Source: Pseudomonadota bacterium (lineage in GTDB: Bacteria; Pseudomonadota; Gammaproteobacteria; Burkholderiales; Burkholderiaceae_C). From it: a stretch of DNA of 37,737 nt. How positions within the stretch are numbered: position 1 is the stretch's first letter; every line of letters starts with the position of its first letter. The notes under the pieces were generated by a model. That model ran no database searches. It had not been told where the DNA came from and saw only the letters and a list, made by a program, of their open reading frames with translations. Shown here piece after piece: positions 1 to 37,737 of this stretch. The stretch covers positions 1 through 37,737 of the forward strand of contig JABBOE010000022.1 of NCBI GenBank assembly GCA_019351955.1. Direction: 5' to 3'. Both the position numbers and the translations under genes were made by a program.

Positions 1-60
1 AAGCTGCGAACGCTCCGCGTCCGTCAGCAAAAGTTCGGCCTTCGGCCTGCCTGTTTTCAT
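1..60 (-). CDS. IS630-family transposase, first 20 codons only
   Basis: Reading the minus strand from ATG at 60 gives a peptide starting MKTGRPKAELLLTDAER. This is the characteristic N-terminus of a common IS630-family transposase group, in which a GRPK.. segment leads into a helix-turn-helix domain. The gene runs off the window edge, so the catalytic DDE domain is not visible. The ATG is immediately preceded by a perfect hairpin (62-88) that leaves no accessible Shine-Dalgarno, consistent with the low translation typical of transposase genes. Confidence 0.7.
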   Translation of the reverse strand, partial: MKTGRPKAELLLTDAERSQL

Positions 61-61
61 C

Positions 62-88
62 GCGGTATCTCGGGTTCAAAGATACCGC
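62..88 (-). promoter_or_regulatory. Hairpin directly ahead of the transposase start codon
   Basis: Positions 62-70 (GCGGTATCT) and 80-88 (AGATACCGC) form a perfect 9-bp inverted repeat with a 9-nt loop. On the transposase transcript the hairpin ends one or two bases before the ATG at 60, so it covers the place where a ribosome binding site would lie. Sequestering hairpins of this kind are known in other IS elements, where they limit translation from read-through transcripts; that role here is inferred. Confidence 0.6.
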
Positions 89-102
89 ACTGGCATGCAA
101 GA

Positions 103-630
103 TTAATGCCAGTTATTTACGGGACAGGACACTAGCGAGATGACCATGAATGTGCCCGTGAGTGTGGCATATTGCGGGGTCATCGGACGGGACGGGCTCA
201 GGAACTGAGGGAACAGCGCTGCAACGAAGGCGATTGCCTTCGGGTTGGTGAGCGCCACGGCCAACCCCTTCACGTAGAGTGCGCGCGGGTGGCGCTCAGG
301 TGCCACCGTGCTCGAAGACGTTGCCGGCATTGGCCTTGCGCCGCGGCTGGCGCCACGCCACTGTTGTACGCCAAGCCAAATGAGATAGATCGCACCAGAG
401 ACCTTGAGCACGTTGAAAGCGAGCGCGGATGCGTGAAGAATGGCGTTAACGCCGAGTGCACTGAGCAACGTCAGCACCAAGAGGCCCGATACATTGCCGA
501 GCGACGACCACAGCGCGCGGCGCCACCCGTAATGCATGGCATTGTGAATCGACAGCATGACTGCGGGGCCCGGTGTGAACGAGGCAGCCAGAGCAAAGCC
601 AACGAAGAGCCAATAGGAGGTGGTGGGCAT
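103..630 (-). pseudogene. LysE/RhtB-family amino-acid exporter, truncated by IS insertion
   Basis: The protein from ATG at 630 (MPTTSYWLF...) has the family hallmarks: an N-terminal membrane helix followed by FTPGPAVML, then LGNVSGLL, a central helix with YLIWLGVQQW, and TNPKAIAFVAALFPQFL near the C-terminus. These inner-membrane proteins export amino acids or their derivatives and usually have about 205 residues and six helices. Here about 165 native residues remain. The frame crosses into IS sequence at about 133 and stops at 103 after a few foreign residues, so the last transmembrane helix is missing and the protein is probably inactive. An earlier in-frame start (711) would add 27 arginine-rich residues unlike the family, so 630 is preferred; no clear Shine-Dalgarno is visible at either. 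Confidence 0.75.
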
Positions 631-955
631 GACGGGGGCAAGGTGATTGGCGCGTTGTCGGTGGTTTGCTCGCGCTGGAGACAATCCACGTCCTGCGGCC
701 TGACACGACACTGCAGGATCCGATCATGCAGGGCCTGATCCCTGATAGGGCCAAGGATCGAATGTCAAATTCTAGACCCGGCCGGCACTGACCTGCTTGT
801 GTTGAGCTCGTTTTGGGGCCGGTTCACCGGCGGAGCGATGCGCTGACTCGTTGCGCGCGAACGCGATGCACACGAACACGCCCATGTTGGCGCGGCCCTT
901 TTTCAAGCTTTCGGTGCCCCAGAACCCGTTCGGGCCCCGGGGCATGGCGTGGCCC
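631..955. other. Non-coding stretch, nothing recognisable
   Basis: This 325-base interval separates the start of the truncated exporter from the end of the peroxiredoxin gene. Open frames exist on both strands, but they have no ribosome binding site, resemble no family I know, and mostly overlap the peroxiredoxin gene in another frame. The exporter promoter should lie here; I cannot point to convincing -35/-10 boxes. Confidence 0.4.
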
Positions 956-1615
956 TTATTTCGGCTGAGGGACCACCCGAAGGTACGGCTTGAGCGTTTT
1001 CCAACCGCCTGGGAATTTCTTTTTGGCAGCGTCATCGGTAATCGATGTGGGTATGACGACATCGTCTCCAGGGTGCCAATTTGCGGGTGTCGCCACACCA
1101 TGCTTGGCCGTCAGCTGCAGCGCGTCCAGAAGGCGCAGGACCTCCGTGAAATCGCGTCCGTTGCTCATCGGGTAGACGAGCATGGCTTTAACCTTTTTAT
1201 CCGGTCCGATGAAAAACACGGATCGCACAGTCGCATTGTCGGCTGCAGTGCGCCCGTCGGAGGCGCCGCTCTCGTCTGCCGGAAGCATGTCGTAGAGCTT
1301 CGCCACCTCAAGTTTCGTGTCGCCGATGATTGGGTAGTTGGGTGCCGTTCCTTGCGTTTCGGCGATATCTTTGGCCCACACGTGGTGTTCGGCGACAGGA
1401 TCGACGGACAAGCCAATGAGTTTGCAGTTGCGTTTATCGAACTCGGGCTTGAGCCTTGCCACGGTTCCCAGTTCCGTGGTGCAGATGGGTGTGAAGTCCT
1501 TCGGGTGTGAGAACAGCAAGGCCCAACTGCTTCCAATCCAGTCGTGAAATCGAATAGTCCCCTCGGTCGTTTCGGCCGTGAAATCCGGGGCTATGTCTCC
1601 AAGTCGCAGACTCAT
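956..1615 (-). CDS. 1-Cys peroxiredoxin (Prx6-type)
   Basis: Thiol peroxidase that reduces hydrogen peroxide and alkyl hydroperoxides in the cytoplasm. The 219-residue protein matches the Prx6 group in length and motif. HPKDFTPICTTE contains the peroxidatic Cys45, with the family Pro and Thr just ahead of it. The extended C-terminal dimerisation domain (about residues 165-219, with WHPGDDVVIP) is present, and no obvious resolving Cys is seen. The start at 1615 is set by AAGGAG about 8 bases upstream; an upstream in-frame start would add ten unsupported residues. It stands alone, with a roughly 250-bp upstream region before the lipoprotein gene. An oxidative-stress promoter is plausible, but no OxyR site could be recognised. 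Confidence 0.92.
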   Translation of the reverse strand: MSLRLGDIAPDFTAETTEGTIRFHDWIGSSWALLFSHPKDFTPICTTELGTVARLKPEFDKRNCKLIGLSVDPVAEHHVWAKDIAETQGTAPNYPIIGDTKLEVAKLYDMLPADESGASDGRTAADNATVRSVFFIGPDKKVKAMLVYPMSNGRDFTEVLRLLDALQLTAKHGVATPANWHPGDDVVIPTSITDDAAKKKFPGGWKTLKPYLRVVPQPK

Positions 1616-1809
1616 CGTGAACTCCTTTGTTTTTGCCGACCGCATGTCGGGTCAAGCGCAAGCCTAAGGCCTGCGCAGCTGCATGCCAACAAAGCGTTCG
1701 TTATACCGTCATGCCAAAATGGACTTTCATCACATGAACATTCCGTCACTGACCTGTCCCACATCAAGGCAACCCTGCCTCGAAAGGGGCCGGGCGACGC
1801 AAGCAAAGG

Positions 1810-1827
1810 GCTCGCCTGCAAGCGAGC
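1810..1827 (-). terminator. Possible terminator hairpin after the lipoprotein gene
   Basis: GCTCGC (1810-1815) and GCGAGC (1822-1827) make a 6-bp GC-rich stem with a 6-nt loop about 37 bases past the lipoprotein stop codon. On the minus strand it is followed by CCCTTTGCTT, which is only a weak U-tract. It could equally be an incidental inverted repeat. Confidence 0.3.
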
Positions 1828-1863
1828 GCTAAACGCATGCACCGTCGAAAGACCGGATCATTC

Positions 1864-2592
1864 TCACTGCGGAGTTATTGTGAGATTGACGGTGATCGAA
1901 GTGCCGTTTGCAGTGAGCGTTTGCTCCCCGCTCTCGGACACGAATGTGTAATTCCCTGCCGTATCAACGACATAGTTGTCCTGGGCTCGGAAAAGCTGGA
2001 CGTTTGAGAAATCGACAAACGTGTCGATGAGCGAAACCGTTGCTGTTGAATTCGATGGGCCGGGCGCGACGGCAAAGCTCAAGGACTCGCTGCCGGTTGG
2101 CGTCGTTTTGGTGCTGTCCGTGTAGCAGTTGTACGAGACAATGGGGCCGGTTTGTCCGATGGTCACGGTCGACGGATAAGAGCTCGCTGTGGTCGCGACG
2201 CAGTACTGTCCGTTGCCTGCATAGCCCAAGGGAGCGTAAGTTGGCGATAAGTAGCCTTGCGTACTTGAATCCATTGAAAGTGTCTGGCTACCCACGGTGA
2301 TGCTGCCAGCAACCGAGGTTGTCGCAACTAAGGCATCCTGCCCCTCAAAAGTTGTTGGATTGGCCGCGGGTGTACGCGTGAGCGTCACTGCGCCGGACAC
2401 CGGAATTGAAAGTCCGGATATAAGCGCCGTGCCGCTGACCACCGCGGTTTTCTGGTAACCCGTGCTGTACAGATTTACGACCGCGGTCTGAAGCGGGAAC
2501 GACAACGTTGTTCCCGCTCCTCCACCACCGCCGCATGCGCTGAGGCTTGCGCTCAAAGCCATGATCAGCAGCGCCTTCTTGTATGTTCCCAT
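1864..2592 (-). CDS. Secreted lipoprotein of unknown function
   Basis: I do not recognise the family. The 242-residue product begins MGTYKKALLIMALSASLSAC followed by five glycines. This is a textbook lipoprotein signal with the lipobox L-S-A-C, a predicted lipidated Cys at residue 20 and a flexible Gly linker. The rest is rich in Ser, Thr, Gly and Val in alternating patterns (for example TTSVAGSITVGSQTLSMDSS and TANGTSITVNLTI), suggesting a beta-sandwich, with two Cys near the middle that could form a disulphide. The start at 2592 has AAGGAG seven bases upstream; an upstream in-frame ATG would spoil the signal peptide. It is monocistronic and sits between the peroxiredoxin and the ABC importer with no functional link that I can see. 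Confidence 0.7.
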   Translation of the reverse strand: MGTYKKALLIMALSASLSACGGGGGAGTTLSFPLQTAVVNLYSTGYQKTAVVSGTALISGLSIPVSGAVTLTRTPAANPTTFEGQDALVATTSVAGSITVGSQTLSMDSSTQGYLSPTYAPLGYAGNGQYCVATTASSYPSTVTIGQTGPIVSYNCYTDSTKTTPTGSESLSFAVAPGPSNSTATVSLIDTFVDFSNVQLFRAQDNYVVDTAGNYTFVSESGEQTLTANGTSITVNLTITPQ

Positions 2593-3020
2593 CACGTTTC
2601 TCCTTGGCAAATCACTGCCGTTTCCGCTTCATGCATGAGCTCATGCTCGTCTCGCGGGTGTGGGCTCGATGGCAACTCAGCGGTCAACGCTCAGCACACG
2701 TTGTAGCTTCGCCCTGCGTTAAGGATATTTTGAAACGACAAGACACGGCTTGACACATATCAGGGTCCTGCTGACGGACCGCTCGCCATTGCATGCGTTT
2801 GGCAATGGGTGTGTGATGCCCACACGCACAGCGTGCGTCGGGCAGGCCAGAGTTGGGAGTGCGCATCATGGCCGCGCGCCGCTACGTCCTTACCAAAGCG
2901 ACGCGACCCAAAGCGCAATCGCCCCTTCGCTGCAGGCACGGTGTGGGCGCTCAGGCTGCAACAAAGGCAAACGGCATCCCCGGCATGCGCCAGAGGTGCC
3001 GGGCGACTACGGCAATTGCA
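2593..3020. other. Intergenic region between lipoprotein gene and liv operon end
   Basis: This interval of about 430 bases should contain the lipoprotein promoter on the minus strand and the 3' end of the liv transcript. Long open frames on the plus strand run into livK antisense and look like shadows of that gene. The only structure noted is the inverted repeat at 2979-3003. Confidence 0.4.
2979..3003 (-). terminator. Possible terminator of the liv operon
   Basis: CCCGGCA (2979-2985) and TGCCGGG (2997-3003) form a perfect 7-bp GC-rich stem with an 11-nt loop, 17 bases beyond the livK stop codon. No clean U-tract follows, so factor-independent termination is uncertain. The position at the end of a five-gene operon is the main support. 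Confidence 0.35.
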
Positions 3021-4190
3021 TCACTTCACCAGTTCGCTGATCTTGGCCTGGCGCAGCTTGCCATCCTGGATCAATGCAAGGAACGCATCGGACTCGGTGC
3101 CGCCATTGCTGTCAATGCCGGTAAAGTCTTGGGGATTCTCAGACGCGGGCAAGGCCTTGAGGGCGGCGGACATGTCGGCCCGAATTGCGGTGGCGTCGGT
3201 GGCGCTTCCGGCCATCTTCATGGCTGCGGCCAGCGCATGCACCATGGTGTAGTTAAAAGCCATTTCAGACGTCGGAACCGTTCCGCCATGGCTCTTGGCA
3301 TATGCGGCAACGTATGCCTTCATGGCCGGACGGGCGTCCGAACCCAGGGGCAGCACACCGATCGATCCGTCCATCGGGGCGTAGCCGCCCAAAACCTTGG
3401 CCATCTCGTCGAACTTGGCCTGGTCCATCACGGCAAATCCGCCCTTGAAACCGAGGTCACGCGCCTGTTTGACCACGAGGGCCGTTGGTTCGGACGGGCC
3501 TCCCACGAACATCACGTCAGGCTTTGCCGCCAGCACGCGGCTCACTCCGCTGTAAAAATCCGCCGATTTGTTGTACGAGATGGGGTTGTCGGCGACCACT
3601 TTGCCGCCTGCCTTTTCCCAGCCTTCGCGGAAAATCTTCGACCAAGCCTTGCCATAGTCGGTATCCGATGGGGCCAAGCCGACAGACTTGCCGAAAAGTT
3701 TCATCTCCGTGTGCGCATAGGCGGGCACGTAGCTTGCAAAGGATGGCGGGATGCGAATGGTCAGCTTGTTCCCTGCCTGCGTGATGCTCGGCACGCTGGA
3801 GTAGGCCATCAGCAGAAAATTGGCTTGCGTGTTGAATGTCTGCAGGGCGAAGATGCCCCCGGCATGGGGACAAAAAATCACTGGCGTTTTGTCCTGTTCG
3901 ACGAGGCGCCTGCCGTTGATGGCCGCCTGCGCTGGGTTGTACTGATCATCCAGTGCGATGACTTTGAACGTGTACGTTTTGCCTTTGATGGTCACGCCAC
4001 CTGCGGCATTGACCTCATCGACTCCCATCTCGATGCCCGAAAGCACGTTTTTGCCGTACTGTGCCGCTCCGCCACTCAGTGGCCCGGTGTAGCCGATGTT
4101 GATCACATCCTGCCCGTGCGCGGCCGCGCCGAAGGCCGCGGCCGTGGCTGCGGCCAGTGAGAGTTTTTTCAGGGTTGTGAATGCACGCAT
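3021..4190 (-). CDS. ABC importer, periplasmic substrate-binding protein (LivK/BmpA-like, branched-chain amino-acid type)
   Basis: Captures the transported substrate in the periplasm and hands it to the LivHM permease. The 389-residue protein starts with a typical Sec signal peptide (MRAFTTLKKLSLAAATAAAF..., cleavage likely after AHG near residue 26). It continues with INIGYTGPLSGGAAQYGKNVLSGIEMGVDEVNAAGG, the hallmark opening of the Peripla_BP_6 family. Members bind branched-chain amino acids, but many bind aromatic or aliphatic acids when encoded beside catabolic genes, as here. The start at 4190 has AAAGGAGAC at good spacing. It is the last gene of livHMGFK, 54 bases after livF; a 3'-terminal binding-protein gene is common in catabolic copies. 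The actual ligand cannot be read from the sequence. Confidence 0.9.
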   Translation of the reverse strand: MRAFTTLKKLSLAAATAAAFGAAAHGQDVINIGYTGPLSGGAAQYGKNVLSGIEMGVDEVNAAGGVTIKGKTYTFKVIALDDQYNPAQAAINGRRLVEQDKTPVIFCPHAGGIFALQTFNTQANFLLMAYSSVPSITQAGNKLTIRIPPSFASYVPAYAHTEMKLFGKSVGLAPSDTDYGKAWSKIFREGWEKAGGKVVADNPISYNKSADFYSGVSRVLAAKPDVMFVGGPSEPTALVVKQARDLGFKGGFAVMDQAKFDEMAKVLGGYAPMDGSIGVLPLGSDARPAMKAYVAAYAKSHGGTVPTSEMAFNYTMVHALAAAMKMAGSATDATAIRADMSAALKALPASENPQDFTGIDSNGGTESDAFLALIQDGKLRQAKISELVK

Positions 4191-4244
4191 GCTTGTCTCC
4201 TTTGGGTTTGGAATCAACCAATCGGCATGGAATCCGAGGGGTTC

Positions 4245-4952
4245 CTAGGTGCCGATATACGCTTTGCGTATGCTTTCGTCGTGCAACAGCGCCGTGGCGT
4301 TGCCCTCCATGACCACCCTGCCCTGCTCGATGACGTATGCGCGGTTTGCGATACGCAACGCTGCATGAGCGTTTTGTTCGGCCAGCAGGACCGTGGTGCC
4401 GGCTTTGTTGATCGCCTGGATGACCTCGAACATCTGCTTGACCACAAGGGGCGCAAGCCCAAGCGAAGGCTCGTCGAGGAGCAGCAACTTGGGTTGGCCC
4501 ATCAAGGCGCGTCCGATCGCCACCATCTGCTGTTGTCCGCCACTGAGCGAACCAGCTGGCTTATCGCGTTTTTCAGCAAGGTCGGGAAAAAGCGCGAACA
4601 CCTGGTCCAGGCGCTCTCGCACGCCGGCCTTCTCGCGGCGGTGCACATAGGCACCGAGTTGCAGGTTTTTCAATACGGAAAGCTGGCCAAAGAGCTTGCG
4701 ACCTTCCGGACAGTGGACAAGTCCATGCGCGACGATTTGCGGTGCGCGCAGGTGGGCAAGGTCCAGTTCCCCCCACCGCGCCTGCCCGGAGCGAATGCGC
4801 AGCAAGCCACTGAGGGCATGGAACAAGCTGCTTTTTCCAGCTCCGTTCGCACCGAGCAGCACGACCAATTCGCCCTCGTGCACGTGCATGTCGACGCCCT
4901 GTAAGGCCAGAAAAGCGTCGTAACCTACCGTCACTCCCTCAAGCTTCAGCAT
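4245..4952 (-). CDS. livF: ABC importer ATPase, LivF-type
   Basis: Second ATPase subunit of the branched-chain-type importer, hydrolysing ATP at the inner face of the membrane. The 235-residue protein has Walker [10 protein letters not shown] (about 34-42), Q-loop region, signature SLSGGQQQM, Walker [14 protein letters not shown] and the switch His region AEQNAHAAL, all canonical for LivF. The start at 4952 has GGGAGTG upstream and overlaps the end of livG by 14 bases, indicating translational coupling. An upstream in-frame start would add 27 residues that lie within livG and are not family-like. Confidence 0.92.
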
Positions 4953-5703
4953 CCGGCACTCCCAGGTATGCATGAATGACATGAGGATTCTCGCGGATGG
5001 CCTCTGGCGCGCCTTCCGCGATTTTCTTGCCATGGTTGAGAACGATTACGGTATCGGCCAAACGCATGACCATGTCCATCTTGTGCTCCACCAGGCAGAC
5101 CGTCAGGCCGCTTAAGGCAAGCTTGCGGATGAGCTCGGCCAATCGCGCGGTTTCCTCCGGATTGATGCCCCCCGCAGGCTCATCAAGAAGGATGAGCTTG
5201 GGCTCAGTGGCTAGCGCCAGAGCAATGGCGGCGCGCTTGCGCTGCTCTTGCGTGATATCGCCGGCCAGGCGGTGCGCCACATCACGCAAACCGACGAATT
5301 CGAGTGCGGCTTGCGCTTTGGTGCGACACAGCGCCTCTTCGCGGCGCAGCCGTGGCGAGCCCAACAGTGCATCCCACAAGCCTGCTCGAGTGCGCAGGCG
5401 ATGGCCGATGATCAGATTGTCCAGCACGCTGGCATGGTCGAAGAGTTGGGAACTTTGAAAGGTCCGGGCTATGCCGAGCCGTGCCATGTGGTCAGGACGC
5501 GACCCCGTGACGGTTTGCCCCTCGAGGCGAATGGACCCGCAGCTGGGCTTGCAGACTCCGCTGATGAGATTGAAAAAGGTTGTTTTGCCAGCGCCGTTCG
5601 GCCCGATGATGGCTGTGATGCTGCCTCGTGCAATACGCGTGCTGACGCCGTCGACTGCAGCCAGTCCCCCGAAACGCACACCTAAGTCATGGATTTCAAG
5701 CAT
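4939..5703 (-). CDS. livG: ABC importer ATPase, LivG-type
   Basis: First ATPase subunit of the importer. The 254-residue protein starts [21 protein letters not shown] and has Walker [10 protein letters not shown], the LivG-specific region [25 protein letters not shown], Walker [17 protein letters not shown] and the switch-region EHKMDMVM. The ABC signature reads DITQEQRKR, clearly different from the usual LSYGQQR of LivG; the Gln and Arg that follow are kept. The start at 5703 overlaps the end of livM by 8 bases. The frame is open for a further 157 codons upstream, but that part lies over livM and is not protein-like. Confidence 0.92.
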
Positions 5704-6724
5704 GGCCGTGTCTTTGTGCCGCGGAGGCTCGGTGTTCGTGAGCGGGTGCCGCATCAGCTTGTGCGACGGCCAAGGCCTGCGAGGTACGCCTGGCGCGCCA
5801 ATTGCGAAGGCTGCCGACAATGCCCGCGGGCAGGAAAATGAGGAGCACGACCAGCAGCGGGCCGAATACGAGCATGCGGTAGTCCTGCATGAACTGCAGG
5901 TATTGCGTGATCCAGGGCAGGACCAATGAGCCGACAATCGGCCCGGCAACCGTACCCAGCCCACCGATGAGCATGGCTGTGACCATGTCGAACGTGTGCG
6001 CGATATTGGCCACATCCGGGCCCAGAAAGCGGATGGTCCCCGCATATAGTCCACCGGCCAAACCGGCGTAAAACACTGAAAGTACAAAGGCCAGCAGTTT
6101 GGTGCGCATGAGCGGAATGCCCAAGGCTTCGGCGAGCGGTTCGCTGTTTCGCACGGCCATGAAGCTGCGCCCAACCAAGGAGCGCACGATGCGCTGCATC
6201 ATCCACGTCATGACCACAAGGGCACCGAGCGCCAGGTAATACTGGGCGCGTGGCGTGGAGAATTGCACAGGGCCGAAGCCTGGAGGTGCCGGAATGCCGA
6301 TGATGCCGCTCACACCGTGGGTAAGACCATCCCATTTTTCGATGACCAGATTGATGATCGTGCCCACACAGAGCGTGAATATCGCGAAGTAATACCCGCG
6401 CAGGCGCAGCGACAGCCAGCCAATGGGCATGCCCAATACGGCTGGAACCACCCCCGACAGCAAGAAGGCCCACCAGAACGGAACTCCATGGTCAACCGTG
6501 AGGATGCCCACCGTGTAGGCCCCAATGGCCATGAAGCCGGCGTGTGCCAAATTGAGCTGCCCCGTATAACCCGTGATGAGATTCAGACCCAGCGTCGCGA
6601 TGGCGTAGATGAAAGCCAGCGCGAGCACGGACAAGACATAGTCATTGCCGCCCGCAAGCCACGGCAACGCGATCCCGAGCGCCAGCGGCGCGATCCATAT
6701 GGCCGTGCGCCGGGACGGTCCCAT
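5696..6724 (-). CDS. livM: ABC importer permease, LivM-type
   Basis: Inner-membrane permease that pairs with LivH to form the channel. The 342-residue protein is strongly hydrophobic with about nine or ten membrane segments. It carries the LivM hallmarks LGLNLITGYTGQLNLAHAGFMAIGAYT, LRGYYFAIFTL and the coupling-helix region RIVRSLVGRSFMAVRNSEPLAEALGI. ATG at 6724 lies one base after the livH stop codon; a GTG at 6736 is an alternative start that would overlap livH by 11 bases. The C-terminal 30 residues are Ala/His-rich and poorly conserved-looking. Confidence 0.92.
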   Translation of the reverse strand: MGPSRRTAIWIAPLALGIALPWLAGGNDYVLSVLALAFIYAIATLGLNLITGYTGQLNLAHAGFMAIGAYTVGILTVDHGVPFWWAFLLSGVVPAVLGMPIGWLSLRLRGYYFAIFTLCVGTIINLVIEKWDGLTHGVSGIIGIPAPPGFGPVQFSTPRAQYYLALGALVVMTWMMQRIVRSLVGRSFMAVRNSEPLAEALGIPLMRTKLLAFVLSVFYAGLAGGLYAGTIRFLGPDVANIAHTFDMVTAMLIGGLGTVAGPIVGSLVLPWITQYLQFMQDYRMLVFGPLLVVLLIFLPAGIVGSLRNWRARRTSQALAVAQADAAPAHEHRASAAQRHGHA

Positions 6725-6725
6725 G

Positions 6726-7589
6726 TCAGCGAGCACCCTGTGTCAACAAGCCTTGCGGCCGCATCGAGAGGACGACCACCAGAAGCACGAAGGCGATGAT
6801 GTCTTTGTAGTCGGTGGAGACGTAGAAGCCGCCGAAGCTCTCGGCCATTCCAATGATCAGCCCTCCGAGGATGGCTCCCGGGAAGCTGCCCATGCCGCCG
6901 AGAATGATGATCACGAACGCCTTCACGATCACCAGACCGCCCATCGTCGGGTACAAAAGGTTGATGGGCGCGTAAAGCACCGCTGCCACTGCAGCGAGCG
7001 CACCTGAGATGGCAAACACCAGGTACGTCACCCGTCGTGCATCGATGCCGACGAGCGCGGCACCCTGCGGGTCCTGCGCCAAGGCCAGGATGGTCGATCC
7101 CGTGACCGTGCGGGTCAGAAACAGGTGCAAGACGCTCACCAAGACGAAAGCGGCCGCGATGATGAGTACCCGTTGCAGGGGAAACGGCATGCCTGCGATC
7201 TGCAGAACCTGGCCGTACGGGGTGGGCAGGCGATGGAACCCAGCCCCCCAAATGAGTTGGGCTGCAGATTCGAGAAACAGCATGACGCCGATGGCCCCGA
7301 TCATGTCGTAAAGCTCGGGCGCCTTGCGCAGCGGCGCAAACACCAGTGCTTGCATCAGCATGCCCAGAAGCGCCACGGTCGTTCCCGCGCCCAGCATCGC
7401 CCACCAATAGCCAAGCCCCAGCTTGCTGATCAGCGTATAGGCTACATAACCGCCCACCATGTATAGCGCGCCATGTGCAAAGTTCGGAATATGCAGCACA
7501 CCGTAGACCATCGTCAGGCCGAGCGCGACCAGTCCATAAATGGCACCAAGGGTTAGGCCGTTGAACAGCAATTGGACGATCTGGTCCAT
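6726..7589 (-). CDS. livH: ABC importer permease, LivH-type
   Basis: Inner-membrane permease of the importer. The 287-residue protein starts MDQIVQLLFNGLTLGAIYGLVALGLTMVYGVLHIPNFAHGALYMVGGY, the classic LivH opening. It also has the cytoplasmic loop ILALAQDPQGAALVGIDARRV, which contacts the ATPases, and GGMGSFPGAILGGLIIG near the end. An in-frame start at 7691 would add 34 residues before this motif, with no family support and across the putative operator, so 7589 is chosen. It is the first gene of the liv operon and is separated from the acyl-CoA ligase gene by a 182-base gap containing the half-site array at 7666-7690, so it probably has its own promoter. Confidence 0.92.
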   Translation of the reverse strand: MDQIVQLLFNGLTLGAIYGLVALGLTMVYGVLHIPNFAHGALYMVGGYVAYTLISKLGLGYWWAMLGAGTTVALLGMLMQALVFAPLRKAPELYDMIGAIGVMLFLESAAQLIWGAGFHRLPTPYGQVLQIAGMPFPLQRVLIIAAAFVLVSVLHLFLTRTVTGSTILALAQDPQGAALVGIDARRVTYLVFAISGALAAVAAVLYAPINLLYPTMGGLVIVKAFVIIILGGMGSFPGAILGGLIIGMAESFGGFYVSTDYKDIIAFVLLVVVLSMRPQGLLTQGAR

Positions 7590-7665
7590 GGACTCGAAGG
7601 GCGTGGCCGCATCCAGATGGAAGCAGTTGCTGATTGAAGCCGCGGGGTCATGCACTGTCAATAGG

Positions 7666-7690
7666 TGGAATCCTATTCCGCACAGCGGCA
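7666..7690 (-). promoter_or_regulatory. Putative IclR operator upstream of the liv operon
   Basis: Three half-sites follow each other with 5-base spacers: TGGAA (7666-7670), TTCCG (7676-7680) and CGGCA (7686-7690). GGAA-N5-TTCC is a perfect palindrome and TTCCG-N5-CGGCA an imperfect one. The same spacing is present at the iclR promoter (23474-23498) and, in weaker form, at comB (20815-20839). It lies 77 bases ahead of the livH start, a normal promoter distance. Assignment to the IclR-family regulator at 22541 is inferred from this sharing. Confidence 0.5.
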
Positions 7691-7771
7691 CAAAAGGAAC
7701 CGGCGTCGGCGCCTCGCAACGACGGAGCGAGGCGCACCTGGCGCCCCAATCACTTCACCGATGCCATGCGC

Positions 7772-9445
7772 TCAAGGCGCCGCTTGCTGGCGCTGTGCCT
7801 CGCGCTCTTGCAAAGCGCGCCATTGCACTTTGCCTGTGCCCGACTTGGGAAGGCTGTCGACAAATTCGACGATGCGTGGGCTCTTGTACGCCGCCATGTG
7901 TTCGTGCGCCCAATCCACAATGGATTGCTCGCTCACTCCGCCTCGAGCCTGCGGCTTGAGGACGACGTAGGCCTTGACCGTCTCCCCCCGCTTGGCATCG
8001 ACGGCACCCACCACGCAAGCTTCGGCAATGTCCGGATGCTGGTACATCATGGATTCGACCTCTGCGGGCCAGACCTTGTAGCCGGAGGCGTTGATCATGC
8101 GCTTGAGACGGTCGACCATGAAAAAATAGCCTTCCTCGTCGACGCGACCAAGGTCACCGGTGCGCAAGAATCGCTTGCCATCCTGGGTGATGAACGCCTC
8201 CTCGGTCGCCGTGGGCTGACCCCAGTAATCCTGCATCACCTGGGGGCCGTGTACGACAATTTCGCCCACCTCCCCAGCAGGCAAGACGCGCAAGGTTTGC
8301 GGGTCAATGACGCGGGCATCCACATCGAAGATCGGGATGCCAAGGCATTGGCGTTTGGGCCGGTCCAGCGGGTTGATGTGCGAGGGAGCCATGGTTTCGG
8401 TCATGCCATAGCCCTCCATATAGGTGATACCGCACAGATCATGGAGCTTCTGCGCCACCGCTTCGGGCATCGCCGCACCACCGCCGCCCATGTTCCACAC
8501 GCTCGAGAGGTCATAGTCTGCGATATGCGGGTTCATTAGAAAGTCCACAACCATGGTGGAGATGGCTTGCCAGGACCCCACTTTGTAGCGCTGCACGCAT
8601 GCAGCTGCAGCATCGCGGTCCCAGCGGGGCAGCAGGACGACGGTATTGCCGTTGTACAGGGGCCCGTTCATGCTCATTTGCATGCCGGTGACATGGAAGA
8701 ACGGCAGAACGGCGAGCACCACGGTGTCCTGCGGCATCCGCACCCATTCGATACCACCGACTGCGGTGCTCATGACGCTGTGGTTGGTGTGCATGCAGCC
8801 CTTGGGCCTTCCGGTGGTTCCGGAGGTGTACGGCATGACGCACAAATCGCCTGGGCTGGTGCTCAAGGGTCCGGGAGCATGTTGTTCCGCGAGCATGTCC
8901 ACCCAGAGCGTGACATTGGCCTCCGTAAGGTTCTCCCGGGCAGCCGCAACGAATGACGGCACTGCGATGTGGGGGGACTCGGCGGCGTAGTCGCTGTACG
9001 CAGCCACGATGATGTGCTCCAGGCCTTGGCCCAGAAGTGGGCGCATCTGGGCGAACAGTTCCTGCCCGACAAAGGCTACCTTGGCCCCGCTGTCGTTCAC
9101 GTAGTGAGCGAGCTCATGTGTGAGGTTCATCGGGTTGACCGGGACCACAACGCCGCCCGCACGCAAGATCCCGTAGTAGGCAAGCACGAACTGCGGGCTG
9201 TTTTGCATGTCAAGCAGGACACGGTCGCCCGCTTGAATTGCGCAGCGTTTTTGCAGGAAGCCGGCAATCGCTTCAGCCTCGCGCTTGAAGGCGCCAAAGC
9301 TCAATGTGCCATCGTAGAAAATCAGGAATGGCTTGTCAGGGAACCGCGCTGCCGCCACCTCGACATTGAAGAACAGGTTGGTTTGTGGAATGTGCAGGTG
9401 TTGCGGCAGGCCTTTGGGCCAAACATCCAGATGGTGTGAATTCAT
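7772..9445 (-). CDS. Acyl-CoA ligase (long/medium-chain fatty acid CoA ligase family)
   Basis: Activates a carboxylic acid to its CoA thioester with ATP through an acyl-adenylate. The 557-residue protein carries the AMP-binding motif YTSGTTGRPKGCMHTN, then YMEGYGMTET, the hinge RTGDLGRVDEEGYFFMVDRLKRMINASGYKVWPAEVE, and the C-terminal PKSGTGKVQWRAL with the catalytic Lys. Length and domain order are normal. AAGGAG precedes the ATG at 9445, which overlaps the stop of the upstream hydrolase gene (ATGA). It is the last gene of the long minus-strand operon and most likely supplies the entry step for the pathway. It resembles ligases of dicarboxylate, aromatic and fatty-acid pathways; the substrate cannot be fixed from sequence. 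Confidence 0.9.
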   Translation of the reverse strand: MNSHHLDVWPKGLPQHLHIPQTNLFFNVEVAAARFPDKPFLIFYDGTLSFGAFKREAEAIAGFLQKRCAIQAGDRVLLDMQNSPQFVLAYYGILRAGGVVVPVNPMNLTHELAHYVNDSGAKVAFVGQELFAQMRPLLGQGLEHIIVAAYSDYAAESPHIAVPSFVAAARENLTEANVTLWVDMLAEQHAPGPLSTSPGDLCVMPYTSGTTGRPKGCMHTNHSVMSTAVGGIEWVRMPQDTVVLAVLPFFHVTGMQMSMNGPLYNGNTVVLLPRWDRDAAAACVQRYKVGSWQAISTMVVDFLMNPHIADYDLSSVWNMGGGGAAMPEAVAQKLHDLCGITYMEGYGMTETMAPSHINPLDRPKRQCLGIPIFDVDARVIDPQTLRVLPAGEVGEIVVHGPQVMQDYWGQPTATEEAFITQDGKRFLRTGDLGRVDEEGYFFMVDRLKRMINASGYKVWPAEVESMMYQHPDIAEACVVGAVDAKRGETVKAYVVLKPQARGGVSEQSIVDWAHEHMAAYKSPRIVEFVDSLPKSGTGKVQWRALQEREAQRQQAAP

Positions 9446-10267
9446 TCTTTGTCTCCTTTGTCTGTTTTCTCTACCCAGTCTGCTTTGGTGCGTTGCAGGA
9501 ACGGTCCCATCTGGGCGTTGACCAGAGCGGCATGCGTCAGGTTGCTGGCATGTTCCGCTCCCGCAATGACCGCCATGCGCGCATCGGCGAGAAGCCGCTG
9601 CAGGGCCACGCTTCTCTCCAGGGCGATGGCGGTGTCTGCGCCCCGTGAATCACCAGTGCAGGGACCTGGATGGCTCCCAGGCGCCCGGAGATGTCATCGC
9701 GCTCCATCAAGGCCTGAAAGCTCGCGATCAGGTTATGGGGCCTCCACAGGTGCCACTTGGCCTTCCAGGATTGCGCCTGCGGCGCCCCCTCTCCGAGGAT
9801 GATGCGCGCAATGTTGTCGGCCATCTTCTCGGGCAGACCGCCTTGCGTCCAGATGGCAAGCATTTTCTTGTGCCTCGGGATCACGGCGTCGTCCTCCGGC
9901 AGCGCCTGCGTGTTGAGGAGGACGAGTCCGTGCACGAGCCGTGGGTGGGTCAGAGCAAGCCGCAGCGCACCGTAGCCGCGCTGACTCATCCCGGCGAACA
10001 CGGCGTGCTCGATGGCCAGATGGTTCATCAGCGCCGCCAAGTCATCGGCCGAGTCGTAGTCGCTGAACGCAGCAATGCCGTCACCCGCCGTTCGCCCATG
10101 ACCACGCTGGTCCCACGTGATGCCTCGCCACTGCTCGCGAAAGCACTCGACCTGGGGCTCGAACATGCTGCCGTCCATCAAAAGGCCGTGGCAAAACACC
10201 AGCGTTGGCCAGGCCCGCCCGAGTCCCGGAAATAGACACGTTGGCCGTTGACCGGGGCGTAGGGCAT
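9442..10267 (-). pseudogene. Alpha/beta hydrolase, disrupted by two frameshifts
   Basis: Three consecutive pieces in different frames make one alpha/beta hydrolase of about 275 residues. Frame one (from ATG 10267) gives MPYAPVNGQRVYFRDSGGPG. Near 10210 one base is missing, and the next frame reads LVFCHGLLMDGSMFEPQ... through LVIHGAQ. Near 9645 another base is missing, and the third frame continues DTAIALERSVALQRLLADARMAVIAGAEHASNLTHA and ends with TGA at 9442, overlapping the ligase ATG. The family HG oxyanion motif and WDQRGHG are present. The nucleophile elbow reads GMSQRG, where G-x-S-x-G is expected, so Arg replaces a usually invariant Gly. Either this is a genuine pseudogene or both shifts are sequencing errors; the altered elbow favours decay. 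Confidence 0.75.
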
Positions 10268-10313
10268 CGTGGTCGGACCTTTACGCGAAGTGGCGATGGA
10301 CCGTGGTGGACGC

Positions 10314-11540
10314 TCAGCGCTTGGGGCGATAACGCTCCAGTTCGAGTCTTGCGATTTGGTCGCGATGCACTTCGTCGGGGCCGTCGGCGAAGCGCAACGT
10401 CCGGGCCTGGGCGTACGCATAAGCCAAGCCAAAATCGTCGCTTACGCCGCCCCCACCATGCGCTTGCAGTGCCCAGTCGATGACCTGGCAGGCCATCGTG
10501 GGCGCTGCGACTTTGATCATCGCGATTTCTTTACGGGCAGCCTTGTTGCCGGCACGATCCATCATATCGGCGGCCTTGAACACCAGCAGTCTGGCCTGGT
10601 CGATCAGCAGGCGCGCGTTGGCGATGCGCTCGCGTGTGACGCCATGGTCGGCAAGCGGTCGGCCGAACGCTGTGCGCGCCAAAGTGCGCTTGCACATGTC
10701 TTCGAGCGCGCGCTCAGCCAGACCGATCAGGCGCATGCAGTGGTGGATGCGGCCGGGGCCGAGACGCCCTTGGGCAATCTCAAAGCCTCGCCCTTCGCCC
10801 AGAAGCATATGGGTGAGCGGCACGCGTACATCGGTGAATGCAATCTCGGCATGGCCATGCGGCGCGTCGTCGTATCCGAAGACCGGAAGATGGCGCAGCA
10901 CCTGCACGCCGGGTGTATCCATGGGCACCAGGATCATGGATTGCTGGCGGTACCGGTCCGGATTTTCGGCATCGGTCTTTCCCATGAAAATCAGCACCTT
11001 GCAGCGCGGATCGTTGGCTCCGGAGGTCCACCACTTGCGGCCATTGACCACGTAGTGCTCGCCGTCACGGCGGATGCTGGCCTGGATGTTGGTGGCGTCG
11101 CTGGACGCCACGCCGGGCTCTGTCATTGCAAATCCCGAGCGGATTTCACCTCGGAGCAGAGGGTCGAGCCATTGCGCCTTCTGCTCGGGTGTGCCATAGC
11201 GCTCCAGGACTTCCATATTGCCGGTGTCAGGCGCCGAGCAATTGAATGTCTCCGGTGCAATATGGGAGCGGCCCATGATTTCGCACAGGGGCGCGTATTC
11301 AAGATTGGTGAGTCCGGCGCCGCGCTCGGACTCGGGAAGAAACAGGTTCCATAGCCCGGCCTCGCGCGCGCGAGCCTTGAGTTCCTCAATGACCGTGGTG
11401 GGCTGCCAGGCATTGCCCGCCTTGCGGTTGGCCTCGACCTCCGCGAAAAATCGTGCCTCGTTAGGATAGACGTGTGCGTCCATGAATGCGGTGACGCGCT
11501 CCTGCAGGGCACGTACCTTGTCGCTGTGTGTGAAGTCCAT
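10314..11540 (-). CDS. Acyl-CoA dehydrogenase of the ACAD10/11 (LvaC-like) type
   Basis: FAD-dependent flavoprotein of 408 residues. It has [25 protein letters not shown] (FAD/substrate loop), [16 protein letters not shown], a basic middle domain and the C-terminal [37 protein letters not shown]. In classical medium-chain enzymes the catalytic Glu lies in a YEGT motif; here the equivalent is ADGP, with Asp, as in ACAD10/11 relatives. Its partner gene directly upstream (30-base gap) encodes an APH-type kinase, the same pairing as lvaA/lvaC and the fused mammalian ACAD10/11. In those systems a 4-hydroxyacyl-CoA is phosphorylated and the dehydrogenase-like enzyme releases phosphate to give the enoyl-CoA. 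That role is inferred here; ordinary alpha,beta-dehydrogenation remains possible. The start is supported by GAGGAACC. Confidence 0.88.
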
Positions 11541-11570
11541 GATGGTTCCTCGAGGATGAAAAGTGCGTTT

Positions 11571-12629
11571 TCAGGTTGCGTGGGTTGCCTGTACCTGCGC
11601 CCAAGCAGCTTCGGCCAAGGGCCTTGCGCGCCGGCCAGCTTCCAGCGCCTGGCTGCTTGACGCGTTCCCCTGCAGGGCGCGCGCGAGTACGCCTTGCAGG
11701 ATGGCGGCGAGGCGGAACATGTTGAAGGCGGCGTAGAACTCCCAATCAGTCTGCGAAACCGGCGGCCGTTGCGTGCGTGCGCAGTAGCGGGCCACGTACT
11801 CGCTTTCGGTCGGAACGCCCAAGGCCGCCAGATCGCCACCGATCAAGCCACGAAACTGACCCGGTGATAAGCGCCAGGCCATGCAGTGGTAGGCAAAATC
11901 GGCCAGCGGATGGCCCAGGGTGGAGAGCTCCCAGTCAAGGACGGCCAGGATGCGTGGCTCGGTGGGGTGGAAGATCACGTTGTCCAGACGATAGTCGCCA
12001 TGCACGATGGCCGTTTCGTCACCGGGCGGGATGTGCGCGGGCAACCATGCGATCAACCGATCCATGGCATCGATGGGTTCGGTTTCACTGGCGCGGTATT
12101 GTTGGGACCAGCGCGTCACCTGTCGGGCGATGTATTGGCCGGGCTTGCCGTAGTCGGCCAGGCCAAGCGCGGCGTAGTCCACGCTGTGCAAGGCAGCGAT
12201 TACCCGGTTCATTTCGTCAAAAATGGCGGCGCGCTCTGCGGGTTGCATCCCTGGCAACAAGGGGTCCCAGAAAATGCGCCCATCGACGAAGTCCATGACG
12301 TAAAACGCCGTGCCAATCACGGACTCGTCAAGGCAAAGCACATGCATGCCGGGCACGGGTACGCCGCTGCCGGCCAGAGCCCGCATGATGCGGTATTCGC
12401 GGTCGACGGCATGGGCAGAAGGCAGAAGCTTGCCCGGTGGCTTGCGTCGCAGCACGTAGCGCTTGCCGTTCGCCGCCGTAAGCATATAGGTGGGATTGGA
12501 CTGACCGCCCTTGAACTGTTCGACGCGCAGCGGTCCCTGAGCATCGGGAAGATGTGCACGCAGGTAGTCGCTCAGCGCTGCAGCATCGAAAGCCAGAGCC
12601 GGTGCCACTTCGCGCGTGTCAGCTTGCAT
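11571..12629 (-). CDS. APH-fold acyl-CoA kinase (LvaA/ACAD10-11 kinase-domain-like)
   Basis: A 352-residue protein of the aminoglycoside-phosphotransferase fold. N-lobe: FKGGQSNPTYML (nucleotide loop) and YVLRRKPPGKLLPSAHAVDREYRIMRAL (ATP-binding Lys and helix C Glu). C-lobe: catalytic loop HGDYRLDNVIFHP and metal-binding LAVLDWELSTLGHPLADFAYHCMAW. The RKPPGKLLPSAHAVDREYR signature is typical of the acyl-CoA-dehydrogenase-associated group rather than of antibiotic kinases, so a resistance role is unlikely. By analogy it would phosphorylate the 4-hydroxyl of an acyl-CoA, feeding the dehydrogenase encoded next. The accessory protein LvaB of Pseudomonas has no counterpart in this window. Confidence 0.88.
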   Translation of the reverse strand: MQADTREVAPALAFDAAALSDYLRAHLPDAQGPLRVEQFKGGQSNPTYMLTAANGKRYVLRRKPPGKLLPSAHAVDREYRIMRALAGSGVPVPGMHVLCLDESVIGTAFYVMDFVDGRIFWDPLLPGMQPAERAAIFDEMNRVIAALHSVDYAALGLADYGKPGQYIARQVTRWSQQYRASETEPIDAMDRLIAWLPAHIPPGDETAIVHGDYRLDNVIFHPTEPRILAVLDWELSTLGHPLADFAYHCMAWRLSPGQFRGLIGGDLAALGVPTESEYVARYCARTQRPPVSQTDWEFYAAFNMFRLAAILQGVLARALQGNASSSQALEAGRRARPLAEAAWAQVQATHAT

Positions 12630-12643
12630 GGCATGTCCCTTGT

Positions 12644-13645
12644 TCAGATCAGTTTCACCAACTGTTTGCCGAAGTTTTGACCCTTGAGAAGGCCGATGAA
12701 AGCCGCTGGTGCGTGTTCCAGTCCCTGCGCGACGGACTCGCGCCAGTGAAGCTTGCCGCTGGCCACCAAGCCGGCGAGTTCACGCAACGCGGCGGGCCAC
12801 TGCTCCATGTGTTCGGAGACGATGAATCCCTGCATCCTCAGGCGACTGACCAAAACGGCGCGGATGTTCTTCACGCAGTAGGGATCTGTCGTGTTGTAGT
12901 CGGCAATCAGACCGCACAGCGCTATTCGGGCGAAGGCATTCGTGCGAGCCAGGAGCGCATCAAAGATCTCCCCGCCCACGTTTTCGAACAGGCAGTCCAA
13001 CCCGCTGGGCAACGCCGCTTTCAGGTCGTCTTTGAGGTTGCCTGCCTTATAGTCCACACAGGCGTCAAAGCCGAGTTCTTCGACCACATAGCGGCACTTC
13101 TCTTCGCCTCCGGCGACGCCCACAGCGCGGCAGCCTTTGGCCTTGGCCAGTTGGCCGACGACACTTCCCACGGCGCCGGAGGCGGCTGTGACCACCACCG
13201 TTTCACCGGCCTTGGGCTCGCAAATCGCATTCAGACCGTACCAGGCTGTTACGCCAGGCATGCCCACCGGGCCAAGATAGGCGGATAGTGGCACGTGGGT
13301 CGTGTCGACCTTTTGCAGGGCGCGTGCGGGGACGGCGCCGTACAGCTGCCAGCCCAACATGCCGACAACCTTGTCCCCTGGCTGGAATTGGGGATCGCGC
13401 GAGGCCACAACCTCACCTGCGGTTCCCCCCACCATCACACCACCCAGGGCGACGGGTTCGGCATAAGACTTGGCGTCCGACATGCGCCCGCGCATATAGG
13501 GATCGAGCGAGAGCCAATGATTGCGGACCAGAACCTCGCCTTCACCAGGCTCAGGGACCGGGTGGCTCTCGAGCCGAAAGTGGCTCTCGTCAACCCAGCC
13601 CGTGGGCCTTCCAGCAAGGACGATTTGCAGATTGTGATCAGTCAT
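12644..13645 (-). CDS. NADP-dependent oxidoreductase, medium-chain reductase family (CurA/PTGR-like)
   Basis: Zinc-independent NADPH-dependent reductase of alpha,beta-unsaturated carbonyls; relatives include curcumin reductase CurA and leukotriene B4 12-hydroxydehydrogenase. The 333-residue protein starts MTDHNLQIVLAGRPTGWVDESHFRLESHPVPEPGEGEVLVRNHWLSLDPYMRGRM, typical of the group. It also has the nucleotide-binding loop TAASGAVGSVVGQLAKAKGCRAVGVAGG and the conserved LFENVGGEIFDALL. The start at 13645 has GGAG about 8 bases upstream and overlaps the patatin gene end by 8 bases. The frame stays open a further 113 codons upstream, but only as antiparallel noise over the patatin gene. In the pathway it could reduce a double bond of an enone or enoyl intermediate. 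Confidence 0.9.
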   Translation of the reverse strand: MTDHNLQIVLAGRPTGWVDESHFRLESHPVPEPGEGEVLVRNHWLSLDPYMRGRMSDAKSYAEPVALGGVMVGGTAGEVVASRDPQFQPGDKVVGMLGWQLYGAVPARALQKVDTTHVPLSAYLGPVGMPGVTAWYGLNAICEPKAGETVVVTAASGAVGSVVGQLAKAKGCRAVGVAGGEEKCRYVVEELGFDACVDYKAGNLKDDLKAALPSGLDCLFENVGGEIFDALLARTNAFARIALCGLIADYNTTDPYCVKNIRAVLVSRLRMQGFIVSEHMEQWPAALRELAGLVASGKLHWRESVAQGLEHAPAAFIGLLKGQNFGKQLVKLI

Positions 13646-14630
13646 GTGTGTTCTCCAGAAAAGTGGCCATGCCATGCGCGTGCAGGCGAGCCAGAAGTTG
13701 CCGCGCATCGTGGCGACCGAGCTCGTAAGCAGCGCGGATGCCGTGCGGGTTGGTGTAGTCCCAGCCACGGACCGGCACCCGGCGCGATGGCTGAACATAG
13801 ATACGCTGCGGTGATTGCGGCAAAGGTCGCGCGTACCGGCGGGTGAGCAGTACCAGGGTAATCCCCTGTCGGGGCCCCGCGGGAAGCGCGTCAACCGGCA
13901 CGTTGTCGACCATCCCTCCATCAAGCACCGGTCGTCCATGCAGGCGCAGCGCCGGCGTGAATGGGGGCGTGCAGCTCGACGCAAGGAGCAGATCTGCCAA
14001 GTCCTCAGGGGTCGGGCAGTCCTGCGCTACCAGGACCTCAGGCACAAAGCCCAGGAGCCGGCCCGCGCGCGGATGCAGCAGCTTGCGAACCTTCTTGTCG
14101 AACTGGTAGGCGAAAATCCCGGCCAGCACGCCGCTGCGAGGACCGAGCCAGCGTGGCAGGCGGGAGACCTGCACGTAGATGCGCGGCTGGCTGCGTAATG
14201 CCTCCAGCGCCTGAGCATCGAAGATGGCAAGCAGTGCCTCGCGATACATTTGTGCATGCGGGAAAGCACGCTGGCCGCGCAACAGGCGACCGAGGTAAAA
14301 ATTGCGCGGGTTATGCGCCGTCATGCGGCCATAATGGTCGAGCGTCAGCGCGGTCTTGCCAGCCAGAAGCATGCAGGCCGTGGCTGCACCCGCTGACACC
14401 CCGGCAACCTGCGTGGGCGTCAGCCCCTCCGGTTGGAGCACATCCCACATGCCGGCCTGCCACCAGCAACGGTTCCCGCCTCCTGCCAGCACAACACTGG
14501 TGATTGACGACAGCAGCTCGCGCACGGACGGCGTGCTGCCCGGCGCGGTTCGCGGTACGTCGCGCGGCGCCTCGGCGCGCCCTTGCGTGTGCAAAGCGCC
14601 GCGTGCATTCAGGAGAGCGTCGCTTTGCAT
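13638..14630 (-). CDS. Patatin-like phospholipase/esterase
   Basis: Serine hydrolase that cleaves acyl esters of lipids. The 330-residue protein has the patatin oxyanion motif VLAGGGNRCWWQAG (about 48-61), the nucleophile elbow GVSAGA (Ser about 79) and the catalytic Asp motif LDGGMVDNVP. Thus the Ser-Asp dyad is complete. The first 40 residues are polar and unlike the family, so the true start may be further downstream; ATG at 14630 is used, with GTG at 14633 as an alternative, neither with a strong Shine-Dalgarno. It lies within the beta-oxidation operon, 24 bases after the SDR gene, which suggests that substrates may arrive as esters or that the enzyme acts as a thioesterase-like accessory. 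Confidence 0.88.
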   Translation of the reverse strand: MQSDALLNARGALHTQGRAEAPRDVPRTAPGSTPSVRELLSSITSVVLAGGGNRCWWQAGMWDVLQPEGLTPTQVAGVSAGAATACMLLAGKTALTLDHYGRMTAHNPRNFYLGRLLRGQRAFPHAQMYREALLAIFDAQALEALRSQPRIYVQVSRLPRWLGPRSGVLAGIFAYQFDKKVRKLLHPRAGRLLGFVPEVLVAQDCPTPEDLADLLLASSCTPPFTPALRLHGRPVLDGGMVDNVPVDALPAGPRQGITLVLLTRRYARPLPQSPQRIYVQPSRRVPVRGWDYTNPHGIRAAYELGRHDARQLLARLHAHGMATFLENTHD

Positions 14631-14654
14631 CACCCGGGCTCGTTGACTGGGGCC

Positions 14655-15434
14655 TCAGACAATGCTTGCACCACCATCCACGGCCAGGCATTGGCCGGTG
14701 ACGTGGCGCGATGCATCGCTTGCAAAAAAGGCTGCCGCGCCCATCAAGTCGTCTTCACCGCCGATGCGAGCCAGCGGGGTTTTCTGGATGAGACGCTCGC
14801 GCATCGTCTCCAGCAGCCCGGCCGTCATCTTGGATGGGAAAAAGCCAGGGAGGATGGCGTTGACGCGGATCCCATGCTGTCCCCACTCGGCCGCAAGGGC
14901 GCGCGTGAAGTTGATCACCGCCCCCTTGGATGTGTTGTAGGCGATGGTGCGCATCGGCAGCGGGTTGCCCCGCAACCCGGCAATCGATGCGATGTTGACG
15001 ATGCTGCCCCGGCTTTGGGGAATCATGCTTCGCTTGGCAACCTCGCGGGTCAAGAAGAACACCGCGTCGACGTTCAAACGCATGACCTTGTCCCAAGCTT
15101 CGTCGGGATAATCCTCCGCCGCGGCGCCCCAAGTGGCGCCCGCATTGTTGACCAGAATATCGATGGCGCCCACTGTATCCTGCACTTTTTGCACAAGTGG
15201 TGCGATGGCCGCGCGCTGCAGCAAGTCGGCAGGAAAGACATCGGCGTCGAGGCCCAGCGCGCGAAGATGCTCACGTGCCTGGTGCAGTTCATCGGGTTTG
15301 CGCGCGACCAAGGCCAGCTTGGCACCCATTTGACCTAATGCCTGGGCCATCTGCAGTCCGAGGCCGCGCGACCCTCCAGTCACAAGCGCGCAGCGCCCGG
15401 TGAGGTCAAAGAGTCGTTGTACGGTCGTGGTCAT
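14655..15434 (-). CDS. Short-chain dehydrogenase/reductase (SDR)
   Basis: NAD(P)-dependent oxidoreductase of 259 residues in the classical SDR pattern. It has coenzyme motif TGGSRGLG (about 19-26), ILVNNAG, the catalytic Ser in VNIASIAG, Tyr and Lys in YNTSKGA, and the C-terminal SRHVTGQCLAVDGGASIV. It resembles the FabG / gluconate 5-dehydrogenase subgroup. AAGGAG lies seven bases ahead of the start. The preceding gene ends 12 bases upstream. In an lva-like scheme it could interconvert 4-oxo- and 4-hydroxyacyl-CoA; a 3-hydroxyacyl-CoA role is equally compatible with the sequence. Confidence 0.9.
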   Translation of the reverse strand: MTTTVQRLFDLTGRCALVTGGSRGLGLQMAQALGQMGAKLALVARKPDELHQAREHLRALGLDADVFPADLLQRAAIAPLVQKVQDTVGAIDILVNNAGATWGAAAEDYPDEAWDKVMRLNVDAVFFLTREVAKRSMIPQSRGSIVNIASIAGLRGNPLPMRTIAYNTSKGAVINFTRALAAEWGQHGIRVNAILPGFFPSKMTAGLLETMRERLIQKTPLARIGGEDDLMGAAAFFASDASRHVTGQCLAVDGGASIV

Positions 15435-15446
15435 GGGTGCTCCTTG

Positions 15447-17279
15447 TCAGAACCACGCGTCCTGCATCTCGCGGCAGGTCGCGTCGCGTCGGGCTACAAC
15501 CTGCAACCACGCCTGGATTTTCGGTAGCTCGTAAGCATAGAAGTAGCGGCATGCCTGGAGCTTCCCGTCGCGCAGATCCGACTTGCCCGTCTTGTCGGCT
15601 AGGTGCGCAAGTGCCGATTGGGCCACATCGAGCCAGATCCATGCCAGCACCACATGGCCGAATGCCTGCAGGTACGGCGTGGCATTGGCCAGCGTAGCCG
15701 CCGCATCCCCGCCCTCCCAGGCCCGGTGCGTGGCCTCCACAAGCTGCTGCAGCGCTGCGTTAAGCGCGCCGGCATGCATGTACAGGCACGACATCGGTTC
15801 GGCGCGGGCAATCGTGGCGTGCATGCGTGCAGCCAGGAGCGAAAGCCCTGCGCCATCCTCCATCACCACCTTGCGACCAAGCAGGTCCAACGCCTGAATA
15901 CCATGGGTCCCCTCGTGGATCATGTTCAGACGATTGTCGCGCCAGTATTGCTCCACGGGAAAATCGCGTGTGTACCCGTAGCCGCCATGCACCTGGATCG
16001 CCAGGCTGTTCGCTTCCAGACACCATTCGGAGGGCCAGCTCTTGGCAATGGGGGTGAGCACTTCCAGGAGCAGTCCAGCGTCGCGCGCCGCTGCCGCTTC
16101 GCCCGTGCGGTGCTCGTCGACGAGCCGCGCGCAGTACAGTTCCAAGGCCAGGGCGCCCTCGGCGTACGCTTTCTGCGCCAACAGCATGCGCTTGACATCG
16201 GCATGGGCGATGATCGCCACGGGCGGCTGGCCCGGATCCTTGCCGGCGGGCCCCAACGGGCGCCCCTGAGGGCGCTGACGCGCGTAGGCGAGCGCCGCCT
16301 CGAACCCCGCCATGCCCAACATGCTCGCTGCCATCCCCACGCCGATGCGCGCCTCATTCATCATGTGAAACATGCAGCGCAACCCATCGCCGGCGGCTCC
16401 GACCCGCCAGCCGATCGCCCCGGCGGCTCCCTGCACGGAATGTCGGCCATCGCCGAAATTCAAAAGGGTGTTGGGAGTGCCGCGCCATCCACATTTGTGG
16501 TTTAGCCCGGCCAAGTTCACATCATTGCGTTCACCCGTGAGCCGCCCTTCGGCGTCGACCAGTTTCTTGGGCACGATGAACAGCGAAATCCCGCGCGCGC
16601 CGGCACTGAGCTTGCCATCCGGGCCGGGTATCTTGGCCAGAACCAGATGCACGATGTTCTCGGTCAAGTCGTGCTCACCGGCGGAGATCCACATCTTGTT
16701 GCCGAAAAGCCGGTAGCGCGGGCCGAGCACGTCCGTTTCGAAGCCTTCACCGTCGGGTAACGCGCGCGTCCCGATGTCCGAGAGGCTCGACCCCGCTTGC
16801 GGCTCGGACAAGCACATCGTCCCGGACCACTGTCCGCGGAACTCGGGATGCGCGAACACGCGCTGCTGCGCCGGGGTGCCGTGCGCCATCAGCAAATTGG
16901 CGTTACCCACGGTGAGCAGGCCCGCCCCAATGCTGACTGACGCTCGGGCGAAGAACGCATTGGCCGCGGCCTCCACCGTGTAAGGCAGTTGCATGCCACC
17001 CAGCGCATCGTCCTGCGCGGCAGCAAGCATGCCCGATTCCGCATAGGCCTTCCAGGCCTCGTGCGTGGCTTTGGGCAGCACCACGCGATCACCTTCCTGA
17101 CGGGGCTCCTCGATGTCGACCAGACGGTTGAAGGGGGCGTACTTGTCCCGAGCGATGCGCTCGCACGTGTCGAGCACCTGGCTAAAGGTCTCCAGGCTGT
17201 GCTCCCCGTAGCGTGGACGCTCAGTCAATGCAGTCACGTCCAGCCAGTCGTACAGGAGGAAATCTATGGTCGGACGCAT
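15447..17279 (-). CDS. Long acyl-CoA dehydrogenase with C-terminal extension (about 610 aa)
   Basis: FAD-dependent alpha,beta-dehydrogenase of the long form (about 600 residues), the group that contains the 3-methylthiopropanoyl-CoA dehydrogenase DmdC. Visible motifs are GTMCLSEPQAGSSLSDIGTRA, YRLFGNKMWISAGEHDLTENIVHLVLAKIPG, HKCGWRGTPNTLLNFGD, the central helix MNEARIGVGMAASMLG, and QVHGGYGYTRDFPVEQYWRDNRLNMIHEGTHGIQALDLLGRKV. The last of these carries the catalytic Glu in HEGT. The C-terminal 110 residues form the extra helical domain of the group. ATG at 17279 is used; an upstream TTG (17312) is unlikely. A gap of 132 bases separates it from the thiolase gene, so an extra promoter here cannot be excluded. 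Confidence 0.9.
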   Translation of the reverse strand: MRPTIDFLLYDWLDVTALTERPRYGEHSLETFSQVLDTCERIARDKYAPFNRLVDIEEPRQEGDRVVLPKATHEAWKAYAESGMLAAAQDDALGGMQLPYTVEAAANAFFARASVSIGAGLLTVGNANLLMAHGTPAQQRVFAHPEFRGQWSGTMCLSEPQAGSSLSDIGTRALPDGEGFETDVLGPRYRLFGNKMWISAGEHDLTENIVHLVLAKIPGPDGKLSAGARGISLFIVPKKLVDAEGRLTGERNDVNLAGLNHKCGWRGTPNTLLNFGDGRHSVQGAAGAIGWRVGAAGDGLRCMFHMMNEARIGVGMAASMLGMAGFEAALAYARQRPQGRPLGPAGKDPGQPPVAIIAHADVKRMLLAQKAYAEGALALELYCARLVDEHRTGEAAAARDAGLLLEVLTPIAKSWPSEWCLEANSLAIQVHGGYGYTRDFPVEQYWRDNRLNMIHEGTHGIQALDLLGRKVVMEDGAGLSLLAARMHATIARAEPMSCLYMHAGALNAALQQLVEATHRAWEGGDAAATLANATPYLQAFGHVVLAWIWLDVAQSALAHLADKTGKSDLRDGKLQACRYFYAYELPKIQAWLQVVARRDATCREMQDAWF

Positions 17280-17411
17280 CAGGATTGCACCAGATTGAAT
17301 TGCACGCCCCAAAGCACCGAATATGAGGGGATCGCAAGGGCATCGGGGCCCAGCCGCAAGAGCTGTGCGGGACCTCCTCCGTCACCGCTCCCATGCATGG
17401 TCGTTGCGCCT

Positions 17412-18593
17412 TCAGAGCACTTCGAAGAGTCCTGCCGCGCCTTGGCCGCCACCAATGCACATGGTGACAACGACATATTTGACACCTCGGCGCTTTCCCT
17501 CGATCAGCGCATGGCCCACAAGGCGCGCGCCCGACACGCCATAGGGATGCCCGACCGCGATCGCACCGCCGTTGACGTTCAGGCGCTCGTCAGGGATGCC
17601 CAGCTTGTCACGGCAGTAGATGACTTGCACGGCGAACGCCTCATTGAGTTCCCACAGGCCGATGTCGTCAACCTTGAGCCCGGCGCGCTGCAACAGGCGT
17701 GGTACCGCGAACACGGGGCCGATGCCCATTTCGTCTGGCTCGCAGCCAGTCACGGCAAAGCCGCGGAATGCGCCAAGGGGCTCGACGCCGCGCTGCTCAG
17801 CGAGCCGCGCGTTCATGACGACGCACGCCGAGGCGCCATCGGAAAACTGGCTCGCGTTTCCCGCGGCAATGACACCGCCAGGCGTGGCGGGGCGAATCTT
17901 CGAGACGCCTTCATAAGTCGTGTCTGCGCGAATGCCCTCGTCCGTGGCCAGCGTCACCTCACGGGTGAGAAGCTGGCCGGTGGCCTTGTCCGCCACAGCA
18001 GCGCGAACGGTGATGGGCACGATCTCATCAGCGAACCTGCCTGCCGCCAGCGCGGCCGCGGCACGTTGCTGGCTGCGCGCACCATACTCGTCTTGCTGTT
18101 GGCGTGAAATCCCGTAGCGCTTGGCGACGGCCTCTGCGGTCTGCACCATGGTCCAGTAAATGGTCGGTTTGTGCTCTACCAGCCAGGCGTCACGCAACAT
18201 GTGTTTGTTGGCGCGGTCATTTTGCACGCAGGAAATGGACTCGACGCCACCGGCGACCATCACTGGGACCTGATCGACGATGACCCGGTGTGAGGCCATC
18301 GCGATCGCCTGCAGGCCTGAGGAACAGAAACGATTCACGGTGACGCCGCCTGCCGTGACCGGAAGCCCCGCACGCAGCGCGATCTGTCTCGCAATATTGT
18401 TGCCAGTCGGGCCCTCCGGGTATGCGCAGCCCATGATGCAATCTTCCACCTCATCGGGCGCAATGCCGGCGCGCTGCACCGCGGCTTGCACCACGTGCCC
18501 GCCCAGTGTGGCGCCATGGGTGAGATTGAGCGCGCCTCGCCACGATTTGGCGAGCCCCGTACGCGCGGTGGAGACGATGACGGCTTCGCTCAT
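17412..18593 (-). CDS. Acetyl-CoA acyltransferase (3-ketoacyl-CoA thiolase)
   Basis: Cleaves 3-ketoacyl-CoA with CoA to release acetyl-CoA, the last step of a beta-oxidation turn. The 393-residue protein has the full thiolase triad: Cys90 in [13 protein letters not shown], His349 in [16 protein letters not shown] and Cys379 in [13 protein letters not shown], plus NEAFA. Length is normal. The GHPYG form, with Tyr where biosynthetic thiolases usually have Leu or Met, is frequent in degradative enzymes. It is encoded 48 bases after the FadB-like fusion, as in fadBA-type operons. Confidence 0.93.
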
Positions 18594-18641
18594 GGGGATT
18601 TCCAGTTGAATATTAGGAGGGCGCGTCGACGGGATGCGCGG

Positions 18642-20735
18642 TCACGCGTCGTTGAAGGGCTTGCCTTGCGAGGCTCGTTCGGCCAATAGGGGCGCGGGTT
18701 GCCAGAAGTCGGCGTCGGCGCCCGGTTGGGCGGCGAACTGGCGCATCCGCCGTGCCACCATGTACAGCCCGACCGTGTCGGCGTAAAACATCGGACCGCC
18801 GCGCCAGGCGGGGAACCCGTAGCCTGCCAGGTAGACCATGTCAATATCGCTCGCACGCTGGGCGTAGCCTTCATGCAAAATGCGCGCACCCTCGTTGACC
18901 AGGGCATAGATGCAGCGTTCCACGATCTCGGCGTCGCTGATGGCGCGCGGGCTGATCCCGATCTCCTGGCGATACGCCGTGATCAGCGCGTCGACCTCAG
19001 GGTCGGGAAGCGCATCGCGCCGGCCTGGTTCGTAGCGATACCAACCGGCGCCGGTCTTCTGTCCATAGCGCCCGCGCTCACAAAGGCGGTCAGCCAATCG
19101 CGAGTATTTGACATGCGGTCTTTCCACGTAGCGGCGCTTGCGGATGGCCCACCCGATGTCGTTTCCGGCGAGATCCCCCATGCGGAACGGACCCATGGCC
19201 ATGCCCCAGGCTTCAAGGGCGTGGTCCACCTGTTGAGGGCTTGCGCCCTCCTCGACCAGGAAGTTCGCCATGCGCCCGTAATGTTCCAACATGCGGTTGC
19301 CGATGAAGCCATCGCACACGCCCGATACCACGGCGGTCTTGCGTATGGTCTTGGCCAGCTGCATGACTGTGGCCAGGACATCGCGGGCGGTCGCCTTGCC
19401 GCGCACGACCTCCAGCAGTTTCATCACATTGGCAGGGCTGAAGAAATGCAAGCCGACGACGTCCTGGGGGCGTTGCGTGAAGGCGGCGATGGCATCGAGG
19501 TCAAGCGTCGACGTATTGGATGCGAGGATGGCACCGGGCTTGGCCACGGCATCAAGGCGCTGAAAGACCTCCCGCTTGACGTCCATGTTCTCGAAAACGG
19601 CTTCGATGACCAGGTCGCAGGCGGCCAGGCTGGAAAAATCCAGCGTGGGATGCAGCAGGCCCATGCGCGTGTCCACAGCTTCGGCTGTGAGCTTGCCCTT
19701 GCGGGCCGAGTTCTCGTAGTTCTTGCGGATGGTGGCCACGCCGCGGTCGAGTGCCTCCTGCGCCGTCTCGACAAGGGTCACGGGAATGCCGGCATTCAAA
19801 AAATTCATGCTGATGCCCCCACCCATCGTCCCAGCGCCGATCACGCCCACCTGGGCGATGGTGCGGGTGGGCGTGTCGGCGGGAACGTCGGCGATCTTGG
19901 AAGCAGCACGCTCGGCGAAGAAGGCATGGCGCAGGGATTGCGATTCCGGCGTGGCCATCAACATGACGAACAGGCGCCGCTCCTGCAGCATGCCCGCATC
20001 GAAGTCCTTGAGCGACCCGGCCACGCCTTCGACACACTGCAAACGGGCTGGCTCGCGGGGAAATTGGGCCTGCACCGTGGTGCGCGTGAACTGGATATAC
20101 CCCTCGGCGTCCCGATGATCGACTGACCGGTCGCGCGTGCGCGGCAATGGATTAGCCGAGGCCGCGAGCTTGCGCGCCACGTCGACACCAGCTTGCACGA
20201 CGTTGTCCTCGACCACGGCGTCAAACAACGAAGTCTGCGCCAATCGTCTGGCCGCCACGGGTTCGCCGGACACAATCATGTTCATCGCCGTTTCCAGCCC
20301 CACCGCGCGCGGCAGGCGTTGCGTGCCACCGGCTCCGGGCACCAAGCCGATCTTGACCTCGGGCAATGCCACCCGAGCCTCGGCCAGCGCCACACGGCCG
20401 TGGCAGCCGAGCGCAAATTCCAGTCCCCCGCCCATGCAGGTGCCGCCGATCGCTGCCACCACGGGCTTGGTGCACGCCTCGGCCACCCCAATGACGTCCA
20501 GCAAATGCGGTGAGGCCATCGATTCTGGCTTGCCGAATTCGCGGATATCCGCTCCGCCAGAAAACACGGTCCCGGCGCCCGTGACCACAATGCCAGCCAC
20601 CGTCGGATCCGCGGCTGCGGTGTCGATCGCTTCCACAAGCTGGCGTCTTTGCTGCCAGCCAAAGCCGTTGACTGGCGGATTATTCAGAGTGAGAACGACG
20701 ATGTCGCCGTGGCGGGAAGCGTCGACGTTGGCCAT
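18642..20735 (-). CDS. Bifunctional enoyl-CoA hydratase / 3-hydroxyacyl-CoA dehydrogenase (FadB/FadJ/PimF-like)
   Basis: Catalyses the two middle steps of beta-oxidation. The 697-residue protein has an N-terminal crotonase domain (about 1-190) with both catalytic glutamates at the usual 20-residue distance: Glu106 in GGGLEFALG and Glu126 in ALPEVKIGLVPGAGGTQRLPR. A Rossmann domain follows with GAGTMGGGI at 300-308, then FENMDVKREVFQRLD, SNTSTLDLDAIA and VVGLHFFSPANVMKLLEVV with the catalytic His. Two C-terminal helical domains follow (DGFIGNRML and YLAGYGFPAWRGGPMFYAD). Length matches the PimF/peroxisomal-type fusions. CTGGAGAC supports the start at 20735. It is the first gene of the ten-gene minus-strand operon; its leader contains the TGCGGA hexamer array. 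Confidence 0.93.
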   Translation of the reverse strand: MANVDASRHGDIVVLTLNNPPVNGFGWQQRRQLVEAIDTAAADPTVAGIVVTGAGTVFSGGADIREFGKPESMASPHLLDVIGVAEACTKPVVAAIGGTCMGGGLEFALGCHGRVALAEARVALPEVKIGLVPGAGGTQRLPRAVGLETAMNMIVSGEPVAARRLAQTSLFDAVVEDNVVQAGVDVARKLAASANPLPRTRDRSVDHRDAEGYIQFTRTTVQAQFPREPARLQCVEGVAGSLKDFDAGMLQERRLFVMLMATPESQSLRHAFFAERAASKIADVPADTPTRTIAQVGVIGAGTMGGGISMNFLNAGIPVTLVETAQEALDRGVATIRKNYENSARKGKLTAEAVDTRMGLLHPTLDFSSLAACDLVIEAVFENMDVKREVFQRLDAVAKPGAILASNTSTLDLDAIAAFTQRPQDVVGLHFFSPANVMKLLEVVRGKATARDVLATVMQLAKTIRKTAVVSGVCDGFIGNRMLEHYGRMANFLVEEGASPQQVDHALEAWGMAMGPFRMGDLAGNDIGWAIRKRRYVERPHVKYSRLADRLCERGRYGQKTGAGWYRYEPGRRDALPDPEVDALITAYRQEIGISPRAISDAEIVERCIYALVNEGARILHEGYAQRASDIDMVYLAGYGFPAWRGGPMFYADTVGLYMVARRMRQFAAQPGADADFWQPAPLLAERASQGKPFNDA

Positions 20736-20771
20736 GCTGTCTCCAGGGATGTGAACGGGCTTTGCAAGCGC

Positions 20772-20813
20772 TGCGGATGCGGATGCGGATGCGGATGCGG
20801 ATGCGGATGCGGA
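20772..20813. repeat. Seven perfect tandem copies of hexamer TGCGGA
   Basis: The unit TGCGGA is repeated exactly seven times without a mismatch. The array lies 36 bases ahead of the FadB-like start codon on the minus strand and about 90 bases ahead of comB on the plus strand, and it abuts a CGGAATTCCG palindrome. Hexamers keep reading frame, so copy-number change would alter leader length or promoter spacing rather than frame. Slippage is known for such simple repeats; no evidence for variability is available from one sequence. Confidence 0.95.
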
Positions 20814-20814
20814 A

Positions 20815-20839
20815 TTCCGCTATGCAGAATTATGTTTTG
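20815..20839 (+). promoter_or_regulatory. Putative IclR operator between fadB-like gene and comB
   Basis: TTCCG (20815-20819), 5-base spacer, CAGAA (20825-20829), 5-base spacer, TTTTG (20835-20839). The first two half-sites are flanked by A and T to give ATTCCG-N5-CAGAAT, one mismatch short of a perfect 17-bp palindrome. Its layout is the same as at the iclR promoter (23474-23498) and at livH (7666-7690), although the third half-site is weak. It lies in the 167-base divergent region and could control both directions. Confidence 0.45.
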
Positions 20840-20902
20840 ATTATGATGGATGCTAGCCTGCTCCCGATTGCTTGTAAAGGCGCTGACGAACACCGATCCA
20901 CG

Positions 20903-21628
20903 ATGCAGAAAATCCACGTGTTGCTCACCAAGGAAGAACTCGACGACCAGCGTCTGGACGGTCGGGTCGTCATTGTGCTGGACGTGCTCTTTGCCACCAC
21001 GTCGGCGCTGGCCGCACTGCATGCAGGTGCCAACTCGGTGATCCCTGCGCTGGACGCGGAGCATGCACGCCGCATCGCTTCGGAGCTTGCCGTGGGAAGC
21101 GCCATCCTGAGTGGTGAACTGGATGCCGAGACCCTGCCAGGCTTTGCCCATCCGACCCCCTTGGCGCTGCTGCGCCATGATCTGCAAGGTCGCAATCTGG
21201 TTTACAGCACCACAAATGGCACGGTTGCGCTGCGCAAGGCATTGCCAGCGGCTCATGTTTATGCTGCCAGCTTGCGCAACGCCCGGGCCACCATCGCGCA
21301 CGTGCTGCGCGAGCACGCGCGCAGCACCGTTCTGATCGTGTGCGCCGGGTCGAGCGAACAATTCAATCTGGAGGATTTCTACGGCGCGGGGCTTCTCGTA
21401 TCGTGCCTGCAACAAGCCCCCGGTCAGCGCAGCTATTCCGATGCAGCGCTTGCGGCGGCCTTGTTGCAGCAGGGCAGCGACGCCTTGCGCTGCTTGGCTG
21501 ACTCGCGCGTGGGCCGCCTGATGGCCTCGCGCGGGCTTGGCGCGGAAGTGCACTATGCCGCGCAAATCCATGTGGATTCGGTGGTCGCCCGCATGGTGGA
21601 TGGGCGGCTCATGCGCGTTGCCGTCTAG
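20903..21628 (+). CDS. comB: 2-phosphosulfolactate phosphatase family protein (ComB-like)
   Basis: ComB hydrolyses 2-phosphosulfolactate to sulfolactate in coenzyme M synthesis, but homologues are widespread in bacteria that lack the rest of that pathway. The 241-residue protein starts MQKIHVLLTKEELDDQRLDGRVVIVLDVLFATTSALAALHAGA, matching the family opening. It continues with NLVYSTTNGTVAL and IVCAGSSEQFNLEDFYGAGLLVSCL, which carry the acidic metal-binding region. From memory the family consensus is DVLRATT; here Phe replaces the Arg, which may mean altered specificity. ATG 20903 fits the family start; the frame is open upstream through the hexamer array (as Arg-Met repeats), which I regard as untranslated. 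No other sulfonate gene is present. It is followed by a hydrolase gene 9 bases later. Confidence 0.8.
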   Translation: MQKIHVLLTKEELDDQRLDGRVVIVLDVLFATTSALAALHAGANSVIPALDAEHARRIASELAVGSAILSGELDAETLPGFAHPTPLALLRHDLQGRNLVYSTTNGTVALRKALPAAHVYAASLRNARATIAHVLREHARSTVLIVCAGSSEQFNLEDFYGAGLLVSCLQQAPGQRSYSDAALAAALLQQGSDALRCLADSRVGRLMASRGLGAEVHYAAQIHVDSVVARMVDGRLMRVAV

Positions 21629-21637
21629 ACGCTGCGC

Positions 21638-22531
21638 ATGGCGATGGATCACCATGACGTGACCTTGCCAGGTGGGTTGCGCTTGCATGCTGCAAGCGTT
21701 GGCACAGCTGGCAAGCCACTGCTGCTGTTTGTCCACGGTTTTCCCGAATGCTGGGCCGCGTGGCACGCGCTGCTGCACGCATTTGGGGGCGATTACTTCG
21801 CCGTGGCGCCCGACCTCCGGGGCTATAACCTGTCGGACAAACCGCAGGGTGTTGCTGCCTACCGGGTGCAGCCGTTGATGGACGATCTGCGCGGCCTTCT
21901 GGCACATTTCGGCTATCGGCAATGCATCCTGGTTGCCCACGATTGGGGAGGCGCTGTGGCGTGGAGCCTCGCCGTGCACCACCCGCAACTGGTTTCGCGG
22001 CTGGTCATCATCAATTCGCCCCACCCTGTTGCGTTTGCCCGCGCCCTGAGCCACGATCGGGCCCAGCAGTCAGCAAGCCAGTACATGCTGCGTTTGCGTG
22101 AGCCGGACGCCGCCGCGCTGTTGTTGCGCGATGATTGCGCGCGCCTGTTGGCGCTGTTTCGCCACCCGGTGAGCGGGCTCAGCGCGCTGAACCAAGCGCA
22201 GATCGACCTGTATAAGCAAGCCTGGCAGATCCCCGGCGCGATGGATGCCATGCTGAACTACTACCGGGCCTCGCCGCTTATGCCGCCGACCGCGCAACAA
22301 TCTGGCGCAGCTGGCTTGCAGCTTGAAGCCGGCGCGTTCATTGTGCGCATGCCCACGCTGGTGATCTGGGGCGAGCAGGACCAAGCCCTATTGCCTGTGC
22401 TGCTCGATGGACTGGAAACTGTTGCGCCTGACTTGCGGATCCAGCGGGTGCCCGAAGCCTCGCACTGGGTGGTGCATGAGCGCCCGGAGGTGGTCGAGGC
22501 GGCAATTCGCGCATTCTTGGCCGAAGCGTGA
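21638..22531 (+). CDS. Alpha/beta hydrolase, epoxide hydrolase / haloacid dehalogenase-like
   Basis: The 297-residue protein has HGFPECW (33-39, oxyanion), the nucleophile elbow HDWGG with Asp102 in place of Ser, the acid region VIWGEQDQALL, and the catalytic His in SHWVVHERPE. The cap segment NYYRASPLMPP contains the tyrosines that polarise the epoxide in epoxide hydrolases. An Asp nucleophile means an ester intermediate with the substrate carbon, as in epoxide hydrolases and fluoroacetate dehalogenases; these two are hard to separate by eye. It forms a two-gene unit with comB (9-base gap) and ends 9 bases before the convergent iclR gene. ATG 21638 is used; 21644 is possible. Confidence 0.85.
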   Translation: MAMDHHDVTLPGGLRLHAASVGTAGKPLLLFVHGFPECWAAWHALLHAFGGDYFAVAPDLRGYNLSDKPQGVAAYRVQPLMDDLRGLLAHFGYRQCILVAHDWGGAVAWSLAVHHPQLVSRLVIINSPHPVAFARALSHDRAQQSASQYMLRLREPDAAALLLRDDCARLLALFRHPVSGLSALNQAQIDLYKQAWQIPGAMDAMLNYYRASPLMPPTAQQSGAAGLQLEAGAFIVRMPTLVIWGEQDQALLPVLLDGLETVAPDLRIQRVPEASHWVVHERPEVVEAAIRAFLAEA

Positions 22532-22540
22532 AGACCCGGC

Positions 22541-23365
22541 TCAACGCGTGACCAGGCTTTCCAGCTGCCGTGCCAGCGCAATCAGCCGGGGCCGCACTTC
22601 CTGGAGCAAGAAGTCCGGGCTGAGCTGGAATGCGGGACCTCCGCAGTTGATCGCCATCAGAGGCATGCCACCGCCGGGGTCGATACCGATTGCAATGGCG
22701 TTGACATCAGGCTGCCAGTCGCCGAACGAACACGCGACGCCCAGGGTTCGGTAGTCGTCCAGTGCCTTGTTGATGGCGTTCTTGAGCGCAGGCCAGGCCA
22801 CCTCATCAAGTGCGGCGAGGTCCTCGAAGATGGACGCGCGCTCGCGCTCGCCAGCCACGGCAAGGTAGGCGCGCCCCGTGGCCGTGGTGGCGATGGGGAT
22901 GCGCGACCCCACGTCCAGGCTCAATGTCAAGGCGGAGGCGCTGCGGCAATTTTCGACGTAGATCAGCGACAAGCGGTCGCGTATGCACAATGAGACCATC
23001 GCCTTGGAAACATCGGCCAGCTCCTGCATCAGCGGCCTGGCAATCTGGCGAATGTCCATGCGGGCCAGCACGGTGCTGCCAAGCGACAAGGTGGCCGTAC
23101 CCAGCCGGTACTTGCCGCTGTCCTCGTCCAGTGTGAGATAGCCCAGCCGCGTCAACGTATAAGTCAGGCGCGAGACCGTGGATTTCGGCAGCTTGCAGCG
23201 CTGTGCAATGTCCAGATTGCCCAGAGCCTTGTCGCGGGCACGAAAGCTCGACAGCACCTCGAGGCCTCGCGCCAGGGCCGTAACGAACTGACGGTCGTCT
23301 TTAGATGTGCCCGTCCGCTTGTCGGGCGAATTCGCTTGGAGTGGCTTGGCGCTGTGCGTGTTCAT
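22541..23365 (-). CDS. IclR-family transcriptional regulator
   Basis: A 274-residue regulator. It has an N-terminal winged helix (FVTALARGLEVLSSFRARDKALGNLDIAQRCKLPKSTVSRLTYTLTRLGYLTLDEDSGKYRLG) and a C-terminal IclR effector domain with IPIATTATGRAYLA and the closing INCGGPAFQLS. IclR proteins bind small acids or their CoA-related metabolites and control catabolic genes. A first ATG at 23467 would add 34 residues, but it falls inside the -10 box of a good promoter (23463-23491), so ATG 23365 is chosen, although neither start has a strong Shine-Dalgarno. It sits between the comB unit and the dehydrogenase operon and is the obvious local regulator of the whole catabolic block. Confidence 0.88.
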   Translation of the reverse strand: MNTHSAKPLQANSPDKRTGTSKDDRQFVTALARGLEVLSSFRARDKALGNLDIAQRCKLPKSTVSRLTYTLTRLGYLTLDEDSGKYRLGTATLSLGSTVLARMDIRQIARPLMQELADVSKAMVSLCIRDRLSLIYVENCRSASALTLSLDVGSRIPIATTATGRAYLAVAGERERASIFEDLAALDEVAWPALKNAINKALDDYRTLGVACSFGDWQPDVNAIAIGIDPGGGMPLMAINCGGPAFQLSPDFLLQEVRPRLIALARQLESLVTR

Positions 23366-23462
23366 GGACGTGATGAGCAGTTGGAAGATGGGCGAACCGA
23401 GTGCGGCATGAGCCGCTGGGCGTGCAGTCTTGACAGGGGGCCCTGCAGGCTTAACAATCGTC

Positions 23463-23491
23463 AACATAAATCACGGAACGCGATTCCGCAA
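23463..23491 (-). promoter_or_regulatory. Sigma70-like promoter of iclR
   Basis: On the minus strand TTGCGG (23491-23486) is separated by exactly 17 bases from TATGTT (23468-23463), a good -35/-10 pair. The predicted transcription start would lie near 23455, leaving a leader of about 90 bases before ATG 23365. The putative operator (23474-23498) occupies the spacer and -35 box, so a bound regulator would block RNA polymerase, which fits negative autoregulation. Confidence 0.55.
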
Positions 23492-23498
23492 TGCGGTT
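23474..23498. promoter_or_regulatory. Putative IclR operator between iclR and the dehydrogenase operon
   Basis: CGGAA (23474-23478), TTCCG (23484-23488) and CGGTT (23494-23498) are separated by 5-base spacers. The first pair is a perfect 15-bp palindrome with the spacer; the second (TTCCG-CAATG-CGGTT) is nearly so. IclR-family sites are typically short palindromes of this size. This is the best copy of the pattern also found at 7666-7690 and 20815-20839. It overlaps the iclR promoter and lies 215 bases ahead of the plus-strand operon. Confidence 0.55.
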
Positions 23499-23536
23499 TT
23501 ACCGAAATTTTGATTCGTTCAGGCTTGGGCCTACAG

Positions 23537-23716
23537 ATGTCTGCGGAACGCTTCCACTGGGATAATCCCCTGCGCCTTGATGCGCCCCTTTCCCCGGTCG
23601 GGCGCGCCATCCAGGAATCGGCGGCGTTTGGCGCACGCGAACGCGCACCCCGGGTGCTCAACGCCTTTCGTCACGAGATCACCGATCCCGGCTTGTTGCG
23701 GGACATAGAGCCATGA
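23537..23716 (+). pseudogene. N-terminal fragment of a glutaryl-CoA-dehydrogenase-like gene
   Basis: An open frame of 59 codons (ATG 23537 to TGA 23716) reads MSAERFHWDNPLRLDAPLS and later RAPRVLNAFRHEITDPGLLRD. This matches the N-terminal segment of GcdH-type acyl-CoA dehydrogenases (from memory, FNWDDPLLLDQQLT...LAPRVLEAFRHEKTDP). The remaining 330 or so residues of such a protein are absent. The frame ends with ATGA over the start of the next dehydrogenase gene. It is either the relic of a deleted gcdH-like gene or a short leader peptide that couples translation to the downstream gene. The similarity is by eye. Confidence 0.55.
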
Positions 23717-24915
23717 ACATTGACGTCACCCCTCAATACGCCGCATTTCGCAATGAGGTGCGAGCGTTTGTGTGCCAGTCCCTGCCAGCGGACATTCGGG
23801 ACAAGGTGCTGTACGGCTTGCGTCTGGGCAAGGAGGACTTCGTGCGCTGGCAGCGCATTCTGCACGCCAGGGAATGGGGTGCTCCCAACTGGCCCCAGTC
23901 CTACGGAGGCACGGGCTGGGATGCCGTGCAGCAGGCCATCTTCGATGAAGAGTGCGCACAGGCCGGCGCGCCTCGGCAGCTGCCATTCGGCCTGAAAATG
24001 CTGGGGCCCGTATTGATGCAGTTTGGCACGGAACAGCAACGCCAGGCCCTGTTGCCTGGCATCATCAGCGGCGATGTGTGGTGGTGTCAAGGCTACTCCG
24101 AGCCAGGTGCAGGGTCCGATTTGGCCTCGCTGAAGACCCGTGCCTTGCGCGAGGGGGCGGAATACGTCGTCACGGGCCAGAAGACCTGGACCACGCTTGG
24201 CCAATATGCCGATTGGATTTTTTGCCTCGTGCGGACCGACCCTTTGGTCAAGCCACAGCAGGGCATTTCCTTTGTGCTCATCGACATGCGCTCGCCCGGT
24301 GTGACGGTGCGCCCCATCATCACCCTGGATGGCGAGCATGAGGTCAACGAAGTGTGGTTCGATGCCGTGCGCGTGCCGGTGTCCAATCGGGTGGGCGAGG
24401 AAAACCAGGGCTGGACCATCGCCAAATTCCTGCTTGGCCACGAGCGCAGCAACATCGCCGGGGTCGGGATTGCCAAGCGTGAGCTGGCGCGACTGAAGGA
24501 GCTGAGCGCCAAGCGCGACGCACAAGGCAAGAGCCGACTTGACGACCCGCTATTCGCAGCGCGCGTGGCCCAGGCCGAGATCGACCTGATGGCTTTGGAG
24601 ATGACCCAGCTGCGCATGTTGCAACGCACAGGGCCACCGGGCCCGGAGAGTTCCATGCTCAAGGTGCTTGGCAGCGAATTGCAGCAGCGGCTGGCCGAAC
24701 TCCTGATGCATGTCGCCGGCCACCAGGCGCTGCCCTTCACCCCCGGCGCCCTCCAGGCCGAGGACTGCGCGGCGGGCTGCTGGCCTGACTACGCCAACCT
24801 CGGCACGCAATATGCCAACTGGCGCAAGCTCTCGATCTACGGCGGCAGCAACGAGATCCAAAAAAATATCCTGGCCCGTGCACTCGGACTTGCTGGAGGA
24901 TCCTCCCGAGACTGA
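23713..24915 (+). CDS. Acyl-CoA dehydrogenase, large subunit (PimC-like)
   Basis: A 400-residue flavoprotein. NWPQSYGGTGWDAVQQAIFDEECAQAGAP, WWCQGYSEPGAGSDLASLKTRA, YVVTGQKTWTTLGQYADWIFCLVRTDP, ISFVLIDMRSPGVTVRPI and VGEENQGWTIAKFLLGHERSNIAGVG are characteristic of the large subunit of heteromeric enzymes such as pimeloyl-CoA dehydrogenase. Near the C-terminus the motif is IYGGSNEIQKNI, with Gly where medium-chain enzymes have their catalytic Glu, so the base must be elsewhere or in the partner. The next gene encodes the small-subunit type, and the pair is expected to form an alpha-beta complex. ATG at 23713 overlaps the preceding fragment stop. Confidence 0.9.
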   Translation: MNIDVTPQYAAFRNEVRAFVCQSLPADIRDKVLYGLRLGKEDFVRWQRILHAREWGAPNWPQSYGGTGWDAVQQAIFDEECAQAGAPRQLPFGLKMLGPVLMQFGTEQQRQALLPGIISGDVWWCQGYSEPGAGSDLASLKTRALREGAEYVVTGQKTWTTLGQYADWIFCLVRTDPLVKPQQGISFVLIDMRSPGVTVRPIITLDGEHEVNEVWFDAVRVPVSNRVGEENQGWTIAKFLLGHERSNIAGVGIAKRELARLKELSAKRDAQGKSRLDDPLFAARVAQAEIDLMALEMTQLRMLQRTGPPGPESSMLKVLGSELQQRLAELLMHVAGHQALPFTPGALQAEDCAAGCWPDYANLGTQYANWRKLSIYGGSNEIQKNILARALGLAGGSSRD

Positions 24916-24982
24916 GGCGTCGGCCCGCGCGTGATCGCGTTTGGGATCGCCATGTTTTTATTTCCGACAAAGGACAGCGAAT

Positions 24983-26104
24983 ATGCAGTGGCAAGCCACC
25001 GATGAGCAGCGCCAACTGGCCGACGCCTTGCAGCGATTCATCCAGCGCGACTATCCGTTCGAGCATCGGCGGGCCCTGAGTGCGGGCAGTGGATTCAGCG
25101 CCCAGGCCTGGGGCTTGCTGGCGCAACTCGGCATCACCGCCCTGCTCGTGCCCGAGGCCCATGGGGGTTTGGGCGCGAGCACGCAAGACGGCCTGCACGC
25201 TGTGCAGGTCCTTGCCCCTGCAATGCCGCTGGAGCCGGTTGTTGCCAGTAGCCTGCTTGCCACGCACCTGCTGGCCATGGCGGCCGGCCCCGTGGCGCAT
25301 CATTGGCTGCCGCGCATGGCTGAGGGCAAGGCCATCGCCACGCCAGCGCACTTCGAGGTGGATACAGGCTTTGCCACGGAGCAGCCGCACACCAGGGCTG
25401 ATCGCGCCGGGCCCGGCTATGCGCTTTCCGGAGCCAAGACGCTGGTGCTGCAAGCGCCATTTGCGGATGTGTTGCTCGTGTCGGCGCGCACGCATGACGA
25501 CACCGTGGCGTGGTTTGCCGTGGAGCGGGATCGCCCTGGTGTGAGCCTGCGCGGTTACCCGTTGCTGGACGGCCAGCAGGCCGCTGACGTGCAGTTCGAC
25601 GCCGTGCAGTTGCCTCCCGAGGCGCGCCTGGGTCATGCAGGTCAGGGCGTAGCGCTGCGCGATGGCTTGCGTGACCTCTGGCTGGCAGCGCTGTGCGCAG
25701 AAGCTGTGGGACTGCTGCAGGCCACGCTGGATGCAACCGTCGCTTACCTCAATACCCGGCAGCAATTTGGTCAACCCATCGGGCGGTTCCAGGCCCTGCA
25801 GCAGCGCGCCGTGGACATGTGGATGGAAGTCGAGCAGGCGCGCTCCATGGCCCTGATGGCCGCCGGGTTTGCGGGCCATCAGGATGTCGGGGTTCGTGCG
25901 CAGGTTCTCGCCGCGAGCAAGGCACGGGTGAGCCAGGCATGCCGCTTCGTCTCGCAACAGGCCGTGCAGTTGCATGGTGGCATGGGAATGACCGATGAAA
26001 TGCAAGTCAGTCACTGGTTCAAGCGCCTGACCACAATTGAGCTCTGGCTGGGCGACAGTGACGCCCAACTGCAGCGCTTTGCCCGCGGCGCGCGCGCCGC
26101 CTGA
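24983..26104 (+). CDS. Acyl-CoA dehydrogenase, small subunit (PimD-like)
   Basis: A 373-residue, more divergent acyl-CoA dehydrogenase-fold protein starting MQWQATDEQRQLADALQRFIQRDY. FWHxx-type middle motifs are degenerate; the canonical TEPxAGSD loop is replaced by a segment around VDTGFATEQPHTRA. The C-terminal half is clear: YLNTRQQFGQPIGRFQALQQRAVDMWMEVEQARSM and AVQLHGGMGMTDEMQVSHWFKRLTTIELWLGD. This is the pattern of small subunits of heteromeric dehydrogenases (PimD, steroid and dicarboxylate enzymes). AAAGGACAG precedes the ATG at 24983; an upstream start (24941) adds 14 residues without support. It follows the large-subunit gene by 67 bases. Confidence 0.87.
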   Translation: MQWQATDEQRQLADALQRFIQRDYPFEHRRALSAGSGFSAQAWGLLAQLGITALLVPEAHGGLGASTQDGLHAVQVLAPAMPLEPVVASSLLATHLLAMAAGPVAHHWLPRMAEGKAIATPAHFEVDTGFATEQPHTRADRAGPGYALSGAKTLVLQAPFADVLLVSARTHDDTVAWFAVERDRPGVSLRGYPLLDGQQAADVQFDAVQLPPEARLGHAGQGVALRDGLRDLWLAALCAEAVGLLQATLDATVAYLNTRQQFGQPIGRFQALQQRAVDMWMEVEQARSMALMAAGFAGHQDVGVRAQVLAASKARVSQACRFVSQQAVQLHGGMGMTDEMQVSHWFKRLTTIELWLGDSDAQLQRFARGARAA

Positions 26105-26123
26105 AACCGTTCGGAGAACCATC

Positions 26124-27242
26124 ATGCCTGCACGCAGCGCCCGCGCCGTGGTCTGTCGCGGACTGGATCGCCCATTCGAGGTCGAGACAATCCGCGTCGA
26201 TCCACCGCGCCAAAACGAAGTCACAATCCGCGTTGCCGCGTGCGGCGTGTGCCACAGCGACTTGTCGGCCACCAACGGCACCATTGGGATGGCGCCTCCC
26301 CTGGTGCTCGGGCACGAGGGTGCGGGCGTTGTCGTCGAGGTGGGTGATGGCGTGCGCGAACTGGCCGTTGGCGACCATGTCGTGAGCTCCTTTGTAAGCA
26401 TGTGCGGGCACTGCCGCTACTGCCAGACAGGGCGCCCGCAGCTATGCGACCAGGCTGCGCGGGCTCTGAGCACGCTGCCTGACGGCACGGTGCGCACGTT
26501 TGATGCCTCGGGGCAGCCGCTAAGCGTGTTTTCCGGCTGCGGCGTGATGGCCGAGTACGCCACTTTGCACGTGGACAACGTGGTGAAGATCGACCCTGCG
26601 ATGCCCCTGGAGCCGGCCTGCCTGATCGCCTGCGGGGTGATGACAGGCGTGGGTGCAGCCGTCAATACGGCGCGTGTGCAACCCGGCTCGACCGTGGCCA
26701 TATTCGGCTGCGGTGGCGTGGGGCTGAGCGCGATCCAGGGCTGCGCCATTGCGGGAGCGACAACGATCGTGGCCGTGGATACTCTGGCGCGCAAGCTTGA
26801 CTTTGCCCGCCTGTTCGGCGCCACCCACACGATTGACGCAAGCCGCGAGCCGCAGGTGGTCAAGGCCGTCAAACGTGCAACAGATGGCGGGGTTGATTAC
26901 GCGTTCGAATGCGTCGGCTCGGGCCAACTCGTCGCCCAGGCTTACGGCTGTGTGCGCAAGGGCGGCACGGCCGTGGTGGTCGGAGTCGCCGCGCAAAGCG
27001 ACACCACCTCCGTGCGCACGGCGAGCCTGACCTTTGAGGAGAAAACGTTGACCGGCAGCTATTACGGCTCGGCACGGCCCCGGCAGGATTTTCCGCGCCT
27101 CATTGCGCTGTATCGGCGCGGTGCCCTCAAGATCGATGAACTCATCACACGGCGCTATGGCATTGATGAGGCCGCTCTTGCTTTTGCCGACATGCAGGCC
27201 GGGCATAACGCACGTGGCGTGATTGTCTTCGACGCGTCCTGA
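26124..27242 (+). CDS. Zinc-dependent alcohol dehydrogenase (class III-like medium-chain family)
   Basis: NAD-dependent alcohol/aldehyde oxidoreductase of 372 residues. Catalytic zinc ligands are in CGVCHSD and GHEGAGVV; the structural zinc site CGHCRYCQTGRPQLC has all four Cys; the coenzyme loop is GCGGVGLSAIQG. TLTGSYYGSARPRQDFPRLIALYRRGALKIDELITRRY is typical of the aryl/allyl alcohol and mycothiol/S-(hydroxymethyl) type branch. GGAGAACC precedes ATG 26124, 19 bases after the small-subunit gene. In the pathway it would oxidise an alcohol group of the substrate or of a side product. Confidence 0.92.
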   Translation: MPARSARAVVCRGLDRPFEVETIRVDPPRQNEVTIRVAACGVCHSDLSATNGTIGMAPPLVLGHEGAGVVVEVGDGVRELAVGDHVVSSFVSMCGHCRYCQTGRPQLCDQAARALSTLPDGTVRTFDASGQPLSVFSGCGVMAEYATLHVDNVVKIDPAMPLEPACLIACGVMTGVGAAVNTARVQPGSTVAIFGCGGVGLSAIQGCAIAGATTIVAVDTLARKLDFARLFGATHTIDASREPQVVKAVKRATDGGVDYAFECVGSGQLVAQAYGCVRKGGTAVVVGVAAQSDTTSVRTASLTFEEKTLTGSYYGSARPRQDFPRLIALYRRGALKIDELITRRYGIDEAALAFADMQAGHNARGVIVFDAS

Positions 27243-27276
27243 GCCGCGCGCCTTCGCTCCACCTTCGGAACTTCCC

Positions 27277-28140
27277 ATGCAAAATTTCGACAACAGAACT
27301 GCCGTGATCACGGGCGCCGCAAGTGGCATCGGTCTCGCTCTGGCGAAACAGGCCGCCAGCCGAGGCATGAACCTGGTTCTAGCCGACCTTGACGCGGACA
27401 GACTGCAGCAGTCTGCCGTTTCCCTGAACCTGCCGGATGCGCGTGTTCTGCTGCAGGTCACAGATGTCAGCCGCGAGGCTGACATCGCCGCACTCGCCTC
27501 AGCCAGCTTTGCCCGCTTTGGTGCCGTGCACCTGCTGTGCAACAACGCGGGGGTGGGCTACAGCCGCCTCGTCACTGAACACAGCACGGCGGATTGGGAT
27601 TGGGTGCTCGGCGTGAACCTGATGAGCGTGGTGCATGCAATCCGGCATTTCGTGCCGCGCATGCAGCAGCAGGACCAAGACAGCCATGTGGTCAATACGG
27701 CCTCCGCTGCGGGCTTGATATCCAGTCCCGGCATGGCTGCCTACAACGTCAGCAAGCACGGGGTCGTGACCCTATCCGAGACCCTGTACGCGGAGCTTGC
27801 CGAGCAGCAGTCGCGTGTGAAAGTTTCGGTTCTTTGCCCCGCCTGGGTGCCCACAGGGATCCACCAAAGCGCTCGCCACCGACCTCCGCGCTACGGTGTC
27901 GAGGCCGAAATCTCGCCGCAATCGTCCGCTTATGCCGCGCGCATGGCGCAGGCCGTGCAATCCGGGCGACTGACGGCGGACGACATCGCGCGCATGACCT
28001 TTGCTGCCGTCGAACAGGGGACGTTCTATATCGTTCCGCATCGCAAGATCTTGCAGGCTGTGGAGTTGCGCTGTCAGGATATCGTGCAGAGGCGCAATCC
28101 CACGCCTCTGGCGCCGCCGACCTTGGAGGGGTCGCGATGA
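27277..28140 (+). CDS. Short-chain dehydrogenase/reductase (SDR)
   Basis: A 287-residue classical SDR: TGAASGIGLALA (coenzyme), DVSREADI, LLCNNAGVG, catalytic Ser in VNTASAAGL, YNVSKHG (Tyr, Lys), and VSVLCPAWVPTGI. Its C-terminal region resembles the group often annotated as SDR family oxidoreductases next to quinone-oxidoreductase genes in acyl-CoA pathways. ATG 27277 fits the coenzyme motif; an earlier in-frame start (27223) overlaps the preceding gene. It ends ATGA over the next start, indicating coupling. It is not similar enough to the SDR at 14655 to be a recent duplicate. Confidence 0.9.
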   Translation: MQNFDNRTAVITGAASGIGLALAKQAASRGMNLVLADLDADRLQQSAVSLNLPDARVLLQVTDVSREADIAALASASFARFGAVHLLCNNAGVGYSRLVTEHSTADWDWVLGVNLMSVVHAIRHFVPRMQQQDQDSHVVNTASAAGLISSPGMAAYNVSKHGVVTLSETLYAELAEQQSRVKVSVLCPAWVPTGIHQSARHRPPRYGVEAEISPQSSAYAARMAQAVQSGRLTADDIARMTFAAVEQGTFYIVPHRKILQAVELRCQDIVQRRNPTPLAPPTLEGSR

Positions 28141-29120
28141 AGGCACTGATGTGCAAGGCCTATGGGCCCATTGCGGATTTGCGTGTCGAGAGCGTTCCCG
28201 ACCCGGTTGCCGGTGCGGGACAGGTCGTGGTGAACGTGAAGGCTTGTGCGCTGAATTTCCCCGATGCGCTCATCGTTCAGGGGCTCTACCAGGTGAAGCC
28301 GCCCCTGCCCTTTTCGCCGGGGGCCGAGTTCGCGGGCACCATCACGCAAGTCGGTGAAGGCGTGGCGGGCTACGCGGCAGGCGACGCCGTGATCGCGTTC
28401 GCAGGGCACGGCGGGTTGGCTGAGCGCTGTGTGGTCGATGCCCGGCGCATCATGCCCTTGCCCAAGGGCATGGATTTCGAGCAGGGCGCTGCCTTCATGC
28501 TGACGTATGGCACGGCCATCCACGCACTGAAGGACGTGGCGCAAGTGCAAAGCGGAGAGAGCGTTGCGGTGCTGGGAGCTGCGGGTGGCGTTGGCCTGGC
28601 CGCAGTCGACGTGGCCAAGGCGATGGGTGCAAGGGTCATCGCGGCCGCCTCGGACGACACCAAGCTCGGCCTTGCCCGTGAGCACGGCGCCGATGTGCTT
28701 GTCAATTACGCCAGCGAGGACTTGCGCAAACGGCTACTGGAATTCACCGACGGGCGCGGTGCAGACGTGGTGCTCGACCCTGTGGGCGGCACCTACTCGG
28801 AGGCCGCGTTACGCGCCACCGCGTGGCGTGGGCGCTTCCTTGTTGTGGGTTTCGCCAGTGGCGACATTCCGCGCATTCCCCTCAACCTGGCATTGCTCAG
28901 TGAGCGCCAGATCCTGGGGGTGTACTGGGGTGAGGCGATTCAGCGCAGCCCAGCCCAGCATGCTGCCAATGTGGGCCAACTTCTGGACTGGTTCCGCGCT
29001 GCCCGCGTGCGTCCGGCCATTACCGAACGTGTTGCCTTGGATCAGGCCGTGCAGGCCATCACAAAGCTCAGTCGGCGCGAGGCGATGGGCAAAATCGTGG
29101 TCGTCGTGAGCGCCGCCTGA
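28137..29120 (+). CDS. NADPH:quinone oxidoreductase family protein (zinc-free medium-chain reductase)
   Basis: A 327-residue protein starting MKALMCKAYGPIADLRVESVPDP. It has the family motifs ALNFPDALIVQGLYQVKPPLPFSPGAEFAGTI, LTYGTAIHALKDVAQVQSGESVAVLGAAGGVGLAAVDVAKAMG (coenzyme loop) and VLDPVGGTYSEAALR. Relatives reduce quinones or alpha,beta-unsaturated carbonyls with NADPH. GGAGGGGTCGCG gives a strong ribosome site for ATG 28137. It is the last gene of the plus-strand operon, ending 9 bases from the convergent ldcA. Confidence 0.9.
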   Translation: MKALMCKAYGPIADLRVESVPDPVAGAGQVVVNVKACALNFPDALIVQGLYQVKPPLPFSPGAEFAGTITQVGEGVAGYAAGDAVIAFAGHGGLAERCVVDARRIMPLPKGMDFEQGAAFMLTYGTAIHALKDVAQVQSGESVAVLGAAGGVGLAAVDVAKAMGARVIAAASDDTKLGLAREHGADVLVNYASEDLRKRLLEFTDGRGADVVLDPVGGTYSEAALRATAWRGRFLVVGFASGDIPRIPLNLALLSERQILGVYWGEAIQRSPAQHAANVGQLLDWFRAARVRPAITERVALDQAVQAITKLSRREAMGKIVVVVSAA

Positions 29121-29129
29121 ATCTCTGGC

Positions 29130-30080
29130 TTAGTCATGCCCGTGCGGGAACACCAGATAGGCCTCGGTGCCGTCGCGCACCAGACGGCACCGAGCCCCGT
29201 GCGGCAAGGTGAGTTTCGTTCGGACGTGCCCAAAGGGCAACCCGGTGACCACGGGCACGCCCGACGCCTTGAGCTGCGAGCGCAGCCAAGCCACGGCGGT
29301 TGCGAGATCAAAACCGGAGTCATGGGCGCTCAGCCTGTAGTCCGTGAACGCTCCGAGTACGATGGCCTTCTGGCGTTGCAATACGCCCGCTAGGAGGAGC
29401 TGGGCGAACATGCGTTCGACGCGATATGGCTGCTCGGCCACGTCCTCCAAAAACAACACGCCACGCGCCTTGGGCAGGTAGGGCGTACCGATGAGGCTGG
29501 TGACCAGGCTGAGGTTGCCACCCCACAACACGCCTGCGCGATCAAGCCCGCGCGGTGCGTCGTCGCTGGCAAAGCCGATGGCCTCCTGACTGCCGTCCAA
29601 CGCGTCGAGAAAGCTATCCACCGTGATGTCATCGAGCTTTTCGGCACCAAAGTCATGAGCGGCCATGGGTCCGCTGTAGGTCACAGCTCCTGTCTGCGCC
29701 AGCACGGCAAGCTGAAGGGCAGTGAAGTCGCTATGGCCCACCCAGAACTGTCGCCGCTCGTTGATGCCGTCGCGCAGCAACGCATAGTCGAGCTTGTGAA
29801 GAATGCGCGACAGACCATAGCCACCTCGGGTCGCCATCACAACACGCGCCGTGCCGCGCGCTGCCCGGTGCAGGGCTTGCACGCGCTGGGTGTCGGTGCC
29901 GGAAAAGCGTTGCACGCGGCTCAGCGCATGGGAGTCGAGCTGGATGCGAAAGCCAAGCTCCTGGAGACGCTCCTGCGCACGATGAACGCGATCCGGCTCG
30001 GGTACGGCACCTGAGGGCGAGATCAGGCGCAGCAGGCCACGAGAGCCGGCTTTGATCGGAGGCGAAGAAAGGTCTGTCAT
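29130..30080 (-). CDS. ldcA: LD-carboxypeptidase (muramoyltetrapeptide carboxypeptidase)
   Basis: Cytoplasmic serine peptidase of family S66 that removes the terminal D-alanine from recycled murein tetrapeptides. The 316-residue protein shows ATRGGYGLSRIL, the nucleophile region WVGHSDFTALQL (Ser), the Glu in VLFLEDVAEQPYRVERM and the His in TGLPFGHVRTK, i.e. the complete Ser-Glu-His set. Length is normal. It is the distal gene after tadA (81-base gap), a neighbourhood common in Burkholderiales. It has no link with the catabolic block. Confidence 0.92.
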   Translation of the reverse strand: MTDLSSPPIKAGSRGLLRLISPSGAVPEPDRVHRAQERLQELGFRIQLDSHALSRVQRFSGTDTQRVQALHRAARGTARVVMATRGGYGLSRILHKLDYALLRDGINERRQFWVGHSDFTALQLAVLAQTGAVTYSGPMAAHDFGAEKLDDITVDSFLDALDGSQEAIGFASDDAPRGLDRAGVLWGGNLSLVTSLIGTPYLPKARGVLFLEDVAEQPYRVERMFAQLLLAGVLQRQKAIVLGAFTDYRLSAHDSGFDLATAVAWLRSQLKASGVPVVTGLPFGHVRTKLTLPHGARCRLVRDGTEAYLVFPHGHD

Positions 30081-30161
30081 GGGTCGTTGGGCGTGAAGGT
30101 CAGGCGAAGCGGTGAATTGGATGACTGCAGGATGCCGCGGGCGTCTTGACGATGCGCGCGC

Positions 30162-30978
<817 letters not shown>

Positions 30979-31129
30979 GGGCGTCGGGTTGAGCAGCAAA
31001 GGCACAAAGCATACCTTTGCGGGAACTTGCCCCGACAGATCGAGGCTCATCGCGGTGCGAGCATCAAATGTTTGAGAGCGGTTCGCACCCCGAGGCGCGG
31101 CGTCCAGCGTCTGACCCGGATCGCCGATC

Positions 31130-31207
31130 TACGACGAGTACCGTTTGCACGACACCACGGGCACCAAGGTCTTGCATTGCGCGCTGGCGCATTTGGGTTT
31201 CGAATAG
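31130..31207 (+). other. Possible orphan C-terminal coding fragment
   Basis: Between the small membrane protein and the hemerythrin genes, a 25-codon open segment reads YDEYRLHDTTGTKVLHCALAHLGFE before TAG. It has no start codon and an in-frame stop just upstream. It looks protein-like and may be the remnant of a lost gene; I cannot assign it, and it could be chance. Confidence 0.2.
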
Positions 31208-31253
31208 GAGGAGCGCTCGGGCAGCCCAAGCGTAACCTCACCCAGGTGACCCC

Positions 31254-31733
31254 ATGACAATTGGTTTTCCCGGCCACTCGGCGCCCGCCGCGGGATTTGA
31301 AGTGCCTCTGGAAATGCTCGCCGCCTGTCATTCTCGCGCTGAGCACCAATGTTCGACGCTGCGCCGGCTTGTGGAGCATCTTGTGCGAAACGCAGCCGAT
31401 GCGGATGCGCGAATGGCAGCCGTCAATGTCATGCGCTATTTCGACACGTCAGCGAATGACCACCCTGCCGATGAGGAACAAGACCCGTTTCCCGCGCTGC
31501 TCGCGTCCGCAGTCGGTTCCGAGGCGATGGCGTTGAGCGATTTGACAGGTGCGCTGGCAGCCTTCATCCAGCCTTACGAGCGGCACATCGCGCGCGAGGA
31601 AAGCGAATTGCTGCCGGTCGCGAAGCGCATATTGAGTGAGCTGGAACTCGATCGCGTCGGGCGCTCGATGCGAGAGCGACACTGGATGCACGTGATCGAT
31701 GGCCTTGATCAACAGGCGAGTCGCGTCGGATGA
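31254..31733 (+). CDS. Hemerythrin HHE-domain protein (first of a pair)
   Basis: Predicted non-haem di-iron four-helix protein of 159 residues. The His/Glu ligands expected for the fold are in MLAACHSRAEHQCSTL (helix 1), FDTSANDHPADEEQDPFPALL (helix 2) and YERHIAREESELLPVAKRIL (helix 3). Family members bind oxygen or nitric oxide or help repair iron centres; the exact role here is not known. It overlaps the next gene by the ATGA motif, so the two are translationally coupled. Confidence 0.82.
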   Translation: MTIGFPGHSAPAAGFEVPLEMLAACHSRAEHQCSTLRRLVEHLVRNAADADARMAAVNVMRYFDTSANDHPADEEQDPFPALLASAVGSEAMALSDLTGALAAFIQPYERHIAREESELLPVAKRILSELELDRVGRSMRERHWMHVIDGLDQQASRVG

Positions 31734-32128
31734 AGACGAACCGGAACCTCGAAGGCCAGCACACGGAGATGTTGGATGTGCTGCAGCAGGAGCGACTCGC
31801 ATTACTCGCCGGTGACATTGGGGCTGCGCGCCAGTTGCTTGATCGCTTGAATATGCTGCAGCAGGATCACATCGCGCATGAGGAAGCCGAGCTGATTCCG
31901 CGCCTTCCCCCGCTCGCGCGTTGGCCCGCCAAGGTGTATCTCGCCGAACACAGCAAACTCGGCGCCATGCTTGCCGAGCTGCGCACAGCGTTGGCGCCCC
32001 TTCCCGCTCAGGTCTCCGATGCGAGCACGCGCTTAACGCTCATTGATGCGCACATGCCTTTCAAGCACGTGCTCGAGCATCATTTCGAGCGGGAAGAAAA
32101 AGGATTGTTCATCGAAGTCCACGGCTGA
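31730..32128 (+). CDS. Hemerythrin HHE-domain protein (second of a pair)
   Basis: A 132-residue HHE protein: EGQHTEMLDVLQQE, LQQDHIAHEEAELIPRL, YLAEHSKLGAMLAEL and HMPFKHVLEHHFEREEKGLFIEV supply His and Glu ligands on four helices. The spacing is close to classical hemerythrin, closer than in the first protein. The coupled start (ATGA with the preceding stop) suggests that the two products act together, perhaps as a heteromer. No redox partner gene is adjacent; a nitroreductase is encoded on the opposite strand 111 bases downstream. Confidence 0.82.
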   Translation: MKTNRNLEGQHTEMLDVLQQERLALLAGDIGAARQLLDRLNMLQQDHIAHEEAELIPRLPPLARWPAKVYLAEHSKLGAMLAELRTALAPLPAQVSDASTRLTLIDAHMPFKHVLEHHFEREEKGLFIEVHG

Positions 32129-32239
32129 TCGGCACGCTTTTCCCATTGTGCCGAGGCAAACGTTGCCGATCGGAGTATGAATGCGCTTCTGCCCGCGCGC
32201 CCTGCCCCTGCGTGGTGGCCAAAAGGCGGGCCGCTCGAC

Positions 32240-32881
32240 TTAAACCTGGGTGACGAAAGCCGTTGGATCGGGGCGTTGCCGGATGGGCTTGGGCCTTTGC
32301 ACCGTGCCCACCACAATAAAGCACACAGCCCGTTCGGACTCGCCGAGCTTGAAGAACTGCCGTAGGCACGGTGTTTGCAGTGCTTGGCCGCTGACCAGGC
32401 CGCTGCCGAGACCTTCGGCGTGGGCGCTCAGCAGCATATTCTGGATCGCGCAACCCAGCGAGATGAGCCGTTCCTGCACGGAAACGTCGGGCTGCTCGTC
32501 GCCGCCCTCGCGTACAACGGCCAGAGCGAGAAAAGGTGCCCGCTCTGCCTTATTTCGCGCCTCAGCAAGCTCGAGATCACTGGCCTTGGGGTCGCGAGCG
32601 CGCAGGGCCTCCGCGAAGACTTCGCCCAGTGCAGCGCGGCTTGCCTTGGAAACGACCACGAATCGCCAAGGCAAGATGCAGCGGTGATCGGGTGCGGCTG
32701 CCGCCGCCCGAAACATCGCCTGGACTTGCGCATCGTTCGGCCCCGGCTCATGCAGCCGCTTCGGCGCAAACTGCTGCCGCGTTTGGATCAATGTTGCAGC
32801 GAATTCGGCGTACACGCTGGCCCCAATGGCAGGATGGACAGGACTCGGCCCAGAGGATAAGGGTTTTGGCAGCGCGGGCAT
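32240..32881 (-). CDS. Nitroreductase family protein (YdjA-like)
   Basis: FMN-dependent NAD(P)H oxidoreductase of 213 residues. Visible are TRQQFAPKRL (a degenerate version of the N-terminal RRSxRxF), MFRAAAAAPDHRCILPWRFVVV with the conserved H/W pattern of the YdjA group, and SLGCAIQNMLLSAHAEGLGSGLVSG. The substrate is unknown; such enzymes reduce nitro groups, quinones or enones. It is convergent with the hemerythrin pair and is preceded by about 150 bases ahead of the TetR gene end. GAAGGTCGC precedes the start at a rather long distance. Confidence 0.88.
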   Translation of the reverse strand: MPALPKPLSSGPSPVHPAIGASVYAEFAATLIQTRQQFAPKRLHEPGPNDAQVQAMFRAAAAAPDHRCILPWRFVVVSKASRAALGEVFAEALRARDPKASDLELAEARNKAERAPFLALAVVREGGDEQPDVSVQERLISLGCAIQNMLLSAHAEGLGSGLVSGQALQTPCLRQFFKLGESERAVCFIVVGTVQRPKPIRQRPDPTAFVTQV

Positions 32882-33035
32882 CGACTGCGACCTTCAGGCC
32901 GAACAGCAGCAAGTGCATGCCTTATCCGCGCCGCGTGCGCACCAGTTGCCTAGTGCGAAATCAGCCTGTGCGTTGCCACGCCGTCCGCGCGTCGTGCCCC
33001 ACGCTTCCCGGCCGGGGCTTTGCTTGTGCAGTGCC

Positions 33036-33740
33036 TTAGTCCGACGCCGTTTCCGTGGAGGCCTCGAGATGATTGAGCCCTCCAATAAAGAGCGCAACGG
33101 AGCGTCGGACCCAGGTTTCCAGGTCGTCGTGTGACATGGGCGTGCCCAAGCCGATTGCGCGCATTTGCGGCAACGACACAACCATCTGCAGAAACTGCTC
33201 GGCTGCAAAAGTGGCGTGCGCAACGCCCAGTTCGCTGAGTTTCGCATCGTTCATCAAGAGGTCCACGATCAAATGCATCGCTTCCTGGCGTCCTCCCGCC
33301 TGCGCCACTGCTGCCGCCAAGTCGGGAAATCGCGCGGACTCGGCCACGATCAGGCGATAAAGGGCCAGAATGTTCGGATTCAGTGCCGCGCGCAGCATCA
33401 GTCTTGCCAGATTCTCCAGCACCTGCTCGAGTCCATATCCGTCGATCAGCGGCACATGCGTTGGTGGGCGCGCCGAGTCGATGAGCCGCGCGACGACAGC
33501 GCTCATGAGCGCCTTTTTGTCGTCAAATCGGTGATAGAAAGTTCGCTTGGAAACCCCTGCCGCACTGGCAACGGCTTCGATGCTGGTGGCGCCATAGCCG
33601 TGAGTCAGGAGCAAACTCGTTGCCGCATCCAGGATGCGCTCGCGAAATTGTTCGGACGCCTCGCGCGAGGGCCGTCCGCCCCGCGCCCCGACCGCGCGCG
33701 GTCCGGGTGCGTTGGCAGATCGCAGGCCAGCTGGACACAT
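33036..33740 (-). CDS. TetR/AcrR-family transcriptional regulator
   Basis: A 234-residue regulator with an N-terminal TetR helix-turn-helix: RERILDAATSLLLTHGYGATSIEAVASAAGVSKRTFYHRFDDKKALMSAVV. An all-alpha ligand-binding domain follows. The first 25 residues (Arg/Gly/Ala-rich) may be partly untranslated if a later start is used. Its target is not obvious: the nitroreductase lies just downstream in the same direction (155-base gap) and the Tyr/Pro-rich protein lies upstream. Confidence 0.88.
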   Translation of the reverse strand: MCPAGLRSANAPGPRAVGARGGRPSREASEQFRERILDAATSLLLTHGYGATSIEAVASAAGVSKRTFYHRFDDKKALMSAVVARLIDSARPPTHVPLIDGYGLEQVLENLARLMLRAALNPNILALYRLIVAESARFPDLAAAVAQAGGRQEAMHLIVDLLMNDAKLSELGVAHATFAAEQFLQMVVSLPQMRAIGLGTPMSHDDLETWVRRSVALFIGGLNHLEASTETASD

Positions 33741-33761
33741 CGCTGTGCAATGTGAACGCGC

Positions 33762-34133
33762 TCAGCGGCGTTCGTCGTCGTCGCGTGGCCCCGCGTAATA
33801 GGCGGGCTGCGGTACATAGTAGGCAGGCGCCGGGGCGTAACTGTAGGCAGGTGGTGCGGTATAGACGACGGCGGGCGCGTTGTAATACACGGGAGGCGGC
33901 GCGTAGTACGCCGGTGGCGCGACGACTCGCGGGCCGTTTGCGGCAACAACAAAGGGCGCGCTGACGATGGCCGCGGCGAGCCCCACGACTGCCGCGATCA
34001 CGCCAATGCGGCCGAATTCGTGGCCGTCGCCACGCCCATAGCCGTGGCCTTCAGCCCACGCCGGGCTCGACGTTGCCAACCCCACAGCGATAGCCATCGC
34101 CAAGGATATGGAGAATTTTCGCGATCTGTTCAT
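33762..34133 (-). CDS. Exported Tyr/Pro-rich protein of unknown function
   Basis: A 123-residue product with a Sec signal peptide (MNRSRKFSISLAMAIAVGLATSSPAWA, cleavage likely after AWA at 27), a Gly/His-rich linker and a hydrophobic segment (IGVIAAVVGLAAAIVSAPFVVAA). The C-terminal half is built of short repeats of the type PPAYYAP/PPVYYNAP. Low-complexity PAYY repeats occur in envelope proteins of many proteobacteria; no function can be assigned. GGAGGC precedes ATG 34133. A 29-base inverted repeat lies 66 bases upstream. Confidence 0.72.
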   Translation of the reverse strand: MNRSRKFSISLAMAIAVGLATSSPAWAEGHGYGRGDGHEFGRIGVIAAVVGLAAAIVSAPFVVAANGPRVVAPPAYYAPPPVYYNAPAVVYTAPPAYSYAPAPAYYVPQPAYYAGPRDDDERR

Positions 34134-34198
34134 GCTTTCAGCCTCCAGGAAGCGAGCTCGCAATGACCAAGCCCATACAAACAGGATAGTGCCAAACT

Positions 34199-34227
34199 TA
34201 ACGCAACGCAACCGGTGCGTTGCGTTA
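34199..34227. repeat. Strong 12-bp inverted repeat (hairpin or operator)
   Basis: TAACGCAACGCA (34199-34210) and TGCGTTGCGTTA (34216-34227) are perfectly complementary with a 5-base centre. Each arm itself contains a direct repeat of ACGCA. Position: 66 bases upstream of the Tyr/Pro-rich protein start and 160 bases after the YedK-like gene end, so it could be a terminator (only a weak U-tract follows on the minus strand) or an operator site. Confidence 0.75.
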
Positions 34228-34386
34228 GCCGTCAATGGGTCCCTGGTGATCGCGCCTGCGTCGACGTGTGTGGATTGTGTCGCCCAGCGGGGGGCGAATC
34301 AGTGCCGGGCGGCAAAGCATTGCTTGGCATCCGCGCCTGCGACCCTAACCTCTTACCGGGAATTGCCCTCGCGCTGGTTCCGGGCG

Positions 34387-35058
34387 TCATGGGTACTCGA
34401 TCGGCTCCAGCATCTCGGCCCGATCGTTCCTGACGTTCCCCACAGCCTTCGCGACAGGATAGGCATCGAGGTCTGCGTCCGACAGCGGCCGAAGCAGTGC
34501 GCGGAGATCGGACAGGGGTGTTGCCGGATCGAGCCATCGAGCCACTTCGTCGTGGGTCAGAATCACGGGCATGCGGTCATGCAGGTTGCGCATCCACGCA
34601 TTGGCCTCGGTGGTGAGGATGGTGAAGGTTTCCAACGGTTGAGCATCCGGAGGCGCCCAGTGCTCCCAGAGTCCGGCCATGCCGAGAAGATCCCCATCCT
34701 TGCGGTGGATGAAATACGGCTGCTTACCGAGAGCCTGTTGCGCCCACTCGAAAAAACCATCGGCCGGAACGATGCAGCGCCGTGCCTTGAAGGCCGCGCG
34801 GAAGGCGGGCTTTTCAGCAGCAGTCTCGCAGCGGGCATTGAACAGTCGACTGCCAATGCCCGGATCCTCGGCCCATGAAGGGATCAGGCCCCAGCGCAAG
34901 AGATCCACGCGGCGGTGTGCCTGCTCGCAGCGAACAATCGGCGCGAACTGCATGGGTCCGATGTTGTAGTGCGCACTCCAAACAAGCCCTGATACATCCG
35001 CGCGAAATTGATCGCGAATGCGCACCGGTGGACTTTTTAGCGCGAAACGGCCGCACAT
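34387..35058 (-). CDS. yedK: SOS response-associated peptidase family protein (YedK/HMCES-like)
   Basis: Cysteine autopeptidase-fold protein that forms a covalent crosslink to abasic sites in single-stranded DNA. The 223-residue protein begins MCGRFAL with the catalytic Cys2 exposed after Met removal. It also has YNIGPMQFAPIV, RWGLIPSWAEDP, FNARCETAAEKPAFR (Asn), CIVPADGFFEW (Glu) and NLHDRMPVIL (His). All active-site residues are therefore present. It stands alone, with about 250 bases to the next gene on the 3' side. Confidence 0.93.
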   Translation of the reverse strand: MCGRFALKSPPVRIRDQFRADVSGLVWSAHYNIGPMQFAPIVRCEQAHRRVDLLRWGLIPSWAEDPGIGSRLFNARCETAAEKPAFRAAFKARRCIVPADGFFEWAQQALGKQPYFIHRKDGDLLGMAGLWEHWAPPDAQPLETFTILTTEANAWMRNLHDRMPVILTHDEVARWLDPATPLSDLRALLRPLSDADLDAYPVAKAVGNVRNDRAEMLEPIEYP

Positions 35059-35361
35059 GGGGCAGATCGGGAAGAGTCGTGTGCGGCAAGCATACGCGAC
35101 CCTGCCTGCCGGATGCGAAGTCCGCGGTTAGGCGCACCGCGCTATGTTCGGCGCGACAAAACCAGTTACGGCTGGCGAACGCACCGCCGGAGTCCTCCAA
35201 CAAGCGTCGGGTAGACGCGCACCGGCAAGCTGGCGACTGCAAGTTTTTGCGCGGTCGGCGCACGACGCCGACCGGATGATCAAACATGGGGCGCAAGGGC
35301 CGGCGCCGTTTACGCCATCGCCACGTGGGACTCGCGCACAAGCTGGCGAAGGCGCCGCAGC
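35059..35361. other. Non-coding stretch of about 300 bases
   Basis: Open frames here run antisense to neighbouring genes and lack ribosome sites. The region should hold the yedK promoter and the 3' end of the gst operon. I see no repeat, RNA gene or convincing operator in it. Confidence 0.4.
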
Positions 35362-36066
35362 TTAGACGCGTTCCATTCGTTTCGCCGAGCGTGCGAGGCC
35401 GCCATAGGCGTCCAGCATGCGATCGACCCAAGTCGATATGGGATCGTCCGGCGCCGTCAATTTGACACCGCTGATAGCCCGCGCCCATTGGAAGGCGCCG
35501 AAGACGGCGTGATCGGCGTACGCAGGCGCAGCACCGGCGACGAAGGACTGCCTGGCAAGCACGCTGCGCAGCACCCCAAGGGTACGGTCCAGCGCCGCAA
35601 GCGCCTCGCCGCGCTCGGCCGCGAGCGCGGCAAACGTGCGTCCAAACGCGGCTTCCCGTGTTGTGCGAAAGTAGTCTCGATCCTTGTCATGCAGGGCTGC
35701 GGGAATGTCCGGCACAACCACGCGTGCGACCGCCGGATGAAGGACTTCGCTCGACCATTGGTTGACAAAGCGCGCCGTTGCCCGGCCTTGCGCACAGCCG
35801 AATAGCGAAGGACTGTCCGCATAATTGTCCTCAAGATATTCGGCGATATCCCAGCTCTCGTGCAGCCACTTGTCGCCGTCGACGAGCACGGGGACCTTGC
35901 CCTGCCCCGACTGGGCAATGGCGTCTTTCTCCGTGAAACGCCAAGCGATGGTCTGCACTGCCAAGCCCTTGTGGGCGAGCGCCAGCCGCGTGCGCCAACA
36001 ATTCGGGCTGAAGCGGAGGCCGTCATCCGCACCGGCGAGATCGAACAATCGTAGGGCAGCGCTCAT
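35362..36066 (-). CDS. Glutathione S-transferase family protein (LigE/LigF beta-etherase-like)
   Basis: Two-domain glutathione-dependent enzyme of 234 residues. The N-terminal thioredoxin-fold domain shows FSPNCWRTRLALAHKGLAVQTIAWRFTEKD and GKVPVLVDGDKWLHESWDIAEYLEDNY (the cis-Pro loop and the ES glutathione gamma-glutamyl binding pair). This resembles the beta-etherase branch, in which members cleave ether or conjugate electrophiles. The C-terminal domain is helical. It overlaps the preceding gst by ATGA and is the third gene of tetR-gst-gst. Confidence 0.88.
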   Translation of the reverse strand: MSAALRLFDLAGADDGLRFSPNCWRTRLALAHKGLAVQTIAWRFTEKDAIAQSGQGKVPVLVDGDKWLHESWDIAEYLEDNYADSPSLFGCAQGRATARFVNQWSSEVLHPAVARVVVPDIPAALHDKDRDYFRTTREAAFGRTFAALAAERGEALAALDRTLGVLRSVLARQSFVAGAAPAYADHAVFGAFQWARAISGVKLTAPDDPISTWVDRMLDAYGGLARSAKRMERV

Positions 36067-36770
36067 GGTTTCGTTCCGGTTGACTCCGTGGCGGACTGGC
36101 CGAAAAGCAGCGCGCGCGACTGTTCGCTGACAACAGGCACAGTGTTGACCTTTTCCGCCAGCGCATAAGCCCGCTCAACGGCGGGGCGTGCCCGGATCGT
36201 CTCGAACCAGCGCTTTAGATGCGGGAAATCATCGAGGTTCTGCTGTTGGCGCTGATGCGGAACGATCCAGGGATAACTCGCCATATCGGCAATCGAATAA
36301 CCGCCCGCGATGAACTCGCGATCAGCGAGCCGCTTGTTCATCACACCATAAAGGCGATTGGTCTCGTTGACATAGCGGTTGATGGCATACGCCACCTTCT
36401 CAGGCGCGTATTGGACGAAGTGGTGATTCTGCCCCGCCATCGGACCGAGGCCACCCATTTGCCAGAACAACCATTGCATGACCTCGGCGCGGCCACGGAT
36501 GTCGGCCGGAAGGAACTTGCCCGTCTTTTCTGCAAGATATTGCAGAATGGCGCCGGACTCGAAGAGGCTGATCGGCGGGCCGCCTTCTACAGGAGTCGTA
36601 TCGACGATGGCCGGGATCCGGTTGTTTGGGGCAATGGCGAGGAACTCAGTCTTGAACTGGTCGCCTGCACTGATGTTCACCGGAATGATGCGATACGGCA
36701 GGCAGGCCTCTTCTAGGAAGATCGTGACCTTGTGGCCGTTTGGCGTCGTCCAATAATGGAGGTCGATCAT
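36063..36770 (-). CDS. Glutathione S-transferase (YfcG/Ure2-like, Nu class)
   Basis: A 235-residue glutathione transferase. It starts MIDLHYWTTPNGHKVTIFLEEACLPYRIIPVNIS, with the TPNG motif of the YfcG/YghU group, followed by NNRIPAIVD (cis-Pro) and LFESGAILQYLAEKTG (ES pair). The C-terminal domain has VNETNRLYGVMNKRLADREFIAGGYSIADMASYPWI. YfcG-type enzymes reduce disulphides with glutathione. It overlaps the tetR stop and the next gst start by ATGA on both sides. Confidence 0.9.
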   Translation of the reverse strand: MIDLHYWTTPNGHKVTIFLEEACLPYRIIPVNISAGDQFKTEFLAIAPNNRIPAIVDTTPVEGGPPISLFESGAILQYLAEKTGKFLPADIRGRAEVMQWLFWQMGGLGPMAGQNHHFVQYAPEKVAYAINRYVNETNRLYGVMNKRLADREFIAGGYSIADMASYPWIVPHQRQQQNLDDFPHLKRWFETIRARPAVERAYALAEKVNTVPVVSEQSRALLFGQSATESTGTKP

Positions 36771-37384
36771 GGGCAGGGTTCTTTGCTCTTGATTTTCTGC
36801 AGTTTGGGAAGGCTGGCCATCGCATGCTCTGCCAGTGCCCGCAGCCGTTTTGGATCGGGGTTGAGGCGTGCCAACACGCGAATTGCGAAAACGACGCCAA
36901 GCAAGGCCGTGGCCTCGGCGGCTATGTCCGTTTCCCGCTCAAGCATTCCGGCCGCAACAGCGCGCTCCAGCCGTTGCGCGAAAAAGGCCTCGACCTCGCC
37001 AAGCCGTGTGCGCACGAGGTCACGTGCGGCGTTCGACATCTTCGCCCCGTCGAGCGCCGTGTTGATCAGTAGGCAGCCTCGATGCTGCGGATCGGCCAGC
37101 GACACGGCAATCAATTCGCTGAGAAAGTCTCGTATCGCGCCGAGAGGATCGTCGGCCGCGGAAAGACGCTTGAACCGCTCAGCCAAGCCATCGCGCGCAT
37201 AGCGCCGCAGCGCTTCGACGAACAAGCCGTCCTTGTCCGTAAAGCGGTGATAAAGCGCCGCAGTGCTCAGCCCGGTTGCCTGCGTCAAATCGCGCAGAGA
37301 TGTTCCGGCGTAGCCGCTGTGCTGAAACACACCGATGGCGCGCTCGAGAACAGTATCGTCGGACAGTGCGCGTGTTCGAGGCAT
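36767..37384 (-). CDS. TetR-family transcriptional regulator of the gst operon
   Basis: A 205-residue regulator starting MPRTRALSDDTVLERAIGVFQHSGYAGTSLRDLTQATGLSTAALYHRFTDKDGLFVEAL, a clear TetR DNA-binding domain. The ligand domain contains a Cys (HRGCLLINTAL) of the type found in regulators that sense electrophiles (NemR/YxaF-like subgroup with the HRGCLL motif). It leads the tetR-gst-gst operon and is divergent from a DsbA/FrnE-like gene. ATG 37384 fits the family length better than an in-frame start at 37429, which would place the operator region in the coding sequence. Confidence 0.88.
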   Translation of the reverse strand: MPRTRALSDDTVLERAIGVFQHSGYAGTSLRDLTQATGLSTAALYHRFTDKDGLFVEALRRYARDGLAERFKRLSAADDPLGAIRDFLSELIAVSLADPQHRGCLLINTALDGAKMSNAARDLVRTRLGEVEAFFAQRLERAVAAGMLERETDIAAEATALLGVVFAIRVLARLNPDPKRLRALAEHAMASLPKLQKIKSKEPCP

Positions 37385-37416
37385 CGACCTTGCTCCGCAT
37401 GAATGGCGCATAATAA

Positions 37417-37432
37417 TAGAACGATCCATCTA
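37417..37432. promoter_or_regulatory. Putative TetR operator in the divergent region
   Basis: TAGAACGATCCATCTA is a 16-base imperfect palindrome with TAGA and TCTA at the ends and GATC in the centre (12 of 16 positions symmetric). It resembles the TAGACCGATCGGTCTA type bound by TetR regulators of electrophile-responsive genes. It lies 33 bases ahead of tetR and about 50 ahead of the divergent gene, a good site for joint control. Confidence 0.5.
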
Positions 37433-37483
37433 AAACAAGCCGAGCAAGTGGGCTGCTGATCATCAGATCAAAGGAGATTGCGC

Positions 37484-37630
37484 GTGAAAGGGCCCCATCT
37501 TGTTTATTTCGCGGATCCGATGTGCTCCTGGTGTTGGGGGTGTTCGCGCCGATTCAATGTTGACCACCTATGCCGATTGAATTTTGACCAGGGGCTAGGG
37601 GTTGAGCGTTTGGTGCTCAACGGTGGATAA
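37484..37630 (+). pseudogene. DsbA/FrnE-family thiol oxidoreductase, truncated by a mobile element
   Basis: From GTG 37484, with AAGGAG seven bases upstream, the frame reads MKGPHLVYFADPMCSWCWG. This is the opening of DsbA-family proteins of the FrnE type with the redox pair CSWC. After about 19 codons (near 37541) the sequence turns into an insertion-sequence end, and the frame stops at 37630. The other 190 or so residues are not in the window. The gene is divergent from tetR-gst-gst and was presumably part of the same thiol-stress module before the insertion. Confidence 0.65.
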
Positions 37631-37737
37631 CTATAAGCTCGGGGTTTGTTTTGCTCCTTCTCTTGATGTTGACCTACTGGCTTTATAGATTCGGCCCACA
37701 AAGAGATTGAACTTATTGAGTTTTTCCGCATCTCACG
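37541..37737. mobile_element. Probable IS21-family element end (partial)
   Basis: The foreign sequence begins with TG at the break in the DsbA-like gene and carries repeated blocks typical of IS21-family ends. Two 19-base copies start GCCGATT and end TTGACCA (37548-37566 and 37572-37590; 17 of 19 identical), and there is a shorter TTGATGTTGACC copy at 37663-37674. A 7-bp hairpin (37601-37607 with 37615-37621) lies between them. The transposase genes are beyond the edge, so the family call rests on the multiple terminal repeats. Confidence 0.55.

Follow-up and report, generated by a model that had tools for sequence, protein, structure and literature searches.

What does the gene block at positions 3021–29120 of the window (the whole stretch of 37,737 nucleotides analysed) degrade, and do its genes belong together? 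A sequence-only reading had proposed a self-contained acyl-CoA catabolic regulon with an IclR-type regulator, acting on an oxygenated, branched or cyclic carboxylic acid. The block is probably a single IclR-controlled catabolic regulon which imports carboxylic acids and degrades them via 4-hydroxyacyl-CoA.

Gene content of the block

Profile searches (Pfam, NCBIfam) located every gene class named in the earlier reading at its stated place (Table 1), among them a five-gene ABC importer of the branched-chain type and three classes of acyl-CoA dehydrogenases (Acd11, the PF12806-type AcdC, and the PimC/PimD-like pair). The earlier gene list had omitted the ComB-like phosphatase gene phos, and two further oxidoreductases of the double-bond-reductase/quinone-reductase type, CurA and Qor, are part of the set. 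The best matches of Sbp (54–61%) are encoded in genomes of Polaromonas, B. guangdongensis and Cupriavidus YR651; its closest solved structures score about 63 bits, too weak for ligand inference. CurA scored slightly below the cut-off of the NCBIfam curcumin reductase model (429 bits, cut-off 440), and its PDB matches are PTGR1 and plant double-bond reductases.

Table 1. Features of the block, in order of position; scores are given with model cut-offs where available.
Feature	Coordinates	Strand	Evidence
sbp, substrate-binding protein of branched-chain-type (HAAT) ABC importer	3021..4190	-	PF13458, 160 bits
livF, ATP-binding subunit	4245..4952	-	PF00005; start set from sequence context
livG, ATP-binding subunit	4939..5703	-	PF00005, PF12399; start set from sequence context
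livM, permease	5696..6736	-	PF02653
livH, permease	6726..7589	-	PF02653; start set from sequence context
operator 2 (predicted), about 78 nt ahead of the livH ATG	7667..7688	.	matrix 22.1 bits, rank 2 in window
lig, AMP-forming acyl-CoA ligase (FadD-like)	7772..9445	-	NF006181, 897 bits (cut-off 705)
abh1, PcaD-like (esterase-like) alpha/beta hydrolase, frame-disrupted at both ends	9537..10199	-	profile search, three-frame translation
acd11, ACAD10/11-type 4-phosphoacyl-CoA dehydrogenase half	10314..11540	-	56% to ACAD11 ACAD domain
kin, ACAD10/11-type 4-hydroxyacyl-CoA kinase half (APH-type)	11571..12629	-	45% to ACAD11 kinase domain
curA, NADPH double-bond (enone/alkenal) reductase, PTGR/CurA family	12644..13645	-	PF16884
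pat, patatin-like lipase/esterase, start uncertain	13638..14633	-	PF01734
sdr1, SDR, candidate 4-oxoacyl-CoA reductase (LvaD-like role)	14655..15434	-	NF006070, 394 bits (cut-off 279)
acdC, PF12806-type acyl-CoA dehydrogenase	15447..17279	-	profile search
thl, thiolase	17412..18593	-	NF005494, 747 bits (cut-off 615)
fadB, enoyl-CoA hydratase/3-hydroxyacyl-CoA dehydrogenase fusion	18642..20735	-	solved relative 6ium, 950 bits
operator 3 (predicted), between fadB and phos	20816..20838	.	matrix 20.5 bits, rank 3 in window
promoter-like site ahead of operator 3	20878-20850	-	promoter scan
phos, ComB-like phosphatase	20903..21628	+	PF04029, about 180 bits
abh2, epoxide-hydrolase/haloalkane-dehalogenase-like alpha/beta hydrolase	21638..22531	+	PF00561
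iclR, IclR-family regulator	22541..23467	-	PF09339, PF01614
sigma-70-type promoter-like site for pimC, TTGACA-N17-AACAAT	23430..23458	+	promoter scan
operator 1 (predicted), iclR/pimC divergent region	23475..23496	.	matrix 26.9 bits, rank 1 in window
pimC-like acyl-CoA dehydrogenase large subunit	23713..24915	+	TIGR03204, 463 bits (cut-off 624)
pimD-like acyl-CoA dehydrogenase small subunit	24983..26104	+	TIGR03203, 259 bits (cut-off 653)
adh, Zn alcohol dehydrogenase (TIGR03989-like)	26124..27242	+	376 bits (cut-off 440)
sdr2, SDR	27277..28140	+	NF004843, 351 bits (cut-off 308)
qor, quinone/enone reductase-like MDR	28137..29120	+	profile search

Predicted operators and recurrence in relatives

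The regulator is not assigned to the PcaR/PcaU/PobR subfamily by TIGR02431 (131 bits, cut-off 285). An operator matrix, built from 14 relatives with the window left out, placed its three top-ranked sites in the window at promoter regions of the block (Table 1), the fourth-ranked site scoring 7.8 bits. Operator 2 is an exact match to the degenerate operator pattern, for which the 3.87-Mb genome gave no exact match outside the block; by matrix and exact pattern, the predicted operator is shared by three of the block's promoter regions and confined to them. The simple pattern by itself is weak, with three sites found and 1.01 expected. At pimC and fadB, the operator is located directly past the -10 of the promoter-like sites, and congeners carry sites resembling that of pimC. 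Among the ten other genomes scanned, three (L115, L099, L191) showed no operator of at least 14 bits upstream of regulon genes; the exact pattern occurs once outside the cluster in two other congeners (G001:C103, G005:C77), and a reversed control pattern, with one mismatch allowed, gave one match in G000. As judged from these predicted operators, the block behaves as one IclR regulon, which bears out the earlier proposal. In the simplest model, IclR would bind at each of these operators and repress, and an inducer would release all three transcription units.

The core comprising iclR, fadB, curA, kin, acd11, pimC, pimD, sdr2, and qor recurs within the genus. In a survey of 22 congener loci, in which kin served as bait (hence 22 of 22) and raw counts were not corrected for contig ends, curA and fadB were present in 21 loci each and acd11 in 20; the genes pimC/pimD-sdr2-qor-iclR were kept in 16–18 loci, and fadB-curA-kin-acd11 in 20–22. 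Two loci (G012, G018) contain kin without acd11. Conservation of gene order had been set beforehand as a check on the earlier reading, and the core indeed is not scattered, while accessory genes are variable (lig in 11 of the 22 loci, the thiolase, sdr1 and patatin genes in 6 each, adh in 5, the importer in 4). Since the minimal congener locus lacks the ligase, thiolase, and sdr1, these steps would have to be shared or supplied elsewhere.

Similar regulons, with rearranged order outside the genus, are found in Polaromonas, Hydrogenophaga, Burkholderia, Pararobbsia, and other families. An iclR gene accompanies lig, sdr1, kin, acd11, fadB, and thl in L133 (Polaromonas), L112 (Hydrogenophaga), L115 (a RIFCSP Burkholderiales MAG), and L238 (B. 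guangdongensis); in G057 and G187, the iclR homologue that joins them is more distant (42–44%). A Pararobbsia locus (L111) contains lig, sdr1, kin, acd11, and iclR without thl, and a distant fadB at its edge. The recurring enzymes correspond to LvaE-D-A-C with beta-oxidation added. In distant regulons, sdr1 adjoins kin. The bacterial split kinase is widespread: of 230 genomes sampled within Burkholderiales, the order of the window, 63 encode it. Recurring order in congeners, its rearrangement in other families, and one operator at three promoter regions indicate that the block is more than a chance juxtaposition.

A split ACAD11 and the proposed degradation route

By sequence, kin and acd11 encode separately the kinase and the dehydrogenase half of ACAD11. 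Residues D212, N217, R77, and R169 of Kin correspond to D220 and N225 (catalytic Asp and partner Asn) and to R86 and R176 (CoA-site Arg) of ACAD11, while R259, R264, H267, R270, and D386 of Acd11 correspond to R626, R631, H634, R637, and D753, the latter being the catalytic Asp of the dehydrogenase domain. All nine catalytic or binding residues checked are thus conserved; they comprise all but H597 of the residues named as catalytic or substrate-binding in the consulted part of the ACAD11 paper (PMC12440821). Because both halves are present with these nine residues kept, the route very probably leads from 4-hydroxyacyl-CoA via 4-phosphoacyl-CoA to 2-enoyl-CoA. The pair thereby sets 4-hydroxyacyl-CoA processing as the probable central chemistry, which narrows the oxygenated substrate of the earlier reading to one with its oxygen at C4 of an acyl-CoA.

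Judging from the protein families, the ABC importer would take up the acid and Lig would form its CoA ester, which PimCD and/or AcdC, together with FadB and Thl, would shorten by beta-oxidation until the oxygen is at C4. A ketone in this position would be reduced to the 4-hydroxyacyl-CoA by Sdr1, as LvaD does, and conjugated 4-oxo-2-enoyl dead ends could be re-reduced by CurA and Qor. Kin would then phosphorylate the 4-hydroxyl group and Acd11 remove the phosphate to yield 2-enoyl-CoA, from which FadB and Thl would produce acetyl-CoA and a shortened acyl-CoA. For the phosphorylation and elimination steps, whose catalytic residues were checked here, the chemistry has been demonstrated by others on homologues; a split orthologue pair from Burkholderia, which converts 4-hydroxyacyl-CoA to 2-enoyl-CoA in vitro, replaced the ACAD10 domains on 4-hydroxyhexanoyl-CoA, as stated in the sections available of PMC11342911.

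The sequence-only reading had noted a likeness of parts of the block to the lva and pim operons, and it held for both, in the case of pim for the two-subunit dehydrogenase. As in the lva operon of levulinate catabolism, a kinase of the APH type, a dehydrogenase of the ACAD10/11 type, a CoA ligase, and an SDR (the candidate 4-oxo reductase) are encoded in one locus and lead into beta-oxidation; ligase, SDR, hydratase/dehydrogenase, thiolase, and Kin/Acd11 probably constitute an lva-like pathway for 4-oxo/4-hydroxy acids. Unlike lva, however, the block itself also encodes FadB, a thiolase, the PimCD pair, AcdC, CurA, and Qor; IclR replaces the sigma-54-type LvaR, and the five-gene ABC importer replaces LvaF/LvaG. 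No gene for an LvaB-like small partner is present beside kin, where the gaps (acd11–kin 30 nt, kin–curA 14 nt) leave no room. For P. citronellolis, the portion of PMC6692424 consulted describes a locus that likewise lacks lvaB and that also includes a phosphatase, of the histidine type, encoded next to the kinase. Kin shares 45% identity with the ACAD11 kinase, whereas 29% was reported for LvaA (PMC11342911, same sections). The mammalian ACAD10/ACAD11 pathway for 4-hydroxy acids has both domains and the nine residues in common with the window pair, which differs in being split into two genes within a dedicated, regulated catabolic cluster. The pim operon of R. palustris and beta-proteobacterial PimCD modules share with the block the two-subunit dehydrogenase, hydratase/dehydrogenase fusion, thiolase, and ligase; the kin/acd11 core and the IclR operator set the block apart from them. 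Membership in the pim operon was not upheld for the parts tested, with scores below cut-off for the PimA (259 bits, cut-off 706), PimC, and PimD models.

Literature searches gave no account of this gene combination, in keeping with the earlier claim that it was undescribed, nor, the lva operon apart, of a bacterial pathway with the split kinase. The lva-type chemistry is already known; what is new is the organisation as an IclR regulon, the connection to PimCD, and a ComB-like phosphatase of divergent sequence. The opening of 4-hydroxy fatty acids to beta-oxidation by human ACAD10/11 is a recent finding, and the locus makes bacterial uses of ACAD11 chemistry, as well as the role of FATT-type ComB relatives, amenable to testing. 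It turns a formerly nameless gene cluster into a testable pathway and supplies a defined regulon for which the operator, the class of inducer and the order of the enzymes are predicted. It also connects the kinase route with dehydrogenases of the dicarboxylate type, and brings in a phosphatase that is so far uncharacterised.

Substrate range and the ComB-like phosphatase

Medium- or long-chain acids with an oxygen at position 4, 6, 8 or 10, or their gamma-lactones, possibly dicarboxylic, are the most likely substrates, and not levulinate alone; the PimCD-type and AcdC dehydrogenases suggest compounds longer than levulinate, with dicarboxylic acids among the options. This reading, too, draws on the role of PimCD homologues in dicarboxylate use by a Ralstonia (PMC12543098, see below). 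The PimD-like subunit, with a score far below the PimD model cut-off, may differ in specificity from the dicarboxylate enzymes. Of the substrate class proposed earlier, the oxygenated character is thus retained on account of kin/acd11, while no evidence was seen for a branched or cyclic acid.

An operon for levulinate (4-oxopentanoate) or gamma-valerolactone, i.e. a betaproteobacterial counterpart of lva with PimCD and AcdC as side passengers, would account for the complete lva set (ligase, SDR, kinase plus ACAD11 halves, beta-oxidation pair), and L112, L115, L133, and L238 keep exactly this set, as does L111 minus a neighbouring thl. We nevertheless regard it as unlikely, because the congener core described above is not ligase/SDR/thiolase, C5 substrates do not need an acyl-CoA dehydrogenase round, Lig exceeds the cut-off of a long-chain FadD subfamily model, and regulator and transporter are unlike those of lva. 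A regulon directed primarily at dicarboxylic acids (pimelate- or suberate-like), with kin/acd11 serving a minor oxygenated side product, appears improbable. It would fit the PimCD-type pair, homologues of which were required for C8–C12 dicarboxylates in a Ralstonia, with three other beta-proteobacteria alike in profile, and the assignment of ABC importers to C7 and longer dicarboxylates in beta-proteobacteria (PMC12543098, sections consulted). In other families, moreover, a pimC-pimD-phos module adjoins aminotransferase, MlrC-like or aldehyde dehydrogenase genes in the three loci whose neighbours were checked (L286, L287, L289). Against this reading stand the near-constant presence of curA, fadB, and acd11 in the congener loci, the Pim model scores below cut-off, and the low identity (32%) of Sbp to its best Ralstonia match.

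Degradation of a branched or cyclic acid (isoprenoid, steroid-like, cycloalkane) is highly improbable, even though an epoxide-hydrolase-like gene is part of the block and the best solved relative of the PimC-like subunit is 4x28, which we take to be ChsE4-ChsE5, an alpha2-beta2 sterol-side-chain dehydrogenase. The annotation of the block shows no ring-cleavage, carboxylase or isoprenoid-specific gene, 4-hydroxyacyl-CoA chemistry requires no ring, and dehydrogenases of this class act on straight dicarboxylates as well, according to the same part of PMC12543098.

Within the preferred reading, a single IclR regulon for degradation via 4-hydroxyacyl-CoA, we tentatively put forward a narrower and rather doubtful version: a dedicated route for mid-chain-oxygenated long-chain or dicarboxylic acids (e.g. 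plant cutin monomers), in which PimCD would shorten the diacid, Kin/Acd11 would remove the in-chain oxygen once at C4, and Phos would be a new enzyme acting on phosphorylated intermediates. If so, Phos might clear stalled 4-phosphoacyl-CoA or 4-phospho acids, and the genes for the phosphatase, the kinase, and PimC would be inherited together as a single unit throughout Burkholderiales.

Phos scores below every listed NCBIfam cut-off (best, 128 bits against 330; TIGR00298, 79 bits against 175) and does not qualify as a ComB equivalog. It shares the family (PF04029) of the 2-phosphosulfolactate phosphatase ComB but not the RATS/RATT motif seen in the two displayed solved relatives: Phos reads FATT, and the regulon members seen have FATT or FATS. 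In some other families, a homologue of abh2 follows phos.

Layout and recurrence of the gene block

The sequence-only reading had described the block at 3021–29120 as a self-contained acyl-CoA catabolic regulon. This description held, in that a predicted operator shared across the block points to a single IclR-controlled regulon, and the gene set recurs in related genomes. Its list of genes, however, lacked phos (20903–21628, plus strand), a PF04029 gene encoding a divergent ComB-like phosphatase. The block had also been called apparently uncharacterised, and no cluster with this combination of genes was found described in the open literature, subscription papers and preprints being outside the scope of the search. 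The enzymes are of known kinds; their combination and control appear undescribed in the literature searched. The window constitutes the entire contig G000:C192 of genome G000 (3.87 Mb, 282 contigs, 99.6% complete).

Features of the window (operator positions and scores from the matrix scan described in the text)
Feature	Position	Strand	Remark	Basis
livH-livM-livG-livF-sbp (ABC importer)		minus	below lig	family searches and translation
Predicted operator	7667		before livH; second match, 22.1 bits	matrix scan
fadB, thl, acdC, sdr1, pat, curA, kin, acd11, (abh1), lig		minus		family searches and translation
abh1 (PcaD-like hydrolase)	9537-10199	minus	frame broken at both ends by frame shifts	translation
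acd11 (acyl-CoA dehydrogenase)	10314-11540	minus		
kin (kinase)	11571-12629	minus		
GCGGAT repeats, about six	20773-20814	plus	directly between fadB start and fadB operator	
Predicted operator	20816		between fadB and phos; third match, 20.5 bits	matrix scan
phos-abh2		plus		family searches and translation
iclR		minus	between phos-abh2 and pimC-pimD-adh-sdr2-qor	family searches and translation
Predicted operator	23475		iclR/pimC; best match, 26.9 bits	matrix scan
pimC-pimD-adh-sdr2-qor		plus		family searches and translation
Muramoyltetrapeptide carboxypeptidase-like gene	29130-30080		end of block	
Hemerythrin (HHE) genes, two in tandem	31254-31733, 31730-32128		outside the regulon; adjoin a nitroreductase gene	

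Past the HHE and nitroreductase genes, the stretch outside the regulon (31254–37429) continues with a pair of GST genes, one for an SRAP protein and genes for two TetR regulators. As to abh1, its N terminus is open in genome G006 (locus L062) and its C terminus is apparently shifted as in the window, while no long ATG-started frame was listed for genome G003 (L059); decay is likelier than sequencing error.

At E ≤ 1e-40, kin was detected in 39 of 60 relatives. Within the genus it occurs in 22 of 27 genomes (64–98% identical), and all 22 loci were examined with per-gene identity thresholds. The gene counts, uncorrected for the several loci which end at contig ends, were kin 22 (the bait), curA 21, fadB 21 and acd11 20, followed by iclR 18, pimC 18, pimD 17, qor 17 and sdr2 16. 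Less frequent were lig (11), acdC (9), thl, sdr1 and pat (6 each), and rarest adh and abh2 (5 each), the importer (4) and abh1 (2). The minimal arrangement is qor-sdr2-pimD-pimC divergent from iclR-fadB-curA-kin-acd11.

Outside the genus, neighbors were counted at 40% identity or more within the flank of the best 80 kin loci of named genomes. The flank contained acd11 in 59 of these and fadB in only 9, indicating that most kin genes of the order lie outside such a block. The set lig-acd11-kin-sdr1 occurred together in five of the 80, namely in Pararobbsia silviterrae (L111), a Hydrogenophaga MAG (L112), a RIFCSP Burkholderiales MAG (L115), Polaromonas sp. CG_9.7 (L133) and a LaPlata MAG (L099); iclR was seen in all of these but L099, where the sequence runs into a contig end. 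The L111 locus has no thl, and its fadB match is distant (42%) and located at the locus edge. A second B. guangdongensis locus (L238) has the block together with iclR. In an even sample of 230 genomes of the order, kin was found within 15 kb of fadB in three genomes from two other families, each also with pimC-pimD and qor at the locus. The locus of genome G118 comprises curA, sdr1, thl, sdr2, adh and iclR, lig not being seen; those of G057 and G187 have lig, sdr1 and thl and lack curA, and sdr2 was seen only in G057. Gene order across the Burkholderiales, a comparison proposed with the sequence-only reading, is kept for the core in congeners and reappears in altered arrangement in other families; the accessory genes are variable.

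A conserved fadB-thl-acdC-sdr1-curA block of other genera (L078–L082 and L241, partially L083 and L084) was weighed as a further instance of this system; since kin and pimCD were unseen in these stretches, it was set aside as a general β-oxidation block. In L079, this block also includes genes of an AidB-like dehydrogenase and a GST. Plasmid pSR-3 of Skermanella rosea (L191) carries IclR, fadB-like, pimC-like and pimD-like genes near a branched-chain-type ABC importer, with kin unseen in that stretch.

Predicted IclR operator

The iclR/pimC intergenic region of congeners contains a promoter resembling TTGACA-N17-AAgAAT, followed by a conserved site, GGAAC-N4-TTCCGCA-NN-GCGG. A matrix was derived from 14 such sites of congeners, with the window left out of training. 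Below its three best matches in the window (see table), the fourth-ranked score was only 7.8 bits, and 2 matches of at least 14 bits occurred in 1.27 Mb (74 other kin-bearing loci). Two near sisters outside the training set have operators at the same places, scoring 29.5 and 31.8 bits at iclR/pimC, 21.6 and 19.3 bits at fadB/phos, and 20.4 and 27.7 bits at livH. The fadB/phos operator scored 21.9 bits in three more distant genomes of the training set; weak sites of 11.7 bits occur at fadB/phos in G006 and at livH in G014.

A degenerate pattern, designed to cover all three sites of the window and thus partly circular in its exact-match count, had exactly three exact matches in the whole of G000, all inside the window, and two one-mismatch matches, on contigs C171 and C201, remote from window-type genes; the reversed control pattern matched once. 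Over seven genomes, 13 of 15 exact matches fell in the cluster, the others being located on G001:C103 and G005:C77. A stricter pattern gave 3 matches versus 1.01 expected, 8 of 100 shuffles also reaching 3, and is weak taken alone. The independent test is the matrix trained without the window, not the degenerate pattern.

The operators start 16 nt (pimC) and 11 nt (fadB) downstream of the −10 element of promoter-like sites, and a position just after the −10 is usual for a repressor site. The livH operator immediately precedes a TTGACA-like −35 element, so that control at livH could be of either sign.

Of ten further genomes scanned, seven had an operator of at least 14 bits upstream of regulon genes (those of Pararobbsia, Hydrogenophaga, Polaromonas and B. 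guangdongensis, and G118, G187 and G057); none was found upstream of these genes in L115, L099 and the Skermanella plasmid. Among the phos/pimC loci of the order, none of the 16 scanned had an operator of this strength upstream of a module gene, suggesting that IclR control is specific to iclR-linked regulons; one match of 15.2 bits in L286 lies away from the module genes.

Predicted pathway and substrate range

The regulon is predicted to handle acids processed as 4-hydroxyacyl-CoA. The kin product shares 45% identity with the kinase domain of ACAD11 and 63% with 3dxp; for the acd11 product, identity is 56% to the dehydrogenase domain of ACAD11 and about 57% to 4hr3. All residues tested, which come from those named as catalytic or substrate-binding in the ACAD11 structure paper (PMC12440821), are kept in kin (D212, N217, R77, R169) and acd11 (R259, R264, H267, R270, D386). 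According to PMC11342911, Burkholderia kinase and dehydrogenase orthologues replace the matching ACAD10 domains on 4-hydroxyhexanoyl-CoA. Given the kept residues and this result, action of kin and acd11 on 4-hydroxyacyl-CoA is strongly predicted. With the lva pathway as a model (PMC6692424, PMC9628823), lig would take the role of LvaE and sdr1 that of LvaD. Completion of β-oxidation would fall to fadB and thl. CurA is a member of the PTGR/double-bond reductases, which reduce conjugated enones; given a 4-oxo substrate, a 4-oxo-2-enoyl-CoA would be an enone of the kind this family reduces.

PimC/PimD-type pairs are needed for C8–C12 dicarboxylates in a Ralstonia, and homologues of similar profile are present in three other β-proteobacteria, as stated in PMC12543098. 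The window pair is related to PimCD, yet scores below the Pim model cut-offs, and identity of the block with the pim operon was rejected on the PimA, PimC and PimD models. Identity with the Ralstonia pimelate locus (PMC12543098) was also considered. In R. pickettii SSH4, the best match of sbp reaches only 32% identity, compared with 54–61% in three of five other genomes searched, and sbp was rejected as an orthologue; the best solved relatives, at about 63 bits, are too weak to name its ligand. Levulinate itself would not call for two dehydrogenases dedicated to chain shortening, and oxygenated acids longer than levulinate are therefore favored as substrates.

The ComB-like gene and the pimCD module

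The phos product, a putative phosphatase, matches PF04029 with 180 bits but falls far below the ComB equivalog cut-offs. Its motif is FATT in the window and FATT or FATS in the regulon members seen, as against RATS and RATT in the two solved relatives displayed. Among the loci over 3.5 kb searched, tblastn (E ≤ 1e-8) found phos in 11, all of them regulon loci; one of these, L007, is a piece of the window, which leaves 10 independent loci. In the 230-genome sample, phos (E ≤ 1e-15) occurs in 25 genomes of 9 families, the window's own included, compared with 63 for kin and 61 for pimC. A tie of phos to kin alone was rejected on these data. All 25 phos genomes contain both kin and pimC, and in 19 of them no more than about 6 kb separates phos from pimC; the link of phos with pimCD is thus no looser than that with kin. 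These co-occurrences, and the hypergeometric P values calculated for them, take no account of kinship, and the P values do not give probabilities of function. Our guess is that its product might clear stalled phosphorylated intermediates.

The module of other families reads pimC-pimD-(HCDH)-(MaoC)-phos; in L287, Pfam matches confirmed HCDH and MaoC. Some of these loci have a homologue of abh2 near phos, and acd11 lies on the same stretch as the module in five genomes (G100, G053, G183, G144 and G220). At the three loci checked, the neighbors of pimC-pimD-phos include genes of a class III aminotransferase (L287, L289), an MlrC-like M81 metallopeptidase (L286, L289) and an aldehyde dehydrogenase (L289), and look as if suited to a route from omega-amino acids or amides to diacids.
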